Assembly: GCF_001577755.1 (NCBI RefSeq)
Contig: NZ_CP010776.1
Coordinates: 1,054,001 to 1,118,000 of the forward strand
DNA length: 64,000 bases
Source of the DNA: Rufibacter sp. DG15C
Lineage (GTDB): Bacteria; Bacteroidota; Bacteroidia; Cytophagales; Hymenobacteraceae
Direction of reading: 5' to 3'
Positions within the stretch are counted from its first letter, which is position 1; every line of letters starts with the position of its first letter. This document shows, piece by piece, positions 1 through 64,000 of the stretch. A program made the position numbers and the translations under genes. The notes beneath the pieces are model-generated. The model worked only from the letters and a program-made list of their open reading frames with translations. It had not been told where the DNA came from and ran no database searches.

Positions 1-1
1 A

Positions 2-313
2 GCCCATTACGAGGTATTTGACCAATACCAGCAGCAAGATTTTACCATAAGAGAAGGCAATGCCTGGATACGCGTAGGCGATGCGTTGATGGGCCAGATT
101 CCGCTGTTGGGTATTTTCACGGGTTACTTCTTCAACCCAAGCTACACGGTCACCCGACCAGACGGTACGCTCATAGCCACGCTTAAAAAGCAGAAAAGCT
201 TCTTTGGCAGAAGATTCACGGTCACCAAAGAAGCTGAATTAGAAGCCGGCGAACAGGAGCGCATCATGCTAAGCTTGGTTATGATGATTCTTCTGGAAAG
301 ACGCAGAGGATAA
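2..313 (+). CDS. LURP-one/scramblase-like protein, C-terminal part (5' end outside window)
   Basis: The frame is open from base 2, so the gene begins before the window; the internal TTG/ATG at 86-91 is not the start. About 103 residues remain, beginning AHYEVFDQYQQQ and ending in a run of hydrophobic residues followed by ERRRG. The pattern of short beta-strands, with YTVTRPDGTLIATLKK followed by RRFTVTKE, resembles the tubby-C-terminal-like fold of LURP-one-related and phospholipid-scramblase-related bacterial proteins. These are generally of unknown function and often thought to bind membranes. A GC-rich terminator (339-375) and a copy of the dispersed hairpin lie just downstream. The family call rests on pattern only and is moderately sure. 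Confidence 0.6.
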   Translation, partial: AHYEVFDQYQQQDFTIREGNAWIRVGDALMGQIPLLGIFTGYFFNPSYTVTRPDGTLIATLKKQKSFFGRRFTVTKEAELEAGEQERIMLSLVMMILLERRRG

Positions 314-338
314 TCTGTATACCAGAGGATTTATAAAA

Positions 339-375
339 CAGAAAGCCCCGCTACTTGGCGGGGCTTTCTGTTTTT
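339..375 (+). terminator. Rho-independent terminator of the first gene
   Basis: The hairpin CAGAAAGCCCCGC / GCGGGGCTTTCTG has a 6-nt loop and is followed by TTTTT. The T-tract is at the same time the start of the dispersed hairpin element at 369-406. Confidence 0.85.
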
Positions 376-406
376 AGGCTGTTTTAGCCAAAACAGGCCA
401 AAAACG
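369..406 (+). repeat. Dispersed 38-bp hairpin element, copy 1
   Basis: The right arm AAAACAGGCCAAAAACG matches the consensus perfectly and the left arm is diverged (GTTTTTAGGCTGTTTT). It lies in a convergent gap and overlaps the T-tract of the terminator before it. Confidence 0.85.
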
Positions 407-422
407 CTTGTATTTAAATTCA

Positions 423-457
423 AGAGAAGTCTTGCGTCTTATGTCTTGAATCCTGTG
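423..457. repeat. Degenerate short tandem (GTCTTG-type) tract
   Basis: The segment contains GTCTTGCGTCTTATGTCTTG followed by further CTTG/GTCTT units, a degenerate repeat of about 7-8 bp just downstream of the fadE stop. Such tracts occur in Bacteroidota intergenic DNA; no function is visible. Confidence 0.4.
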
Positions 458-459
458 TC

Positions 460-2247
460 TTAGTACACGTACTCGTTGGCTTTGATCATTTCCGCGGCAA
501 TGCGTCTGCGGGCTTCTTTGGTGTTGTATGGATCCAACTTGGTGAAGCGCTTCAAGCCAATCAGCAACAGCTTCTGTTCATCACCCGGTTCGGTCATGGC
601 GGCCAAGGCTTCTTTCCCGGCCTTGTTGATGCGGTCTGCGGCGTCATTGATCACCACGCGGGCCATGTCCAGCTGACGCGAAGTCGCTTCTTCGCCGTTC
701 AGGCTTACCAGTTTCTCTACGCGTAGCAAAGTAGACTCGGCTATGTAAGTTTGAATGGCCATATCGGCTATGTACATCAAGACTTCCTGCTCTTTGTCCA
801 GGGTCATCATGAACTTCTGCACAGCGGTACCAGCGGTTAAAAGAACAGCCTTTTTGAATTTCTCCACGGCTTTCTTCTCTGCGGCAAACAGCGTAGTGTC
901 CTCTTCCCCGAAGTCTGGAATCTCCATCAACTCTTGCTGTACGGCAGCGGCGGGTCCCATCAAATCCAGTTCGCCTTTCATGGCCTTTTTCAAGACCATG
1001 TCCACAATGAGCATGCGGTTGATTTCATTGGTACCTTCAAAGATGCGGTTGATGCGGGCATCACGGTACGCGCGGTCCATTGGATAATCTGCAGAGAAGC
1101 CGTAACCACCGTAAATCTGCACGCCTTCGTCCACCACGTAATCCAGCACCTCAGAACCGTCCACTTTCAAGATGGCGGCTTCTACGGCAAACTCGCGGGC
1201 AGCTTCTAACACGGCCTCGTTGTAGTTTTTACCAGCAGCCAGCAGCTCTTGCTCTTTGTTGTAGATGTCGTTTCCGCAACGGTATATGGCAGACTCTACG
1301 GCAAAGATTCTAATGGCCTGCTCTGCTAGTTTATGACGGATGGCGCCAAACTTAGAAATCGGAATCTTGAACTGGATGCGCTCGTTGGCATACTTCACAG
1401 ACAGTTCGGCTACGCTCTTACATGCGCCCAAACAGGCCGCCGCCAGTTTAATACGCCCAATGTTCAAGATGTTGAAAGCGATTAAGTGGCCTTTGCCAAT
1501 TTCGCCTAGCACGTTCTCTTTCGGTACTTTGCAGTCCGTTAGGAAGACCTGACGGGTAGATGAGCCCTTGATGCCCATCTTGTGCTCTTCGTTGCCCAGG
1601 CTCAGGCCTTCATAGCCTTTCTCCACAATAAAGCCCGTGAACTTGTCGCCATCTACTTGCGCGAACACAATGAATACATCTGCAAAACCGGCGTTAGTAA
1701 TCCACATTTTCTGACCGTTCAGGATGAAGTTATCACCTTCCACGTCCAGAATGGCTTTGGTTTTGGCGGCCAAGGCATCTGATCCAGAACCAGGCTCCGT
1801 CAAACAGTAAGAGGCCGTCCATTCCCCTGACGTCAGTTTGGGGATGTATTTGGCCTTCTGCTCTTCGGTCCCGAAATACAGGATAGGCAGCGTCCCAATA
1901 CCCGTGTGCGCCGCAAAAGCTACCGGGAACGAGTGCCCCGCTCCTACGGATTCTGTCACCAACAGCGACGAGTTGAAGTCCATGTCCAGCCCACCGTACT
2001 GTTCCGGGATAGCCACCCCGAACAAGCCCAGCTCGCCAGCCTTCTTCATGAGGCCTTCTAGCAGCCCTTCCTCGTGGTTGTCCATGCGCTCTACTAAAGG
2101 CATTACTTCACTCTGCACAAACTGCTGAGCGGTCTCGGCCATCATGCGTTGCTCCTCAGAGAATTCCTCTGGGATGAAAATATCCTGGGCGCTGGTCTGC
2201 TTGATGATGAACTCACCGCCTTTTAGGGTTTTATTAGTAGTTTCCAT
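460..2247 (-). CDS. fadE: Acyl-CoA dehydrogenase (FadE type)
   Basis: This 595-residue flavoprotein would catalyse the first step of beta-oxidation, oxidising acyl-CoA to trans-2-enoyl-CoA with FAD. Landmarks are the N-terminal helical domain (EEQRMMAETAQQFVQ), the substrate/FAD motif YCLTEPGSGSDALAAKTKA near residue 145, and the C-terminal GYGFSADYPMDRAYRDARI followed by IFEGTNEINR near residue 400. The extension after about residue 430 matches the ~595-aa length of the Bacillus FadE class rather than the 380-aa short class. It is the distal gene of a fadN-fadA-fadE set. The GIY-YIG cassette at 2341-2729 separates it from fadA, so it may need its own promoter. Confidence 0.93.
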   Translation of the reverse strand: METTNKTLKGGEFIIKQTSAQDIFIPEEFSEEQRMMAETAQQFVQSEVMPLVERMDNHEEGLLEGLMKKAGELGLFGVAIPEQYGGLDMDFNSSLLVTESVGAGHSFPVAFAAHTGIGTLPILYFGTEEQKAKYIPKLTSGEWTASYCLTEPGSGSDALAAKTKAILDVEGDNFILNGQKMWITNAGFADVFIVFAQVDGDKFTGFIVEKGYEGLSLGNEEHKMGIKGSSTRQVFLTDCKVPKENVLGEIGKGHLIAFNILNIGRIKLAAACLGACKSVAELSVKYANERIQFKIPISKFGAIRHKLAEQAIRIFAVESAIYRCGNDIYNKEQELLAAGKNYNEAVLEAAREFAVEAAILKVDGSEVLDYVVDEGVQIYGGYGFSADYPMDRAYRDARINRIFEGTNEINRMLIVDMVLKKAMKGELDLMGPAAAVQQELMEIPDFGEEDTTLFAAEKKAVEKFKKAVLLTAGTAVQKFMMTLDKEQEVLMYIADMAIQTYIAESTLLRVEKLVSLNGEEATSRQLDMARVVINDAADRINKAGKEALAAMTEPGDEQKLLLIGLKRFTKLDPYNTKEARRRIAAEMIKANEYVY

Positions 2248-2340
2248 ATTATTAGGTGCTAGATTCTAGTAATTAGATTGTAGACTTTTTCTGTTGAATG
2301 ACTTGCCAAGCGGCCGTCAAGCTATTTCTTTCTTCACCCT

Positions 2341-2373
2341 TTCTTTGTCATCCTGAAAGGATCTCGGTGGCAA
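2341..2373 (+). repeat. Left arm of 33-bp inverted repeat flanking the GIY-YIG gene
   Basis: This is the perfect reverse complement (33/33) of 2697-2729. The arm carries its own small palindrome, ATCCTGAAAGGAT, giving a REP-like hairpin. It begins 8 bp beyond the stop of the GIY-YIG gene. Confidence 0.95.
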
Positions 2374-2381
2374 ACTGTAAC

Positions 2382-2684
2382 TCAGTCAGCTATTTTCAGA
2401 AAAAGCATCTTTGGGTTCATTGTTTTGATCAAAGCTACTTTTTCCTCCCTGCTCAAGAGCTTCAATTCCTTTTCTGTCTCTATGGCGTGTTGCACATAAG
2501 TGAACCGTTCATAGTACAACAGCTTATAGCAGTAGTATTTCCCGGCAAACGTCTCTGGCTTTCCTCTATTTTCTCGGTGCTCAAATAACCTTCGGCTCAA
2601 ATCATTGGTCATACCCACGTAAAAAATGGTTTTTGTTGGGTTTGACGTGATGTAGACAAAGTAATTACGCTGTTTCATAGCCAT
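2382..2684 (-). CDS. GIY-YIG nuclease family protein (UPF0213/YhbQ-like)
   Basis: This small protein of 100 residues is essentially only the GIY-YIG domain. It shows NYFVYITSNPTKTIFYVGMT (the GIY and YIG strands appear as YFVYI and FYVGM), then R-R-L-x-E-H (RRLFEHRENRGK), and a C-terminal E in ETEKELK. These correspond to the Tyr/Tyr, Arg and Glu catalytic positions of the family. Single-domain members are structure- or sequence-specific DNA nucleases of mostly unknown role. The start at 2684 (MAMKQRN) is used; 2678 is possible. The gene is boxed in by 33-bp inverted repeats, suggesting that it acts on them or moves with them. Confidence 0.85.
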   Translation of the reverse strand: MAMKQRNYFVYITSNPTKTIFYVGMTNDLSRRLFEHRENRGKPETFAGKYYCYKLLYYERFTYVQHAIETEKELKLLSREEKVALIKTMNPKMLFLKIAD

Positions 2685-2696
2685 TGCCTGACTAGC

Positions 2697-2729
2697 TTGC
2701 CACCGAGATCCTTTCAGGATGACAAAGAA
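2697..2729 (-). repeat. Right arm of 33-bp inverted repeat flanking the GIY-YIG gene
   Basis: Perfect inverted copy of 2341-2373, ending 12 bp before the start codon of the GIY-YIG gene. The shared core is ATCCTTTCAGGAT. Confidence 0.95.
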
Positions 2730-2794
2730 GGGAGGCAGAACTTAGTTGAAACTGTCAGCCATCTTTTTTCTTGCTACCTGATACCTGCTGCGCG

Positions 2795-3973
2795 CTAGCG
2801 CAACAACTCATAAATCCCTGCCACGCCTTGGCCACCGCCTACGCAGGCAGTCACCATTCCGTATTTCTTGTTCTGACGACGAAGCTCATTGAAGAGCTGG
2901 ACACTCAACTTGGCACCGGAGCAGCCCAGCGGGTGACCTAGGGCGATGGCGCCGCCGTTCGGGTTGACTTTCTCTGGGTCAATACCTAATTCTCTTATGA
3001 CGGCAATGGACTGGGACGCAAAAGCCTCGTTCAGTTCAAAAAGGTCCACGTCCTGCAAGGTCATGCCGGCGTTTTTCAAGGCCTTCGGAATGGCTTTCAC
3101 CGGGCCCATGCCCATGATGCGCGGGTCCACGCCTTCGGCGGCATACGACACCAGGCGCGCGATAGGCTCCAGGTTCAGTTCTTTGACCATGCGCTCGCTC
3201 ATCACAATGGTGAAGGCGGCACCGTCTGAGGTCTGCGATGAGTTACCTGCGGTCACAGAACCATTGGTGGCAAATACCGGGCGCAGCTTGGCTAGTTTCT
3301 CTACAGACGTGTCGGCGCGAGGGCCTTCATCTGTGTCTGCCACGTAGGAGCGCGTTTTCTTCTTGCCGTTCTCATCCAGGTAGGTCTCCTCTATGTTGAT
3401 GGGCACAATCTGGTCCTTGAACCGGCCTTCCTCAATGGCCCTGATGGCTTTCTGGTGCGAGGCGTAGGCAAAAGCGTCCTGGTCTTCACGGCTGACGTTG
3501 AAGTCATTGGCCACAGCCTCGGCGGTTAAGCCCATGCTCAGGTAATACTCTGGGTGCTCCTTGGCAATCTTGTAGTTAGGAACGGTTTTCCAGCCTACTA
3601 CCGGCACCATGCTCATAGACTCGGCGCCGCCGGCAATGATACAGTCAGCCATGCCGGCTTGAATCTTGAAGGCCGCCGTGGCGATGGTCTCAATACCAGA
3701 ACCGCAGTAGCGGTTCATGATGGCACCGGGCACGTTGATGGGCAGAGACAAGAGGGAAATCATGCGTCCCATCTGCAGGCCTTGCTCGGCCTCGGGCACC
3801 GCGTTCCCAACCAAAAGGTCATCCACGCGGGCGGGGTCCAATTGCGGCACCGATGCCAGCAAATGCTTGATTACATCGGCGGCCAAATCATCTGGCCGGG
3901 TGAAACGGAATACGCCGCGGGGCGCTTTCCCCACTGCACTTCTGAATCCGGCAACTATATAGGCAGTTTGCAT
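2795..3973 (-). CDS. fadA: Acetyl-CoA C-acyltransferase (3-ketoacyl-CoA thiolase)
   Basis: This 392-residue thiolase would cleave 3-ketoacyl-CoA with CoA in the last step of beta-oxidation. The nucleophilic cysteine is in NRYCGSGIETIATAA (about residue 90). The catalytic His is in NGGAIALGHPLGCSGAKL and the second Cys in VTACVGGGQGVAGIYE near the C-terminus. Full family length with intact active-site residues. It lies about 140 bp downstream of fadN, separated only by a dispersed hairpin element, so the two are probably co-transcribed or coupled. Confidence 0.95.
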   Translation of the reverse strand: MQTAYIVAGFRSAVGKAPRGVFRFTRPDDLAADVIKHLLASVPQLDPARVDDLLVGNAVPEAEQGLQMGRMISLLSLPINVPGAIMNRYCGSGIETIATAAFKIQAGMADCIIAGGAESMSMVPVVGWKTVPNYKIAKEHPEYYLSMGLTAEAVANDFNVSREDQDAFAYASHQKAIRAIEEGRFKDQIVPINIEETYLDENGKKKTRSYVADTDEGPRADTSVEKLAKLRPVFATNGSVTAGNSSQTSDGAAFTIVMSERMVKELNLEPIARLVSYAAEGVDPRIMGMGPVKAIPKALKNAGMTLQDVDLFELNEAFASQSIAVIRELGIDPEKVNPNGGAIALGHPLGCSGAKLSVQLFNELRRQNKKYGMVTACVGGGQGVAGIYELLR

Positions 3974-4037
3974 TTTCTTTTCTGTTTGTTGGTAATGTGT
4001 TCATTCTTAATGCGCTGGGGGTTTACTTTCCCCTTAC

Positions 4038-4075
4038 CGTTTTTGGCTTCTTTTCATGAAAACAGGCCAAAAACG
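4038..4075 (+). repeat. Dispersed hairpin element, copy 2
   Basis: Perfect right arm AAAACAGGCCAAAAACG; left arm CGTTTTTGGCTTCTTTT. It lies between fadN and fadA, both on the minus strand, so it would sit inside the presumed fad transcript. Confidence 0.9.
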
Positions 4076-4112
4076 ACTAGCACCTTAATTATTCAACACG
4101 TTTCATTCATCA

Positions 4113-6515
4113 TTAATTGCGCAATGGCTTACCCGTAGTCAAGATGCTCTTGATACGCTCCAAGGTCTTGCGCTCGCCGCAGAGGCTCAGGAAAGCTTCG
4201 CGCTCCAGGTCTAGCAGGTATTGTTCAGAGACTTCAGACGGCATAGACAAGTCACCACCGCACATCACGTAGGCTAGTTTCTCAGAAATTTTGCGGTCAT
4301 GGTCAGAGATAAAACCGGCGACCTGCATGGCGTACGCCCCGGTCGTGAACATACCCAATCCACCACGACCCTGCACCTTGATGTTGGTCTTAGGCGTTGG
4401 CTTAGTATACCCGGCCTCTGCCAGGGCAATAGCGGCGGCTTTGGCTTCGGCTAATTGCCGGTTGATGTTGAGCGTGATGCCATCCCCGCGGCGCAGGAAT
4501 TTCAAATCAAAGGCTTCTGCCGCTGAGGTAGAAACTTTGGCTGTACCAATGGTCATGAAGGCGTTGCGAAGCGCGTTGTACTCAGTATCGCCTTCTTCAT
4601 ACTCAGCGGAGGTGCGCAAGGTCAATTCCTTGGTTCCGCCCCCGCCTGGGATTAAGCCCACGCCAAATTCTACCAAGCCAATATAGGACTCAGCGGCGGC
4701 CTGCACGTGGTCGGCGTGCAAGCAAAGCTCACAGCCTCCGCCTAGGGTCAAGCCGTGCGGTGCGGCCACCACTGGTATAGCCGAGTAGCGCAAACGCATC
4801 ATGGCATTCTGGAACTGACGAATCATCAAGTTCAGCTCATCATACTCCTGGTCCAGAGCGTACATGAACACCAGACCTAAGTTAGCACCTGCTGAGAAGT
4901 TAGCGGCCTCATTGCCTACCACTAGTCCTCTGAAGTCCTGCTCGGCTAAATCCACGCCTTTCATCAGGCCTTGGATTACCTCAGAGCCCAAGGCATTCAT
5001 CTTGGTATGGAATTCTACGTTCAGGATGCCGTCGCCTAAGTCAATGATTGACGCTCCGGCGTTTTTCCAAACCACGTTGGTGCCGCGCAAAACATCCAAC
5101 AGCACGAAGCTCTCGGTGCCCGGAATTACTTTATAGGTCTTAGAAGGAATGTCATAGTACTGCCGCTGGTTGTTCTGGCTGCGGTAGAAGCTCTCATGAC
5201 CGCCTTCCAGCATCTCATACACCCAGTCGGCGGGTTTGTAACCGGCGGCTTCCATGGCGCTCACGGTCTCACGCACGCCAAAGATGTCCCAAGTCTCAAA
5301 CGGACCCAGTTCCCATCCGAAACCGGCGCGCATGGCATCGTCAATGCGGTAGAGTTCGTCAGAAATCTCAGGGATGCGGTTGGTCACGTACTGGAACAAG
5401 CCATACGACGTCTCCCGGAAGAAATCGCCGGCTTTGTCCTGCACCTGGCTGAAGGCCTTGAGACGCTTGCGCAAATCTTCAATGGGCTTGAGAATCTCCA
5501 TGCTCTGGAATTTGACCTTCTTTTTAGGGCCGTATTCCATGGTGTTGAGGTCCAGCGTCAGAATCTCGGTGGCGCCTTGCTCGTTTTTGGTTTTCTTGTA
5601 GAAGCCTTGCTTGGTCTTGTCGCCTAGCCAGTTCTTCTCCAGCATCTGCTGAATGTAGGCAGGTAGTTGAAACAGGTCGCGCTTCTCATCGGTCTCGCCG
5701 GTTTGGTACAAGCCCTGCGCTACTTTGGCTAGCGTGTCCAAACCCACTAGGTCAGAGGTTCTAAACGTAGCCGACTTTGGACGGCCTACCACCGGGCCGG
5801 TGAGGCGGTCCACCTCGTCTACGTTCAAGCCCAGTTTCTCCATCACGTGCAACACCTGCATGATGCCGTAGATACCCACGCGGTTGGCAATAAAGGCCGG
5901 CGTGTCTTTAGCCAGTACGGTAGTTTTACCCAGGAACAGGTCGCCGTACTTTAACAGGAAGGCCGTGATTTCCGGGTCGGTTTGGTCGGTTGGGATAATC
6001 TCCAACAACTTGAGGTAGCGCGGCGGGTTGAAGAAGTGCGTACCGCAGAAGTGCTTCTGGAAATCTTCTGAGCGGCCTTCCAGCATTAAGTGGATGGGAA
6101 TACCCGAGGTATTGGAGGTGATGAGCGTGCCCGGCTTTCTGAACTGCTCTACCTTCTCAAAGATGGACTGCTTGATTTTGAGGTTCTCCACCACCACTTC
6201 AATGGTCCAGTCACATGATGCGATGTCTTTGAGGTCATCATCAAAGTTCCCGGTCTGAATCAAGCGCACGTCCTCTTTCTTGTAAAGGGGAGACGGGTTG
6301 GAGGTGACCGCCGTTTGCAGGGCCGTGTTGACAATTCTGTTGCGAACGGGCTTGTTGTCCAGGGTCAGACCTTTGGCCTGTTCCTCGGGTAGCAGTTCGC
6401 GGGGCACCATGTCCAGAAGCAGGACCTGCACCCCAATGTTGGCGAAGTGGCAGGCAATGCGGGAACCCATGATTCCGGAGCCCAGGACCGCCACTTTCTT
6501 TATAATTCTTTTCAT
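4113..6515 (-). CDS. fadN: 3-hydroxyacyl-CoA dehydrogenase/enoyl-CoA hydratase, FadN type
   Basis: This 800-residue bifunctional beta-oxidation enzyme has the FadN domain order (dehydrogenase first, hydratase last), the reverse of E. coli FadB. The N-terminus carries the NAD-binding motif VAVLGSGIMGSRIACHFANI. The dehydrogenase C-terminal helices follow (GTHFFNPPRYLKLLEIIPT, KDTPAFIANRVG). The crotonase domain lies near residues 495-700, with NFSAGANLGLVFM and HGLTLGGGCELCLHADHVQA as the oxyanion-hole segments. It would hydrate enoyl-CoA and oxidise the hydroxyacyl-CoA, feeding the thiolase encoded next to it. The neighbours fadA and fadE reproduce the Bacillus fadNAE order. Confidence 0.93.
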   Translation of the reverse strand: MKRIIKKVAVLGSGIMGSRIACHFANIGVQVLLLDMVPRELLPEEQAKGLTLDNKPVRNRIVNTALQTAVTSNPSPLYKKEDVRLIQTGNFDDDLKDIASCDWTIEVVVENLKIKQSIFEKVEQFRKPGTLITSNTSGIPIHLMLEGRSEDFQKHFCGTHFFNPPRYLKLLEIIPTDQTDPEITAFLLKYGDLFLGKTTVLAKDTPAFIANRVGIYGIMQVLHVMEKLGLNVDEVDRLTGPVVGRPKSATFRTSDLVGLDTLAKVAQGLYQTGETDEKRDLFQLPAYIQQMLEKNWLGDKTKQGFYKKTKNEQGATEILTLDLNTMEYGPKKKVKFQSMEILKPIEDLRKRLKAFSQVQDKAGDFFRETSYGLFQYVTNRIPEISDELYRIDDAMRAGFGWELGPFETWDIFGVRETVSAMEAAGYKPADWVYEMLEGGHESFYRSQNNQRQYYDIPSKTYKVIPGTESFVLLDVLRGTNVVWKNAGASIIDLGDGILNVEFHTKMNALGSEVIQGLMKGVDLAEQDFRGLVVGNEAANFSAGANLGLVFMYALDQEYDELNLMIRQFQNAMMRLRYSAIPVVAAPHGLTLGGGCELCLHADHVQAAAESYIGLVEFGVGLIPGGGGTKELTLRTSAEYEEGDTEYNALRNAFMTIGTAKVSTSAAEAFDLKFLRRGDGITLNINRQLAEAKAAAIALAEAGYTKPTPKTNIKVQGRGGLGMFTTGAYAMQVAGFISDHDRKISEKLAYVMCGGDLSMPSEVSEQYLLDLEREAFLSLCGERKTLERIKSILTTGKPLRN

Positions 6516-6557
6516 GTTTTATGATTGAGCTTACTACTTATTTACAAAACGATTCTA

Positions 6558-6599
6558 TCCGTTTTCGGCCTCATTTCTGGAAAACAGGCCAAAAACGGA
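6558..6599 (+). repeat. Dispersed hairpin element, copy 3
   Basis: Left arm CGTTTTCGGCCTCATTT; perfect right arm AAAACAGGCCAAAAACG. The stem is extended outward by two complementary pairs (TC/GA). It lies between marR and fadN. Confidence 0.9.
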
Positions 6600-6617
6600 A
6601 GGTGTATCTATAGGTGA

Positions 6618-7061
6618 CTAAAAGACTTTCTTGCTTTCAATGAGCTCATTGATTTGGCCAATCACCTGAAAGAAGACCTGCAGCTGACTTTCTGGTATCA
6701 ACTCGCGCACCTTCTTGTTGAACTGGCGCACGGTAACTCTACTCACTTCGCGCTTCTCTAGACCCAGCTCCGTCAAGAGAATACGCACCGACCGCTTGTC
6801 TACCGTGTCTCCCTGCTTATAGATGAGACCTTTCTCTTCCATGCTCTTGAGAATGCGGGTAAGGCTACGTGCCTCCAATCCTAGCAAAGGGGCAATCTTG
6901 GTGGCCGGCGTGCCTTTCTCAGGGTCTATGTTTAAAAGCACAAACCCGATGGACGTGGTAATGTCATTCTTGGCCGCCTCTGTATTGTACATACGGGCAA
7001 TGGCGTGCCAGCATACCTTTATATTATAGTCTACGGTCTCAGATGCCTTCATGGTGCTCAT
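6618..7061 (-). CDS. MarR-family transcriptional regulator
   Basis: This 147-residue winged-helix regulator shows the MarR layout: an N-terminal dimerisation helix, a recognition region LLGLEARSLTRILKSMEEKGLI, the wing with DKRSVRILLTELG, and a C-terminal dimerisation helix. It sits inside the fatty-acid oxidation cluster, so it probably represses or tunes the fad genes, perhaps responding to acyl-CoA (inference). A perfect 5-bp inverted repeat upstream (7093-7104), next to a -7 box, is a candidate autoregulatory operator. The start could be the ATG at 7061 or at 7052 (MKASETVDY); the nearby promoter leaves only a few bases of leader for the first. Confidence 0.88.
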   Translation of the reverse strand: MSTMKASETVDYNIKVCWHAIARMYNTEAAKNDITTSIGFVLLNIDPEKGTPATKIAPLLGLEARSLTRILKSMEEKGLIYKQGDTVDKRSVRILLTELGLEKREVSRVTVRQFNKKVRELIPESQLQVFFQVIGQINELIESKKVF

Positions 7062-7073
7062 TCAGTAACATAC

Positions 7074-7081
7074 CAAATATA
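7074..7081 (-). promoter_or_regulatory. Candidate -7 box (TATATTTG) of marR
   Basis: Read on the minus strand, TATATTTG fits the Bacteroidota -7 consensus TAnnTTTG. It lies 13 bp before the marR start. No clear -33 TTTG is visible. Confidence 0.45.
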
Positions 7082-7092
7082 GAAAAATTTGT

Positions 7093-7104
7093 TATGCTTG
7101 CATA
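7093..7104. promoter_or_regulatory. Candidate MarR operator (TATGC-TT-GCATA)
   Basis: A perfect inverted repeat TATGCTTGCATA lies about 12 bp upstream of the marR -7 box. This is where a bound regulator would occlude RNA polymerase. Assignment to this MarR protein is inference from position. Confidence 0.45.
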
Positions 7105-7134
7105 CTATAATTAATTAATTTTTTCTCCTGGTGC

Positions 7135-7175
7135 GGCTGGTTTTCTCCTCTTTTACGGAAACCAGGCCAAAAACG
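7135..7175 (+). repeat. Dispersed hairpin element, copy 4 (diverged)
   Basis: The right arm AAACCAGGCCAAAAACG pairs with GGCTGGTTT on the left. Both arms changed together from the usual CTGTTTT/AAAACAG to TGGTTT/AAACCA, a compensatory change. The outer CGTTTTT is missing on the left. Confidence 0.65.
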
Positions 7176-7183
7176 AAACCATA

Positions 7184-7216
7184 AAAAAAGCCCCGCGGTT
7201 AGGCGGGGCTTTCAAG
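7184..7216 (-). terminator. Terminator of fadD (minus strand)
   Basis: On the minus strand the hairpin AAAGCCCCGCC / GCGGGGCTTT is followed by a run of Ts. It starts a few bases after the fadD stop. Confidence 0.85.
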
Positions 7217-7218
7217 TA

Positions 7219-8985
7219 TTAGGCAGTCCGGTAAAGACCTTCTATTAATGGACGGTAGTTGTTGGTGATTACCTTGCGCTTGATGCTTAGCTTAGGGGTC
7301 ATCTCGCCGGTTTCTACGCTCCAGAGCTTAGGCAAGAGAACAAACTTTTTGATTTTCTCCCACTGGGCCAGCTGCTCATTGAGCCGGTCAATTTCCTTCT
7401 GGTATTTCTCCAGAATTTCTGGCTTGGTGATCATCTCCTCATCCTTGGTATAAGGGATGTTGTGGATTTTGCACCAGTCACGGAGGCCTTCAAAAGCCGG
7501 CACGATGAGCGCACCCGGGAACTTCTCCCCTTCACCCACTACCATCACCTGCTCAATCACTAAGGATTCTTTCAGTTTGTTCTCAATTAGCTGCGGCGCG
7601 ATGTACTTACCACCCGAGGTCTTGAACATCTCCTTCTTGCGGTCTGTGATTTTGAGGAACTTGCCTTCCACCAGCTCGCCAATGTCACCGGTATGGAACC
7701 AGCCGTCTGGGTCAATTACTTCGGCGGTGAGGTCTGGTCGTTTGTAATAACCAACCATCACGCTCTCAGAACGAGTCAGGATTTCGCCGTCCTCGGCAAT
7801 TTTCACCTCAACATTATTGATGACCGGGCCTACGGTGCCAATCACGTTGTTTTCTGGCTCATAGCGGTTCACGGCAATTACCGGTGAGGTCTCGGTCAAG
7901 CCATAGCCTTCCATGATTCTGATGTTGGCTCCCCAGAACACTCTGGCCAGACGCGGTTGCAAGGCGGCACCACCTGACACGATTACTTTCACGTTGCCGC
8001 CCAAAGCCTCCTGCCACTTGGAGAAGATAAGCTTGCGCGCCAGTTTCAATTGCAGGTCATAGAGGATGCCCGGTGAGGTGCGGGTGTCATACTTCTGCCC
8101 CAGGGCCAGCGCCCAGAAGAACAGTCCTTTCTTAACGCCCGTCAGCTCAGAGCCTTTGGCTACAATCTTGTCATAGACTTTCTCCAACAGACGCGGCACG
8201 GTCACAAAGATGTCGGGCTTTACTTCTTTCAGGTTGTCGCCTACTTTTTCAATGCTTTCGGCGAAGTAAATAGACACGCCTACTGAGAAGTAGATGCAGG
8301 ACACCATGCGCTCATAGATATGGCACAACGGCAAGAAGCTCAAGGCACGGTGGTCTTTGTTGACTGGCACAAAAGGCTTCACGTTGGTGAAGTTGCTTAC
8401 CAGGTTGTTATGGCTTAGCATCACCCCTTTAGGCGCTCCCGTGGTACCAGAGGTGTAGATGATGGACAGCAAGTCTGACGGTTGCACGGCGGCTTTGTAC
8501 GACTCCAGCGTAGCTACGTCTTCGCCTTCGCCCATTTTCAAAAGCTCGGTCCAGTGTTTGGCGCCGGGCACGTGGTCAAAGGTGTAAATCTCTTGGATGC
8601 CGGGTATGTCACTGGCGGCTTCTTTTACTTTGTTGTATAAGTCCTCGGTAGAAACCAATATCAGTTTGGTCTCTGAGTCTTTTAAGATGTAGCGATAATC
8701 TTCTACCGTGATGGTAGGGTACATGGGCACACTCACCGCGCCGGTCTGCTGAATACCGTAGTCGGCAAACATCCACTCTGGACGGTTCATGGAGATGAGC
8801 GCTACTTTGTCATCCTTCTTAATTCCGGATTTGATGAGGGCCAGGCTCAGTTTGTTAGCGGTATCAATCATCTCTTGGGTACTGTACTTCACCCACTCTC
8901 CGTTTATCTTGGCGGCCAGGCAGTCCGGTTGCGGAAACTCCTGTACCTGTTGCGTTAGAAGGTCAAAAACGCGGGTCACTTTCAT
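7219..8985 (-). CDS. fadD: Long-chain fatty acid--CoA ligase (AMP-forming)
   Basis: This 588-residue ANL-superfamily enzyme would activate fatty acids to acyl-CoA with ATP, feeding the beta-oxidation genes downstream on the same strand. Landmarks are the P-loop SIIYTSGTTGAPKGVMLSH near residue 175, the adenylate motif GYGLTETSP near 360, GWFHTGDIGE near 430, and the hinge region ITDRKKEMFKTSGGKYIAP. This type of long-chain ligase (as in TM/FAA groups) is common in Bacteroidota. It is transcribed before marR, with a terminator at its 3' end, so it may be a separate unit from fadNAE. The start at 8985 precedes KVTRVFDLLTQQV. Confidence 0.92.
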   Translation of the reverse strand: MKVTRVFDLLTQQVQEFPQPDCLAAKINGEWVKYSTQEMIDTANKLSLALIKSGIKKDDKVALISMNRPEWMFADYGIQQTGAVSVPMYPTITVEDYRYILKDSETKLILVSTEDLYNKVKEAASDIPGIQEIYTFDHVPGAKHWTELLKMGEGEDVATLESYKAAVQPSDLLSIIYTSGTTGAPKGVMLSHNNLVSNFTNVKPFVPVNKDHRALSFLPLCHIYERMVSCIYFSVGVSIYFAESIEKVGDNLKEVKPDIFVTVPRLLEKVYDKIVAKGSELTGVKKGLFFWALALGQKYDTRTSPGILYDLQLKLARKLIFSKWQEALGGNVKVIVSGGAALQPRLARVFWGANIRIMEGYGLTETSPVIAVNRYEPENNVIGTVGPVINNVEVKIAEDGEILTRSESVMVGYYKRPDLTAEVIDPDGWFHTGDIGELVEGKFLKITDRKKEMFKTSGGKYIAPQLIENKLKESLVIEQVMVVGEGEKFPGALIVPAFEGLRDWCKIHNIPYTKDEEMITKPEILEKYQKEIDRLNEQLAQWEKIKKFVLLPKLWSVETGEMTPKLSIKRKVITNNYRPLIEGLYRTA

Positions 8986-9107
8986 AGGTCGTTTGTCTAG
9001 TTGGTTCAGTAATTTATACTAAATTCTTATTAAAAAAAACTTAGGTGCAATTCTAGCTGAAGGCGTTCCTTCTATAAAAAGGCTTCCTTTGGCGTATAAT
9101 AATTCTC

Positions 9108-9115
9108 TAAATTTG
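9108..9115 (+). promoter_or_regulatory. Candidate -7 box (TAAATTTG) for the gene at 9136
   Basis: TAAATTTG lies 20 bp before the start codon, with TTTG at 9088-9091 upstream. The 16-bp spacing is shorter than the usual ~19, so this is tentative. Confidence 0.35.
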
Positions 9116-9135
9116 GTTTTTGGACTACACCCTGC

Positions 9136-10284
9136 ATGAACCTCTCCATCTTTTTTGAGCCCTTACCAGAAGACACCTTCGGCTATCCAACAGACGCCAA
9201 GTCAGTGGGCGGCTACATTGCGCCTTTCCTGCACACGTTCCCTGACTGGCGCCAAGCCGAAGTAGTCTTGATTGGATTGCCCGAATACCGCGGCGCCCAT
9301 TCTCACCAGGACGTGAGCTACCAAGGCCCTAACCTGATACGGGAACAGCTCTATAAACTAAAGAAAGGCACCGGTTCTTGGCTCTTAATGGACTTGGGCA
9401 ACCTGCTACCAGGCATCTCTCTGGAAGACACCTATCTGCGCCTGAAAGAAGTGATTGAGATGGTAGTGGACGCCGGTAAATTCCCTATCCTTTTAGGCGG
9501 TTCGCATGACTTGACGTACGGCCAATTCTTAGGCTATGAGCACCTGCACAAAAAAATAGGCGTGGTTCTAGTAGACAGCCAACTAGATATTGAGGAGAAC
9601 CCAGACCAGCCCCAGGAAGAAAGTCATCTGCACCGATTGCTGCTGCATGAGCCCAATTACTTGTTCACCTTCAGTCAACTAGGCTACCAGTCTTACCTCA
9701 CAGACAATGACACGTTGGCGGCGTTAGAAAAACTTCACTTTGAGTTATTTAGAGTAGGCCAGGTACGGCAGCAGATGAAAGAGATGGAACCGGTCATCAG
9801 GCAGGCAGACATGCTTAGCTTTGACATTGCCGCCATCCGGCACCAGGACGCGCCCGGCCAGCGCCAGGCCAACCCGTTTGGCTTCACCGGCGAAGAGGCT
9901 TGCCAACTCTGCTGGTACGCCGGCCAGAACGACCAACTCAGTTCCTTGGGCTTGTATGGCTACCGTCCCGAGTTTGACCAGCGTTCTTTAACGGCTACTA
10001 CCGTGGCCACCATGGCCTGGTACGCCATTGAAGGCTTCTATCACCGCCAGCGCACCTTAGATTTTCAGAGCAACCATTTTTTGCGGTTCGCCGTGGGCTT
10101 CCATGACAACCCCAACAAGATGCTCTTCTACAAAAACCGCCACACAGAAAAATGGTGGATGCAGGTAGACGATTTATCTGGTCAGCGCTCGCCTTTGATA
10201 GTACCCTGCAGCTACCAGGATTACCTCATGGCCGCAGACGGCGAAGTGCCCAACAGATGGATACAAGCGCAAGCAAGGATGTAA
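9136..10284 (+). CDS. Formimidoylglutamase/arginase-family protein with altered metal site
   Basis: This 382-residue protein has the ureohydrolase (arginase/agmatinase/formimidoylglutamase) fold pattern. The three metal-binding motifs are recognisable but changed. GGSHD (near residue 122) replaces GGDHS and keeps the His. DSQLD (near 145) replaces DAHxD, losing a ligand His. SFDIAAIRHQDAP (near 228) replaces SxDxDxxDP, losing the second Asp. Two of the six usual Mn ligands are therefore missing, so a normal binuclear site is unlikely. It may be a non-catalytic relative or use another chemistry. Genes for histidine degradation are not next to it. The family call is firm; the function is unknown. 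Confidence 0.8.
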   Translation: MNLSIFFEPLPEDTFGYPTDAKSVGGYIAPFLHTFPDWRQAEVVLIGLPEYRGAHSHQDVSYQGPNLIREQLYKLKKGTGSWLLMDLGNLLPGISLEDTYLRLKEVIEMVVDAGKFPILLGGSHDLTYGQFLGYEHLHKKIGVVLVDSQLDIEENPDQPQEESHLHRLLLHEPNYLFTFSQLGYQSYLTDNDTLAALEKLHFELFRVGQVRQQMKEMEPVIRQADMLSFDIAAIRHQDAPGQRQANPFGFTGEEACQLCWYAGQNDQLSSLGLYGYRPEFDQRSLTATTVATMAWYAIEGFYHRQRTLDFQSNHFLRFAVGFHDNPNKMLFYKNRHTEKWWMQVDDLSGQRSPLIVPCSYQDYLMAADGEVPNRWIQAQARM

Positions 10285-10293
10285 GAAAATGAG

Positions 10294-10335
10294 TTCGTTT
10301 TTGGTCTACTTTCTGTAAAACAGGTCAAAAACGAA
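10294..10335 (+). repeat. Dispersed hairpin element, copy 5
   Basis: Arms CGTTTTTGGTCTACTTT and AAAACAGGTCAAAAACG. The GGTCT/AGGTC section still pairs through G-U wobbles, which points to selection on an RNA hairpin. Tandem genes flank it on the plus strand. Confidence 0.88.
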
Positions 10336-10360
10336 ACTGAAATAAATAGAACCCTCCTCC

Positions 10361-10597
10361 ATGGAACTTCAAGAATACACAAAGTCACAGTTGGCCCTCA
10401 GAAACGGACAGGACCGGGACGAGATTTGGGTGGCGTATCTAGGCGTGATTTATGACGTGACCAAGTCCAGGCTGTGGCGCAGGGGCAATCATTATGAACA
10501 CTGGGCAGGGCAAGACTTGACGGATGAACTCAAGGACGCGCCGCACACAGATTATGTGTTTGACAAGTTTGACGCCGTTGGCGTATTAAAGAAGTAA
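10361..10597 (+). CDS. Cytochrome b5-like heme-binding domain protein
   Basis: This 78-residue single-domain protein matches the prokaryotic cytochrome b5-like family. It shows VIYDVTKSRLWRRGNHYEHW, AGQDLTDELKDAPHTDYVFD and a C-terminal FDAVGVLKK. Histidines in NHYEHWAG and APHTDY sit where the two heme ligands are expected. No signal peptide or membrane segment is visible, so it is probably cytosolic. It is 76 bp downstream of the arginase-family gene, with a dispersed hairpin between, and 52 bp upstream of the amino-sugar kinase. Its electron-transfer partner is unknown. Confidence 0.8.
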   Translation: MELQEYTKSQLALRNGQDRDEIWVAYLGVIYDVTKSRLWRRGNHYEHWAGQDLTDELKDAPHTDYVFDKFDAVGVLKK

Positions 10598-10649
10598 TTT
10601 AGGCGGCTTCGGCTCTTTCACCCTTTAAACCCCCCCACAAAAAATATAC

Positions 10650-11501
10650 ATGATCATCATAGCAGACAGTGGCTCAACCAAAACCGCCTGGCGTCAAATT
10701 TCCTCAGAAGGCGTCATTGCTGATGCCAATACCATGGGCATCAACCCATACTACCAGAACACGCAAGAAATAGCCCAGATGCTGGAGCAGAGCCTTCTGG
10801 TGCAGTGGCCCGGCGTAGAACCCAAAGAGATTTATTTCTACGGAGCGGGGTGCAGTGCGCCCGACAAGCAGGCCATGGTAGAGGCTGCTATCAAAGAAGT
10901 CTATCCTAACAGCAAGATTGAAGTGCACCATGACTTGGAGGCCGCTGCTAGAGCCTTGTGCGGAGAAGAGGCGGGCATAGCCTGCATCTTGGGCACCGGC
11001 TCCAACTCCTGTTTGTATGACGGAAAGGAGATTGTAGAGGCACTTCCCAACCTTGGTTTTATTCTAGGCGATGAGGGCAGCGGCGGCTACATGGGCAAAC
11101 GCATTGTGCAAGCCTTTCTGAACAATGAGCTACCAGCAGACATCCATGAGGCGTTCCAGAAACGATACAACCTCACCCGGGACGAAGTGGTAGATCATGT
11201 CTACCGAAAACCCTACCCCAACCGGTACATGGCTACGTTTGCCAAGTTCCTGTTTGATCACCGGCAGCACCCGTTTGTGTACCAGATGATCTTCCAGAGC
11301 TTCGCAGATTTCTTTGAGAAGACCATCATCAAATATCCAGACTACCAACAGTACCCGGTGCACTTTGTGGGCTCCATTGCGTTTTACTTCGGGGACATTT
11401 TGCGTAAAGTAGCCCAGCAATACAACGTACGGGTACACCATATTTTAGAGAGTCCCATGGCAGGCTTGAGCCTGTATCACCAACAAAAGATTGTTCTATG
11501 A
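10650..11501 (+). CDS. BadF/BadG-type amino-sugar kinase (GlcNAc/MurNAc kinase, MurK-like)
   Basis: This 283-residue ASKHA-fold kinase has the phosphate-binding start MIIIADSGSTKTAWRQ, the second phosphate loop CILGTGSNSCLYDG, and the adenosine region LGDEGSGGYMGKR. Its stop overlaps the start of murQ by 4 bp (ATGA), showing translational coupling. Bacteroidota such as Tannerella carry murK-murQ pairs in which the kinase phosphorylates MurNAc (and GlcNAc) before MurQ removes the lactyl ether. The same role is inferred here: recovery of peptidoglycan amino sugars to GlcNAc-6-phosphate. A pure GlcNAc kinase is the alternative. Confidence 0.82.
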   Translation: MIIIADSGSTKTAWRQISSEGVIADANTMGINPYYQNTQEIAQMLEQSLLVQWPGVEPKEIYFYGAGCSAPDKQAMVEAAIKEVYPNSKIEVHHDLEAAARALCGEEAGIACILGTGSNSCLYDGKEIVEALPNLGFILGDEGSGGYMGKRIVQAFLNNELPADIHEAFQKRYNLTRDEVVDHVYRKPYPNRYMATFAKFLFDHRQHPFVYQMIFQSFADFFEKTIIKYPDYQQYPVHFVGSIAFYFGDILRKVAQQYNVRVHHILESPMAGLSLYHQQKIVL

Positions 11502-12304
11502 GCACTACAGAAACCGCCTCGCACTACAATCATCTGGAGCAGATGAGCGTGCATGAGCTGCTAACCAATATCAACAAAGAAGACAAGACCGTCCCGCTGT
11601 CCGTAGAGAAAGCCATTCCACAGTTGGAGAAGCTGGTGGAAGCCACCGTGGCCAGGATGAAAGAAGGCGGCCGCCTGTTCTACATTGGCGCTGGCACCAG
11701 CGGAAGATTGGGCGTAGTAGACGCGTCTGAGTGCCCGCCTACCTTTGGGGTGCCATTTGACATGGTCATTGGCATCATGGCGGGCGGCGACAAAGCCATA
11801 CGCAAAGCGGTAGAGTTTGCCGAGGACGATGACCAACAAGCCATTCTGGACATGGACGCCTACGGCCTCAATGAGAAAGACGTGGTGGTGGGCATTGCCG
11901 CCTCAGGCCGTACGCCCTACGTAATTGGCGGCCTGGAGGCCTGTAATGCGCGCGGCATCACCACGGGTTGTATTGTCTGCAACGCCAACAGCAAGGTAGC
12001 GGCTGTGGCCAAGTTCCCGGTGGAAGTGGTGACCGGTCCCGAGTTCCTGACCGGCAGCACTCGCATGAAAGCTGGCACCGCCCAGAAACTAGCCTTGAAC
12101 ATGCTCACCACCTCTACCATGATCCAGTTGGGCCGCGTGAAGGGCAACAAGATGGTAGACATGCAACTCACCAACCACAAACTGGTAGACCGGGGCACAC
12201 GCATGATTATGGAAGAGCTCAACATCTCAGAAGAAAAAGCCCGCGAACTGCTGGACCTGCACGGCAGCGTGCGCGCCGCCATTGTGGCTGCTCAAAATAA
12301 CTAA
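11498..12304 (+). CDS. murQ: N-acetylmuramic acid 6-phosphate etherase
   Basis: This 268-residue SIS-domain enzyme would cleave the D-lactyl ether of MurNAc-6-phosphate to give GlcNAc-6-phosphate and lactate in cell-wall recycling. Diagnostic segments are LFYIGAGTSGRLGVVDASEC (sugar-phosphate loop with the catalytic Glu region), FGVPFDMVIGIMAGG, VVGIAASGRTPYVIGGLE, and the conserved TGSTRMKAGTAQKLALNMLT. It is slightly shorter than the ~300-aa E. coli enzyme, with the tail ending in QNN. It is coupled to the kinase gene by a 4-bp overlap and followed by a hairpin element and a terminator. Confidence 0.95.
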   Translation: MSTTETASHYNHLEQMSVHELLTNINKEDKTVPLSVEKAIPQLEKLVEATVARMKEGGRLFYIGAGTSGRLGVVDASECPPTFGVPFDMVIGIMAGGDKAIRKAVEFAEDDDQQAILDMDAYGLNEKDVVVGIAASGRTPYVIGGLEACNARGITTGCIVCNANSKVAAVAKFPVEVVTGPEFLTGSTRMKAGTAQKLALNMLTTSTMIQLGRVKGNKMVDMQLTNHKLVDRGTRMIMEELNISEEKARELLDLHGSVRAAIVAAQNN

Positions 12305-12308
12305 GCCT

Positions 12309-12348
12309 CCGTTTTTGGCCTGTTTCTCAGAAAACAAGCCAAAAACGG
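12309..12348. repeat. Dispersed hairpin element, copy 6
   Basis: Arms CGTTTTTGGCCTGTTT and AAAACAAGCCAAAAACG, starting 5 bp after the murQ stop. Orientation is uncertain because both arms are close to consensus. One extra C-G pair lies outside. Confidence 0.88.
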
Positions 12349-12356
12349 GCAAGAGA

Positions 12357-12391
12357 GATTCGTCCTATACCATATGGGCGAATCTTTTTTT
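12357..12391 (+). terminator. Terminator after murQ
   Basis: The hairpin AGATTCG / CGAATCT, with a further pairing segment inside, is followed by eight Ts. Confidence 0.8.
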
Positions 12392-12457
12392 TATGCTTTT
12401 TCTTCACCTTGCAAAAGGTTTCTGCGTTAGCTTTCAAGCATCTTTTTCATATTTGCC

Positions 12458-13027
12458 ATGCATACTATTGAACCCTTTTATAACTGGATAGAAGCCTACT
12501 CCGCGTCAGAGGATCCCAAGTCGCCGCTGTACGGGGCAGAGAACAGTGAACTGGAATACATAGACACCATCTACGGCTATTACATCCATCCGCAGTGGGA
12601 CAACATAGAGTCAGAGACGCTGTTTCTAAAGATTCTGTATGTGGATTATGTAGAGGAATACGCCGTCATTGAGTTTATTGGCGAATGGAACGATGCCATC
12701 AACAATGACATCATGACCCTAAAGCGCAACATCATTGACTTGATGGTGGGCGAAGGCATTAGTCATTTCATTCTGGTGGGCGAGAACATCTTTAATTTCC
12801 ATGGCTCAGATGACGCCTACTATGAAGAATGGTTTGAGGACGTGGAGGACGGCTGGATTGCGGGCATTGGCTTCCAGGATTTTATTCAGCAGGAGATGCA
12901 GCAGTTCAACGTAGACTACTACATTAATTTTGGCGGCCCGTTAGACACGCTTCCCTGGCGCACCCTCACGCCGCCGCAACTGTTCAAGGTGGTAGACAGC
13001 CTTATTCAAAAACGCTTGGGCATGTAA
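12458..13027 (+). CDS. Conserved hypothetical protein, acidic, 189 aa
   Basis: I do not recognise a named family. The protein has no signal peptide, membrane segment or cysteine. It is strongly acidic and aromatic (IDTIYGYYIHPQWDNIESET, DDAYYEEWFEDVEDGW) with regular alpha/beta spacing, suggesting a folded cytosolic protein. The start ATG at 12458 fits the beginning of the conserved-looking region. It stands alone, with terminators on both sides (12357-12391 and 13082-13117). Confidence 0.7.
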   Translation: MHTIEPFYNWIEAYSASEDPKSPLYGAENSELEYIDTIYGYYIHPQWDNIESETLFLKILYVDYVEEYAVIEFIGEWNDAINNDIMTLKRNIIDLMVGEGISHFILVGENIFNFHGSDDAYYEEWFEDVEDGWIAGIGFQDFIQQEMQQFNVDYYINFGGPLDTLPWRTLTPPQLFKVVDSLIQKRLGM

Positions 13028-13081
13028 GGCAACCTGCGCATTTTGTTGAAAGGTGCCACACCATAAAAAGGCTACAAAAAA

Positions 13082-13117
13082 AGAGAGGCCACCTTGCAGG
13101 GTAGCCTCTCTTTTTAG
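13082..13117. terminator. Bidirectional terminator between convergent genes
   Basis: The stem AAAGAGAGGC / GCCTCTCTTT has a run of Ts on the plus side and As before it (Ts on the minus strand). It serves the gene at 12458 and the lipoprotein gene at 13139. Confidence 0.85.
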
Positions 13118-13138
13118 TTTATAACAAATGTTGACTGC

Positions 13139-13336
13139 TTATTGCGGGTCAACAGTGTCAGCGCTGTCAGACATGTCTTCAGCAGCTTCTTCGGCAGCAG
13201 GATTGTCTGCGTCATCAGCGGCATCTTCCATATTCTCAGCGTTTTCTTCGATCTGGTTTTCTTTCTTAGAATCACAAGAAGAAGCGAAAGCAGTCATCCC
13301 AACTGCCAAGGCCATCATTAAAAATGTCTTTTTCAT
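13139..13336 (-). CDS. Small acidic lipoprotein, 65 aa
   Basis: The protein has a signal peptide (MKKTFLMMALAVGMTAFASS) with lipobox AFASSC, so Cys21 would be lipidated. The mature part is almost entirely acidic and Ala/Asn-rich (ENAENMEDAADDADNPAAEE), likely disordered. It resembles in plan the small lipoproteins at 13568 and 49366, though without a long shared motif. Function unknown; it probably resides in the envelope. Confidence 0.75.
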   Translation of the reverse strand: MKKTFLMMALAVGMTAFASSCDSKKENQIEENAENMEDAADDADNPAAEEAAEDMSDSADTVDPQ

Positions 13337-13507
13337 AGTTTTATTTTGTTGGTTTAGTATTTCTTATCTCCATTCCCTGCCGCTAATATTCACTAACGCA
13401 AAGACGATTTTACGATTTACTAAGTGCTTTTACGCAAGTATGCACAAATGGATATATTTTTTTCTCAACATATAGAAATAATGTCCATTGGCTGTAGTCT
13501 GGGCACA

Positions 13508-13545
13508 AAAAAAAGGCTTGACATCTTAACGTCAAGCCTTTCTAT
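13508..13545 (-). terminator. Terminator of the lipoprotein gene at 13568
   Basis: On the minus strand AAAGGCTTGAC / GTCAAGCCTTT is followed by a long T-run. The plus side is weaker but also T-rich. Confidence 0.8.
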
Positions 13546-13567
13546 TTATTTGCCTAAGCAAAGCAGC

Positions 13568-13792
13568 TTACTTTCCTGTTGTAGTGCTTTGCGCCGTAGT
13601 GTCTGAGGTAGAAGAAGTAGTATCTGCCACGGCCGCCGCGGTGTCTATAGAAGATGCGGTGGTCTCAGAAATGTCTGTTGCCTCTGTGCTTTCCACAGTC
13701 TCTGTGGTAGTAGCCTCTTCTGTTTTCTTAGCATCACAAGAAGCTACAGAAAACAGGCCCGCCACTAATAAGAATGATAAAACTTTCTTCAT
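13568..13792 (-). CDS. Small Ser/Thr/Glu-rich lipoprotein, 74 aa
   Basis: The ATG at 13792 (MKKVLSFLLVAGLFSVASC) is taken as the start because it gives a clean signal peptide and lipobox SVASC; the upstream TTG/GTG codons lack such a signal. The mature part is a low-complexity run of Thr, Ser, Ala, Glu and Asp (ETTASSIDTAAAVADTTSS) and is probably disordered and exposed. It lies upstream of der on the other side but has its own terminator. Function unknown. Confidence 0.72.
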   Translation of the reverse strand: MKKVLSFLLVAGLFSVASCDAKKTEEATTTETVESTEATDISETTASSIDTAAAVADTTSSTSDTTAQSTTTGK

Positions 13793-13870
13793 GGTAATAA
13801 AGGGGTTGGTAAGGTTAGGAGTATGCACAAAAATAGAACATTCTCCCTGTTCCTGACCAACCCCCAAAAA

Positions 13871-15181
13871 TTATTTTTTACGGTACAAGATGTTCACCGG
13901 AACGCCTTCAAACCCGAAGTTCTCTCTAATTCTTTTCTCCAGCCAGCGCGAGTATTGCTCTTTGATGTACTGCGGCAGGTTACAGAAGAACGCAAACGTG
14001 GGCGTGTTGGTAGGCAACTGCGTCACGTACTTGATCTTGATAAACTTGCCTTTGATGGCCGGCGGCGGATAGCGCTCAATCTCGGCTAGCAACACTTCAT
14101 TAAGCTTAGAGGTAGGAATCTTGGTCTTCTTGTTCTCATACACCTCAATGGCTTTCTCCATGGCTTTGTGTACGCGCTGTTTGGTGAGCACAGAGATGAA
14201 GAGGATAGGCGGATACGCAATAGGCGCAATACGTTCCCTGATGGCGTCTTCCAGCATCTTCATGGTGTTGGTTTCTTTCTCCACCAAGTCCCATTTGTTT
14301 ACCAGGATGATCAAGCCTTTGCGGTTTTTGTCTGCTAAGCCAATGATGTTCAAGTCCTGTGACTCAATACCACGGGTGGCATCCAGCATCACCACTACCA
14401 CGTCACTTTCCTCCAGGGCTCTGATGGAACGCAGCACTGAGTAGAACTCAATGTCTTCATGCACCTTAGCCTTGCGTCTTAGACCAGCAGTATCTACCAG
14501 GATAAACTCTTTGCCATACGCGTTGTAGTGCGAGTGGATGGAGTCACGGGTGGTGCCGGCTATGTCTGTTACTATGTTTCTGTCTTCGCCTAAAAGCAGG
14601 TTCACGAACGAGGATTTACCCACGTTTGGTCTACCCACCACGGCAATGCGCGGAATGCCTGCGTCTGGGTTCTCAATGCCTTCTTCTTTGAAGTGCTTTA
14701 CTACTTCGTCCAGCAACTCACCCGTGCCCGAACCGTTCTGGCTGGAGATAGGGAAAATCTCAGATTCAAAGCCCAAGGCATAGAACTCACCGGCCATGTG
14801 GCCTCTGGCGTGCGTGTCTGCTTTGTTGGCTACAATGTAAATGGGTTTGTCTGTGCGTCTCAACACATCCGCGAACTCCTGGTCCAGACCGGTCAAGCCA
14901 GCGTCTACGTCTACCATGAACAGAATCACGTCTGCTTCTTTGATAGCCAGTTCTACCTGCTTGCGTATTTCGCCTTCAAAAATATCTTCAGAGCCGTGCA
15001 CGTATCCACCGGTGTCAATCACGGTGAAGAATTTTTCGCACCAGTCTCCGTAGCCATAGTGACGGTCACGGGTTACGCCGCTCTCGTTGTCCATGATGGC
15101 TTTGCGTTCTCCCACTAAACGGTTGAACAAGGTTGATTTACCCACATTTGGGCGTCCTACAATGGCGATGGTATTTGCCAT
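13871..15181 (-). CDS. der: Ribosome-assembly GTPase Der (EngA)
   Basis: This double-GTPase acts in maturation of the 50S subunit. The first G domain opens with [18 protein letters not shown] and the second, near residue 180, with [22 protein letters not shown] and NKWD are the guanine-specificity motifs, and a C-terminal KH-like domain ([21 protein letters not shown]) binds RNA. ATG at 15181 (MANTIAIVG) is chosen over the TTG two codons upstream. 436 residues is the usual length. era follows upstream on the same strand, linking two ribosome-assembly GTPases. Confidence 0.97.
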
Positions 15182-15198
15182 AATCAATAAATAAATGT

Positions 15199-15238
15199 GC
15201 GTTTTTAGCCTCCTTTAGCAGAATCTAGCCAAAAACGC
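15199..15238. repeat. Dispersed hairpin element, copy 7 (diverged)
   Basis: Arms CGTTTTTAGCCTCCTTT and AATCTAGCCAAAAACG. The central stem is weakened but the GCG/CGC outer pairs remain. Orientation is uncertain. It lies between era and der. Confidence 0.75.
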
Positions 15239-15309
15239 GTGTGATGCTCCCGCGGTATCGCCGTCGTGGCGCCACTAGGAGTACTAGGGTGTTATTTTTG
15301 AGATGTTAG

Positions 15310-15362
15310 TAGTTAGTATCTAGACGCTAGACTTTTCTTCTGTCTAATATTTAGATACTAAC
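15310..15362. repeat. Imperfect inverted repeat with TCTAGAC-type units
   Basis: GTTAGTATCTA and TAGATACTAAC pair over 11 bp, with TAGAC/GTCTA pairing inside. Similar CTAGATTCTAG...TAGAC sequence lies upstream of fadE (around 2259-2283), so this is a second, AT-rich family of degenerate intergenic repeats. Confidence 0.5.
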
Positions 15363-15375
15363 ATCTAGCGTCTTA

Positions 15376-16266
15376 CTATAAGCTGTTATACCCAAACCGG
15401 TCCAGCAAGCGCTTGTCGGCGCGCCAGTTTTCGTTGACGCGTACGTACAGGTCCAGGAACACTTTCTTCCCGAAGAACTCTTCCATGTCCAGACGGGCTT
15501 GGGTGCCTACTTTCTTTAAAGCGGCGCCTTTGTCACCTATCACAATGCCCTTTTGGCTTTTGCGCTCTACTGAGATTTCGGCGCGCATTCTAATAATGGT
15601 GTCGTCTTCCTTGAACTCCTCAATCACCACTTCGCAACTGTAAGGAATCTCTTTTTTGTAGTTGAGGAAGATTTTCTCCCGTATCATCTCGGCCGCAAAG
15701 AAACGCTCGGGCTTGTCGGTTAGTTCATCTTTGGGGTAATAGGGCGGGTGCTCTGGCAACAGGTCCAAAATCTTCTGGAAGACGCCGGGCGTGCCCTGGC
15801 TGTGCAACGCCGAGATGGCCAGATATTCCTGGGCGGGCAACTGCTCTTTCCAGTATTCCACCTTGGCGACTACCTCTTCTTGGGTGGCCTGGTCAATCTT
15901 GTTGATGAGCAACAGAATAGGCGCTTTGGCTTTGCGCAGACGCTCCACTACTTCGCTCTCATCATGCTTCTCGTAGATGTCCGTGACAAACAGAATCACA
16001 TCTGCATCTTCTAGGGAGGCATGCACAAACCGCATCATGGACTCATGCAGTTCATACTGGGGTTGGATGATGCCGGGCGTATCTGAGTAAACAATCTGGA
16101 AATCGTCACTGTTCAAGATACCCATGATGCGGTGACGGGTGGTTTGGGCTTTGGAGGTGATAATGGAAAGCTTCTCCCCTACCATCACGTTCATCAACGT
16201 AGACTTGCCCACGTTGGGCTTGCCTATGATGCTTACAAATCCTGCTTTGTGCGGCTGCTCTGCCAT
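15376..16266 (-). CDS. era: GTPase Era
   Basis: Era binds 16S rRNA and helps mature the 30S subunit. The protein begins MAEQPHKAGFVSIIGKPNVG at 16266; this ATG is preferred over the upstream GTG extension, which would run into the promoter region. G motifs are [21 protein letters not shown] and NKID. The C-terminal KH domain has the expected EVVIEEFKEDDTIIRMRAEI and the GxxG-like KGIVIGDKGAALKKVGTQAR. 296 residues is normal. A -7 box (TACCTTTG) sits 27 bp upstream. Confidence 0.96.
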   Translation of the reverse strand: MAEQPHKAGFVSIIGKPNVGKSTLMNVMVGEKLSIITSKAQTTRHRIMGILNSDDFQIVYSDTPGIIQPQYELHESMMRFVHASLEDADVILFVTDIYEKHDESEVVERLRKAKAPILLLINKIDQATQEEVVAKVEYWKEQLPAQEYLAISALHSQGTPGVFQKILDLLPEHPPYYPKDELTDKPERFFAAEMIREKIFLNYKKEIPYSCEVVIEEFKEDDTIIRMRAEISVERKSQKGIVIGDKGAALKKVGTQARLDMEEFFGKKVFLDLYVRVNENWRADKRLLDRFGYNSL

Positions 16267-16292
16267 TTTTACCTCGCTTTTTAAATAATCTG

Positions 16293-16300
16293 CAAAGGTA
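16293..16300 (-). promoter_or_regulatory. Candidate -7 box (TACCTTTG) of era
   Basis: TACCTTTG on the minus strand fits TAnnTTTG and would give a leader of about 20 nt before the chosen era start. No clear -33 element is seen. Confidence 0.45.
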
Positions 16301-16346
16301 ACGTTTTTTGGGCAGACCTCTAGAAGTAATTGAACCATAGGCCTCT

Positions 16347-16388
16347 GCCGTTTTTGGCCCCTTTCCTGGAAAACAGGTCAAAAACGGC
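16347..16388 (+). repeat. Dispersed hairpin element, copy 8
   Basis: Arms CGTTTTTGGCCCCTTTCC and AAAACAGGTCAAAAACG, with an extra GC/GC pair outside. It lies between the NHL gene and era. Confidence 0.88.
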
Positions 16389-16394
16389 TGGCGT

Positions 16395-16433
16395 GTTAAA
16401 AAGAAAGCCAGTCTGTTGGGACTGGCTTTCTTG
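16395..16433 (-). terminator. Terminator of the NHL-repeat gene
   Basis: The minus-strand hairpin GAAAGCCAGTC / GACTGGCTTTC is followed by TTTTT, a few bases after the stop at 16437. Confidence 0.85.
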
Positions 16434-16436
16434 GGT

Positions 16437-19244
16437 TTAGTTCTTAATGATTCGCTTAACGATGAACTGCTTTTCTGTGAGCAGGTGCACGGTGTAGATA
16501 CCGGTGGCAAGCTCTTTTAGTTGCAGGTGCAGTTTGCCGGCCTTGGGTTTCTCCTTGGCCTCCATCACCAAAGCGCCTTGAGCATTACGCACCTGCACTT
16601 GGTACGTTTGTACCGGCAGAGAGCTTACATCCAGCGTGACTAGTGCCGCAGTTGGGTTAGGATACACCTTCACTGATTCTTGGGCTAATTCTTCCTTAGC
16701 CGAAGCCACGCTTCTGGTACCGGTTAGGTTAATCACGTAGGGTGTGCTTCCCCAGGTATTGGTACTGATGGAAAGCTGGGCCTGGTGTGTGCCGCCTGTG
16801 GCTGGGTTAAACGTGACGCTAAACGTAGAAGTACCCTTGGCCGCCAGTGAGGCCGGCAGGTTGGTTTCCTGCACGGTATAAGCTGCTGCCTGAGCGCCAG
16901 ACAAGACTACTTTGGGCGTGCCGGTAAACGTGAGCGAGCTCCAGGTAGAATTATTGAACACCGTGAAGTCTACCGTAGTCGCCGTGCCAGAGAAGGCCCC
17001 AAAATTATGCGTCCCGTTTTTCGCAACGGCCGTAGCCCCCTGGCTTACTAGCAACTCTCCAGAGTTTTCAATCCTGGTACCTGTTAGTTGAAGGGTGAAG
17101 GTGCTTTTCTGGGGATCATTGGTTTTAAAGGTCACTTGGGCTGTATGCGTGCCTGCTGTGGAAGGATTGAATTTGACCCTGAACGTGGCACTCTCATTGG
17201 GAGCCAAAGAAGAAGGAACGCTAAACTGATCTACACTGTAGGAGCCGGCCTGCGCACCTGACAAGACCACAACAGGTGCCCCTAGCAGATTAAGGGTGTT
17301 GGTAGCAGATACGTTTTTGATGGTGACTGGGTAGCTGGAAATGAAGCCTGCATAGTTCCCGTAGTTGATGACAGCGTTCTGGGCAACTACCCCTCCGTCC
17401 ACTTTTACTTGCAATTCGCCGGGGGCACTAGCTTTTAACTGATACACTACATTGGTGCCCATGTCTGTGAGGTACAGGGTGCCTTGTTTATCCAACGCCA
17501 CGCCATTCACGTTCCCGAGCCAGGCATCATTAAATTTCTTGTACTCTCCGCCAAAGGAATAACTGCCATCTGCCTGAAGAATAAAATGCGCCAGCCTATG
17601 GTTGCTGTAGTCAGCTACGTACAGGTCGCCGTTTTCCTTTACGGCTATGCCAGATGGTTTGTACATTCCGCCACCGCTAAAGCCCAAACCGCCAAACTGC
17701 GTAACAAAAGTAAAAGTACCGTCTGCGTTGATTTTCAGTTTCTGCACCCGGCTTAGCTCCTTGTCCACCACGTACAGGTGGCCCGTACCGTCTATGGCAA
17801 TACCAGTGGGCTCAAAGAACCGGCCGTTGATCTGTCCAGAAGTGTTCACGCTACTCAAGAAGACACCGGCCGTGCTGAATTTCTGCACGCGGTTGTTCCA
17901 ACGGTCAGCCACCCATAGGTTGCCTGCTGCGTCAAAGACCATTCCAGCAGGTTCATCCAACTGACCGTCTCCTTCCCCTTTCGTCCCAAACTTCAGAGCA
18001 AAGGCATAGGAGCCGTTAGCGCCAAGCGTGAACTTTTGGATTCTGTTCTGGTCTGCATCTGACACATACACATCACCAGTGGCGGGGTCAACCACAATGC
18101 CGTTGGGTCTCTGGAACTGCCCGTCACCGGTGCCATAGCTGCCAAACTGCGTCAAAAGAACACCATTGACGTCAAATTTCTGTACTCGGTGGTTGTAGGC
18201 ATCGGTGACATACACGTTGTTGCTAGCGTCTGTGGTGACAAAGGCCGGTCCGTTGAAGTTACCAGCAGTGGTGCCGTCCTCTCCCAAGCGGTTTACAAAC
18301 ACGCCCGCATTGGTGAACTTCTGGATTCTGGTATCGCCCACTACTACCAAGGATCCGTCTGGGCCAATGGCTACATCCAAAGGTTGGTTCAAGGCGCCAT
18401 CGGTGAAGCCCTGTGCGCCCAACTTACTCACATAAGCTCCTGTGGTGTTTACCTGTTGCACCCGGTGGTTGAGTCTTTCGGCTACGAATACATTTCCGGA
18501 AGGGTCAATGGCCAGGCCGTTGGGGCTACTGAGTTTGCCATCTTCTGCGCCGTAGCCAGAAAGGAGCGTGCCTAGATAGGAATAGGTACCGTCTGGGTTT
18601 AGCTTAAACTTCTGAATGTTCTGGCGGTCATCATCAGAGACATACACTACGCCATCGGAGTCTACTGCCACACCTTCTGGGCTCCAGAATTGGCCGTTAC
18701 TGTTGCCGTAGCTCCCAAACTTGGCCAGGAACTCACCTGCGGGGCTAAACTTCTGCACACGGTAGCGGGCGTTGTCTACTACGTACACGTTACCAGCCGC
18801 ATCTACGGCCAAATCGGCTATTTCGCCAAACTGCCCATCCGCCGAGCCCGAGGAACCAAACTTTGCCGTGAAGGTGTAACCGCCGTTGCCGTTAGGGCTA
18901 AACTTCTGCACCCGGTAATTGCCTTGGTCACCCACGTAGACATTGCCAGCTGCATCCACGGCAATGCCTTCTGGGTTTGAGAACTGACCGTCATTGTAGC
19001 CGTTGGCGCCAAACGTGGTAAGCAACACACCGGCTGGGCTGAACTTCAACACCTGGTCTTTGTACTGGTCCGTCACATAGATATTACCGGCGGCATCTAT
19101 GGCCACGCTTTGGGGTGCCTGCGTGTTGCCAGAGCCCATCTTATTCTGGACACTAAACTGTAATTGTTGGGCCTGCGCCTGTATATAAAAGACAAGGGCC
19201 GCCAATACCAACAAGAAAATTTTCTTGGTAGAGGTTACATTCAT
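16437..19244 (-). CDS. NHL-repeat beta-propeller protein with T9SS sorting domain
   Basis: This 935-residue secreted protein starts with signal peptide MNVTSTKKIFLLVLAALVFY. Residues about 35-620 are a long series of NHL repeats (AIDAAGNIYVTDQYKDQVLK type), roughly a dozen, enough for two six-bladed propellers. Two choice-of-anchor-D/ASH-like domains follow, each with LSGAQAGSYSV or LSGAQAAAYTV and a FNPSTAGTH- or FNPATGGTH-type segment. The last ~75 residues (VYPNPTAALVTLDVS through FIVKRIIKN) are a type-A T9SS C-terminal domain that directs export and cell-surface attachment. NHL propellers usually bind proteins, RNA or glycans; no enzyme site is visible. Confidence 0.9.
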   Translation of the reverse strand: MNVTSTKKIFLLVLAALVFYIQAQAQQLQFSVQNKMGSGNTQAPQSVAIDAAGNIYVTDQYKDQVLKFSPAGVLLTTFGANGYNDGQFSNPEGIAVDAAGNVYVGDQGNYRVQKFSPNGNGGYTFTAKFGSSGSADGQFGEIADLAVDAAGNVYVVDNARYRVQKFSPAGEFLAKFGSYGNSNGQFWSPEGVAVDSDGVVYVSDDDRQNIQKFKLNPDGTYSYLGTLLSGYGAEDGKLSSPNGLAIDPSGNVFVAERLNHRVQQVNTTGAYVSKLGAQGFTDGALNQPLDVAIGPDGSLVVVGDTRIQKFTNAGVFVNRLGEDGTTAGNFNGPAFVTTDASNNVYVTDAYNHRVQKFDVNGVLLTQFGSYGTGDGQFQRPNGIVVDPATGDVYVSDADQNRIQKFTLGANGSYAFALKFGTKGEGDGQLDEPAGMVFDAAGNLWVADRWNNRVQKFSTAGVFLSSVNTSGQINGRFFEPTGIAIDGTGHLYVVDKELSRVQKLKINADGTFTFVTQFGGLGFSGGGMYKPSGIAVKENGDLYVADYSNHRLAHFILQADGSYSFGGEYKKFNDAWLGNVNGVALDKQGTLYLTDMGTNVVYQLKASAPGELQVKVDGGVVAQNAVINYGNYAGFISSYPVTIKNVSATNTLNLLGAPVVVLSGAQAGSYSVDQFSVPSSLAPNESATFRVKFNPSTAGTHTAQVTFKTNDPQKSTFTLQLTGTRIENSGELLVSQGATAVAKNGTHNFGAFSGTATTVDFTVFNNSTWSSLTFTGTPKVVLSGAQAAAYTVQETNLPASLAAKGTSTFSVTFNPATGGTHQAQLSISTNTWGSTPYVINLTGTRSVASAKEELAQESVKVYPNPTAALVTLDVSSLPVQTYQVQVRNAQGALVMEAKEKPKAGKLHLQLKELATGIYTVHLLTEKQFIVKRIIKN

Positions 19245-19396
19245 AAAACTTTGGAGTCAATAAAGGGTTGTGTAGAACAGTACCTTAAATATATTGAATC
19301 TGTGTTATTCTGCCACTGAGCCTCTCCCAAAATTTCTGGTTTCAGTAAGATGACGTATATCATCTAATTGCCTTAAAGGAAGTACCGTTCTATCCG

Positions 19397-19404
19397 TATC
19401 TTTG
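19397..19404 (+). promoter_or_regulatory. Candidate -7 box (TATCTTTG) of hemH
   Basis: TATCTTTG fits TAnnTTTG and lies 18 bp before the hemH start. The -33 element is unclear. Confidence 0.4.
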
Positions 19405-19422
19405 CATTTCAATTGAACACCT

Positions 19423-20454
19423 ATGAAAAGTGGAGCCTCCTCTGGTAAGACAGGGGTTTTATTAGTCAATCTGGGCACGCCAGACACGCCAAGTGTACCG
19501 CACGTGCGTAAATACCTGCGCGAGTTCCTGTTAGACAAGCGCGTGCTGGACATTGCCGCCCCAAGCCGGTTCATGCTGGTAAATGGCGTCATTGCGCCGT
19601 TCAGGGCACCCAAGTCTGCTAAAATTTACGCCGAGCTTTGGACCGAGCGCGGCTCTCCCTTGCTATTCCATGGTTTGGACTTGCAGAAGCTGGTGCAGGA
19701 GAAACTGGGCAAGAACTACCACGTGGCCTTTGGCATGCGCTACCAGAGCCCTAGCATTGCGGCGGCCTTGCAGGAATTGAAAGACAAAGTGGTGGACCGC
19801 ATTGTGGTGTTGCCCCTGTTTCCGCAGTACGCCTCTGCCAGCACAGGCTCTGTACAGGAAAAGGTGATGGAACTGGTGAGCAAATGGGAGGTTATTCCAG
19901 ACATCAAGTTCATTAGTACGTTCTGCAACCATCCGGGCTTTATTCAGGCGTTCACCGAGATTGCCAGCGCCCACATGGCCCAACGCGACTATGACCACGT
20001 GGTGTTCAGTTACCACGGTCTGCCCGAGCGCCAGATCTTGAAAGGCAGCACCAAAGGTTATTGCAAGCTGGGCGCCTGCTGCAACACCTATCATTCACAT
20101 AACCGCTACTGCTACCGGGCGCAGTGTTTTGAGACGTCCAGACAACTGGCGGCGGCTTTGAACATTCCAGAGGACAAGTACACCGTTTCGTTCCAGTCAC
20201 GACTAGGCAAAGATCCGTGGTTGCAACCCTACACCGACTTTATCCTGAAAGACCTGGCCGCAGCTGGCGTGAAAAACGTACTGGCCTTCAGCCCCGCCTT
20301 TGTAGCCGACTGCCTGGAAACCACCATTGAAGTGGGCAAGGAGTTCAAAGAAGAGTTTGAAGCCGCCGGCGGCGAACACTGGCAACTGGTAGAAAGCCTC
20401 AACACGCATCCTACTTGGGTACAGGCTGTGGTGGACATGGTCACCGAGGCATAA
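19423..20454 (+). CDS. hemH: Ferrochelatase
   Basis: This enzyme would insert ferrous iron into protoporphyrin IX (or coproporphyrin III) in heme synthesis. Seen are VLLVNLGTPDTPSVPHVRKY at the N-terminus, the metal-site segment FSYHGLPER (catalytic His), and the C-terminal FSPAFVADCLETTIEVG with the conserved Glu. The middle insert GYCKLGACCNTYHSHNRYCY plus a following Cys (AQC) contains five cysteines, as in many Bacteroidota ferrochelatases. Some bacterial ferrochelatases bind a [2Fe-2S] cluster through internal cysteines; this is possible but not shown here. 343 residues. Confidence 0.95.
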   Translation: MKSGASSGKTGVLLVNLGTPDTPSVPHVRKYLREFLLDKRVLDIAAPSRFMLVNGVIAPFRAPKSAKIYAELWTERGSPLLFHGLDLQKLVQEKLGKNYHVAFGMRYQSPSIAAALQELKDKVVDRIVVLPLFPQYASASTGSVQEKVMELVSKWEVIPDIKFISTFCNHPGFIQAFTEIASAHMAQRDYDHVVFSYHGLPERQILKGSTKGYCKLGACCNTYHSHNRYCYRAQCFETSRQLAAALNIPEDKYTVSFQSRLGKDPWLQPYTDFILKDLAAAGVKNVLAFSPAFVADCLETTIEVGKEFKEEFEAAGGEHWQLVESLNTHPTWVQAVVDMVTEA

Positions 20455-20480
20455 AAAGACGCTAAATTCTAGATTCATAT

Positions 20481-20524
20481 AAAAGCAGAAGCCCCGATCT
20501 AAGTGCCGGGGCTTCTGCTTTTAT
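20481..20524 (+). terminator. Terminator of hemH
   Basis: The long stem AAAAGCAGAAGCCCC / GGGGCTTCTGCTTTT is bidirectional in principle because the LOG gene converges from the right. Confidence 0.85.
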
Positions 20525-20530
20525 TGGGGT

Positions 20531-20574
20531 CTTCGTTTTTGGGTTAATTTCTGGAAAACAGGCCAAAAACGAAG
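20531..20574 (+). repeat. Dispersed hairpin element, copy 9
   Basis: Perfect right arm AAAACAGGCCAAAAACG; left arm CGTTTTTGGGTTAATTT. The stem is extended outward by CTT/AAG, unlike other copies but complementary. It lies in a convergent gap. Confidence 0.9.
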
Positions 20575-20611
20575 ATTCATTGAGCTTATCAAATCTTCGC
20601 GCAGCTGCAAC

Positions 20612-21202
20612 TTAAATACGTTTGAAGTCCACCCACTTCTGGGTCATGACCGGGGCATGGTGCAGGAGTTGGTCTAACAAAACTTCGGGTTGGGTTTCTA
20701 TGATGAGGTTGTCGCGGTGCGCGGGCTTTAAGAAGCCTTCTGACACGCTGTGGCTGAGCATTTGCAGGAACGCATCAAAGTAGCCGTTCACGTTGTAGAG
20801 CGCTGCTGGTTTCTGGATGATGCCCAATTGGTTCCAGGTCACAATCTCGCAGAACTCGTCAAATGTCCCGAAGCCGCCGGGCATGGCCACAAACGCGTCT
20901 GACTCGGCTGCCATCAGAGCCTTGCGCTCATGCATGGTCTGCACCACGTGCAACTCCGTGAGGCCCATGTGCGCCACCTCCATGTCCACCAAGCTCTGCG
21001 GAATCACGCCTACCACTTCGCCGCCGCCGGCCAGGACCGCGTCTGCAATCACGCCCATTAGGCCTACTTTTCCGCCGCCGTATACCAGCTTTATTCCTTT
21101 CTGCGCGAACATTGTTCCTAAGGTGTGGGCGGCTTCTTGGTAAACAGGATTATGGCCACTGCTGGCGCCGCAAAATATGGCTATGCTTTTCATGATGGAC
21201 AA
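20612..21202 (-). CDS. LOG-family (TIGR00730) Rossmann-fold protein
   Basis: This 196-residue protein of the lonely-guy family has both hallmark motifs: YGGGKVGLMGVIADAVLAGG and PGGFGTFDEFCEIVTWNQLG (PGGxGTxxE with the catalytic Arg/Glu region). Family members hydrolyse nucleoside 5'-monophosphates to base and ribose 5-phosphate, best known for cytokinin activation; the bacterial substrate is usually AMP or modified AMP. The start may be 21202 (MSIMKSIAIF) or the ATG at 21193. It stands alone between convergent and divergent neighbours. Confidence 0.88.
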   Translation of the reverse strand: MSIMKSIAIFCGASSGHNPVYQEAAHTLGTMFAQKGIKLVYGGGKVGLMGVIADAVLAGGGEVVGVIPQSLVDMEVAHMGLTELHVVQTMHERKALMAAESDAFVAMPGGFGTFDEFCEIVTWNQLGIIQKPAALYNVNGYFDAFLQMLSHSVSEGFLKPAHRDNLIIETQPEVLLDQLLHHAPVMTQKWVDFKRI

Positions 21203-21549
21203 ACGTTAGATATGGTCACAAAAATAGGAAAGGTTCTTTACCTGAGTCCAAGAACCACATTGTCTTTTTGTAAACTTTCACCAGTGACACCTTCACAAAG
21301 CATGCTTCGGCCACACATCTTTCCAGAAAAGAAATTGCTTATCTAACTGCCTCTAAAACAGATGCCACCTTTCCCGATTTCGGCTTAGTTTCTGGGAAAC
21401 AGGCTAAAAACGACCAATTCTCCCTGCCCCCGATTCAAAGGCTGCCCGTGCACAGTATTTACACCTACGCGTTTATTCCGTATGTAAAAAGGAGCCCCTT
21501 TCCTCTGTAGCAGACTTGTAGAATTATTTTGTGCCCTTGCTTGACGTAG
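21203..21549. other. 347-bp divergent intergenic region
   Basis: The region separates the LOG gene (minus) from the antiporter gene (plus). It holds one dispersed hairpin element (21375-21412) and otherwise no convincing gene or RNA. A TATTTTG-like sequence about 25 bp before 21550 may be part of the antiporter promoter. Confidence 0.5.
21375..21412 (+). repeat. Dispersed hairpin element, copy 10
   Basis: Arms CGATTTCGGCTTAGTTT and GAAACAGGCTAAAAACG around CTGG. It lies in a divergent gap, so it cannot be a simple 3' terminator there. Confidence 0.85.
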
Positions 21550-23790
21550 ATGGAAGACCTTGCGGCAACTCACCTCCCAGCGCTCATCACAGACTTGGCC
21601 TTTATTCTGGGCACAGCCGGCATTACTACGCTCATTTTCAAGAAACTGAAACAACCGTTGGTGCTGGGCTATATTTTGGCTGGATTGCTGGTGGGCCCAA
21701 ATTTCACCTTTCTGCCTTCCATCACAGACGGCAAGACCATTAGGGTCTGGGGAGAGATTGGCGTTATTTTTCTGCTGTTCAACCTGGGGTTGGAATTCAG
21801 TTTCAAGAAGCTGGCCAAGGTGGGCGGCACGGCCTCCATTACCGCCATTACTGAGTTGTTAGGCATGATGATCCTGGGCTTTGCCACCGGCCAACTGTTG
21901 GAATGGGACACCATCAACAGCATGTTTCTGGGCGGCATCATGGCCATCTCCTCTACCACCATCATCTTGCGGGCCTTTGACGAGTTAGGCGTGAAAACGC
22001 AGAAGTTCACGGGCGTGGTGTTTGGCGTGTTGATTGTGGAAGACCTGGTGGCCATTTTACTGTTGGTGTTACTGTCTACCGTGGCCGTGAGCCAGCAGTT
22101 TGGCGGCGAGGCCCTGCTCATGGCCATGCTCAAACTGGCCTTCTTCTTGTCTATCTGGTTTCTGGGCGGCATTTACCTGGTGCCTTCTTTTCTACGCAAG
22201 GCCAGCAAACTCATGAACGCCGAGACCTTGCTCATCATTTCGGTGGCTTTGTGTCTGCTCATGGTGGTGTTGGCCTCTGAGGCTGGCTTCTCGCCGGCGT
22301 TGGGCGCGTTCATCATGGGCTCCATTCTGGCTGAGACGGTGTTTAGTGAAAAAATTGAGCACCTGACTAAATCTGTGAAGGATCTCTTTGGGGCGGTGTT
22401 CTTTGTGTCTGTGGGCATGCTCATTAATTTGGCCACTCTGGCAGACTACATAGGCCCTATACTCCTGATTTCTGGCATGCTCATTCTAGGCAAATGCACG
22501 TTTAGCACGGTGGGCGCCTTAATTTCTGGACAACCGCTCAAGCAAGCTATCCAAGTGGGGCTCAGCCTGACGCAGATTGGGGAGTTCTCCTTTATCATTG
22601 CCACCTTGGGCGTCACGTTGGGCGTCACCAGCCATTACCTCTACCCAATTGCGGTGGCAGTGTCTGCCTTGACTACGTTTACCACGCCGTTTCTGATTAG
22701 ATCAGCAGAGCCGCTCGCCAACTTTCTGGACCAGAAGCTCCCCCATCACTGGCGAACCAGAATTAACAACTACAGCACCAGCGCGCAGGCAATCAGCAAC
22801 GCCACAGACTGGCAGTTGGTCTTACGGTCCTTCGCGCAGATCATTGTCACCAATTCTGTGATTCTGATAGGCATGATCCTTATCAACACGCAGTACCTGG
22901 GACCGTTGCTGACGGTGACTATCGCTAATCCCTTATGGGGAAATCTGCTCACGGTTTTTATAGCGCTGGTCCTCATGTCGCCGTTCATCTATGCCCTTTC
23001 CATTAGACGCATAAGAACCAGGGCATACTCCCGGCTTTGGCGCGACAAGAAGTATACCCGTGGGCCGTTGTTGGTTTTGGAAATTGCGCGCATCTTGCTG
23101 GCGCTCGTGTTTGTGGGTCTACTGCTGGATCAGCTCTTCTCCTTACAAGTGGCGCTTATCATAGCGGCCGTTCTCATTGGTATTATTTTCCCCATGCTCA
23201 CGCAGCGGTTGCGCAAGACCTATGACCGCATTGAGCGCCGCTTCTTGACCAACCTCCATGCCCGTGAACTAGAGAATGAATCGCCGGTGAAGAAGATCCT
23301 GCCTTGGGATGCCCACTTGGCAGAGTTTAGGGTAAGCCCCGAGTCGTATTTTGCCGGCAGAACGTTGATTGACTTGGCCCTGCGTGAACGGTTTGGCATT
23401 AACATAGCCCGCATAGAGCGCGGCAGAACCATCATTCCCGTTCCGCGCGGCACCGAGTACCTGTACCCCATGGACCGCATCACGGTGATTGGCACAGATG
23501 AGCAACTAGCCGAGTTCAAGCCGCACGTGGAGATTGAGGCCCCGGAAATGGACATGACCTTTGACCAGCCAGACATCTCCCTGCGGCAGTTGACGGTAGA
23601 CAAGAAATTCCCCTTCCTGCAGCAAAGCATTCGGGACTCGGGCATCCGTGAAAAGACCAATGGCCTGGTGGTGGGCATTGAGCGCCACGGCGAACGCATC
23701 TTAAACCCAGAACCCAACACCATCTTTGAGCCCGATGATATTGTCTGGCTAGCCGGTGATACGCGGTTGATTAAATCTATTGACAGTTAA
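21550..23790 (+). CDS. KefB-like cation:proton antiporter with two RCK_C domains
   Basis: This 746-residue inner-membrane protein has about 12-14 hydrophobic segments of the CPA2 Na+/K+:H+ exchanger family (LGYILAGLLVGPNF, GLEFSFKKLAKVGG, GVLIVEDLVAILLLVLLS). Unlike E. coli KefB it has no classic TrkA_N Rossmann domain visible. Instead the soluble tail carries two RCK_C-type domains, about residues 587-655 (FRVSPESYFAGRTLIDLALR) and 676-745 (LRQLTVDKKFPFLQQSIRDS), which probably sense ligand or cation. A role in pH or K+/Na+ homeostasis is inferred. Confidence 0.88.
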   Translation: MEDLAATHLPALITDLAFILGTAGITTLIFKKLKQPLVLGYILAGLLVGPNFTFLPSITDGKTIRVWGEIGVIFLLFNLGLEFSFKKLAKVGGTASITAITELLGMMILGFATGQLLEWDTINSMFLGGIMAISSTTIILRAFDELGVKTQKFTGVVFGVLIVEDLVAILLLVLLSTVAVSQQFGGEALLMAMLKLAFFLSIWFLGGIYLVPSFLRKASKLMNAETLLIISVALCLLMVVLASEAGFSPALGAFIMGSILAETVFSEKIEHLTKSVKDLFGAVFFVSVGMLINLATLADYIGPILLISGMLILGKCTFSTVGALISGQPLKQAIQVGLSLTQIGEFSFIIATLGVTLGVTSHYLYPIAVAVSALTTFTTPFLIRSAEPLANFLDQKLPHHWRTRINNYSTSAQAISNATDWQLVLRSFAQIIVTNSVILIGMILINTQYLGPLLTVTIANPLWGNLLTVFIALVLMSPFIYALSIRRIRTRAYSRLWRDKKYTRGPLLVLEIARILLALVFVGLLLDQLFSLQVALIIAAVLIGIIFPMLTQRLRKTYDRIERRFLTNLHARELENESPVKKILPWDAHLAEFRVSPESYFAGRTLIDLALRERFGINIARIERGRTIIPVPRGTEYLYPMDRITVIGTDEQLAEFKPHVEIEAPEMDMTFDQPDISLRQLTVDKKFPFLQQSIRDSGIREKTNGLVVGIERHGERILNPEPNTIFEPDDIVWLAGDTRLIKSIDS

Positions 23791-23820
23791 AATCACAGCA
23801 GCGCTATTATTTTAGAATGA

Positions 23821-23858
23821 CGTTTTTGGCCCGTTTTACAGAAAATAGCCTAAAAACG
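23821..23858 (-). repeat. Dispersed hairpin element, copy 11 (reverse orientation)
   Basis: Read on the minus strand it gives TTTTCTGTAAAACGGGCCAAAAACG-like order, i.e. the conserved arm is on the left of the plus strand (CGTTTTTGGCCCGTTTT). The other arm is AAAATAGCCTAAAAACG. It is one of only two clearly inverted copies. Confidence 0.85.
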
Positions 23859-23896
23859 AAAAGCGGAAGTTGTTTGCACAACTTCCGCTTTTCTAT
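23856..23896 (-). terminator. Terminator of proS
   Basis: The near-perfect hairpin GAAAAGCGGAAGTTGT / ACAACTTCCGCTTTTC, on the minus strand, runs straight into CGTTTTT of the dispersed element, which forms the T-tract. Confidence 0.85.
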
Positions 23897-23947
23897 CAAA
23901 TAGAGAAGGCATTTTCACATCTCCTCATTTACAAATCTTCACATCAC

Positions 23948-25426
23948 TTAGTAGGCTCTGGCAAAGTACACGCGTCTGCTGGAAGGTTTGCCCGTCACCA
24001 TGTCAACGCCTTCTTCCTCTGGCGTGTCCAAAGCGATGCAACGAATGGTGGCTTTGGTTTCTTCCTTGATGCGCTCCTCGGTCTCAGGTGTGCCGTCCCA
24101 GTGCGCTAGGATGAAGCCTGGCTTCTCGTCTAGCAAGCGCTTGAACTCATCATAAGAATCTACCTTGGTGGTGTTAGCCTCTCTAAAGTCAAAGGCGCGC
24201 TGGTAGATGTTGGCTTGGATCTCATCTAACAAAGCTGGAATCAAATTCACCAAGTCATCAAACTGTTGCGAGGTTTTCTCTTTGGTATCACGGCGGGCCA
24301 CTTCGGCGGTGCCGTTCTCCAGGTCACGCCCCCCGATGGCGATACGTACCGGCACGCCTTTCAATTCCCACTCGGCAAACTTAAATCCGGGACGCTCCGT
24401 GTCACGGTCGTCAAACTTCACAGAGATGCCTTTGGCTTCCAGTTGTTTTTTCAGGGCCAAGACTTTCTCAGAAATCTGGGCCAGTTGCTCTTCGCCTTTG
24501 TAGATTGGCACAATCACCACTTGGATAGGCGCCAACTTTGGAGGCAATACCAAACCTTCGTCATCTGAGTGGGCCATTACCAAGGCTCCCATCAAGCGGG
24601 TACTCACCCCCCAAGAGGTTCCCCATACGTATTCCAAGCCGCCTTCTTTGGTGGCATATTTCACATCAAACGCTTGCGCGAAGTTCTGCCCTAAAAAGTG
24701 AGAGGTGCCGGCCTGCAAGGCTTTTCCGTCTTGCATCAAGCCTTCAATGCAATAGGTATCCAAGGCCCCCGCAAAGCGCTCATTTGGGGTTTTTTTGCCG
24801 CGTACCACTGGCAGAGCCAAGAAATTCTCCGCAAAATCAGCGTACACGTGTAGCATGCGTTCGGTTTCTTCTACGGCTTCTTGGGCGGTGGCGTGGGCGG
24901 TATGGCCTTCTTGCCACAGGAACTCAGCGGTGCGCAAGAACAGGCGCGTACGCATTTCCCAGCGCACTACGTTCGCCCATTGATTAATGAGCAACGGCAA
25001 GTCGCGGTAGCTTTGAATCCAGCCTTTGTAGGTGCTCCAGATGATGGCCTCTGAGGTAGGACGAACAATCAGCTCCTCTTCTAGTTTAGCATTTGGATCT
25101 ACGCGCAGTTTGCCCGGTTTGTCAGGGTCGTTTTGCAGGCGGTAGTGGGTGACTACGGCGCACTCTTTGGCAAAGCCTTCGGCGTTCTGCTCTTCGGCCT
25201 CAAACAAACTTTTAGGCACAAACAGCGGGAAATAGGCGTTGGAGTGCCCGGTCGCTTTGAACATATCATCCAAGACCCGCTGCATTTTCTCCCAGATGGC
25301 GTAGCCGTACGGTTTAATGACCATACAGCCGCGCACGGCCGAGTTTTCTGCCAGTCCGGCCCGTTTTACCAACTCATTGTACCACAGGGAATAATCCTCA
25401 CTGCGCTTAGGCAACCCTTTGCTCAT
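23948..25426 (-). CDS. proS: Prolyl-tRNA synthetase (type 3/archaeal-like)
   Basis: This class II synthetase charges tRNA-Pro. At 492 residues it is the short, eukaryote/archaeon-like type without the editing insertion of E. coli ProS. Class II motifs are seen: [17 protein letters not shown] (motif 1 region), [20 protein letters not shown] (motif 2), and the motif 3 region with [20 protein letters not shown]. The anticodon-binding domain follows ([18 protein letters not shown]), then the C-terminal zinc-binding-like domain ending RRVYFARAY. The start at 25426 ([20 protein letters not shown]) aligns with family N-termini. Confidence 0.96.
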
Positions 25427-25638
25427 TTTATGTATCTTTACTGAAGTGAATTATAGAACGAATCTTGTATAATTCGGCATAGAATTTGCTTATTTTCTAG
25501 AGCCTACTCATACCTTTTCGGCTCAAAAATACGTTAATATATTATAATAGAAACGTTGGCGAACCGGATACTAGTGATACTTGGCTCCTGTGTTTGAATA
25601 AAGCGTCCTTACCCAACTACTCTTTTACCTGTACTATA

Positions 25639-26721
25639 ATGAACCACTTTACAAATAAAGTCCTGTTGCTACCTCTGCTGGGTTTCTTGGTGGCGGGCTG
25701 TAGCACATCCTCTAACTTGCAGACAAGTGAGACAGATGATGTTTATTTTTCGTCCAAAGACAAAGTCACCTACGTGGAGCCCACGTATGAGCAGCGTTCA
25801 GAAGATGCTGGCCAGTACCAGAGTTCTTCTGAGGACATCACGGAACGGGTAAGCGACCCAGAGACCTACCAAGACGACCGCCGTTCCCGTAGGAGCGACG
25901 ACCCCTACCAGTATTCATATTACGACGCGCCGTTTGGCAACCCCTATTACGCTTATTCCCCTTACTATTCTCCTGCCAGGTATTACTCCCGCGCGGCTAT
26001 GTATGACCCGTGGTATGATCCATTCTACGACCCGTTCTACAGACCTGTGGTTATGTATGATCCCTTCTGGCCGCGCCCAATGTACAGCGGGGTGATGATT
26101 TCTATTGGCTTAGGCTGGAGAAACCCTTGGGGCTATGGCTACGGATACAACCCCTATAGATATGGCTATGGGTATAATTCTTACCGCTATGGTGGCTACT
26201 ATGACGGTTATTACAGAGGAGATGTGTATGCTCGCAAAGTAAACTATGGCCCGCGCCATGACAGAGCTTCTAGCGTGGGCGTGGGCTCAGCGTCCAGAAC
26301 AGGATCACGAGATAGCAGAAATTCAGTTTCTACTTCTGGCACCAGAAATTCCCGTACGGCGCCAGACGGCGTGATTAGACCTTCACGCAGTTCTGACGGA
26401 ACAGCCTACCCAACCCGTAGACGCACAGATTCTAACCCAGACCGAGTGGAAGGCACGCAACAGAACTCCAACTCACGCTCTACTGAGGGCCAAAGCGCAC
26501 CGCCGGCAAGACGCCGCCGAGACACGCCAGAAACCGCCAGCCAAGGGCAGAGTCAGCCGCGGGTGCAGCCACGTACGTCTTATGAGCCGTCACGTACTTC
26601 TGAACCCTCTCGTTCAACCTATGAACCATCCCGTTCTAGCTCTTCTTCCTCTTCCTCAGGAAGCAGTGGCAGCAGCAGCTCTGGTTCAAGCTCAGGGTCT
26701 TCTAGAAGAGGCCGAAACTAA
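25639..26721 (+). CDS. Tyr/Arg/Ser-rich lipoprotein, low complexity
   Basis: The ATG at 25639 gives signal peptide MNHFTNKVLLLPLLGFLVAG with lipobox VAGC; an upstream TTG is rejected because it would bury this signal. The mature 360-aa protein has an acidic linker, then a Tyr/Pro/Asp-rich section (YYDAPFGNPYYAYSPYYSPA), a Gly/Tyr-rich stretch (YGYGYNPYRYGYGYNSYRYG), and an Arg/Ser-rich tail ending in long Ser/Gly runs. It is probably an envelope-exposed, largely disordered protein. It ends 21 bp before the OmpP1/FadL-type gene, so both are likely one transcript. Function unknown. Confidence 0.78.
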   Translation: MNHFTNKVLLLPLLGFLVAGCSTSSNLQTSETDDVYFSSKDKVTYVEPTYEQRSEDAGQYQSSSEDITERVSDPETYQDDRRSRRSDDPYQYSYYDAPFGNPYYAYSPYYSPARYYSRAAMYDPWYDPFYDPFYRPVVMYDPFWPRPMYSGVMISIGLGWRNPWGYGYGYNPYRYGYGYNSYRYGGYYDGYYRGDVYARKVNYGPRHDRASSVGVGSASRTGSRDSRNSVSTSGTRNSRTAPDGVIRPSRSSDGTAYPTRRRTDSNPDRVEGTQQNSNSRSTEGQSAPPARRRRDTPETASQGQSQPRVQPRTSYEPSRTSEPSRSTYEPSRSSSSSSSSGSSGSSSSGSSSGSSRRGRN

Positions 26722-26742
26722 TTTTCACTCCCAATCTAAAAC

Positions 26743-28239
26743 ATGAAAAAATATAGCATCCTTCTGGCCTGCCTGGCATTGCTAGGCAGTGCTGGAGAGG
26801 GCTTTGCCCAGAACGAGGCAGACGTCCTTAGATACTCCCGCACAGATTTTGGTGGCACTGCCCGTACGTTAGGTCTTAGCGGCGCCAGTGTAGCCCTTGG
26901 CGGCGATGCCGGCACCTTTCTCTCTAACCCTGCTGGTTTAGGCTTGTTTAGACGGTCAGAAGTGACGGTGTCTGCGGGTTTGAATTTCAATGAGGCCAAC
27001 AGCACGGTGTATGGCACTTCAGCCGTAGATTCCCGCAATAACCTGAATGTTCCTCAGCTGGCCATCGTCATTTCTAGACGCAAGGCAGATGACGAGGAAG
27101 GCGATTGGCGCTCTGGTTCTTTTGGCGTGGGCTATACCCGGTTGAATAACTTTAACCAGCGTACCGTTTACGCAGGCACCAGCCCGGCCACGGCTTTGAA
27201 GTTTGGTGAGTATGCCGCCCAATTGGCCAATAGAAATGGACTAAGCCCCAACGGCAATCCTGTTACGTTACAAGATCTAGCTTTTGACACGTATCTAATT
27301 GATGAGGATGATGCGGGGTTTTTCTCTCCTAACTTAAACAATGAGAACCCTTTCTCAGAAACCATACAAACCAGCGGTTCTCAAAACCAATTTGACTTGT
27401 CTTACGGGGCTAGCTTTAGAGACAAGCTTTTCTTAGGGGCCTCTGTGGGCATTACGTCCATCCGGTATAAGCGTGTAAGAACCTATTCAGAACAAGACCC
27501 CGCTACAGATATCACAGATCTTACCTTGCGTGATGAATTACTCACAGAAGGCTCTGGGGTGATGTTGAAAGCTGGTGCTATTTACAGACCAAATGATGCC
27601 GTACGGTTTGGGGTGTCTGTGCAGACACCTACGTGGTACACCCTAAGAGACAGTTACAACACCAGCTTAGAGGTGAACTTTAGAAATGAGCCTTCTGCTG
27701 GCGTAGGGGTCAACCAGTTTGCCTATACAGACCCGGGGGAGTTTGAATACAATTTAACCACTCCTTTTAGAGCAAGCGCTGGAACAGCCGTATTCATTGG
27801 AAAGAATGGATTCATCACTGCTGACGTGGAGTACGTTGACTATTCAAATGGCCGATTGAGCGCAGATGACTACTCTTACCGTGATGAGAATGCCACTACC
27901 AAATCTGTGTACAATAGTGCCCTTAACTACCGCATTGGTGCCGAAGGACGGTTTGATGTCTTTAGGGTAAGAGCCGGCTACGGGTTATATGGCGATCCTT
28001 TTGATGATGAGGACGTGGACCAGTCTAAAACTTTCTTAACAGGTGGCGTGGGCATTAAGCAGAATAACTACTTCTTAGATGCAGCCTTGGTGTATAGCAA
28101 ATACAAGAGCCTCTACTCTCCTTTCACCAACGCTGAGATTAATGACGCCAATTCTGAGTATTATAACTTGACTACTCCCCTAGTGACCACAGATAACAAA
28201 AATACCAGCTTTGTGGTAACCTTCGGTTGGAATTTCTAA
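26743..28239 (+). CDS. OmpP1/FadL/TodX-type outer-membrane transport protein
   Basis: This 498-residue protein has signal peptide MKKYSILLACLALLGSAGEG and then a mature start with TARTLGLSGASVALGGDAGT and FLSNPAGLGLFRRSEVT. This is the N-terminal signature of the FadL-like 14-strand barrels found in Bacteroidota. The rest alternates polar/aromatic strands and ends with a C-terminal aromatic strand (VVTFGWNF). It probably lets a hydrophobic solute cross the outer membrane; a link to the fad cluster is possible but not shown. It is co-oriented with and close to the lipoprotein gene upstream. Confidence 0.82.
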   Translation: MKKYSILLACLALLGSAGEGFAQNEADVLRYSRTDFGGTARTLGLSGASVALGGDAGTFLSNPAGLGLFRRSEVTVSAGLNFNEANSTVYGTSAVDSRNNLNVPQLAIVISRRKADDEEGDWRSGSFGVGYTRLNNFNQRTVYAGTSPATALKFGEYAAQLANRNGLSPNGNPVTLQDLAFDTYLIDEDDAGFFSPNLNNENPFSETIQTSGSQNQFDLSYGASFRDKLFLGASVGITSIRYKRVRTYSEQDPATDITDLTLRDELLTEGSGVMLKAGAIYRPNDAVRFGVSVQTPTWYTLRDSYNTSLEVNFRNEPSAGVGVNQFAYTDPGEFEYNLTTPFRASAGTAVFIGKNGFITADVEYVDYSNGRLSADDYSYRDENATTKSVYNSALNYRIGAEGRFDVFRVRAGYGLYGDPFDDEDVDQSKTFLTGGVGIKQNNYFLDAALVYSKYKSLYSPFTNAEINDANSEYYNLTTPLVTTDNKNTSFVVTFGWNF

Positions 28240-28243
28240 GCAC

Positions 28244-28281
28244 CGTTTTTGGCCTGTTTCTTGGAAAACAGGCCAAAAACG
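28244..28281 (+). repeat. Dispersed hairpin element, copy 12 (near-perfect)
   Basis: Arms CGTTTTTGGCCTGTTT and AAAACAGGCCAAAAACG; begins 5 bp after a stop codon in a convergent gap. Confidence 0.92.
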
Positions 28282-28287
28282 AATACA

Positions 28288-28328
28288 AAAGAGAAGGCCT
28301 CTCCTGAATGTTCAGGAGAGGCCTTCTA
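28288..28328. terminator. Terminator between convergent genes (mainly lpdA)
   Basis: The stem AGAAGGCCTCTCCTGAA / TTCAGGAGAGGCCTTCT has a 2-nt loop. The better T-run is on the minus strand, running toward the dispersed element. Confidence 0.8.
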
Positions 28329-28349
28329 TATTTAGTGCTTAGTATGAAA

Positions 28350-29753
28350 TTAAATATGAATAGCTCTGTTTTCTGTAGCAGCTAAACAGGCTTCTTTCAT
28401 GGCCTCGGTGTAGGTTGGGTGGGCATGGCTCATGCGGGCGATGTCCTCAGCTGACGCTCTGAACTCCATGGCGACTACGGCCTCAGCAATCATATCAGCG
28501 GCGCGAGGCCCAATCATGTGCACACCCAGAATCTCATCTGTCTGCGCATCTGCCAATACCTTCACAAACCCATCGGTATCCATAGACGCTTTGGCGCGGC
28601 CAGAGGCTTTGAACGGGAAAGATCCTGCTTTGTAGGCACGACCCTGCTCTTTCAATTGTTCCTCATTAAGACCAACTCCGGCTACTTCTGGCCACGTGTA
28701 GACTACACCCGGTATCAGGTTATAGTTGATGTGCGGCTTCTGACCGACAATCTGCTCGGCTACTAGCACGCCTTCTTCTTCGGCTTTGTGCGCCAGCATC
28801 GCTCCGCGTACCACGTCGCCTATGGCATAGATGCCCGGTACGTTGGTTTGCAGGTGGTCGTCTACGGCAATCATGCCGCGCTCGGCTAGCTGAACGCCGG
28901 CGTTCTCTAGGCCCAGGCCTTCGGTGTACGGCTTACGGCCCACAGACACCAAGCAGTAGTCGCCTTCCATGGTAATGGTTTCGCCTTTAGGGGTTTCTGC
29001 GGTTACTTTTACCACATCGCCTTCTACCTGCGCACCCGTCACTTTATGCCCGAAGAAGAATTGGAAGCCCAAGGTCTTCTTTAAGACGCGCTGTAACTCT
29101 TTGCCCAAGGCACGGTCCATGGTAGGAATTAATGCATCTGTGTATTCTACCACAGACACTTTAGCACCCAGACGCGCATAAACAGAGCCCAGTTCCAGGC
29201 CAATCACGCCGCCGCCGATCACTACCATGTGCTTTGGCACCTCTTTCAAAGTCAAGGCCTCGGTAGATGTGATGATGCGGTTCTTGTCGATAGGCAGGAA
29301 TGGCAGGCTCACCGGCTTAGAACCTGTGGCGATAATGGTCTTATCGGTTTCTAGCTGCTGTTCGGCGCCGTCCTGACCTGTAATTTTGATGGTGTTTTTG
29401 TTCACGAAAGAGCCAAGACCGTTGTACACGTCAATCTTGTTCTTCTTCATGAGGTAGGCAATACCGTCGTTGTTGGACTTAATCACGCCGCTTTTGCGGG
29501 TAATCATCTGCTCCAGGTTCACCTGCAGGTTCTCCAGCTCAATCCCGTGCTCTTTGAAGGTATGCGCGGCGTTGTGGAAGTGCTCAGAGGAATCCAGCAA
29601 AGCCTTAGATGGAATACAGCCCACGTTCAAGCAAGTACCACCCAAAACCGAATATTTCTCAATGATGGCTGTTTTCAGACCCAACTGTGCGCACCGCACG
29701 GCGGCTACATAACCACCCGGACCCGAACCAATGACCGTTACATCGTATTTCAT
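28350..29753 (-). CDS. lpdA: Dihydrolipoyl dehydrogenase (E3)
   Basis: This 467-residue flavoenzyme re-oxidises lipoyl groups of the 2-oxoacid dehydrogenase complexes, producing NADH. It shows FAD-binding DVTVIGSGPGGYVAAVRCAQ, the redox disulfide GGTCLNVGCIPSKALL, the NAD-binding VVIGGGVIGLELGSVYARLG, and the C-terminal active-site HAHPTYTEAMKEA (His-Glu pair). It is the last gene of the sucA-odhB-lpdA run on the minus strand, so its main partner here is the 2-oxoglutarate dehydrogenase complex. Confidence 0.96.
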   Translation of the reverse strand: MKYDVTVIGSGPGGYVAAVRCAQLGLKTAIIEKYSVLGGTCLNVGCIPSKALLDSSEHFHNAAHTFKEHGIELENLQVNLEQMITRKSGVIKSNNDGIAYLMKKNKIDVYNGLGSFVNKNTIKITGQDGAEQQLETDKTIIATGSKPVSLPFLPIDKNRIITSTEALTLKEVPKHMVVIGGGVIGLELGSVYARLGAKVSVVEYTDALIPTMDRALGKELQRVLKKTLGFQFFFGHKVTGAQVEGDVVKVTAETPKGETITMEGDYCLVSVGRKPYTEGLGLENAGVQLAERGMIAVDDHLQTNVPGIYAIGDVVRGAMLAHKAEEEGVLVAEQIVGQKPHINYNLIPGVVYTWPEVAGVGLNEEQLKEQGRAYKAGSFPFKASGRAKASMDTDGFVKVLADAQTDEILGVHMIGPRAADMIAEAVVAMEFRASAEDIARMSHAHPTYTEAMKEACLAATENRAIHI

Positions 29754-29772
29754 GCTCTTATCTTTTTATGTA

Positions 29773-29818
29773 AAGAAAGGCCCCGCATCCACTTGTATAA
29801 GCAGTACGGAGCCTTTCG
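29773..29818 (-). terminator. Imperfect terminator between odhB and lpdA
   Basis: On the minus strand GAAAGGCTCCG pairs with CGGGGCCTTTC (one G-U), followed by TTTA. The long loop makes it weaker, so read-through to lpdA is plausible. Confidence 0.55.
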
Positions 29819-29855
29819 TTTTTAACCTATTTTTATAGAAAACACGCCTAAAACG
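29817..29855. repeat. Dispersed hairpin element, copy 13 (diverged)
   Basis: Arms CGTTTTTAACCTATTTT and GAAAACACGCCTAAAACG. Pairing is imperfect and orientation unclear. It lies between odhB and lpdA. Confidence 0.65.
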
Positions 29856-29859
29856 GAAA

Positions 29860-31497
29860 TTAAACTCCTAATAGCAAACGCATTGGGTCTTCCAGCAATT
29901 CCTTTACTCTAACTAGGAAGCTAACCGACTCACGACCATCAATGATGCGGTGGTCATACGATAGCGCTAAATACATCATCGGACGGATTTCCACTTGGTT
30001 ATTGATGGCTACTGGGCGGTTCACGATGTTGTGCATACCCAAAATAGCCGATTGTGGTGCGTTGATGATAGGCGTTGACATCATAGACCCGAACACACCA
30101 CCATTAGTGATGGTGAAGGTACCACCAGTCATCTCGTCAATGCCCAGTTTGTTCTCACGCGCACGCTTAGCTAGACGCACTACTTCTTTCTCAATACCGT
30201 CCAAGCTGAGGCCTTCAGCGTTACGGATAACCGGAACTACCAAGCCTTTAGGCGCAGACACGGCAATGGAAATGTCGCAGAAGTCATTGAAGATCATCTC
30301 GCCGCCGTCAATCTGAGCATTTACCGCTGGCCACTCTTTCAAGGCTACAGTACACGCCTTGATGAAGAAGGACATGAAGCCCAGACCAACTTCGTGTTTC
30401 TCTTTGAACGTCTCTTTGTATTTAGCTCTGATGTCCATGATCGGTTTCATGTCAACCTCATTGAAGGTAGTCAACATGGCCGTCTCATTCTTCACCAACA
30501 CCAATCTACGGGCGACTGTTTTGCGCAAGGAGCTCATTTTCTCTCGGCGTGAGTTTCTTGAACCCGCCACCGCTGGTGCCTGAGCTTGGGAAGTTGCTGC
30601 TGGAGCAGAAGCAGCCGTTGGCTGAGCGGCTGGAGTTGCCGGACGAGCCTGAGCGTTCTGTGCGTCTGCTTTGGTGATGCGTCCGTCACGGCCAGAACCG
30701 CTTACATCAGATGCTGAGATGCCTTTTTCAGAAAGGATTTTCCCGGCCGCTGGAGATGGTGTGCCGCTGGCATAGGTAGAAGCACCGCCTGCTGGGGCAG
30801 AAGCCGCTTGGGCTGGCTGCGCCGCAGGAGCACTTGCTTTTGGTGCCGAGGCACCAGAACCAGCGCCTACCTCAATGCGGCAGATAGTAGCACCAATCTC
30901 AACAGTTTCGCCTTCCTGGGCCACAATACGCAACACGCCGGCGGCCTCAGCGGGTAGTTCAAACGTAGCTTTGTCAGATTCCAGTTCGCATAGCACTTCG
31001 TCCATGTTCACTTGGTCACCATCGGCTTTCAACCATTTGGCAATAGTCACCTCGGTGATAGACTCGCCTACGGTTGGGATTTTGATATCAATGGTCTGAC
31101 CGGTACCAGTTGCGCTACCGCCTTCCATAGGTTGGTTTTGGGCATCGCGGCTGGGTACTTGCTCGGCTAGAGTGGTGCTCTGTGGGTCAGAAACGGTTTT
31201 AGATTCTACCATTCCTTCTTGCGTAGTGGCAGCGGCTGGCTTAGGGGCTGAGGCACCGGCGCCAGAACCTTCAATCACGCAGATAACCGCACCAACCGGA
31301 ATGGTATCTCCTTCTTGTGCTTGGATACGAAGCACTCCGGCAGCTTCGGCGGGCAGTTCAAAGGTGGCCTTGTCTGACTCCAGCTCACAGATGATTTCAT
31401 CCATGGCTACCTGGTCACCGTCTTGCTTTAACCATTTGGCAACGGTTACCTCGGTGATGGATTCACCGACTACCGGCACTTTCACTTCTAATGACAT
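29860..31497 (-). CDS. odhB: Dihydrolipoyllysine succinyltransferase (E2 of OGDH) with two lipoyl domains
   Basis: This is the 545-residue core enzyme of the 2-oxoglutarate dehydrogenase complex. It has two N-terminal lipoyl domains (about residues 1-76 and 135-210), each with [19 protein letters not shown] around the lipoylated Lys, joined by Ala/Pro-rich linkers. The peripheral subunit-binding domain follows ([20 protein letters not shown]), then the catalytic domain ending in [20 protein letters not shown] (His-Asp active site). Most bacterial SucB proteins have one lipoyl domain; two suggests a duplication. It sits between sucA and lpdA. Confidence 0.95.
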
Positions 31498-31525
31498 ATC
31501 TTTTTGATTAAGATTAACTTAATAC

Positions 31526-31573
31526 GCTTCCGTTTTTGGGCTATTTCCTGAAAAGTAGCACAAAAACGGAAGC
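31526..31573. repeat. Dispersed hairpin element, copy 14 with long outer stem
   Basis: The core CGTTTTTGGGCTATTTCC / AAAAGTAGCACAAAAACG is extended outward by GCTTC/GAAGC, five extra complementary pairs. It lies between sucA and odhB, where no other terminator is present. Confidence 0.8.
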
Positions 31574-31585
31574 TTTCTTTCTTAA

Positions 31586-34339
31586 TTATATTGCAAATGC
31601 TTTTTCAACTATGGCGCGTTGCTCTTTCTGGTGCACCTTGTTGTACCCAGTGGCCGGCGATGAGCTTGATTTACGTGAAACCACGTCTACCACCTCATTG
31701 CGCATCACGCTCAAGATGTACGTCCAGGCACCCATATTATATGGCTCTTCCTGTACCCAGTATACTTGGGCGTTCGGGTATTTGGCCAGCTCAGCCTGCA
31801 ACTGCACTTTAGGGAACGGATGCAACTGCTCCAAACGGATAATGGCCACGTCTGTACGACCTGTTTTTTGTTGTTCTTCCAACAGGTCATAGTACACCTT
31901 GCCAGAGCACAGCAACACTTTGGTCACCGCGGCAGCGTCTACAAAACCGTCGCCAATCACTTCCTGGAACGAGCCTTGCGTGAAGTCTTCAATAGGAGAC
32001 ATCACCGCTTGGTGACGCAGCATAGACTTAGGCGACATATGGATACACGGCTTCCTAAACGGCGTAGCCAACTGGCGGCGCAGCATATGGAAGAAGTTAG
32101 CCGGCGTGGTACAGGCGGTCACGTACATGTTGTACTCAGCGGCTAACTGCAAGAAGCGCTCTGGGCGGGCGTTGGAGTGCTCCGGACCCTGGCCCTCATA
32201 GCCATGCGGCAGCAGCATCACTACGCCGTTCATACGCTGCCACTTAGACTCTGTGGAAGAGATGAACTGGTCAATCATGACCTGCGCGCCGTTGGCGAAA
32301 TCCCCGAACTGGGCTTCCCAAATCACCAAGGCATTGGGGTTGGCCATCGCGTAGCCAAACTCATACCCTAGCACGCCATACTCAGAAAGCAGGGAGTTGT
32401 AGATATGCAGTTGTTGTTGGCCTTCGGCAATGTGGTTTAAGTTGGTATAAGCAGCGCTGGTGTTGGCATCATGCAACACCGCATGACGGTGCGAGAACGT
32501 ACCGCGTTGCACGTCCTGTCCAGACATACGCACAATCTTTCCTTCTAGCAAGATAGACCCGTAAGCCAATAGTTCAGCAGAGGCCCAGTTCAAAGAGCGG
32601 GCATTGAAGAACATGTCTTGGCGCTCTTTGGTCAATTTCTCAATCTGCTTGAGCGGTTTGAAGTTTTCTGGAAGCGTAGTTAAGGCTTTTCCTACTTGCT
32701 CAATGGCTTCGATGGAAATACCGGTCTCAGGCGACTGGTCAAAATCCTCTGGCGTGGAGCGGCGAAGCTCTTGCCATTCTTTCTCCAGGTTCTGGTAGTT
32801 GTACGGCAATGGCTTCTGCTTGACCATGTCCAGACGGTCTTGCAGCATGTTCCTGAACTGCTTGTCCATCTCTTCGGCTACCTGTGCGTCTACATCACCA
32901 CGGCTCACCAAGGTTTTGTTGTAAATCTCGCGCGGGTTCTGGTGCTTAGAAATCAGGTTGTATAGCTGCGGCTGGGTGAACTTAGGCTCATCTGCCTCAT
33001 TGTGTCCATGGCGGCGGTAGCACACCATATCAATGAAGATGTCGTTCTTGAATTTCTGACGATACTCAGTAGCCAGGCGTACGGCAAATACCACGGCTTC
33101 TGGGTCGTCCCCGTTCACGTGCAATACTGGCGCGTCTACTACCTTGGCTAGGTCTGTGCTGTAGATAGAAGAACGGGCGTCCTCAAAGTCAGTGGTGAAA
33201 CCCACCTGGTTGTTAATCACGAAATGCACCGTACCACCAGTGCCGTAGCCTTCCAGCTGGGCCATCTGGATAAGCTCATAGCCAATGCCTTGACCAGCTA
33301 CGGCCGCATCACCGTGTATTAAGATAGGAAGAATTTTGCTGGAGTCTTTGCCATACATGGTATCAATCTTGGCCCGTACAAAGCCTTCTACCACTGGGTT
33401 CACCGCCTCTAAGTGCGAGGGGTTGGGAGCCAGTTTCAAGTTCACTTTGTGGCCAGACGGCGTCTCTACCTCACTAGAGTAACCCATGTGGTATTTCACG
33501 TCTCCGTCGCCCATGGTCAAGTCTGGAACAGCCGTTCCCTCAAACTCAGAGAAAATCTGCTCATAGGTTTTGCCCATGATGTTGGCGAGCACGTTCAAAC
33601 GCCCGCGGTGCGCCATGCCAATCACCACTTCCTGCACGCCCAGTTCGGCGCCTTTGTCAATGATGGCATCCAAGGCTGGGATGGTGGTCTCGCCACCCTC
33701 TAGAGAGAAGCGCTTCTGCCCTAAGAACTTAGTATGCAAGAAGTTCTCAAAGACAACAGCTTCGTTCAGCTTAGAAAGGATGCGCTTTTTGTATTCTATG
33801 GATGGGTTGAATGCCAGAGACTCTTTCTCCACCTTGGTCTTGAACCACTCCAGTACCTCTGGGTCCCGGATGTACATGAACTCAAACCCGATGGTGCGCT
33901 CATAGATAGTTTGCAAGGCGTTGATAATGTCACGCAGTTTGGCATTGCCTAAGCCAAGCTCGGCCCCAGATTGGAAAGACGTATCTAAGTCAGCCTCAGA
34001 AAGTCCAAACTCTTGAATGTCTAATCTGGCTTTTCTGTCTTTTCTTGGGCGTACCGGATTGGTTTTGGCTCTTAGGTGCGCGCGGGAACGGTACGCATGT
34101 ATTAGGTTGCGAACCTGAATTTCTTTGTCTACCGCCGTGGCAGAGGCACCGGCAGGTTGACCTTGCGTGGTCGCTGGGGCAGATGTTCCGTTTTCTCCCG
34201 GATAATTGTCAGAGAACTCGTAGCCTTCAAAAAACTTTCGCCATCCAAACTCAACTGATTCTGGATCCTGCTGGAACTGCTTATAGAGCTCATCTATATA
34301 AGTCCCGTGGGCATTAGCGATATAAGAGTATTTATCCAT
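31586..34339 (-). CDS. sucA: 2-oxoglutarate dehydrogenase E1 component
   Basis: This 917-residue thiamine-diphosphate enzyme decarboxylates 2-oxoglutarate and transfers the succinyl group to E2 in the TCA cycle. Family signatures are the N-terminal YIDELYKQFQQDPESVEFGW (E1o N-terminal docking helix), VVIGMAHRGRLNVLANIMGK near residue 245, LIHGDAAVAGQGIGYE, the ThDP/Mg segment GDDPEAVVFAVRLATEYRQK, and YRRHGHNEADEP. The C-terminal transketolase half has VMLLPHGYEGQGPEHSNARP. First gene of the OGDH run; the 238 bp upstream should hold the promoter. Confidence 0.96.
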   Translation of the reverse strand: MDKYSYIANAHGTYIDELYKQFQQDPESVEFGWRKFFEGYEFSDNYPGENGTSAPATTQGQPAGASATAVDKEIQVRNLIHAYRSRAHLRAKTNPVRPRKDRKARLDIQEFGLSEADLDTSFQSGAELGLGNAKLRDIINALQTIYERTIGFEFMYIRDPEVLEWFKTKVEKESLAFNPSIEYKKRILSKLNEAVVFENFLHTKFLGQKRFSLEGGETTIPALDAIIDKGAELGVQEVVIGMAHRGRLNVLANIMGKTYEQIFSEFEGTAVPDLTMGDGDVKYHMGYSSEVETPSGHKVNLKLAPNPSHLEAVNPVVEGFVRAKIDTMYGKDSSKILPILIHGDAAVAGQGIGYELIQMAQLEGYGTGGTVHFVINNQVGFTTDFEDARSSIYSTDLAKVVDAPVLHVNGDDPEAVVFAVRLATEYRQKFKNDIFIDMVCYRRHGHNEADEPKFTQPQLYNLISKHQNPREIYNKTLVSRGDVDAQVAEEMDKQFRNMLQDRLDMVKQKPLPYNYQNLEKEWQELRRSTPEDFDQSPETGISIEAIEQVGKALTTLPENFKPLKQIEKLTKERQDMFFNARSLNWASAELLAYGSILLEGKIVRMSGQDVQRGTFSHRHAVLHDANTSAAYTNLNHIAEGQQQLHIYNSLLSEYGVLGYEFGYAMANPNALVIWEAQFGDFANGAQVMIDQFISSTESKWQRMNGVVMLLPHGYEGQGPEHSNARPERFLQLAAEYNMYVTACTTPANFFHMLRRQLATPFRKPCIHMSPKSMLRHQAVMSPIEDFTQGSFQEVIGDGFVDAAAVTKVLLCSGKVYYDLLEEQQKTGRTDVAIIRLEQLHPFPKVQLQAELAKYPNAQVYWVQEEPYNMGAWTYILSVMRNEVVDVVSRKSSSSPATGYNKVHQKEQRAIVEKAFAI

Positions 34340-34577
34340 AAGTGTTTATTCTTCTTTACTCGACAATGCCAAAGTAAAGAAAGGTTTTTAAAGTGATGTC
34401 CCTTTTATTCGCATAAGCAAATATAAGTGATTATCAAATGATAGGCAGCCATACTCTATAAGTAAGGCAGAATGGAAAGAAGAGCAACAATTCTTTACGG
34501 AATACTCCAAAAAAAGATGAATCAGTAAATATGGAGCCTTATTATATAATTGCTTAGACTATTAAAATAGCCCAAAC
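34340..34577. other. 238-bp AT-rich gap upstream of sucA
   Basis: It holds the probable sucA promoter and the 3' end region of the DWDRH-domain gene. No gene, hairpin element or strong terminator was recognised. Confidence 0.4.
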
Positions 34578-36182
34578 TTACTTGTCCCAAAATCTGACCA
34601 AGGAGATAACTTTATCTTCTTTTAACTGCACCTCTGTTTCTGCGCTTTTCTGGATTTGTACATTCTCCTTCGCGTCAATGACAATGGTCTTTTTGCGCCA
34701 ACCTTGCACGGAGGACTTGTCTAGGACCTGGTCCTTGCCTTTGCCTCCATACACATAAACCGTAGACCCTACCAATACGTCTCCCCTAATATCAAACACA
34801 TCATCACCGTCTAAACCATGTAGATGGATTTGGCTGGTTTCATTGGCAAAGAAGGTCCTGCTGTAGTTTCTGCCTATATTAACGCCGTTCTCATTTATCT
34901 TATACACCTCTACCACGGTTTTGCCCTGCGCCAGACGCTGCACCAAAAACCGTTCTGCCCCATCTGACCCAGCTACTATGACCTCTTTGGCTAAGATATG
35001 GTAATACTGATCGGCGGCCTTGGCTAGCTGTTGGCGTCTACTCCTTAAAATATCATATGTCTGCCGTCCTACCAGATCATATACGGCCGGTGGGAGCCTA
35101 TGCACCGCATCCTGCAACACGGAGTCAGTCAAAGCCATCTGAATTTCTCGTGCTATCCTTCTAAAGTCGGCCAGAGACACTTCAGACAAGGCCCGGGCGT
35201 CTAGGAAAGAAGCATTGATGGTAAGACCATAAACATCCTTGAACGTGGGGTGAAACGACTCAAACTTACGTGCGGCAAACTTACGGGTAGCCACCCAGGG
35301 CAACACGCCGTCATCATACCAGCAAAGCGCCTGGTCACGATCTTTGGGAATGGGCTTGTACCACGTCTCCGTGCCTTGCTTATATTCGGCCCAGTCCCAC
35401 TGCCCTTCATGCCGGTCCCAGTCGCTCAAAAGCAAGTCCAGGAGGCGCGCGCGGGCAAAGGCCCATTGGTCAATCTTGTGGTGCGTGTCTTGGAAGCGGC
35501 GCTGCAGCACCACCTCTGTGCCCACCAAATCTCTGGCCGGGCCAAACTTCTTGGTCAAGGAGGCTTTTGAGGTAAACTTCTCCTCTATTAAAAATAACCG
35601 GTTGCTGAACAGATGGGAATGCTGCCTGAAATCTTTGTCTGAGGGCAACACAAACACCAGCTTGGGCGAAGGATGGAACACCCCGATGGCCTCGGCTAGG
35701 GGTGCCACCACCAAAGCGGCGTATGGATTGGTAGCCGACACCTGATCCCGCACAAAACTACCCACAAACGTCTTCCGCCAGAATGGAGACAATACACTGA
35801 TGGGGTCTTTGTCCAGGGACCGAAGCGCCCATTTATGGCCGGCGGTGTCTGTGAGGGTGAGGCTGGTGGTTTGCATACCGCCGCCAAGTTTCTCCATGCG
35901 CAAGCCCCCGCCAATCTTGTCCATATGGAAGACCTCGGCTTTGACGGGAGTGGCCCAGACCGCGCGGTAATGCTTGCCCAGGAAGAATTCTCCTATTGCA
36001 CTGATCTGGTAATGCGCGCCGGCACTAGCCATGACGCTGTCTGGGGTGTTGAGCAGATGCCGGTTCTCCCCGAAGAAATCACCTGACTGGTCTAGGCTGG
36101 AGGCGGGATGACCAGGAAAGAAGTACCTGGCCACCCCAAACAGGAAGATGAATAGTACTAGGGCCAGAAAAAGCTTCTTCAT
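34578..36182 (-). CDS. Membrane-anchored DWDRH/DRDQ-domain protein (stand-alone paralogue)
   Basis: This 534-residue protein starts with one N-terminal membrane helix (MKKLFLALVLFIFLFGVARY) and is otherwise probably periplasmic. Its body is homologous to the centre of the protein at 38538. Shared segments are KHYRAVWATPVKAEVF, YAALVVAPLAEAIGVFHPSP, LLSDWDRHEGQWDWAEY (about residues 248-264), PIPKDRDQAL (about 278) and HLHGLDGDDVFDIRGDVLVG. DxDRHxxQW followed ~20 residues later by DRDQA resembles the catalytic-loop and metal-loop pair of Fam20/HipA/CotH-like kinases (inference). GLDGDDVF and GGKGKDQV look like single RTX-type calcium motifs. Exact function unknown. Confidence 0.7.
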   Translation of the reverse strand: MKKLFLALVLFIFLFGVARYFFPGHPASSLDQSGDFFGENRHLLNTPDSVMASAGAHYQISAIGEFFLGKHYRAVWATPVKAEVFHMDKIGGGLRMEKLGGGMQTTSLTLTDTAGHKWALRSLDKDPISVLSPFWRKTFVGSFVRDQVSATNPYAALVVAPLAEAIGVFHPSPKLVFVLPSDKDFRQHSHLFSNRLFLIEEKFTSKASLTKKFGPARDLVGTEVVLQRRFQDTHHKIDQWAFARARLLDLLLSDWDRHEGQWDWAEYKQGTETWYKPIPKDRDQALCWYDDGVLPWVATRKFAARKFESFHPTFKDVYGLTINASFLDARALSEVSLADFRRIAREIQMALTDSVLQDAVHRLPPAVYDLVGRQTYDILRSRRQQLAKAADQYYHILAKEVIVAGSDGAERFLVQRLAQGKTVVEVYKINENGVNIGRNYSRTFFANETSQIHLHGLDGDDVFDIRGDVLVGSTVYVYGGKGKDQVLDKSSVQGWRKKTIVIDAKENVQIQKSAETEVQLKEDKVISLVRFWDK

Positions 36183-36252
36183 GGTAAAAAACGCAAACTT
36201 AGTTGAACCGCTTTACCTTAAAAACCCCTTAAAGGTTAGCAGAAGCACAGGA

Positions 36253-36290
36253 CGTTTTTGGCTTCTTTTTCTGAAAACAGCCGAAAAACA
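36253..36290 (+). repeat. Dispersed hairpin element, copy 15
   Basis: Arms CGTTTTTGGCTTCTTTTT and GAAAACAGCCGAAAAACA. It lies in the divergent gap between the DWDRH-domain gene and the small gene at 36377. Confidence 0.8.
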
Positions 36291-36376
36291 CTACCTTTAA
36301 CCAAGGGACGCCAAGACCAACCTTCGGGCAAAATCCTGCGTTTACAATGTTCCATCCACTATAAAAAACTGAAACT

Positions 36377-36649
36377 ATGGCAAATAGCGCTACTTACACC
36401 GGCATCACTCCTGAGTTATACAACAACCTGCGCAGCAAACTAGGCGCCGCCGGCATTGAATTGGAAGGCACCTCTGGAAGAGTGTCTAAACAAGGCGTGA
36501 CCGCAGACTATGCCTACCAAGAGGGAGACCAGACCTTGCAAATCAACAACGTGGCAGTGAGCTTTCCGGCCAGCATGATGTTTAGCCCAGACAAAATCAT
36601 TGAGAAAATCAACGAAGCCGTGCGTTCTGCCGGTGGCCAAGTGGCATAA
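36377..36649 (+). CDS. Hypothetical protein, 90 aa
   Basis: I do not recognise the family. The protein is small and soluble-looking, with TPELYNNLRSKLGAAGIELE and a C-terminal amphipathic helix PDKIIEKINEAVRSAGG. The middle strand pattern (QTLQINNVAVSFPASMMFSP) suggests a compact alpha/beta fold. It has no signal peptide. It is followed by an inverted repeat-like GGCCCGTG/CACGGGCC region before the gene at 36765. Confidence 0.65.
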   Translation: MANSATYTGITPELYNNLRSKLGAAGIELEGTSGRVSKQGVTADYAYQEGDQTLQINNVAVSFPASMMFSPDKIIEKINEAVRSAGGQVA

Positions 36650-36764
36650 TCTGATTTTTGCTTGACCTAAGGCGCACTCTTTGCGTATAAACATCCCGGC
36701 CCGTGTCCATTCCTTGGACCACGGGCCGGGATTCCTTTTTTCATGCTAATTCAGAACTACCACT

Positions 36765-37031
36765 ATGGAACAATCAACTAACACTTCTACTGCCCTGGTG
36801 CAGCCTAAGGACCTGGCGCGTACCGTTGAGTCTATCTTAAATGTCTACCAAGGGAAACATGACGTATTGCCAGAACTCTTGGCAGACGCCGGTAAATTAC
36901 TTTTGAGAACCAGACAAAAAATGACACCTGTCCAGATGATTCTGGCCGTGGCTGCGGTAGCCATTGGCGCCATTGCCCTGGTAAGCTACACGGGCCATCA
37001 GTTTGCTGACGCCGAGGAAGTGCACGACTAA
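36765..37031 (+). CDS. Small single-pass membrane protein, 88 aa
   Basis: The N-terminal half is a soluble helix region (KDLARTVESILNVYQGKHDV). It is followed by a clear transmembrane segment VQMILAVAAVAIGAIALVSY near residues 58-77 and a short acidic tail. No family recognised. A strong terminator and a dispersed hairpin element follow immediately. Confidence 0.65.
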   Translation: MEQSTNTSTALVQPKDLARTVESILNVYQGKHDVLPELLADAGKLLLRTRQKMTPVQMILAVAAVAIGAIALVSYTGHQFADAEEVHD

Positions 37032-37048
37032 CATTACTTATCATTTTT

Positions 37049-37095
37049 CAAAAAGAAAGGCCCCGCAGAGTGACTGCGGGGCCTTTCTTTTTTTA
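37049..37095 (+). terminator. Terminator of the small membrane protein gene
   Basis: The perfect stem AAAAGAAAGGCCCCGCAG / CTGCGGGGCCTTTCTTTT is followed by more Ts, which form the left arm of dispersed element copy 16. Confidence 0.9.
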
Positions 37096-37125
37096 GCCTA
37101 CTTTCTAGAAAACAGGCCAAAAATG
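37088..37125 (+). repeat. Dispersed hairpin element, copy 16
   Basis: The right arm is AAAACAGGCCAAAAATG; the left arm TTTTTTAGCCTACTTT merges with the terminator T-tract. Confidence 0.82.
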
Positions 37126-37205
37126 AGGTAGGATGAATGAAATTTCAACGGAAACCTGGCACTCTCCAGAGACAAACGGCGTTTACCAATTGACCGCTTA
37201 GTAGT

Positions 37206-37691
37206 ATGCAGAAGCTCCGCAAAAAGAAAAAGAAATACAGCCTTTCGTCTGCCCCGCCCTTAACGGCGCAGGAGCGCGTGAGCAAAAACATGCGGGCTAA
37301 CAAAAGCAAGAATACCCAGCCTGAGGTCACCTTACGAAAAGCCTTGTGGCAGGCAGGTCTGCGTGGCTACAGGCTGCACTGGAAGAAAGCCCCCGGCAAA
37401 CCAGACATCTGCTACCCCGGCCGCCGATTGGCCATTTACGTGCACGGCTGCTTCTGGCACCGCTGTCCGCACTGCCAGCCCTCCTTACCCAAATCCAACA
37501 CGGCCTTCTGGCAGGATAAATTTGAGCGCAACCAAGCAAGGGATCTGAAGCACCGCGCCCAGCTAAAAGCTGCCAACTGGCAGGTCCTTGTTATTTGGGA
37601 ATGCCAGCTGCAGCAAGACTTAGCCGGTTGTCTGTTTGCGATCAAAGCCCTGCATGAAGGCGCACCGGACAGTTACTCTTGGGCGGCGTAG
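37206..37691 (+). CDS. vsr: Very short patch repair endonuclease
   Basis: This 161-residue Vsr-type enzyme nicks beside T:G mismatches made by deamination of 5-methylcytosine. Family landmarks are in place: RVSKNMRANKSKNTQPEV at the N-terminus, KKAPGKPDICYPGRRLAIYV with the catalytic Asp, VHGCFWHRCPHC with the metal/zinc-binding His and Cys residues, and a C-terminal VLVIWECQL. Vsr genes normally sit beside a C5 cytosine methyltransferase; none lies in this window, so this copy is an orphan here. The Lys-rich N-terminus (KLRKKKKKYS) is unusual and may reflect a start further in. Confidence 0.93.
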   Translation: MQKLRKKKKKYSLSSAPPLTAQERVSKNMRANKSKNTQPEVTLRKALWQAGLRGYRLHWKKAPGKPDICYPGRRLAIYVHGCFWHRCPHCQPSLPKSNTAFWQDKFERNQARDLKHRAQLKAANWQVLVIWECQLQQDLAGCLFAIKALHEGAPDSYSWAA

Positions 37692-37719
37692 CCGAAAACC
37701 AACGAAATTCTTTCTTCCG

Positions 37720-38271
37720 TCACTTCCACTTTATTGGCAAGCCCAACTTTCTGGCCGCATAACCCGCCGCCGAGGCATGCACCAAGGGCAAGACGGCATT
37801 CACTTCATCCTCAAACTCTACATATAAATCTTCATGCAGCTTAGCCAGTTTCTGCAAAGCTTCTTCCAAACGCTTGGCTAAAAATTGGCCCAAGGCCTCA
37901 TTGGAGCCGCTCAAGGTATGCAGATGCTCTTTTTGATGGGTCAAGGTTTCCTGGAGTAATTGAAGCAACAGACGTATCTCGCCTTCCACGTCATTGGTGA
38001 TCTTAACATGGTGTGCTAGCAAGGGACAGACCTGCCGCAAGCAAATCAAGAGCTCGGTAGCATTATAGTAAAAGCCTTGGGTGTGGGTTTGGAGGTGCGC
38101 TTGCAGAATTTGACGACGGGTGTCTAAAGCGTCTTCGCCCTCCAGCAGTTCATAGGCCAATTGTTCCTGTAGAACAGGGTTGGCGGTGAGCAATTGTAGG
38201 AGCAATTTATCTTTTCTGGAGGCGGGCAGTTCTACCACGGCTTTCCTGAGGGTCTTGTCTAATGCGGGCAT
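37720..38271 (-). CDS. Hypothetical all-helical protein, 183 aa
   Basis: No family recognised. Predicted as almost wholly helical with many Leu/Gln residues (EIRLLLQLLQETLTHQKEHL, LAKRLEEALQKLAKLHEDLY), possibly a coiled-coil or helical-bundle protein of the cytosol. No signal peptide or membrane span. It is convergent with vsr, 28 bp away, with no clear terminator between them. Confidence 0.68.
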   Translation of the reverse strand: MPALDKTLRKAVVELPASRKDKLLLQLLTANPVLQEQLAYELLEGEDALDTRRQILQAHLQTHTQGFYYNATELLICLRQVCPLLAHHVKITNDVEGEIRLLLQLLQETLTHQKEHLHTLSGSNEALGQFLAKRLEEALQKLAKLHEDLYVEFEDEVNAVLPLVHASAAGYAARKLGLPIKWK

Positions 38272-38465
38272 AGGGTAGCGTTACGAATATACAACACCCA
38301 CAGTCCTTAAATTATTCCCAAAGACCTGTTTCTCCTCCTATTCTCAGCCTTATTTTCAGGGATATCTGGGGTACGCAAACATAAATTCAACCCAAAGGCG
38401 GCTAACCTGCGTAAACACGGCAAACAGGGACTAAGCTCCTTTGAGAACCCGTGCCCTTTTACTTC

Positions 38466-38503
38466 CGTTTTCAGCCTATTTCCCATAAAATAGCCCAAAA
38501 ACG
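38466..38503. repeat. Dispersed hairpin element, copy 17
   Basis: Arms CGTTTTCAGCCTATTT and AAAATAGCCCAAAAACG; orientation ambiguous. It lies in the divergent gap just before the signal-peptide start at 38538, supporting that later start. Confidence 0.8.
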
Positions 38504-38537
38504 ACCTTTCGTAAAAGAGCTCAGAACTTACCACACT

Positions 38538-41500
38538 ATGAGAATACACTTACCCCGCTGGGTAATCCGCTTATCGTTTGTCACTTGTGCGCTTCTACCC
38601 GTGAGCAGTTGGGCCCAGATGGCAGCCCTGCCCTCTTCAGAAGTAACACACACCGTTTTGCTGGCCGGACGATGGGCACCCAACCAATCCACTGCTGCAC
38701 CCTTGCCTTTGTTACAGAAGCAACTGCAACAGGCTGGCAAAAAGAGCACCCTGGTTTTTATAGGCAACCCGTTTCAGCCGGCTAGCCTGCCAGGAGTTTC
38801 TGCACCAGACAGACCCGCGTTAGAAGCCAAACTGCGCGCCCAACTCCAATACCTGCAAGGCTATCAAGGCAAAATCATTGTCATGCCCGGCGAGCACAAC
38901 GCCAAAGGCAAGGTGGTGCAGGAAGTAAGAAACCAGGAACGCTATCTTTCTCAGGTGCTGGGCAGTGACAAACTGATTCTACCGGAGAATGCCTGCCCTG
39001 GCCCCACCGAAGTTCCCCTTACAGATGATGCCCACTTATTGCTCCTGGACACGCAGTGGCTCATGCCCAACCGCCGCATGGACGACAAGAAAGAAATGCG
39101 CGGCTGTGAGATTGTAGGCGGCACCGCCACCATGGCTGCCGTAGATGACGCCCTGCGCAGCAATGAAGAAAAGAACCTGCTGGTGGTCATGAGCATCTCC
39201 CCCGAGATGAAAGGCCTGGAGTACAAACTCATGCACCGCCAACTCTCTCAGATATATGCCCCTCATGCAGGACTGGTTCACGTAGAGGGCAATTCCAACG
39301 GCTTGCAGCACCGTACCAAAGACAGCCTGCATTACGTGAGCGCTGGCTTGGGAGAAGACATCAAGCCAGTCAAAGACACCAATCCAGTCCATGCTACCAA
39401 TACGCCCGGTTTTGCCAAGGTGCTGTACCTGGCCAACGGCGAGACGTGGCTGGAGATTTGGACCGCCCCAGATGTTCAGAGCGCCCAGGGACAGGTAGCC
39501 TACAGAGCCAAGCTCTCCCAAAAACCCACCACCAAGCAGCTAGAAGCTAAAATCAAGAAAATGAACCTGAGCTTTGTGGGCAAGACGGCTACCTTAAAAG
39601 CCAGCGAAGTCTACCAGGCCAGCAAGTTCAGGCATTGGCTTTTGGGAAAAAACTACCGGCCAGAATGGACCGAGCCCGTGGCCTTGCCCGTGTTTGACAT
39701 AGGCACCCATAACGGCGGTCTAAAAGTTGTGCAGCGCGGCGGCGGATTCCAGACGGTGTCCTTGCGCTTAGCAGACAGCACCGGCAAGGAGTACGTCTTG
39801 CGTTCCGTAGAGAAGTACCCAGACGCGGCCCTGCCGGCGGTGTTTAGGAAAACCATTGCCGCCGATGTGGTGAAGGACCAGATCTCGGCCTCGCACCCTT
39901 ACGGCTCTCTGGTGGTGACGCCGTTGGCGGATGCTGCCGGCGTATACCATACCAACCCGCAGTACTTTGCCATTCCCAATGACCCGCGCTTTGGTAAGTA
40001 CTTGAAAGGCTTCGCCAACACCATTGGTTTGTTTGAAGAGCGGCCAGATGAGGACATGTCCCATTTGGCAAGCGTGGGCAACTCCAAAAATGTGGTGAGC
40101 ACAGAGAAGGTCTTGGAGAACATCCGCGAAGACCAGAACGACCAGATTGACCAGATGAGCCTCTTGCGCGCCCGCCTGTTTGACTTCTTCATCGCTGACT
40201 GGGACCGCCACGATGACCAGTGGCGCTGGGCCGAGTTCAAGAAAGACGGCAAGGGCAAAGTCTATAAGGCCATCCCGAGAGACCGCGACCAGGCCTTCTT
40301 CGTGAACCAGGGCGTGATTCCTAACATTGCCAGCCGCAAGTGGATTCTGCCCAAGGTGCAGGGATTTGACGAAAGCCTGCGTGACATTGAGGGCTTTAAC
40401 TTCAACAACCGCTACTTTGACAGAAGCTTTTTAACTGGGCTGGAGCGTAAAGACTGGCTGGCCATGGCTGATAGCCTAACCGCGTCGCTCACAGATGAGG
40501 CCATTGACAAGGCGGTGCGCGCTTTGCCAGAAGATATCTACAAACTCTCTGGACAGCAACTAGCCAGCACCTTGAAAGCCCGCCGCGCCTCCATTAAAAA
40601 AGACGCTGAGGACTATTATGAGTTCCTGGCCAAGCAAGTGGACGTAGTGGGCACAGACCAACCTGAGTTTTTTGAGGTACAGCGCCAGGCAGACGGCAAC
40701 ACGTTGGTGTCTGTGTTCAAAAAAGACTCGGCTTCTGCTCAGTACAAAGCAAAAGACATTATCTACCAGCGCCAGTTCCTGCCCGCAGAGACAGATGAAA
40801 TACGCTTGTACGGCTTAGGCGGCAATGACCACTTCTTGGTAAAAGGCCGCGCTGAGGAAGGCATAAGAGTACGCATCATTGGCGGCGAAGGAAATGACCA
40901 AGCCATTGACAGCTCTAACGTAGAGGGTCTGCGCCGGCTTACCTATGTCTATGACAAGCCAGACGGCATTTCTATTGATGCCGGCACTGAGGCCCGGGAC
41001 TTCACCCACCGCCGACCCACGGCAGAGTATGACCGAAAAGCCTACAAATACAATTACCTAGGACCGTTGGCTTCCTTCCAGTTTAACCGAGATGACGGCT
41101 TCTTGCTGGGTGGCGGAGTATTGTTAGAGAAACAAGGCTTTGAAAAGCAGCCGTTTGCCATGCGCCAAAGATTGACGGGCAGTTACGCCTTTGCCACCAG
41201 CTCCTTCTTGGTAGACTATGCCGGCCACTTCACAAGAGTGCGCCTGGGCTTGGACGTAAAGCTGAATGTCAATTTCAAGTCGCCGGGCTTCTCAGACAAC
41301 TTCTTCGGGTTTAGCAATGAGAGCGCGTATAACCCAGACATTGACATTGAGTACTACCGTTACCGTTCGTCGCAGCTGTACGTGAACGCTTTGGCTGGCA
41401 AACGGATTGGCGAGCACGCTACGTTTTTTGCTGGGCCCGTTTTCCAGACGGTGAATGTTGAGCGTACGCCAGATCGTTTCATAACAACGGTCCCAACTAC

Positions 41501-42113
41501 AGAGAAGCGGTATGAGAACTTCAATGACCCGAAGGCCTACGCTGGCGCGCGCCTTGAGTATGTTCTGGATTCCAGAGACGTGGCGGCGTTGCCGGCCAAG
41601 GGGATTCACTGGACGGTAGGCGCAGATTTCATGAAAGGCACCAAGACGGGTTCAAAAGATTTTAACCGGGTCAACTCTGAATTGTCTTTGTACCATACCA
41701 TCAGGATTCCGTTTAAGCTGACCTTGGCCACGCGCTTTGGCGGCGGGCACACCTTTGACAGTGACGGAGGAGATGATTTTGAGTTCTTCCAGGGCCAGCA
41801 CCTGGACGGCTTGAACACCTTGCGCGGCTACAGAAGAACCAGATTTACCGGCCAAACCGCGTTCTATAACAACACAGAGGCTAGGTTGCGGCTATTCAGC
41901 TTTACCACCTACCTGTTCCCGGCTACGGTGGGCATATTCGGGTTTCATGACATGGGCCGCGTGTGGGTAGAAGGCGAGAATTCTAAAGAATGGCACACGG
42001 GCTACGGCGGCGGCGTTTGGTTTGCTCCAGTAAACCAAGTGGTCATCTCCTTAGGCTACACCGTCTCTGAAGAGGACAAACTACCCTTAATCAAGGCTGG
42101 CTTCTTCTTCTAG
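38538..42113 (+). CDS. Degenerate metallophosphoesterase - DWDRH/DRDQ domain - Omp85-type barrel fusion
   Basis: This 1191-residue outer-membrane protein starts at 38538 (signal peptide MRIHLPRWVIRLSFVTCALL); an upstream frame extension would cover a repeat element. Residues about 30-330 follow the metallophosphoesterase fold of a known Bacteroidota family (NACPGPTEVPL, LLLLDTQWLM). The metal motifs are lost: FIGNPFQP where GDNIYP is expected, MPGEHN for PGNHD, and VEGNSNGLQ for AGHEHxLQ. About 365-800 is the domain shared with the protein at 34578, with IADWDRHDDQW (~550), IPRDRDQAF (~580) and GGNDHF/GGEGNDQA motifs. About 850-1191 is a BamA-like barrel (LNTLRGYRRTRF, C-terminal KAGFFF). Combined function unknown. 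Confidence 0.8.
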   Translation: MRIHLPRWVIRLSFVTCALLPVSSWAQMAALPSSEVTHTVLLAGRWAPNQSTAAPLPLLQKQLQQAGKKSTLVFIGNPFQPASLPGVSAPDRPALEAKLRAQLQYLQGYQGKIIVMPGEHNAKGKVVQEVRNQERYLSQVLGSDKLILPENACPGPTEVPLTDDAHLLLLDTQWLMPNRRMDDKKEMRGCEIVGGTATMAAVDDALRSNEEKNLLVVMSISPEMKGLEYKLMHRQLSQIYAPHAGLVHVEGNSNGLQHRTKDSLHYVSAGLGEDIKPVKDTNPVHATNTPGFAKVLYLANGETWLEIWTAPDVQSAQGQVAYRAKLSQKPTTKQLEAKIKKMNLSFVGKTATLKASEVYQASKFRHWLLGKNYRPEWTEPVALPVFDIGTHNGGLKVVQRGGGFQTVSLRLADSTGKEYVLRSVEKYPDAALPAVFRKTIAADVVKDQISASHPYGSLVVTPLADAAGVYHTNPQYFAIPNDPRFGKYLKGFANTIGLFEERPDEDMSHLASVGNSKNVVSTEKVLENIREDQNDQIDQMSLLRARLFDFFIADWDRHDDQWRWAEFKKDGKGKVYKAIPRDRDQAFFVNQGVIPNIASRKWILPKVQGFDESLRDIEGFNFNNRYFDRSFLTGLERKDWLAMADSLTASLTDEAIDKAVRALPEDIYKLSGQQLASTLKARRASIKKDAEDYYEFLAKQVDVVGTDQPEFFEVQRQADGNTLVSVFKKDSASAQYKAKDIIYQRQFLPAETDEIRLYGLGGNDHFLVKGRAEEGIRVRIIGGEGNDQAIDSSNVEGLRRLTYVYDKPDGISIDAGTEARDFTHRRPTAEYDRKAYKYNYLGPLASFQFNRDDGFLLGGGVLLEKQGFEKQPFAMRQRLTGSYAFATSSFLVDYAGHFTRVRLGLDVKLNVNFKSPGFSDNFFGFSNESAYNPDIDIEYYRYRSSQLYVNALAGKRIGEHATFFAGPVFQTVNVERTPDRFITTVPTTEKRYENFNDPKAYAGARLEYVLDSRDVAALPAKGIHWTVGADFMKGTKTGSKDFNRVNSELSLYHTIRIPFKLTLATRFGGGHTFDSDGGDDFEFFQGQHLDGLNTLRGYRRTRFTGQTAFYNNTEARLRLFSFTTYLFPATVGIFGFHDMGRVWVEGENSKEWHTGYGGGVWFAPVNQVVISLGYTVSEEDKLPLIKAGFFF

Positions 42114-42129
42114 AAACCAGCAATCCTGT

Positions 42130-42173
42130 AAAAACGAAAGGGGCTGACCAGATGGTCAGCCCCTTTCGTTTTT
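42130..42173. terminator. Perfect bidirectional terminator after the fusion gene
   Basis: The arms AAAAACGAAAGGGGCTGACC and GGTCAGCCCCTTTCGTTTTT are perfectly complementary with a 4-nt loop. The last CGTTTTT is shared with dispersed element copy 18, so the two hairpins compete for it. Confidence 0.9.
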
Positions 42174-42204
42174 GGGTTATTTCCTGGAAAACAGGCTAAA
42201 AACG
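42167..42204 (+). repeat. Dispersed hairpin element, copy 18
   Basis: Arms CGTTTTTGGGTTATTTCC and AAAACAGGCTAAAAACG; ends 1 bp before the stop of the convergent gene at 42206. Confidence 0.9.
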
Positions 42205-42205
42205 C

Positions 42206-42466
42206 CTAGTTCAAGAAGACAGAGAACAATTCAAAGCGGTTAGAAGAGAAGCTCCAGTGTGACGGGCTGGGGTGAATCTCGTCACCAGACTCATCAATGA
42301 TTGTCACGGCCATTCCTTCTTCCTGGTTCAAAGGCTCTGTAAAATGCTTAACGGTGTAAATGTGCCCTTCCTCAATCCATTCCTCTGGATCAAAGGCAGG
42401 CGGGGTAGCATCTATGCATTTCGCATAAACGGCCATATAGCTGGGTGGATAGATCAAATTTACCAT
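42206..42466 (-). CDS. Hypothetical protein, 86 aa
   Basis: This small protein has no signal peptide or membrane span. It shows AKCIDATPPAFDPEEWIEEG, HIYTVKHFTEPLN and a C-terminal HPSPSHWSFSSNRFELFSV. Proteins with this look are widespread small conserved hypotheticals in Bacteroidota and resemble short beta-barrel/SH3-like proteins. No function can be given. Its 3' end faces the fusion gene across a terminator. Confidence 0.65.
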   Translation of the reverse strand: MVNLIYPPSYMAVYAKCIDATPPAFDPEEWIEEGHIYTVKHFTEPLNQEEGMAVTIIDESGDEIHPSPSHWSFSSNRFELFSVFLN

Positions 42467-42720
42467 GACGTATAAACGGTGAACAGGTGTAAAAAATTCC
42501 GGCAGGTCACTCGCCCCCTATCCTTTCTCTTGCAAATTCCTCGCCAAATTTAGGGGCTGCCTTCTGGTTATAACAAGTCTATAATACGAACTGTTTTCCA
42601 ACTTCCAAAACGCAGCCCTGCAATTTATCTTATTCCCAGGCACCTACTTTTTTTCAGGCACGTACATTTAAATCTGGCTTAGCCAGTTACGTCTCCATTA
42701 CTCACCTTATCCATAAAGCT

Positions 42721-42981
42721 ATGGCACAAGAAGAAAAAAAGGACCAAAACCTGAATCTGGACGACAAACTGCCCAGGGGCAAGTCCTCTCAACAGGACAT
42801 GAAGCAAAACAAAAACCAGGAGCCGGGCGCGGGCGCCAAAGGCAACGCCAGCTTTCAGCAGGGCGGCAAGCAGCCGGGCAACAGCCAAGGAGGCCAAGGC
42901 GGAAAATCAACCGACCGGGACGCCAACTCGCGGCATGACACAGACAATGAGCAAAGTGTATTTGGCCGGCTAGACAGCTGA
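42721..42981 (+). CDS. Disordered hydrophilic protein, 86 aa
   Basis: Gly/Gln/Asn/Lys/Asp-rich with no hydrophobic core (NASFQQGGKQPGNSQGGQGG), similar to small stress-related disordered proteins of this lineage. The stop codon TGA overlaps the ATG of the MBL-fold gene by one base (TGATG), so the two are translationally coupled. Function unknown. Confidence 0.62.
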   Translation: MAQEEKKDQNLNLDDKLPRGKSSQQDMKQNKNQEPGAGAKGNASFQQGGKQPGNSQGGQGGKSTDRDANSRHDTDNEQSVFGRLDS

Positions 42982-44099
42982 TGTATCACCTAATCCAGAA
43001 TTCTATGCAAGACCAGATTCAACAGATATTACAGCAGAAACAGCAATCTACCTTTCCGGTAGCCCCCGGCATTCTGGGGATGGAGATTGTCTTTGTGAAC
43101 CTCTACTTTGTAGAAAACCCAGACGGCTCCTGGGTGTTGGTAGACGCGGGGCTTTATGCCTCAGCTGACCGCATCAGAAAGGCCGCCGAGGAGAAGTTTG
43201 GCAAATCTAATCCACCCAAGGCCATCCTGCTTACGCACGGACACTTTGACCACGTGGGCGCTCTACAGACCTTAGCTGACTATTGGAATGTGCCGGTGTT
43301 TACGCACCCATTAGAGTTGCCTTATTTGACCGGCATGTCTAGCTACCCACCGCCAGACTCTAGCGTGGGCGGCGGCGGCATGGCGTACATGTCCTTCATG
43401 TACCCTAAAAAGCCCATCAAATTCCATGGCAGACTAGAGACACTTCCGCCAGATGGTTCTGTGCCGTTCATGCCAGAATGGAAATGGTTGGAAACCCCGG
43501 GCCATACGCCAGGGCACGTCTCTTTCTTTAGAGAACATGACCGCGTCTTGCTGGTAGGTGATGCCTTTGTGACAAGAAAACCGGAATCTGCTTTGGCGGT
43601 ACTCACTCAAAAGAAAGAAGTCTGCGGACCGCCAGCGTATTTTACACCAGACTGGGCGGCAGCCAAGGCGTCTGTCCAGAAACTGGCAAGCATTCGGCCT
43701 TTGGTAGCAGCTAGTGGGCACGGTCTACCTATGCAAGGTCAGGAATTAGAGCAGCAGTTAAGCGAACTAGCCAGGTTGTTTGACCAATTGGCAGTGCCTA
43801 ACAAGGGACGTTACGTAAACCACCCGGCCATTACAGATGAGAGCGGTGTGGTAGAATTGCCCCCTACTGTCAAGAACACTGTGCCTAAGGTATTGGCCAC
43901 CGCTGGCTTGGTAGCCTTAGCAGGCATGGCGGCATACTCAGTGGCCAAGCGAAGCCAGCACAACGGCAAGTTACGGCAGCGCAAGCGGTGGCCAGGCCAA
44001 GCCCACACGCAACACGCTACCAACGCCACGGTAGGCAACCTGTACCATCCTTCGGGAGATTATCTAGACATGCCGGACGCTACCAACAACTATCCCTAG
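42981..44099 (+). CDS. MBL-fold metallo-hydrolase
   Basis: This 372-residue protein has the metallo-beta-lactamase zinc motifs: LLTHGHFDHVGALQTLADYW (HxHxDH), the second site His in LETPGHTPGHVSFF, and the Asp in LLVGDAFVTRKPES. This is the glyoxalase II-like hydrolase layout. After the enzyme domain comes an extra ~80-residue tail with one hydrophobic segment (VLATAGLVALAGMAAYSVAK) and a basic section, suggesting attachment to a membrane. It is coupled by a 1-bp overlap to the disordered-protein gene upstream. An ATG at 43005 is a possible shorter start. Substrate unknown. Confidence 0.87.
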   Translation: MYHLIQNSMQDQIQQILQQKQQSTFPVAPGILGMEIVFVNLYFVENPDGSWVLVDAGLYASADRIRKAAEEKFGKSNPPKAILLTHGHFDHVGALQTLADYWNVPVFTHPLELPYLTGMSSYPPPDSSVGGGGMAYMSFMYPKKPIKFHGRLETLPPDGSVPFMPEWKWLETPGHTPGHVSFFREHDRVLLVGDAFVTRKPESALAVLTQKKEVCGPPAYFTPDWAAAKASVQKLASIRPLVAASGHGLPMQGQELEQQLSELARLFDQLAVPNKGRYVNHPAITDESGVVELPPTVKNTVPKVLATAGLVALAGMAAYSVAKRSQHNGKLRQRKRWPGQAHTQHATNATVGNLYHPSGDYLDMPDATNNYP

Positions 44100-44120
44100 C
44101 AGAAGCGGGTTGGAATTATA

Positions 44121-44160
44121 AAAAGAAGAAGGCGAGCCAATTGGCTCGCCTTCTTCTTTT
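44121..44160. terminator. Perfect 40-nt palindromic terminator
   Basis: AAAAGAAGAAGGCGAGCCAA is exactly complementary to the following 20 bases. Then comes CGTTTTT from dispersed element copy 19. It serves the MBL gene and possibly the convergent PRC-barrel gene. Confidence 0.9.
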
Positions 44161-44197
44161 CGTTTTTGGGCTGTTTTCCCAGAATCAGGTGAAAACT
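44161..44197 (-). repeat. Dispersed hairpin element, copy 19 (reverse orientation)
   Basis: The conserved arm is on the left (CGTTTTTGGGCTGTTTTCC); the right arm AGAATCAGGTGAAAAC is degraded. It overlaps the stop codon of the PRC-barrel gene. One of two clearly inverted copies. Confidence 0.75.
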
Positions 44198-44933
44198 AGT
44201 ATAAGCCCAGCGCTTTTCTCTTTAGGGCCGTGAACTCGTCATGGTTGATGGTGCCCTCGTCTAGCATGCGCTTAAGACGTTCAATGGTGGCAATGTCCCC
44301 GTCAATGGCGCTGTTTCCACCCATGCCGGTTGTGCCTGAGCCCATGCCAGAGGACGTAGAGCCCACATTTGGGTTTATGTTACGGTTCATGTCTGCATTC
44401 ACAGCCGAGCTTCTCTGGTCTATGTAATCATCTTGACGACGCGTCTGGTAGAAACGGCTGTCATCAAAAGACTCATGCTCATAGAACTGGTCATCTGGTG
44501 GCGTGGTATGCGAAGACGTGGTCATGAACGACGTAGTAGGACTGGTCACGGCGTGCAGCACGCGGTACTCATAGTCTGGGGTCACCTCGCCGCCGCGGTA
44601 GAATGGGTAGCGGGACAAACCGGCTAGCTCCAAACCAGTCACGCGCACCTCATCAGCTGACTCATCTAAATGGGCCGCACCAATGGGCACCAGAATGTGG
44701 CGGTCATCGGTGTCTGGCAAGAGCAGGTTGGGATCTACGTCTACGTCCAAGTAGCGAACCTTCATGAGCGTTTGGTCCACGATGAGGTCATCCACTTTGC
44801 CAATGCGGCGGCCGTCAGCGCCTACCACTTCCCAGCCGCGCACGTCAAGGTTGTTGTCAGATACTTTAAAATTGCTCAGTTTATGCAAAGGGCGCAGTCG
44901 CACTCCCTTTGAATAGTCATTATTGTTTGCCAT
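44196..44933 (-). CDS. PRC-barrel protein with C-terminal SHOCT domain
   Basis: This 245-residue protein has an N-terminal PRC-barrel (WEVVGADGRRIGKVDDLIVD, YLDVDVDPNLLLPDTDDRH), a Ser/Thr/Gln-rich middle, a Met/Gly-rich linker and a C-terminal SHOCT-like helix pair (IERLKRMLDEGTINHDEFTA). No signal peptide. PRC-barrel proteins of this lineage are often linked to stress responses (YsnF-like); the role here is inferred. It lies 28 bp from the small membrane protein gene upstream on the same strand, so the two probably form an operon. Confidence 0.82.
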   Translation of the reverse strand: MANNNDYSKGVRLRPLHKLSNFKVSDNNLDVRGWEVVGADGRRIGKVDDLIVDQTLMKVRYLDVDVDPNLLLPDTDDRHILVPIGAAHLDESADEVRVTGLELAGLSRYPFYRGGEVTPDYEYRVLHAVTSPTTSFMTTSSHTTPPDDQFYEHESFDDSRFYQTRRQDDYIDQRSSAVNADMNRNINPNVGSTSSGMGSGTTGMGGNSAIDGDIATIERLKRMLDEGTINHDEFTALKRKALGLY

Positions 44934-44961
44934 GTTTCTTTTAGGTTATGAGGTCAGAAAC

Positions 44962-45150
44962 TCAAACGCTCCCTAAGTGATGGGGAGCGACAGGCATTAC
45001 AAAAGACGTAGGGGCGCCATTGTACTCGGCGGTGTTGTTGTCTTCATTCAGGTATCTGTACAGGGCATAGCCAATAATAGCCAGTACCACAAGCACAATA
45101 ATCCACAACCAGCCAGAGCGCTTTTTGCGTTCAACATTAATTTCAGCCAT
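44962..45150 (-). CDS. Small single-pass membrane protein, 62 aa
   Basis: It has a basic N-terminus (MAEINVERKKRSG), one transmembrane segment (WLWIIVLVVLAIIGYALYRY) and a polar tail. It lies upstream of and in line with the PRC-barrel gene, so it may belong to the same stress-related unit. Family not recognised. Confidence 0.65.
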   Translation of the reverse strand: MAEINVERKKRSGWLWIIVLVVLAIIGYALYRYLNEDNNTAEYNGAPTSFVMPVAPHHLGSV

Positions 45151-45278
45151 AGTTTTATCAGTTTAGGTTAGTCGGCTAAGAAGGCCGTACCTCTGAGTAC
45201 GCAGGCGGGTGTGAGAGGTTTATCTGCCAGCCCTTACCACGCGCTTGCCCAACCACTTTTAGCTATGGCTCCAAAGAA

Positions 45279-45332
45279 GCGCGCTCCGTTTTTGGCCTGC
45301 TTTCTGGAAAACAGGCCAAAAACGGAGCGCGC
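45279..45332 (+). repeat. Dispersed hairpin element, copy 20, with the longest stem
   Basis: The perfect arms CGTTTTTGGCCTG...CAGGCCAAAAACG are extended by eight further complementary pairs (GCGCGCTC / GAGCGCGC), giving about 25 paired bases. It lies in the gap between two minus-strand genes. Confidence 0.95.
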
Positions 45333-45358
45333 ACCTCCATGCAATCTCTTCCTTGATT

Positions 45359-46360
45359 TTATCCTTGCCCCGGGATGGAAGGAAACTCAATAAACTCGCC
45401 GGCCGGCGTAAAAAGCATGCTCATGGGATGCTCTGGGTCTTGGAGGATGTCTTCCTGCGTCACGCCCCAACGCGCCCAGGACAGAGCCAGCATCTTGGCG
45501 TAGGCGCTGTTCTCCCAAGGGTTGAAAATGACATCGGTAATATCATCAATGAGGGAGTCCATCACCAGCACCTCGTCCTGTGGTTTGGCCGGGCGGGGCA
45601 GGTAATCTGGTATGACGTTGAGCAGGTAGGCACCATAGAATACGCGGGCACTGAACTCGGCGGCCTGGATGGGTTGAAGTTTTCTAGGCTCTACTTCGGT
45701 CCAGACGCGGCGCATGGCGCGTTTGAGCAGCTCATTGTCCAGCAGGCAGCACACAATCAAGGCATTGTCCATGCGCAGACTGACCATCATGGTGGTCAAA
45801 TCATCCCTGAACTCAAAGCGGCTGGGCTCTGCGGCAGCGTCTACCTCTACCACAAAAATCGAGCTGGGCAGAAAGTCGGCGAAGGTCATAGGCACCCTGA
45901 TGGACTGTAGCACCCTAAAGAACGCCTGAAACTTCATGAGCATCTTGGGCTGCTCGCTCACGGCGTACTCTGGCTTGATGAGCGGGTCCTGCTCTTTGAT
46001 GAGTTCATTGATAAGCGTGCCGTAGAACATCTTGCCCAGCCACTGGAACAGCAACTTAGGGTCTAAGGCGCGCAGACCGGCTACACCTTGTTGGGAGGCT
46101 TGCTGCACCTGCTCTTCTAGCGGCTGCACGTACTGCGTCTGACAGCGGCGGCAGCACGGCACCTGAAGCTCCTGGAACTGCACCACGCTCTGGTCCAGCA
46201 TTCTAAGGGGGCGCTCGGCTATGTCAAACTCCTGCATCAGCCATTGAGGAAACACCTGCGTAACCTGGTCTTGCGTGATGGTGTTGCCGCAGAGAAAACA
46301 GGTACGGTACCCAAACCGCATGTTCTCAAAGGGATCAAAGATGGCCAAGTGCTGCTGCAT
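45359..46360 (-). CDS. Hypothetical protein with N-terminal CxxC...CxxC zinc motif
   Basis: The ATG at 46360 (MQQHLAIFDPFENM) is used, as the longer frame adds only hydrophobic residues without support. CFLCGNTITQDQVTQVFPQW and, 30 residues on, CCRRCQTQYV give two Cys pairs like the zinc site of HNH endonucleases, with a tract that resembles HNH proteins in spacing. The catalytic His is not clear, so enzyme activity is uncertain. The remaining ~250 residues (ALIVCCLLDNELLKRAMRRV) have no recognised family. 333 residues. Confidence 0.68.
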   Translation of the reverse strand: MQQHLAIFDPFENMRFGYRTCFLCGNTITQDQVTQVFPQWLMQEFDIAERPLRMLDQSVVQFQELQVPCCRRCQTQYVQPLEEQVQQASQQGVAGLRALDPKLLFQWLGKMFYGTLINELIKEQDPLIKPEYAVSEQPKMLMKFQAFFRVLQSIRVPMTFADFLPSSIFVVEVDAAAEPSRFEFRDDLTTMMVSLRMDNALIVCCLLDNELLKRAMRRVWTEVEPRKLQPIQAAEFSARVFYGAYLLNVIPDYLPRPAKPQDEVLVMDSLIDDITDVIFNPWENSAYAKMLALSWARWGVTQEDILQDPEHPMSMLFTPAGEFIEFPSIPGQG

Positions 46361-46506
46361 AGAAAGAAAGATAAAACGTACAGACCGCAAAGATACAAAT
46401 CAAACCTGCGTAAATACACCAAGGCTTGGTTACTTGCGTTGTACCTGCGGGTAAAGGCAGTTCGGCATGGTCCTTGTGTTTGCCCTTGAAACCTAAAATT
46501 ACATCT

Positions 46507-47223
46507 ATGAAAAAGCTCCTTCCCCTTTTAAGCTTCGCCTTGCTCTCCTTGTTTTCTTTCCAGAGCCAGGCCCAAAGCCAACTACCACCCTTGGTGACCG
46601 TGACCGGCACCGGCGAGGTGAAAGTAAGACCAGACCAGATCACCTTTAACGTGGGTGTGGAAGTGCGCGAGAAAACCCTGGAAGAGGCCCGTAAAGTAGC
46701 CGACCAGCGCACCGCCGCCCTTATTGCCTACCTCAAAAAGAGCGGTATAGAGGAAAAGAACATCCAGACGGCGTACCTGTCCCTACAGCCCATGTACACC
46801 GGCGAGTACGGCCAAAGCACCCCGCAATTTTACATGGCCACCCGTACGCTTTCTGTGACTCTAGAAAAGCTGGACAAGTTTGACGAGGTGATGGCCGGCA
46901 CTTACAAAGCAGGCGCCAACCGCGTGGACGGTATTTTCTACACCAGCAGCCAATTACTCAAGTACCAAGAAGAAGCCAGACGCAAAGCCGTGCAGCAGGC
47001 CAAACAGAAAGCCACGCTGCTGGCCGGCGACTTGGGCGCCAAGATTGGCCGCGTGTACAACATCAATGAAGGCGGCGGACAGGGCCCCATGCCCATCTTC
47101 GGGAAGATGGCCAACCAGCGCATGATGGCCGAGTCCATGGCCGGTGATGCCGGAGGTCCTACCCTGGCCGCGGGCCAGATCATCATCAGTTCCTCAGTAG
47201 AAGTGAGTTTTCTTTTAGAATAG
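46507..47223 (+). CDS. SIMPL/DUF541 domain periplasmic protein
   Basis: The ATG at 46507 gives signal peptide MKKLLPLLSFALLSLFSFQS and cleavage near QAQS; the longer upstream frame lacks such a signal. The mature part is a SIMPL (DUF541) domain with PLVTVTGTGEVKVRPDQITF and ARRKAVQQAKQKATLLAGDL. Members form periplasmic oligomers of unclear role, some linked to oxidative stress and to IRAK-binding in animals. 238 residues. Confidence 0.85.
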   Translation: MKKLLPLLSFALLSLFSFQSQAQSQLPPLVTVTGTGEVKVRPDQITFNVGVEVREKTLEEARKVADQRTAALIAYLKKSGIEEKNIQTAYLSLQPMYTGEYGQSTPQFYMATRTLSVTLEKLDKFDEVMAGTYKAGANRVDGIFYTSSQLLKYQEEARRKAVQQAKQKATLLAGDLGAKIGRVYNINEGGGQGPMPIFGKMANQRMMAESMAGDAGGPTLAAGQIIISSSVEVSFLLE

Positions 47224-47246
47224 CAGATCCCTCAAAAGCGCCAGGA

Positions 47247-47288
47247 ACGCCGGTCTTGCCATCTTTTACAGGCGGGGCCGGCGTTTTT
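47247..47288 (+). terminator. Terminator after the SIMPL gene
   Basis: AACGCCGG pairs with CCGGCGTT and runs into TTT, the left arm of dispersed element copy 21. The long loop makes it modest. Confidence 0.55.
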
Positions 47289-47318
47289 GGCTTATTTTCT
47301 GGAAAATACCTCAAAAAC
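47282..47318 (+). repeat. Dispersed hairpin element, copy 21 (right arm degraded)
   Basis: Left arm CGTTTTTGGCTTATTTT with CTGG loop; right arm AAAATACCTCAAAAACC. Confidence 0.75.
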
Positions 47319-47366
47319 CACAACGTTGTCTTTGCCTTGCACGTCAAGCAAATGCCAAATCTTTGG

Positions 47367-47374
47367 TACATTTG
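47367..47374 (+). promoter_or_regulatory. Candidate -7 box (TACATTTG) of rnd
   Basis: TACATTTG fits TAnnTTTG and lies only 6 bp before the ATG at 47381, so the rnd transcript may be leaderless. Confidence 0.4.
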
Positions 47375-47380
47375 AGAGTT

Positions 47381-48529
47381 ATGAATCAACCTGCATTTGT
47401 CTTAGAGGGCAGACCAGTATATTTGGTGGAAACGGAAGAGGCCTTGTCTGAGGCAGCGGTCTATCTAAGCCAGCAAGCAGAACTGGCGTTAGACCTTGAA
47501 TTTGACCAACACCATTATACGTACGGCTTCACGCTCTGCCTTATCCAGATCTCTGACGGGCAGGCTTGCTTTTTGATAGACCCTTTTGCTATTGAAAACC
47601 TGCAGCCGCTCTGGCAGGTGCTGGAAGACCCGGCCATCATCAAGATTTTCCACCACGCCAACAATGACCTCATGCTGTTGAGCATGCTGGGCTGCCAGGT
47701 ACACAACCTGGTGGACACCGCCGTGGCCGCCAAAATCCTCAACTACGCCAAAGCCGCCCTGGGCACGCTGCTAGAAGAAGAACTGGGCTTGAACCTGGAC
47801 AAGTCGCAGCAGATGAGCAATTGGACCCTGCGTCCCTTGACCAAACGCCAGCTGGAGTACGCCACCCTGGACGTGCTGCACCTGCACCTGCTCAAAGACA
47901 AAATGCTAGGCAAAGTGGCAGAACTGGGCCGTCTGCATTGGCTGGCAGAGGAAGACAAGCTCTTGGAATCTATCGTGTTCTCTGTTCCGGCAGACCCGCA
48001 CTTAAAAATCAAGTTTCCGCAGCGCCTCACGTACTTGCAGCAGTTTATCTTGAAGCCTATCTATGACTTTAGGGATGAGCTGGCTCAGAAATGGAACATT
48101 CCGGCGGGTCAGGTCATCAATACGGCTGCGCTCATGGCCTTGCTCAACAACCCAGAAGGCAACTTGAACGAGTGGCTGCACCATACGCGCGGCGTTCATG
48201 GCCGTTTGCAGCAGGACCGCTATGAGGCGCAACTACAACGCATCATCAATGGCGCGCTGCAAGAAGCCAAGAAGCGTCAGATTTCTAACCGTTTGCCGTC
48301 CAGCCCGTACCCGCCGCGGTTTAAGACCCCAGAGACTGAGGCCCGCAAAGACCAGATATGCCTGGTGCAGAAAGCCCTCATAGATGCCTATGGTGCCTAT
48401 GCCACGCCGCTGCTCTTGGACCAAAGCATCATCACGCACTACAGCCAGACCGGAGACTTGGTCATTCAGAAAAACTACGCCCGTGAGATTGTCCTGCAAA
48501 CTGCCGCAGCCATGGGTATTGTGCTGTAA
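47381..48529 (+). CDS. rnd: Ribonuclease D
   Basis: The ATG at 47381 (MNQPAFVLEGRPVYLVETEE) is chosen; six upstream codons of the open frame are inside the likely promoter. This DEDD 3'-5' exoribonuclease trims tRNA and other RNA ends. Exo motifs are present: ALDLEFDQHHYTYGFTLCLI, IIKIFHHANNDLMLLSMLGC, and the third near KRQLEYATLDVLHLHLLKDK. An HRDC domain follows (LQQFILKPIYDFRDELAQKW). 382 residues. It is in line with two small genes downstream. Confidence 0.92.
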   Translation: MNQPAFVLEGRPVYLVETEEALSEAAVYLSQQAELALDLEFDQHHYTYGFTLCLIQISDGQACFLIDPFAIENLQPLWQVLEDPAIIKIFHHANNDLMLLSMLGCQVHNLVDTAVAAKILNYAKAALGTLLEEELGLNLDKSQQMSNWTLRPLTKRQLEYATLDVLHLHLLKDKMLGKVAELGRLHWLAEEDKLLESIVFSVPADPHLKIKFPQRLTYLQQFILKPIYDFRDELAQKWNIPAGQVINTAALMALLNNPEGNLNEWLHHTRGVHGRLQQDRYEAQLQRIINGALQEAKKRQISNRLPSSPYPPRFKTPETEARKDQICLVQKALIDAYGAYATPLLLDQSIITHYSQTGDLVIQKNYAREIVLQTAAAMGIVL

Positions 48530-48544
48530 ATAGAAAAAAGCGCC

Positions 48545-48748
48545 ATGAGAGCCCTGTTCAACACCCTATTGGCTATTCTGTTTGTGCTGGTGATCTTGAA
48601 TGTCATTTTCTGGGTGTTGGCCCATGCTCCCGGCTATGAGATTTCATCAGATACTGACCTTAAAACCGGAATCACCCTGTTGGTTCTGGGAACCCTCATT
48701 GTCCTTGTTTTCTTCTTAAGAAGGAAATTTGGGTACCGTAAAGATTAA
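48545..48748 (+). CDS. Small two-span membrane protein, 67 aa
   Basis: Two hydrophobic segments (LLAILFVLVILNVIFWVLAH and TLLVLGTLIVLVFFLRRKFG) separated by a short polar loop. It starts 15 bp after rnd and ends 6 bp before the next gene, so it is probably in the same transcript. No family recognised. Confidence 0.65.
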   Translation: MRALFNTLLAILFVLVILNVIFWVLAHAPGYEISSDTDLKTGITLLVLGTLIVLVFFLRRKFGYRKD

Positions 48749-48754
48749 GAAACA

Positions 48755-49141
48755 ATGCCAAAGAAGTCTCAGGAGTTTGGAGTTTATCCGTGGTTTCCGG
48801 GGTACGGGTATGCCGCCATCCACCCAGCCAACCGCCGCGAGTTTGAGGTTCTGGAGCCTCACAACAAAGTATTTGAGAAGGTGAGTGAGTTGAACGGCTG
48901 GTACCTGCTGCGCTACGCAGACGAGGAGTTCAAAGTGCGTCCAGACTTTTACTCGACTATTCATCCGTTGCCCTTCACCTTCGGGGAGTTTGTACGGCCT
49001 GCCAACCAGCCCAAAGGCATGATGGCCCAGATCACTGACATTATCTGGAACATCTCTGAAGACGCGGCCTACTACGGCCTAAGAATTGGCAAGCAACCCC
49101 TGGACGGCCTCTACAAGCAAAGCCAGCTCATGCCCGCTTAA
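48755..49141 (+). CDS. Hypothetical protein, 128 aa
   Basis: This soluble-looking protein is rich in aromatic residues (FGVYPWFPGYGYAAIHPANR, DAAYYGLRIGKQPLDG). No recognised family, signal peptide or membrane span. It follows the two-span membrane protein by 6 bp, suggesting co-translation and perhaps a shared role. A dispersed hairpin element lies ~90 bp downstream. Confidence 0.65.
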   Translation: MPKKSQEFGVYPWFPGYGYAAIHPANRREFEVLEPHNKVFEKVSELNGWYLLRYADEEFKVRPDFYSTIHPLPFTFGEFVRPANQPKGMMAQITDIIWNISEDAAYYGLRIGKQPLDGLYKQSQLMPA

Positions 49142-49231
49142 AGTCCTAGCTTTTTAACCAAGGCGAATTTCCTCTAAACAAGATGTTTGGCGTGGTTGTA
49201 GAATGAAACGCATAGCGGGAATCCCTGCCAT

Positions 49232-49268
49232 GGTTTTTGGCTTACTTTCTGGAAAACAGGCCAAAACC
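49232..49268 (+). repeat. Dispersed hairpin element, copy 22
   Basis: Arms GGTTTTTGGCTTACTTT and AAAACAGGCCAAAACC with CTGG loop. The outer base pair changed from C-G to G-C on both sides. Confidence 0.85.
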
Positions 49269-49365
49269 GGAGTTGAGAAAGGTTCTGATTTTCAATGTGT
49301 AGCACTTTCTTAATCTTTCTGAGAGGCTTCACGTATACCCATTCCAAAACCAATAAACAGAGACT

Positions 49366-49605
49366 ATGAAAAAAGTAACCAGAGTAGCGGCAGCGGCCTT
49401 AGTAGCGCTATCGTTTGGATTTGCTTCTTGTGAATCTAAAACCGCTGACAAAGCAGAAGAAACAGTAGAAACCGCCGGCGATGAAATGGGCGATGCGGCC
49501 AACGAAGCTGGTAATGACATAGACAACACCCTTGAAAGCAGAGACACCATTACTGTACAAGACACTACAGTAGATGACGGCGTAGCTGACAAGAAAGACC
49601 AATAA
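49366..49605 (+). CDS. Small acidic lipoprotein, 79 aa
   Basis: It has signal peptide MKKVTRVAAAALVALSFGFA and lipobox GFASC. The mature part is Glu/Asp/Ala/Thr-rich (KAEETVETAGDEMGDAANEA), probably disordered. It is the third member of the plan also seen at 13139 and 13568: a lipobox followed by C-E/D-S/A-K and a low-complexity acidic tail. Function unknown. Confidence 0.75.
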   Translation: MKKVTRVAAAALVALSFGFASCESKTADKAEETVETAGDEMGDAANEAGNDIDNTLESRDTITVQDTTVDDGVADKKDQ

Positions 49606-49625
49606 TCCCCTTAGGGAAAAACGTT

Positions 49626-49670
49626 AACAGAAAGCCCCGAAGAAATGTCTTCGGGGCTTTCTGTTTTTAA
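49626..49670 (+). terminator. Terminator of the lipoprotein gene
   Basis: The stem AACAGAAAGCCCCGAAGA / TCTTCGGGGCTTTCTGTT is followed by TTT. Confidence 0.88.
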
Positions 49671-49857
49671 CTGGGTAGCCACCCAACAATTGGTCAAGGC
49701 CTTTCCCTAGCTGCCTCATCTCTATTCTTTTCCAAAAACGATCAATTCTTAAAATGACATGGGCGATAATTCCTCTGCCGTATTTTGTGTCTAGCTTATT
49801 CTTACGTTTCCCTATAGGCAATCACCAGCTGAATAAACATTTGCAACCAGAGCTTTG

Positions 49858-49894
49858 CTATTGGCCTGTTTTCTGGAAACTAGGCTAAAAACAG
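49858..49894 (+). repeat. Dispersed hairpin element, copy 23
   Basis: Arms TTGGCCTGTTTT and GAAACTAGGCTAAAAACAG with CTGG loop. The outer CGTTTTT is partly lost. Confidence 0.75.
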
Positions 49895-50081
49895 AAACGT
49901 GTGCTTTACGCCAAAACAAGGTTGGTACATAAAACATAGGAAAAACAGTATTTTTATATCACCCAATTTTCTTGCTAGAAAATCTTGTTTAAAGCCTAAG
50001 TATTAGTCACTTACAACTCAACTTAAAAAATTATTAAATTATATTATTTGAAAGAATAGTGCCATATAAAGACTTTCGTTC

Positions 50082-50089
50082 TACCTTTG
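50082..50089 (+). promoter_or_regulatory. Candidate -7 box (TACCTTTG)
   Basis: TACCTTTG fits TAnnTTTG upstream of the gene at 50132 and would give a leader of about 35 nt. Confidence 0.4.
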
Positions 50090-50131
50090 TGCGTCCCCTG
50101 CTATTAGATTAATCCTTAGCGTAGACATTAC

Positions 50132-50578
50132 GTGACTGTTACCTACACATCTCCTTCTGCCACCATCTCCCAAGATTTAGACCAAAAGATATTGCATTTG
50201 CAATGGACGGGGGTAGTTGCGAGTGCCGTTTTTAGAGAAACCCTGGAGCGGGCATTGCAGCTCATCAACAGCTCTCAGCTGCTATACTGCGTGTACAACA
50301 TACAAGACCTACGGCCCATGCCGTTGCAAGACTATGACTGGGTGGCGTATGAGTTTATCCCCAAGGTGTTGCAGTCTTCCCTAAAGAAAGTGGCAGTGCT
50401 GGAATCTGACCAGAACGCCGAGCAACTAAGCCTGCAGCACATGGTATACGCCTCTTATACCTCGCTTAATTTCAAGTTGAAGTATGTAGATGACATTGCC
50501 GCCGCCCTTAAGTGGTTTGCCAAAAAGAAGCACGCGCCTGAGGAAGCCATTGCCATGGCCGATGCCTATTCTTTGTAG
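50132..50578 (+). CDS. Hypothetical STAS-like/SpoIIAA-like protein, 148 aa
   Basis: Starts with GTG at 50132, as no ATG lies upstream in frame. It has an alternating strand/helix pattern: ILHLQWTGVVASAVFRETLE, LLYCVYNIQDLRPMP, KVAVLESDQNAEQLSLQHMV. This is like the SpoIIAA-like/STAS-fold proteins common in Bacteroidota. A conserved phosphorylatable Ser is not evident. Function unknown; the fold call is tentative. Confidence 0.6.
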   Translation: MTVTYTSPSATISQDLDQKILHLQWTGVVASAVFRETLERALQLINSSQLLYCVYNIQDLRPMPLQDYDWVAYEFIPKVLQSSLKKVAVLESDQNAEQLSLQHMVYASYTSLNFKLKYVDDIAAALKWFAKKKHAPEEAIAMADAYSL

Positions 50579-50590
50579 CTTTTCTTCCCT

Positions 50591-51820
50591 TTATTTTTGC
50601 TCCAGCGTGCCCATGGCATAGTCATGCAGGTACTGGTACCTTTCCGTTAGGACGCCGTTCTTGGCGATAGTAGCCCTTTCTAGCACTCCGTGGGTATCAC
50701 CATTGATCAAGGCGGGCATGATGTGGGCTATTAACTGCCGTCCAAAATCCACAGAAGCGTTTCTGGGCAGCTCACAGGGCAGGTTGTCTACCGCCATCAC
50801 CGTGATATTCTTGGTAGAGCTATAGGCCGGCTCCTCTTTCTGAGTCCAGGGGTTGTAATCATAGGCCGGCTCTGCAATGGTAGACGCGCGTTTGGTACTC
50901 GGCACGGGGCCATCTACATCACAGCTAATGTCGGCAATGGTGTTGATCTTGAAATCTGGGTCGCGCATGTCTTCCTCAGTGAAGAGCACCGGAGCGGCCG
51001 GGTTCCAGTAGGCGCAGACCATGAGCAAATCGGTGACCTTGGCAAACTTAGAGAAGGTGGACTGGTACAGCTGCGGGTTGTGGTAAAAATCCTGAGAGTC
51101 CCAGGTGTCTGAACCAGGTTTGGCGTGATAGTCTGAGGAACGCAGCTGCGCAAACACCGGCTCCGCGAACTCCTCATTCAAATACTCAGCCACGGTCACT
51201 TGCCGCAAGCCCATGCGCTGCAACACCTCAATGGCGCCAAAGGCCACCCTGCCGCCGCCCGTCACGGCAATCTTAATGTTGGGCAAAAACTTCACCTTGA
51301 AGAACTCCTCCTCCATGTCCATCATGTCCACGCACTGGTGCGCGGGCTTCAGGTCAAACAGGTTCCACTTCTTGCCATAGGTGAGCAGCCCGTTGTAGGC
51401 GCCCACAATGCCGGCCCATCGTCCAAAAGCCACTTCGCGCTCGCCGTGGTCATTGGTGATGAGCTCATAGTCAATGAGCGTAATGCCTTTTTCTAAAACC
51501 GCATGCAGTAGTTTCTGGTTATGAGGTTGTTTCTTGATGGTATGTGAAAAGAAGAAGTAGGTTTTATGCGGGATGAGTTGGTCTACCGGCACCTCCTTGA
51601 CGCCAAACAGCACATCACAGTTGGTCAGGTCTTCGCGCAGCGGAATGCCCAGGTCTGTGTACTCTTGGTCCTTGAAGCACCGGTGCGGGCTGGGCTGCAC
51701 CACTAATTGCGCATTGGGGAATTCCTGCAATACCTGCAGACATTTTTTAGGAGAAAGGGGAACGCGTTTGTCAACGGGCATTTTGCCCTCTCTTAAAATG
51801 CCAAGCTTTACTTTAGTCAT
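50591..51820 (-). CDS. NAD(P)-dependent alanine dehydrogenase/saccharopine dehydrogenase-like enzyme
   Basis: This 409-residue enzyme begins at 51820 (MTKVKLGILREGKMPVDKRV); the longer frame runs into a repeat remnant. LGILREGKMPVDKRVPLSP is the AlaDH/PNT and lysine-ketoglutarate reductase N-terminal motif, and IKIAVTGGGRVAFGAIEVLQ is the nucleotide-binding loop. The conserved ADISCDVDGPVPSTKRASTI matches the LOR/saccharopine dehydrogenase-like branch. Likely in amino-acid metabolism (lysine or alanine turnover); the exact substrate cannot be read from sequence. Confidence 0.8.
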   Translation of the reverse strand: MTKVKLGILREGKMPVDKRVPLSPKKCLQVLQEFPNAQLVVQPSPHRCFKDQEYTDLGIPLREDLTNCDVLFGVKEVPVDQLIPHKTYFFFSHTIKKQPHNQKLLHAVLEKGITLIDYELITNDHGEREVAFGRWAGIVGAYNGLLTYGKKWNLFDLKPAHQCVDMMDMEEEFFKVKFLPNIKIAVTGGGRVAFGAIEVLQRMGLRQVTVAEYLNEEFAEPVFAQLRSSDYHAKPGSDTWDSQDFYHNPQLYQSTFSKFAKVTDLLMVCAYWNPAAPVLFTEEDMRDPDFKINTIADISCDVDGPVPSTKRASTIAEPAYDYNPWTQKEEPAYSSTKNITVMAVDNLPCELPRNASVDFGRQLIAHIMPALINGDTHGVLERATIAKNGVLTERYQYLHDYAMGTLEQK

Positions 51821-51849
51821 ATGCTGCAAATGGAATTCTACTCCAGGTT

Positions 51850-51894
51850 TAAGGTGCAAATCAAAAAAGAACGTCGCAAACAGGCCAAAGACGG
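51850..51894 (+). repeat. Dispersed hairpin element, copy 24 (remnant)
   Basis: The right arm remains as AAACAGGCCAAAGACG; the left arm is barely recognisable. It lies in the divergent gap before gcvP. Confidence 0.45.
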
Positions 51895-51948
51895 CGCGCT
51901 GTCTCTGCAATTTAGGAGGTCTGGGTGTAATTACTGAATTTTAAGCTT

Positions 51949-51956
51949 TACTTTTG
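51949..51956 (+). promoter_or_regulatory. Candidate -7 box (TACTTTTG) of gcvP
   Basis: TACTTTTG fits TAnnTTTG and lies 70 bp before the gcvP start. The leader of about 64 nt is too short for a glycine riboswitch. Confidence 0.4.
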
Positions 51957-52026
51957 TGTAATGATTTGAGCCTGACGGCTGTTTTTCAGATAACAAGATT
52001 CCATTTCTACTCTTAATATACCTCAC

Positions 52027-54945
52027 ATGATATTTAAGACCAAACCAGCAGACATCTTCAAAGAACGCCACAACGGCCCTGTGAAAGACCAAATTCAGGA
52101 GATGTTGCAAGTAATTGGTGCAGATTCTTTGGATCAGCTCATTGATGAGACCGTACCCGCGGCCATCAGACTAAAACAACCCTTAAACCTGCCATCTGCC
52201 TTAACGGAGCGCGACTTCTTGCGCAAGTTCTCTCAGATTGCCAAGCAGAACAAACTGTACAAGTCATACATTGGCTTGGGCTATAATGACACCATCTTGC
52301 CTCCGGTCATCCAGCGCAACATCCTGGAGAACCCAGGTTGGTACACCGCTTATACGCCGTATCAAGCCGAGATTGCCCAGGGCCGCTTGGAGGCGTTGAT
52401 TAATTACCAAACCCTGGTGATTGAGTTGACCGGCGTAGAGATTGCCAACGCGTCTTTGCTGGATGAGGCTACGGCTGCTGCTGAGGCCATGAACATGCTC
52501 TATGCGTTACGCAAAGGCTCCAGAAAGAATGCCACCCGCTTCTTTGTCTCTGACCAGGTATTGCCGCAGACCTTAGATGTGTTGATTACGCGCGCCACGC
52601 CATTAAACATTGAACTGATTGTAGGCGACCACCTGGACGTGAACCTGGAAGATGACACCATCTTCGGGGCCTTGGTACAATACCCGGCCGCCAATGGAGA
52701 GGTATTTGACTACACAGACTTCATCTCTCAGGCACACGCCCAGGATATGTTAGTGGCCGTAGCCGCTGACTTGATGAGCTTGACCTTGTTGAAAGCCCCC
52801 GGTGAAATGGGTGCCGATGTAGTCGTAGGTTCTTCGCAACGTTTTGGTGTACCTATGGGCTACGGCGGACCGCACGCTGGTTTCTTTGCCACTAAAGAAG
52901 AGTACAAGCGTTCCATCCCGGGCCGTATAATTGGGGTTTCTGTGGACGCGCACGGCAACAAAGCTTACCGTATGGCCTTGCAGACGCGTGAGCAGCACAT
53001 TAGAAGAGAGAAAGCCACGTCTAACATCTGTACCGCGCAGGTATTATTGGCCGTGATGGCCGGTATGTACGCCGTGTACCATGGACCGCGTCGCTTAAAA
53101 TACATTGGCCTCAACATCCACAGCCTGACCCAAATCTTGGAGAAAGGCTTGGAGCGTCTGGGCTTTGAGCAGATCAACGACAACTACTTTGACACCCTAC
53201 AGATTAGAGTGGAGAGCGCTGAGTTGCAAAATGCCATCAAGCAAGAATCAGAGGCATCTGAGATCAACTTCCGCTACTTCGCAGATTCTCATAACATAGG
53301 CATCTCTCTTAATCAGAATACAGACTTAGAGGATGTGAAAGCGATTTTGGCTGTTTTCTCAAAAGTAGCCGGAAAACCAGCCGCTGAGCTGGAGATGACC
53401 GAATTGCCTGAGCAAGTAGACATTCAGTGGCCAGAGTCATTGATCAGAACGTCTTCTTACCTGCAGCACGAGGTGTTCAACAAGTACCACTCAGAAAGCG
53501 AAATCCTGCGCTACATGAAGTACCTGGAGAACAAAGACTTCTCTTTGACGCACGGCATGATTCCGTTGGGTTCTTGCACCATGAAACTGAACGCCACCGC
53601 CGAGATGATTCCGGTGACCTGGCCAGAGATTGGCTCTTTGCACCCTTTTGCCCCAGTAGACCAAGCCAAAGGCTACGCCCAAATCTTTGAAGATCTGGAA
53701 GCGTGGCTATGCGAGGTGACTGGTTTTGCCGCTGTTTCTCTGCAGCCAAACTCAGGTGCCCAAGGCGAGTACGCCGGTCTGATGGTAATCAGAGCCTACC
53801 ATGAGGCGCGCGGTGATCATCACCGTAACATCTCGTTGATCCCATCTTCGGCACACGGCACCAACCCGGCCTCTGCGGTGATGGCCGGAATGAAAGTGGT
53901 GATTGTGAAGTGCGATGAGCGCGGTAACATTGACGTAGCTGATTTGAAAGCGAAAGCCGAGCAGCACAAAGACGATCTATCTTGCCTAATGGTGACCTAT
54001 CCTTCTACCCACGGCGTGTATGAGGAAAGCATCCTTGAAATTTGTGAGATTATCCATACGTACGGTGGCCGTGTGTATATGGACGGTGCCAACATGAACG
54101 CCCAGGTGGGCTTGACCTCGCCGGGTAACATTGGCGCGGATGTGTGCCACTTGAACCTGCACAAGACCTTCTGTATTCCGCACGGTGGTGGTGGACCAGG
54201 CGTTGGCCCAATTGGCGTAGTGGCTGACTTAGCTCCGTACCTGCCAGGCCACGCGGTGGTAGATTTGGGTAGACCAGAGGCTATCAATGCCGTTTCTGCC
54301 GCACCTTGGGGAAGCGCCAGCATCCTGCCAATTTCTTATGCCTATATTGCCATGATGGGCGGCGAAGGTTTGACAGAGGCCACCAAGATTGCCATCCTAA
54401 ATGCTAACTACATCAAAGCCCGTCTGGAGCCGCACTACCCAGTATTGTACGTAGGTACCAACGGCCGTTGCGCTCATGAAATGATCTTAGACTGCCGCGC
54501 CTTCAAAAAAGTGGGTGTTGAGGTAGAAGACATTGCCAAGCGTTTGATGGACTATGGCTTCCATGCGCCAACAGTATCTTTCCCAGTGGCCGGAACCTTG
54601 ATGGTAGAGCCTACTGAGAGCGAAAGCAAAGCAGAGCTAGACCGTTTCTGCGAAGCCATGATTTCTATCAGAGCAGAAATCACTGAGATTGAAGAAGGCA
54701 AAGCCGATCAGAAGGTGAACGTGTTGAAAAACGCTCCTCACCCGGCGCACATTGCCCTGGTAGAGAACTGGACCTTGCCGTACTCCAGAGAGAAAGCAGT
54801 GTATCCAGTGCCGTATACCAGAATTGCTAAGTTCTGGCCAACCGTGAGCCGCGTAGACAGTGCTTACGGTGACCGTAACTTGATTTGTAGCTGTGCCCCG
54901 GTAGAAGCCTATAATGAGCAAGACCAGCCTATGACCGCGGTGTAA
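52027..54945 (+). CDS. gcvP: Glycine dehydrogenase (decarboxylating), P-protein
   Basis: This 972-residue PLP enzyme of the glycine cleavage system decarboxylates glycine and transfers the aminomethyl group to the H-protein. The N-terminal half ([20 protein letters not shown]) and the PLP-carrying half are fused in one chain. The PLP lysine is in [20 protein letters not shown] near residue 715, and the conserved [17 protein letters not shown] lies near 515. Full length for the single-chain type. The gcvT and gcvH genes are not in this window. Confidence 0.96.
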
Positions 54946-54970
54946 TCACCATTTTAAGTATTCCTTACAG

Positions 54971-55012
54971 AAAACGCCCGTTGCCTCACCGCAGCGGGCG
55001 TTTTCGTTTTTA
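54971..55012 (+). terminator. Terminator of gcvP
   Basis: AAAACGCCCG pairs with CGGGCGTTTT, followed by CGTTTTT, which is the left arm of dispersed element copy 25. Confidence 0.85.
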
Positions 55013-55042
55013 GGCTAATTCTTGGAAAACAGCCAAAAAACG
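55005..55042 (+). repeat. Dispersed hairpin element, copy 25
   Basis: Arms CGTTTTTAGGCTAATTC and GGAAAACAGCCAAAAAACG. The left arm is shared with the gcvP terminator tail. Confidence 0.82.
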
Positions 55043-55282
55043 GCCACCTATCTGCTTTTCACAATAGTCATGCAGATAGTTTCTTCACTTGTATAAGACA
55101 CAGCAACGCCGCTAAGGAATAGACAAACGCTATGTGACAGGAATAGTCTGCACTTCACCTCCTAGCAAGTCTCTATAATCCAGAGGGCTACTATATTCCC
55201 AAAAACGTATAATATAAGTATTTGACTCCCTGTGCAATAGAGACTGAGACGTTGTTTATTCTACATACAAATCCAGAACAAG

Positions 55283-55912
55283 ATGAACTCACCAAACAGC
55301 ATCCTTACGTATTTGATGGGGTTAAGCATGAGCCTTTTGATCTTAGGCTTTGCAGGCTGTGCTCCTTCCATCCATGTCTCCTCAGATTATGAGAAGAACA
55401 CCAATTTTGCGCAATACCGTACCTGGCGCTGGTACCAAGACCAACCTGTGGCAAAAAGTGATTCTACCCGTAAATACAGTACGTTCTTAGACAAGCGGGT
55501 GAAGACTGCGGTAGAAAGTGAAATGGCCCGCCGAGGCTTTCAGCTAGCTGCCGGCTCACAAAAAACAGACATGCTTTTGGCCTATGATGTGAGTATTGAG
55601 AATGTGCAGCGCATTCGGCCAGACTATATAAGTATTCCTACCATAGGGTATGGGTACTGGTACGGTTACCGCTATGCCTACACCTACAACAGGCTATACA
55701 ATAATACCACCGTGCAAGAATACCAGGCGGGTACTATTATTTTGGATATTGTGGACGCCCAAAGCAATGAACTGGTATGGCGCGGCACCGGGCAAACCAC
55801 TGGCGGCGAGAGATCCTTGACCCAAGAAAAAGTCCAAGCCGTCATTACCCAGATTTTGGCCAAGTTCCCGCCTAAGACTAGTAATGACCAAGTGTCCTCT
55901 AGCCAGTATTAG
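55283..55912 (+). CDS. DUF4136 lipoprotein
   Basis: This 209-residue lipoprotein has signal MNSPNSILTYLMGLSMSLLI and lipobox GFAGC. The DUF4136 core is recognisable from NTNFAQYRTWRWYQDQPVA at the N-terminal strand, DKRVKTAVESEMARRGFQLA, and QAGTIILDIVDAQSNELVWR with a terminal helix VQAVITQILAKFPPK. DUF4136 proteins are small envelope lipoproteins of unknown role common in Bacteroidota. It has its own promoter region and terminator. Confidence 0.88.
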   Translation: MNSPNSILTYLMGLSMSLLILGFAGCAPSIHVSSDYEKNTNFAQYRTWRWYQDQPVAKSDSTRKYSTFLDKRVKTAVESEMARRGFQLAAGSQKTDMLLAYDVSIENVQRIRPDYISIPTIGYGYWYGYRYAYTYNRLYNNTTVQEYQAGTIILDIVDAQSNELVWRGTGQTTGGERSLTQEKVQAVITQILAKFPPKTSNDQVSSSQY

Positions 55913-55928
55913 AAACTTGGTTTCACTT

Positions 55929-55963
55929 AAAAAGCCCTAGCCCAACAAGCTAGGGCTTTTTTA
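55929..55963 (+). terminator. Terminator of the DUF4136 gene
   Basis: AAAAAGCCCTAGC pairs with GCTAGGGCTTTTT across a 7-nt loop. Confidence 0.9.
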
Positions 55964-55970
55964 ACAGCTT

Positions 55971-56010
55971 CCGTTTTTGGCCTATTTTCTGGAAAACAGG
56001 CCAAAAACGG
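55971..56010 (+). repeat. Dispersed hairpin element, copy 26 (near-perfect)
   Basis: Arms CCGTTTTTGGCCTATTTT and AAAACAGGCCAAAAACGG with CTGG loop, between two ordinary terminators in a convergent gap. Confidence 0.92.
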
Positions 56011-56018
56011 ACGTAAAA

Positions 56019-56049
56019 CAAAAAGCCACCCCAAAAGGGTGGCTTTTAT
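56019..56049 (-). terminator. Terminator of the OmpA-family gene
   Basis: On the minus strand AAAAGCCACCC pairs with GGGTGGCTTTT, followed by TGTTTT. Confidence 0.85.
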
Positions 56050-56072
56050 AGAATTGGATCAACAAGAAGAAT

Positions 56073-58076
56073 TTATTTGATTTTGAACTCAGTGCGGCGG
56101 TTCATCTGATGCTGCTCCTCGGTACATTCTACCCCATCAGCGCAACCGTTTCTAAGACGCGTCTCGCCGTAGCCTTTCCAGCTGAGGCGGTTTCTAGGAA
56201 TACCCTTGCTAACCAGGTACTCCACCGCCGACTGGGCTCTGCGCTCAGACAGCAACATGTTGTAGCCTAGGCCTTCGCGGGCATCTGTGTGGGAACCTAG
56301 CTCGATTTTGATGCTCGGGTTATCCTGTAGAATACGCACCAGCTTATCTAGCTCCAATGCGGCATCTGGTCTAATGTTCCACTTGTCCAGGTCATAGTAG
56401 ATGTTCTCCAGGGCAATGGCCACGTTGGCTTTGCTCTTATCAAAGATCAAGGTCACGCGGGTGGTGTCTGCCAGGCTGGTCGTGTCAATAGAAACCGTAG
56501 CGGATTGCTTCAGGTAGCCAAATTTTTGACCAGCCAATTCATATACATTGCCTTTCATGACACCGTACGCATACTCACCATTAAGATTGGTGAAAGCGGC
56601 AGTAGTATCTGTAGAACCTTTGATGGCCAGTTTCAACTGTACATCTGACAACGGCTGGGTAGTGGTGCGCTTGCTAGGCAGAGAGACTCTTTCTAAGGTA
56701 GTCACCAGCAGCACCGCGTTGCTCAGCATTTTAAAGCTGTAGATGTCATCTGTGCCGTTGTTGCTGTCACGGTTAGAAGAAAGATACCCAACGGTCTCAC
56801 TCTTCTCCACGTTGCGCATGAACGTCATCCCGAAATCGTCTTTAGGTGAATTAATGGGATTTCTCAAGTTCTGTGGCTTGGTCCAGCTGGCGCGGCTTCC
56901 TTGGGCTCTGAACACGTCCAGACCACCAAAGCCCGGATGCGTGTCTGAAGAGAAGTAGAAGTACCCAGATCTGTCAAACGACGGGAACATCTCCTTACCC
57001 ACCGTATTAATGGTGTTACCAGCGTTTACCGGTTGTCCCCAATTACCGTCTGCCTGAAGCTCTGAGTAATAGATGTCAGTTTCACCGAACCCGCCGGGCT
57101 TGTCAGAAACAAAGTACATGGTCTTACCATCCGGTGACAAGGCCGGGTGACCCACGCTGTATTCACTCACCTTGTTGTAAGGAAAGGCCTTTGGAGCAGA
57201 CCAGGTGCCGGCAGCACCACTGTCGCTGCGCGTAGCCGAGAAAATCTCCAGGCGGTTCACGTGATCATTGGTCATTGGTTTCTTCACCCAGCTGGTAGGA
57301 TCCACGTTCACGTTCTTGTTTTTCACCTCTACCATGTGGGTACGGGTGAAATAGATGGTGGAGTTAGAGCTGTCCAACACGGCTGGGCCGTCATGGTACA
57401 AAGAGTTCAACGACTCGCTAGCCATGGTAGGCAACTGCCAGGTGCTGTCCTGGTTGCGCTCTGCATAGAACATCTGTAAGTAAGGTCTTCCGGTCCAGCC
57501 GTAGGTGCCTGCGTCTACATCCTTGTCGTTGCTTTTAGGGCCACCGCGGTCAGAGGCGAAGATGATACCGTTTTCATACACCGTCGGGCTGAAGTCTGCG
57601 TTACCAGAATTGATGGCAGTTTCATTCACCACAATGGCAGATACCGGTTCTTCTAACAGCTTTAAAGCAGCGTCAGAGGCGTTGGCCTTGGCATTGGCTT
57701 TGGCGGCCTCGGCGGGCACTTTCATGGCGTAGTTCTGGTACTGGGTCTTGGCCTCAAAGTACTTACCGTTGCTCCGCAGGGCCTCGGCATAGTAATAGAT
57801 GTTGATGGGGTCTGCCTCTGGCATGGCCACCACTTTGGCGTACCACTCCTCCGCTTCTTTGGTGCGGCCCGTCAGGCGGTAAGAGTCAGCTAGGCGCTGT
57901 GCCCCTACTAGGTTTGGCTCTCTAGAGGCAAAGGCTTCTTTATACTCTTCAATAGCAAGGGTGTAATCAAAGTTCTCATAATGCAAGTCAGCTTTGCGGG
58001 TAGAATTACAGCCACCCACCACTAAACCGCCTGCCAGAAGAAGAGCCAGTGATAAAGATTTGTATTTATTGATCAT
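56073..58076 (-). CDS. PorE-like OmpA-family protein (TPR, propeller, OmpA)
   Basis: The ATG at 58076 (MINKYKSLSLALLLAGGLVV) is preferred to the TTG two codons upstream. The protein is a lipoprotein (lipobox VVGGC). In order come TPR-like helices (EEYKEAFASREPNLVGAQRL), a PD40-type propeller (LSPDGKTMYFVSDKPGGFGE, SGYFYFSSDTHPGFGGLDVF), a carboxypeptidase-regulatory-like beta domain (GSTDTTAAFTNLNGEYAYGV), and a C-terminal OmpA domain (LGSHTDAREGLGYNMLLSER) that should bind peptidoglycan. This is the domain order of PorE of the type IX secretion system. It is the third gene of the adhesin-PorP-OmpA locus. 667 residues. Confidence 0.88.
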   Translation of the reverse strand: MINKYKSLSLALLLAGGLVVGGCNSTRKADLHYENFDYTLAIEEYKEAFASREPNLVGAQRLADSYRLTGRTKEAEEWYAKVVAMPEADPINIYYYAEALRSNGKYFEAKTQYQNYAMKVPAEAAKANAKANASDAALKLLEEPVSAIVVNETAINSGNADFSPTVYENGIIFASDRGGPKSNDKDVDAGTYGWTGRPYLQMFYAERNQDSTWQLPTMASESLNSLYHDGPAVLDSSNSTIYFTRTHMVEVKNKNVNVDPTSWVKKPMTNDHVNRLEIFSATRSDSGAAGTWSAPKAFPYNKVSEYSVGHPALSPDGKTMYFVSDKPGGFGETDIYYSELQADGNWGQPVNAGNTINTVGKEMFPSFDRSGYFYFSSDTHPGFGGLDVFRAQGSRASWTKPQNLRNPINSPKDDFGMTFMRNVEKSETVGYLSSNRDSNNGTDDIYSFKMLSNAVLLVTTLERVSLPSKRTTTQPLSDVQLKLAIKGSTDTTAAFTNLNGEYAYGVMKGNVYELAGQKFGYLKQSATVSIDTTSLADTTRVTLIFDKSKANVAIALENIYYDLDKWNIRPDAALELDKLVRILQDNPSIKIELGSHTDAREGLGYNMLLSERRAQSAVEYLVSKGIPRNRLSWKGYGETRLRNGCADGVECTEEQHQMNRRTEFKIK

Positions 58077-58095
58077 AGTCAATTCAAATTTTAAA

Positions 58096-59037
58096 TTAGA
58101 AATAACGTGGCGTTACCATCTTGGTAGGCTGCATGCGCAGGAACGTGTATCCAACAGATATTTCATGGGTAGAGAGGTCATTCAAATTACTGTGCAGGGT
58201 GTAGTCATAAGCATAGCCTAACCGCAGACGTTGGGTTAAGTAAATGTCTGTCATGGCTACAATGGCGTCTCTGTGGTTCAGGCCTTTTGCCTCAAAGTCG
58301 TTTTTGAAGATGTTGATGCCCGTGCGGTAAGAAGTACCCAACCAAATGCGCTCCTTGAACAAGAAGAAGAAGTTGAAGTCCACGTTAGACGGTCCATCAA
58401 AGTTGTCCTTGAGCATGAAGCTCGGCTTGAACTTAATGTTGTCGCCTAGGTCAGCCACATACCCAGCCGTGAAGAAGTAATGTCTCTCTGGGTCATAGTT
58501 GATGTCTTTATCAATTCCTAAAAGGTCTGTCACAGACACCCCAGCATAGAAGCGCTCTGTATGGTAGAAAATACCCAGGTTCAAATCTGGGCTGAAGGTG
58601 GTTTCCTTCTGGTTGATCAAAGTAGGGTCACCGTCTACGTTGTACTTGTTGGCATCAACTGCGTAATGTGACACCCCGGCACCTAAACCTACACTAATCA
58701 CGCCGTCTGCGCTCACAGGCAGTTTGACAGAAGCATCTACGATGAAGTTCTTGCGATTCTGTGCAAAGATTTCATCACGGGTGGCATGGAATCCCAAGCC
58801 AATGCGCTTGTTTTTAGTCAGGCCATCAATACTGAAGGACTGGGTGTTGGGAGCGCCTTCCAAGCCTGCCCACTGTTGCCGGTGGAAAGCATTCAAGGTA
58901 AGGTTTTCTTTAGCACCTGCGTACGCTGGATTGATTACCAGCTGGTTAAAAATGTATTGTGAGTACTGGGGACGGTGCTGGGCCCACAGGTTTCCTGTGG
59001 CCAGCATCGTCATGATCAGTATTAGAATTCGTTTCAT
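58096..59037 (-). CDS. PorP/SprF family type IX secretion membrane protein
   Basis: This 313-residue outer-membrane barrel starts with signal peptide MKRILILIMTMLATGNLWAQ. QYSQYIFNQLVINPAYAGAK and LNAFHRQQWAGLEGAPNTQS are the signature of PorP/SprF proteins. These help secrete and anchor type-B CTD cargo such as SprB in Flavobacterium. It lies directly between the giant adhesin (upstream, 38 bp) and the OmpA gene (downstream, 19 bp), so it probably serves as the specific exporter/anchor for the adhesin encoded beside it. Confidence 0.92.
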   Translation of the reverse strand: MKRILILIMTMLATGNLWAQHRPQYSQYIFNQLVINPAYAGAKENLTLNAFHRQQWAGLEGAPNTQSFSIDGLTKNKRIGLGFHATRDEIFAQNRKNFIVDASVKLPVSADGVISVGLGAGVSHYAVDANKYNVDGDPTLINQKETTFSPDLNLGIFYHTERFYAGVSVTDLLGIDKDINYDPERHYFFTAGYVADLGDNIKFKPSFMLKDNFDGPSNVDFNFFFLFKERIWLGTSYRTGINIFKNDFEAKGLNHRDAIVAMTDIYLTQRLRLGYAYDYTLHSNLNDLSTHEISVGYTFLRMQPTKMVTPRYF

Positions 59038-59075
59038 ATCTCTTTTTGAAATTAGGATTATGTCTAGTGCTAGGC

Positions 59076-62000
59076 TTAGCGAACTACCTGTACTGGTCCT
59101 CTGTACACTTGCTCGTCGCCGTTACAGCCTCTCACACGCAGTACATAGAAGTAAGTAGCTTCCTCTAGACCAGCGGCTTGCCAAGTATTGTTATAACCAC
59201 GGGTCTTGAACACCTCATTGCCCCAACGGTTGTAGATAGCCAAGTCATTGTCTGGGAATTTCTCCAAGTTGCGGATCACCCAGAAGTCATTCACGCCGTC
59301 TCCGTTTGGAGTGAACACGTTCGGGATGAAGAGGCTTCCTGGAGCCGTGGCATCTACTGTCACTGAAGCTACTGCATTGCCACAGGCGCCTCCGTTAGTA
59401 GCAGTTACCGTAAGCGTTCCGGTTTTAGCGTCAGCACTAGTACCTTCAAGCGTTACCGTTGTACCTTCCACAGAAGTAGCAGTTGTACCTTTGAACTTAA
59501 TGTCTCCAGAGACAGTCCAGGTATAAGTTTCTCCTGTAACTCCAGCCACTCTGTAGATCAAATCAGTACATGGACCGCTCTCGTTTATAATCACCGGGGT
59601 GGCTGGCGTAGCACCTGGCTCTACCGCTAGGATAGAAGCCTCGCTGGTTCCACAGTTATTAGACGCTTTCACGGTGATTTCTCCTTTAGTAGTGCTTGGG
59701 ATCAATTCAATCTCAGGCGCTGTGGTAGTGAAAGGACCGTTGCCCGTGGTGGTTCCAGTTAATCTCCAGCCGGCTGGCACTGTCCAGATGTAGCTGGTGG
59801 CTCCAGTTACTGGCGTCACGCTGTATCTGATGGCTACATTTACGCAAAGCGTTGGGCTAGAAGCCGTGATCTGACCAAGCTTACCAGGAAGCGCACTTAC
59901 CGTCAACGTGGCAGTAGATGGCAAGCTGCTCGCGCAACTACCTATTGCTTTAAAGGTTATCGTGTAACTACCAGCACTTAGAGTTGCAATTGACACTGTA
60001 TAAGCACCACCCGTTACTGTCACTGGATTGGTCACTCCAGGAAGTCCAGTTACCTCATACTGTGTAGTTCCAGTGGCCGTGAAGGTGAAGGTAGCGTTAC
60101 CGCCCACACAAGCGGTAGGATTGTTCACGATTGGTGCCAATGGACGCACACACACTTCTGCGTCATCATCGTCATCATCTTCATCTGGATCCACTTGATC
60201 TCCGTCAATCACGGCTACGTTTCTCAATTTACCCACCAATGAGGTTTTTGCGGTAATAGTAAGAACGACATCTGCCTGGTTTCTTGCAATGTTTCCTATT
60301 GACCATGTGATGGTTCTATTAGCTTCATTGAAGGCAACAGTTCCTACAGAAGTAGAAGCGCTCACATAGTCAAGTCCTGCTGGCAGCACATCTGTTACTT
60401 TCACGCCAGTGGCGTCACTAGGACCAGCGTTGGTGGCACGTAGGGTAAACACTACTTGCTCCCCTAACGTCACGTCTCCTTTGTCCACTGATTTAGAGAT
60501 GCCTAAGTTGGCTACGCCTGCACCTGTGGCACCTACCACGGTAATCACGGTAGAGCTGTTGTTGCCAGGCGTTTGGTCTGCCTCATTGCCCCTGATGGTG
60601 GCCGTGTTCACGATAGTACCAGCTGTTGTGATGGTAGAGTTTACCGTAAAGGTGGCAGTCTCGCCGCTGGCTAGATTTCCTACCGTCCAAACACCATTGG
60701 CCACATTGTAGGTACCCTTGCTCACGGTTGGAGTCCCTACTAAAGTTAATTGACCCAATGGCAACACATCTACTACTAATACGCCAGTAGCACTGCTAGG
60801 CCCATTGTTCTTGATGGTTACATCATAGCGTAGCGCATCACCCACGTTGGCGCGGGTTTTGTCAACGGCTTTCACTACTTCTAGGTCAGTGGCTTCGGTT
60901 GGGTTACCCGTTCCGCCACCTACAATGGTAATTACGGTAGAGGTATTGCTTTCTGGACGTTCATCTACCTGGTCACCAGAAATGATGGCCGTGTTGATGA
61001 TGGTACCAGTTGTTTTAATGGTGGCATTCACCGTCATGGTTTCAGTCTGTCCTACTCCCAAATTCCCGATGGTCCAGATGCCGGTAGTGGCATTATAGGT
61101 ACCCGTCGAAACCGTTACGGCGCCAACTAGGTCTATCTGCGCAACTGGCAACACATCTGTGATTTTCACCCCAGTGGCAGTGTTTGGCCCCAAGTTACGC
61201 GCTGTGATAGTGTAGCGAAGTGCATCACCTACGTTGGCGCGGGTCTTGTCAACGGCTTTTACCACCTGCAAGTCAGCAGAAGTGGTTGGGTTGCCGGTGC
61301 CGTCTCCTACCACGGTTACTACCGTTGCCGTATTGTTGGCCGGTTGCAAGTCTGGCTCATTGCCAGAGATGATAGCGGTGTTTACAATAGTGCCGGTGGC
61401 TTTGATAGTGGCATTCACGGTCATGGTCACTGACTGTCCTGCTGCCAGGTTGCCAATGGTCCATATACCAGTAGTCGCGTTGTACGTTCCAGCCGAAGGT
61501 GTGATGGTACCCACCACGTTGATCTGCGCCAATGGCAACACATCTCTAATGATGACTCCTGTAGCAGCGTTAGGTCCGTTGTTACGGGCTGTTACTGTAT
61601 AGGTCAAAGCATCACCTACGCTAGCGCGGGTTCTGTTTACCGTTTTGATAGCCTCTAAATCAGTGGACGTTCCTGGACCAGGCGTCTCACCTACAATGGT
61701 AATCACGGTAGAAGTATTGTTTACTGGCTGTTGGTCTGCCTCATTGCCTCTTACAATGGCCGTGTTGACAATAGTACCAGCGGTTTTGATAGTAGCATTC
61801 ACACGCAGGGTGGCCGTCTGTCCGTTGGCCAAGGCGCCAATAGTCCAAACCCCAGTGGCCGCGTTGTAAGTACCCACAGATACCGTCACCTGGCCTACAA
61901 TATCCAATTGATTGGTTGGCAGTACGTCTACCACAAATACATTGGTAGCATTGTTAGGACCGTTGTTACGAACCGTTACATTGTATACCAGGGCGTCTCC

Positions 62001-63938
62001 AATGTTGGCTCTTGTCTTATCTACTGTTTTTACAACCTGTAAATCTGTAAAGACTGTTGGCACTTCTGGGCCAGCACCTACCACTGTAATCACGGTAGAG
62101 GTATTGCTTTCTGGGCGCTCATCTAATTGATCACCACTAATCACAGCCGTGTTTACAATGACTCCGTTGGCTTTAATGGTACTGTTAACGGTTAATGTAG
62201 CCGTCTGACCAACCGCTAGGTTGCCAATGGTCCAGATGCCGGTAGTGGCATTATACGTACCGGTAGAAACCGTCACATTGCCTACCAGGTCAATCTGAGA
62301 AAGCGGCAACACATCTCTTACGGTTACACCAGTTGCGTTGTCAGGACCTAGGTTGCGAGCCGTCACGGTATAGACTAGGGCATCGCCTACGCTAGCGCGG
62401 GTTTTGTTTACCGTTTTTTGCACTTGCAAATCTGCCATGGCACCCGGCCCAACGCCTGGGGTTACTACTGTTACCACCGTTGAGGTGTTATTGGCAGGCT
62501 GTTGGTCTGCCTGGTTTCCTCTAATGATAGCGGTGTTGACAATGGTACCAGTGCCGGTGATTGTGGCATTGATGGTCAGGGTCACTGACTGGCCGCTGGC
62601 CAAGTTCCCGATGGTCCAAACTCCGGTAGTGATATCCAAGTTGGTTCCGTTGGTGGACGTCTGGCCAGTGATGTTGATTTGACCAATTGGCAACACGTCT
62701 CTAATGATAACACCCGTGGCGGCGTTTGGTCCGTTGTTACGGGCCACAATGGTATAGGTCAAGGCATCGCCTACGTTGGCGCGGGTCTTGTCTACCGTCT
62801 TAATGGTCTGAAGGTCGGTTACTACGCCAGGTACTACTACCGGCTCCTCGTCTTCATCATCGTCTTTATCTGGATCTGGCTCATTGCCAATCACGCGTAC
62901 ACGGTTCACCAAGTTACCAGAGGATAACACACGCACTCTCAATTTAATGGTAGCGGTCTCGCCAAAGGCAAGGTTACCAATTGTGAAGGTGCTGGTAGTG
63001 GCATTGTAAGCAAAAGTAGCCGGCACATTGTCCCGGAACGACGTATAGTCAATAAATGCCAGGGAAGAAGGCAAGGTCTCTACCACCTGAACACCGGTAG
63101 CGTCATCTGGCCCTTGGTTTCTTACGGTGATGGTATAAGTAATGGTATCACCAACGGCTACCTCAGATCTGTCTGCGGTTTTGGTAATGGCTAAGTCTGT
63201 CTCTACAATAAGCGGAAGGAAGACCGTATTGTTGTTTAAAACCACGTTGCCACCCAAAGACAAAAGACGTCCTTCATGCGTGGTACCGTTGCTTAAAGTT
63301 ATGTTGTTTTGAACCAGCACGTTGCCCTTCAAGGCCGAAGAGGTACCAACCAATCCTTGGTTACCCACCACTACGTTGCCGGTTACTCTAAAGAAGATGT
63401 TCTTAGGTTGCGCGCCGTTTTGTACCGAGATAACTGAGCCCTCATCTACAATCAAGTCTCCGTTGACCTGGATCACAAACACAGCGTTAGGATTTCCCTT
63501 GCCGTCTAGGCGCAACTGGCCTTTTAGGCGAGCGTCACCGTCAAAACGGTAAACGCCAGGCCCCAATACGGTACCGGCTACTGCCTCAGGGGTTCTGGAG
63601 AAACCCTTACCCAACTGCTGACCCGTCATGTTACTGGTGGGGGTTAGCGTGGCTAGGAAGTCATAGGCTTTGCGGGCGTCTACCTGCGCAGCGGCAGGCT
63701 CTACCCCACCAGGTCTAATCTCACCCAGCACAATCCCGGGAGGGAAACCAAGAATCACGTTACCGGGGGAGGTACCCAAATCTGCATACACCAGCGTGCT
63801 ACCTGTGTTTACCACAGAGCCACTGGCCAACACGGCAAACTCCTGTGCCGCCCCTAAACCTGGGGCGTTCTGAGTTTGTGCGTTCGTTGAAATTGAAATA
63901 GCAAACAGTGCTGCTATTAGGTGTAAAATTTTCTTCAT
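59076..63938 (-). CDS. Giant T9SS type-B CTD adhesin: ice-binding-like domain, eight DUF11 repeats
   Basis: This 1620-residue cell-surface protein has signal peptide MKKILHLIAALFAISISTNA. Residues about 25-240 form a DUF3494/ice-binding-like beta-solenoid (LGAAQEFAVLASGSVVNTGS). Eight DUF11 repeats of ~128 aa start near 245, 372, 499, 629, 757, 885, 1015 and 1142. Repeats 2-7 are very alike (KTRANVGDAL / NNGPNAATGV). Acidic linkers (DPDKDDDEDEE, DPDEDDDDDDAE) flank the repeats. Two or three PKD/Ig-like domains follow, then the gliding-type CTD (FIPNVFTPNGDGVNDFWVIR ... RGPVQVVR). Probably an adhesin or ice/surface-binding protein exported by T9SS with the PorP encoded next to it. Confidence 0.92.
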   Translation of the reverse strand: MKKILHLIAALFAISISTNAQTQNAPGLGAAQEFAVLASGSVVNTGSTLVYADLGTSPGNVILGFPPGIVLGEIRPGGVEPAAAQVDARKAYDFLATLTPTSNMTGQQLGKGFSRTPEAVAGTVLGPGVYRFDGDARLKGQLRLDGKGNPNAVFVIQVNGDLIVDEGSVISVQNGAQPKNIFFRVTGNVVVGNQGLVGTSSALKGNVLVQNNITLSNGTTHEGRLLSLGGNVVLNNNTVFLPLIVETDLAITKTADRSEVAVGDTITYTITVRNQGPDDATGVQVVETLPSSLAFIDYTSFRDNVPATFAYNATTSTFTIGNLAFGETATIKLRVRVLSSGNLVNRVRVIGNEPDPDKDDDEDEEPVVVPGVVTDLQTIKTVDKTRANVGDALTYTIVARNNGPNAATGVIIRDVLPIGQINITGQTSTNGTNLDITTGVWTIGNLASGQSVTLTINATITGTGTIVNTAIIRGNQADQQPANNTSTVVTVVTPGVGPGAMADLQVQKTVNKTRASVGDALVYTVTARNLGPDNATGVTVRDVLPLSQIDLVGNVTVSTGTYNATTGIWTIGNLAVGQTATLTVNSTIKANGVIVNTAVISGDQLDERPESNTSTVITVVGAGPEVPTVFTDLQVVKTVDKTRANIGDALVYNVTVRNNGPNNATNVFVVDVLPTNQLDIVGQVTVSVGTYNAATGVWTIGALANGQTATLRVNATIKTAGTIVNTAIVRGNEADQQPVNNTSTVITIVGETPGPGTSTDLEAIKTVNRTRASVGDALTYTVTARNNGPNAATGVIIRDVLPLAQINVVGTITPSAGTYNATTGIWTIGNLAAGQSVTMTVNATIKATGTIVNTAIISGNEPDLQPANNTATVVTVVGDGTGNPTTSADLQVVKAVDKTRANVGDALRYTITARNLGPNTATGVKITDVLPVAQIDLVGAVTVSTGTYNATTGIWTIGNLGVGQTETMTVNATIKTTGTIINTAIISGDQVDERPESNTSTVITIVGGGTGNPTEATDLEVVKAVDKTRANVGDALRYDVTIKNNGPSSATGVLVVDVLPLGQLTLVGTPTVSKGTYNVANGVWTVGNLASGETATFTVNSTITTAGTIVNTATIRGNEADQTPGNNSSTVITVVGATGAGVANLGISKSVDKGDVTLGEQVVFTLRATNAGPSDATGVKVTDVLPAGLDYVSASTSVGTVAFNEANRTITWSIGNIARNQADVVLTITAKTSLVGKLRNVAVIDGDQVDPDEDDDDDDAEVCVRPLAPIVNNPTACVGGNATFTFTATGTTQYEVTGLPGVTNPVTVTGGAYTVSIATLSAGSYTITFKAIGSCASSLPSTATLTVSALPGKLGQITASSPTLCVNVAIRYSVTPVTGATSYIWTVPAGWRLTGTTTGNGPFTTTAPEIELIPSTTKGEITVKASNNCGTSEASILAVEPGATPATPVIINESGPCTDLIYRVAGVTGETYTWTVSGDIKFKGTTATSVEGTTVTLEGTSADAKTGTLTVTATNGGACGNAVASVTVDATAPGSLFIPNVFTPNGDGVNDFWVIRNLEKFPDNDLAIYNRWGNEVFKTRGYNNTWQAAGLEEATYFYVLRVRGCNGDEQVYRGPVQVVR
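60150..63206 (-). repeat. Tandem ~385-bp DUF11-coding repeats (8 units)
   Basis: Eight units of about 380-390 bp inside the adhesin gene encode DUF11 domains. The inner six share long near-identical stretches at the DNA level (for example around GCGGGTCTTGTCTACCGT-like segments), so unit number could change by recombination. Confidence 0.85.
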
Positions 63939-64000
63939 GCGACCAACTAAACTATTATCAAAATAAACTTAACCGTATATAGTCATATTAATATATGAGT

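What the first reader, a model, noticed from the sequence alone, without database searches (positions are those of the whole stretch)
369..56010. A ~38-bp hairpin element repeated about 26 times at gene boundaries
Seen: CGTTTTTGGCCTGTTTT - CTGG - AAAACAGGCCAAAAACG, with variants, at 369, 4038, 6558, 7135, 10294, 12309, 15199, 16347, 20531, 21375, 23821, 28244, 29817, 31526, 36253, 37088, 38466, 42167, 44161, 45279, 47282, 49232, 49858, 51850, 55005 and 55971. All lie in gaps (one touches a stop codon), never more than one per gap. They occur in convergent (7), co-directional (15) and divergent (4) gaps, so simple transcription termination cannot explain them all. I know of no described Bacteroidota element with this sequence. 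Possible roles are an RNA 3'-end stabiliser/attenuator, a cruciform or nucleoid-protein site, an uptake-type signal kept as inverted pairs (as Neisseria DUS serve as terminators), or a REP/MITE-like parasite.
Basis: partly seen in the sequence, partly recalled or inferred. Interest (0 to 1): 0.92.

Follow-up and report, generated by a model that had tools for sequence, protein, structure and literature searches.

The report
Genus-wide palindrome in gene gaps
Bacteria of the genus Rufibacter carry, usually singly, a 38-letter mirror-image DNA word in many of the gaps between genes, kept in place across species but spelled in species-specific dialects, which suggests an unknown factor that reads it across the chromosome.

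Summary
In detail: 25 of the 26 listed copies are real (51850 is coding sequence). A scan of 863 kb (21% of the genome) finds 338 copies, none in randomised DNA, so about 1,600 per genome; 22 of 338 overlap a called gene by 30 nt or more. Occupied gaps usually hold one copy. In the searches made the element occurs only in one genus (Rufibacter). In the nearest species it is present at 24 of 24 orthologous gaps; key positions are conserved beyond the flanks. The consensus differs by species in a concerted way ("dialects"), at some loci by change in place. Arms do not occur alone, so the whole dyad is the unit. In the window's genome 67 of 332 copies have extended, covarying stems, often with T-tails, apparently intrinsic terminators; the other 265 show no overall pairing constraint. 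RAYT-REP, uptake-signal and MITE readings fail defining tests. Copies avoid start codons and, beyond that, prefer gene 3' ends moderately, yet also occur in divergent gaps. Best reading (inference): a sequence-specific dimeric DNA-binding protein uses it as a boundary site at gene ends. No protein was identified; a termination role remains the main rival.

The parts
369..406 (.). element copy, convergent gap, abuts a terminator hairpin
4038..4075 (.). element copy, co-directional gap
6560..6597 (.). element copy, co-directional gap
7138..7175 (.). element copy, co-directional gap (weaker, 35 bits)
10296..10333 (.). element copy, co-directional gap
12310..12347 (.). element copy, co-directional gap, 5 nt after a stop codon
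15200..15237 (.). element copy, co-directional gap; flanks conserved in the genus members compared
16349..16386 (.). element copy, co-directional gap
20534..20571 (.). element copy, convergent gap, stem extended by 4 bp
21375..21412 (.). element copy, divergent gap
23821..23858 (.). element copy, convergent gap, abuts a terminator hairpin on its right
28244..28281 (.). element copy, convergent gap, 4 nt after a stop codon
29817..29855 (.). element copy with one inserted base, co-directional gap
31531..31568 (.). element copy, co-directional gap, stem extended by 5 bp
36253..36290 (.). element copy, divergent gap; right flank conserved in G048 and G012 while the core differs in dialect
37088..37125 (.). 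element copy, co-directional gap, abuts a terminator hairpin
38466..38503 (.). element copy, divergent gap; at least 12 bits in 7 of 9 other genus members compared
42167..42204 (.). element copy, convergent gap, abuts a terminator hairpin; in-place dialect change seen in relatives
44161..44198 (.). element copy, convergent gap, abuts a terminator hairpin
45287..45324 (.). element copy, co-directional gap, stem extended by 8 bp; in the nearest species a different complementary extension stands there
47282..47319 (.). element copy, co-directional gap
49232..49269 (.). element copy, co-directional gap
49856..49893 (.). element copy, co-directional gap
55005..55042 (.). element copy, co-directional gap, follows a terminator-like hairpin (by eye)
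55972..56009. element copy, convergent gap; highest score (62.8 bits) of the 150 candidates that one search scored
335..374 (+). terminator-like hairpin whose right arm runs into the element at 369
   Evidence: I9
37050..37092 (+). terminator-like hairpin overlapping the left end of the element at 37088
   Evidence: I6
42130..42173 (+). terminator-like hairpin overlapping the left end of the element at 42167
   Evidence: I2
44121..44160 (+). terminator-like hairpin directly left of the element at 44161
   Evidence: I5
23858..23893 (-). terminator-like hairpin directly right of the element at 23821
   Evidence: I11

Best explanation
It is a chromosome-wide DNA site: a 38-bp dyad, about 1,600 copies by proportion, usually one per occupied gap, kept out of coding DNA and thinned out near start codons, with a moderate preference for gene 3' ends. 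It is most likely bound as a unit by a dimeric (or tetrameric) sequence-specific protein particular to this genus, acting as a boundary between neighbouring transcription units (insulating, or organising the nucleoid). Shown: copy number, under-dispersion per gap, genus restriction within the searches made, orthologous positions, conservation of the key positions, absence of lone arms, no overall pairing constraint in most copies of the genomes that were split by class, species dialects with some change in place. Inferred: that a protein reads it, that it reads DNA rather than RNA, and that the role is a boundary. A minority of copies are also built into hairpins, often terminators, where pairing is selected.
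For: Half-sites occur only in pairs: 517 in pairs and 0 solitary at 20 bits. Copies with flank extension under 3 bp show no positive covariation over the core (G000 265 copies z -1.8, G045 90 z -5.2, G048 68 z -1.7, G006 124 z 1.0). Positions most conserved among copies are also the most conserved between species: G000-G017 0.97 at key positions, 0.87 over the core, 0.70 in the flanks, in 16 alignable gaps. Dialects: G045 CGTTTAGGGGCTG..., G048 CGTTTTCGGGCTCATTTC..., at many loci and on both arms; at gaps 14, 26 and 31 flanks are conserved while the core differs. Orthologous presence: G017 24 of 24 gaps with, 0 of 21 without. Under-dispersion: convergent gaps of 80-400 bp hold 0, 1 or 2+ copies in 12, 55 and 4 cases against 33, 22 and 16 expected. 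Orientation does not follow gene direction. Occupancy at a start-free length of 80-159 nt is 23 of 26 convergent, 32 of 47 co-directional and 6 of 15 divergent gaps, so gene ends are preferred but divergent gaps are also used.
Against: No protein was found or sought systematically; there are no binding or expression data. Copies with extended stems (67 of 332) covary, so structure matters in some. Residual positive covariation stays at outer pairs 1, 6 and 7 in G000 and G048 copies without extension (z 3.0 and 2.0), and unsplit samples of G012, G032, G022, G051, G054 and G006 show a core excess (z 2.6-4.2). A score threshold can itself create negative correlation between arms. Beyond G017 the core as a whole (0.61-0.73) is no better conserved than gaps without the element (0.63-0.68); only the key positions (0.76-0.93) are. 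Change in place is shown at few loci. The 3'-end preference suits a termination role as well.
Confidence: 0.42

Rival explanations
1. Bidirectional transcription terminator or 3'-end element: the palindrome, read alike from both sides, ends or protects transcripts, as an RNA hairpin or as a protein roadblock.
For: Convergent gaps of 80 bp or more hold it in 69 of 83 cases. Copies at least 100 nt from a start in co-directional gaps lie nearer the stop than chance (median 35 against 48, sd 6), as do convergent ones (15 against 22, sd 3). Copies with stems extended by 3 bp or more covary (G000 z 9.4) and have T/A tails in 45 of 67 against 66 of 265. In co-directional gaps the T-tail of copies extended by 4 bp or more is on the downstream side in 18 of 35. 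Many terminator stems end at the element's edge.
Against: Intrinsic terminators outside the core are neither enriched nor depleted beside it (convergent 58 of 118 against 18 of 48; co-directional 29 of 145 against 31 of 128). In 53 of these 263 element-bearing ends the terminator precedes the element. 33 of 106 divergent gaps hold it. Most copies show no overall pairing constraint. 68 of 315 stop-to-element distances under 200 nt are 0-9 nt, where a bound roadblock would stop polymerase before the stop codon (recalled polymerase geometry).
Confidence: 0.28
2. Fossil or still mobile selfish repeat (REP- or MITE-like) without function, spread in the genus ancestor and tolerated only in free space.
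For: High copy number, sharp score distribution (325 of 338 at 28 bits or more), avoidance of coding DNA and of start codons. An island of 37.7% G+C holds 1 copy in 20 kb.
Against: Key positions stay at 0.76-0.97 identity while the 20 flanking bases are at 0.54-0.75. Positions are orthologous. No direct-repeat excess at 4-5 nt and none at 7-9 nt, a slight one at 2-3 nt. The window's genome has no Y1 transposase at E 0.001. RAYT-type genes elsewhere in the genus are flanked by other palindromes.
Confidence: 0.13
3. DNA uptake signal of natural transformation with species dialects, the 38-bp dyad being the unit.
For: Copy number, genus restriction and species dialects resemble the Neisseriaceae DUS (PMC3630211, passages seen).
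Against: No solitary arms; few copies in genes (22 of 338); few partial sites (13 of 338 between 14 and 28 bits); presence in a gap does not depend on the distance to the next copy (p 0.71).
Confidence: 0.09

Closest known systems
REP / BIME elements with RAYT transposases
   Same: Short palindromes, hundreds of copies, mostly intergenic
   Different: No GTAG or CGTC tag (22 of 338 against 8.9% of random places), no cognate RAYT found, rarely more than one per gap (20 of 287), conserved at orthologous gaps, species dialects
DNA uptake sequences of Neisseriaceae and Pasteurellaceae
   Same: Very high copy number, clade restriction, dialects that follow species (PMC3630211, passages seen)
   Different: The unit is a 38-bp dyad whose arms do not occur alone, and it is rarely in genes
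Intrinsic terminators
   Same: 67 of 332 copies have extended, covarying stems, 45 of these with a T or A tail
   Different: The core has its T-run before and its A-run after the G+C part, the reverse of a terminator; 265 of 332 copies show no overall pairing constraint
High-copy intergenic spaced motifs between convergent genes, e.g. GCTTAT(N)5AAGCG in A. ebreus (PMC5217627, passages seen)
   Same: Mostly intergenic, many between convergent genes (44 convergent, 4 divergent, 59 co-oriented), unexplained
   Different: 114 copies there against about 1,600 here; no dialect or orthology analysis in the passages I saw

Membership tests
REP/RAYT system | GTAG (or CGTC) tetranucleotide at one end | tested here: not met
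   22 of 338 copies against 8.9% of 2,000 random positions; the tag as definition from passages of PMC3733652
REP/RAYT system | Cognate RAYT gene flanked by the repeat | tested here: not met
   No Y1_Tnp in the own genome at E 0.001. 15 of 16 genus genomes have Y1_Tnp proteins. Of the 45 genus matches listed there, 20 loci were fetched; the element lies within 300 nt on both sides in 5 of 20 (L136, L137, L140, L143, L145) against 18% of 602 ordinary genes in G000. In the 11 of 20 whose flanks I printed, other short palindromes stand beside the gene (by eye). 38 of 46 sampled family genomes outside the genus have Y1_Tnp, while 134 such genomes lack the strict element pattern.
REP/RAYT system | Short high-copy palindrome, mostly intergenic | tested here: met
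MITE | Target-site duplication | tested here: not met
   Direct flanking repeats of 2-9 nt: 21, 8, 2, 1, 1, 0, 0, 0 observed against 12.4, 4.7, 1.9, 0.9, 0.2, 0, 0, 0: a slight excess at 2-3 nt only, and one 6-nt case
MITE | Empty sites in close relatives | tested here: not met
   G000 and G017 agree in 24 of 24 gaps with and 21 of 21 gaps without the element; alignments (length-mismatched gaps skipped)
DNA uptake signal (DUS/USS) | Single short word as the unit, also without a partner | tested here: not met
   0 solitary arms at 20 bits; 2 at 18 bits against 2 in randomised DNA; 7 at 14 bits against 11
DNA uptake signal (DUS/USS) | Promotes transformation | not testable with these tools
   needs an experiment
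Intrinsic terminator | G+C-rich hairpin followed by a T-tract | tested here: inconclusive
   Met by part of the copies: T or A tail in 45 of 67 with extended stems and 66 of 265 without in G000; in G045 7 of 32 and 13 of 90
Any Rfam family | Match at the gathering score | tested here: not met
   0 matches in 64,000 bases
Nucleoid-protein site | Bound by an identified protein | not tested
   no candidate protein was sought systematically

The most novel reading that the evidence does not exclude
Rufibacter has an unknown, genus-specific DNA-binding protein that co-evolves with its 38-bp dyad, read about once in most roomy gaps at gene ends of the chromosome; species dialects arose by site-by-site, arm-by-arm change in place. 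This would be a bacterial insulator or boundary system with about 1,600 sites.
Probability: 0.33. Interest if true: 0.92.

Novelty: new variant of a known kind. Interest (0 to 1): 0.78.

Why it matters
Chromosome-wide sites whose consensus changes dialect within a clade are known for uptake signals. A dyad that behaves so without single arms, about one per gap, points to an unknown trans-acting factor and offers a natural experiment on how a factor and over a thousand of its sites change together. It can be tested directly in culturable strains.

Tried and rejected
Replichore polarity. In the window 16 of 25 copies have one orientation, 5 the other, 4 unclear, and exact half-patterns split 29:7 and 14:24 by GC-skew half (counted by hand from the 74 places; p 0.00017). 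With the copies without extended stems the test is weak (62:44 against 43:46, p 0.19). The signal is mainly at pair 13/26 (p 0.0016, one of ten pairs tested) and the centre, so I treat it as minor.

RAYT absence as proof. My first test covered the own genome only; 15 of 16 genus genomes have Y1_Tnp proteins. I then looked at their flanks.

3'-end preference as pure avoidance. One search seemed to show that a closed zone of 80-100 nt before start codons explains it, but that count kept copies that lie inside the closed zone. Redone fairly, density at 100 nt or more from any start still differs (7.3, 4.9 and 2.1 per kb in convergent, co-directional and divergent gaps) and copies lie nearer stops than placement nulls with avoidance. 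So I withdrew that conclusion, lowered the main reading a little (0.45 to 0.42) and raised the termination rival (0.22 to 0.28).

Covariation. A count on 25 copies found none beyond shuffles, on 332 a weak excess; splitting by flank extension resolved four genomes into two classes.

Density-regulated spacing. Presence in a gap does not depend on the nearest other copy; the accompanying spacing null did not reproduce the observed mean (2,943 against 2,269) and is not used.

tRNA genes: 2 of 4 have a copy on the 3' side and 0 of 4 on the 5' side, too few to use. Other genera: five genomes, 40 kb each, mostly show palindromes of the usual A-left/T-right form; the G000 and G045 matrices hit nothing there, the weak G006 matrix 0-3 each. 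The G006 matrix is loose: 36 of its 140 hits overlap called genes, against 3 of 122 in G045 and 2 of 113 in G048.
Full report
Observation. The window lies at 1,054,001-1,118,000 of a single 4,143,738-base contig. Twenty-five of the 26 places hold a 38-bp imperfect palindrome; the one at 51850 does not. A matrix built from the window copies and refined on 863 kb finds 338 copies at 14 bits or more and none in randomised DNA, about 1,620 per genome by proportion. 22 of 338 overlap a called gene by at least 30 nt (my own gene caller). Rfam has no match at gathering scores.

Where it sits. Occupied gaps: convergent 75 of 105, co-directional 179 of 443, divergent 33 of 106; 20 of these 287 hold more than one copy. 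Occupancy is more even than chance: convergent gaps of 80-400 bp hold 0, 1 or 2+ copies in 12, 55 and 4 cases against 33, 22 and 16 expected; co-directional 91, 134 and 3 against 130, 67 and 31. Relatives agree: convergent gaps of 80-400 bp 25 of 29 (G045), 21 of 21 (G048), 15 of 17 (G006); divergent 6 of 23, 8 of 25, 8 of 20. Density falls near start codons, and at 100 nt or more from any start it is 7.3, 4.9 and 2.1 per kb in convergent, co-directional and divergent gaps. Copies lie nearer stop codons than placement nulls with start avoidance: co-directional median 31 against 48-55 (sd 5-6), for those at least 100 nt from a start 35 against 48 (sd 6), convergent 15 against 22 (sd 3). So part of the 3' bias is avoidance of starts and a moderate real preference for gene ends remains. 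Orientation does not follow gene direction, and presence in a gap does not depend on the nearest other copy.

Who has it. A strict palindromic pattern occurs in 16 of 16 genomes of the genus (1 to 879 copies) and in 0 of 134 genomes of five other genera of the family. A dialect-neutral pattern occurs in 7 of 7 genus genomes sampled and 0 of 383 others in the order. In the named collection 8 stretches hold a perfect copy and all are Rufibacter (R. immobilis, R. ruber, R. sediminis, R. sp. XAAS-G3-1; records near the window's own may be left out). IMG/VR has no match to one strict pattern.

Inheritance and selection. At orthologous gaps of the window, the nearest relative G017 (98% identical in two proteins) has the element in 24 of 24 where the window has it and in 0 of 21 where it has not. 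With the G000 matrix at 12 bits, farther species have it in: G048 14 of 19, G045 14 of 20, G054 12 of 17, G060 14 of 16, G051 14 of 21, G022 13 of 19, G012 12 of 17, G032 10 of 13, G057 6 of 14, G006 6 of 20; and, where the window lacks it, in 0-4 of 12-18 gaps each (dialects make the first figures low, and ortholog gaps up to 1,500 nt were allowed). Identity between G000 and G017 is 0.97 at the key positions, 0.87 over the core, 0.70 in the flanks and 0.79 in gaps without the element; in the others the key positions are at 0.76-0.93, weak core positions at 0.50-0.63 and flanks at 0.54-0.75.

Dialects. At gaps 14, 26 and 31 flanks are conserved while the core is in the local dialect; a clearly matching flank exists in 3 of 16 G000-G045, 2 of 14 G000-G048, 5 of 15 G045-G051 and 3 of 9 G048-G012 pairs, against 1-4% of random pairs. 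In G045, copies without extended stems often have one arm in the new dialect and a degenerate other arm (likelihood gain 297 against 106-124 for re-paired arms; G000 77 against 52-70; G048 82 against 43-58).

Hairpin or dyad. Arms do not occur alone. Over all copies the core covaries little in G000, G045 and G048; smaller unsplit samples of G012, G032, G022, G051 and G054, and G006, show an excess (z 2.6-4.2), G060, G057 and G017 do not. Split by flank extension, copies with at least 3 further complementary bases have fewer core mismatches (mean 2.0 against 4.3 in G000, 0.9 against 5.9 in G045, 2.2 against 3.9 in G048, 5.1 against 8.3 in G006) and covary (67 copies z 9.4; 32, z 10.0; 45, z 4.8; 16, z 6.4). 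T or A tails are enriched among them in G000 (45 of 67 against 66 of 265), G048 (18 of 45 against 13 of 68) and G006 (9 of 16 against 26 of 124) but not in G045 (7 of 32 against 13 of 90). The rest show none or negative covariation over the core, with some left at outer pairs 1, 6 and 7 in G000 and G048. At 45287 the 8-bp extension is matched in G017 by a different complementary pair. So a minority serves as hairpins, often terminators, and the majority is kept as sequence. The untailed extended class of G045 is not explained.

Known families. RAYT-REP: no tag; Y1_Tnp genes of the genus have other palindromes beside them where I looked (11 of 20 fetched loci). MITE: no convincing duplications, no empty sites in the near relative. 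Uptake signal: no single arms. Passages of PMC3733652, PMC3630211 and PMC5217627 were seen. In ten searches of an open-access library no listed title or abstract start describes this element; several searches listed only 5-20 of their hits, and the library lacks most subscription journals.

Conclusion. The site behaves like the target of a dimeric DNA-binding protein specific to the genus, about one per occupied gap and drawn to gene ends. That a protein exists, that it reads DNA, and that the role is a boundary are inferences; a termination role is the strongest rival, fossil-repeat and uptake readings keep small shares.

Noticed in passing
L134-L153 (20 loci of 10 genomes of the genus): Y1_Tnp (mostly RAYT-type, about 180 aa) genes in 15 of 16 genus genomes; in the 11 loci printed they have their own short palindromes beside them (e.g. 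GGAAGTTTATAAACTTCC, GAGTCTGAAGACTC, GGGGATTTATCAATCCCC), several distinct families by eye.
   Followed up: partly
L136 and L145 (G017, G012), upstream of a RAYT-type gene: A copy of the 38-bp element with an extended stem (about 10 bp in L136, by eye) and a run of T stands 38 nt before the transposase gene in both species, as if shielding it from read-through.
   Followed up: no
L025 (genome 103,001-123,000): Island of 37.7% G+C with a protein bearing an integrase-type arm-binding domain and Eco57I-type/N6 methylase genes; only 1 element copy in 20 kb.
   Followed up: partly
whole genome (sampled stretches): GC skew changes sign near 1.5 and 3.47 Mb (one stretch at 2.59 Mb deviates), while the dnaA match is at 464.7 kb.
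   Followed up: no
window 59076-63938: 1620-aa open frame on the minus strand with six repeats spaced 384-387 nt.
   Followed up: no
window 369-56009 and genome: Weak strand polarity of the element (centre CTGG against CCAG) by GC-skew half.
   Followed up: partly
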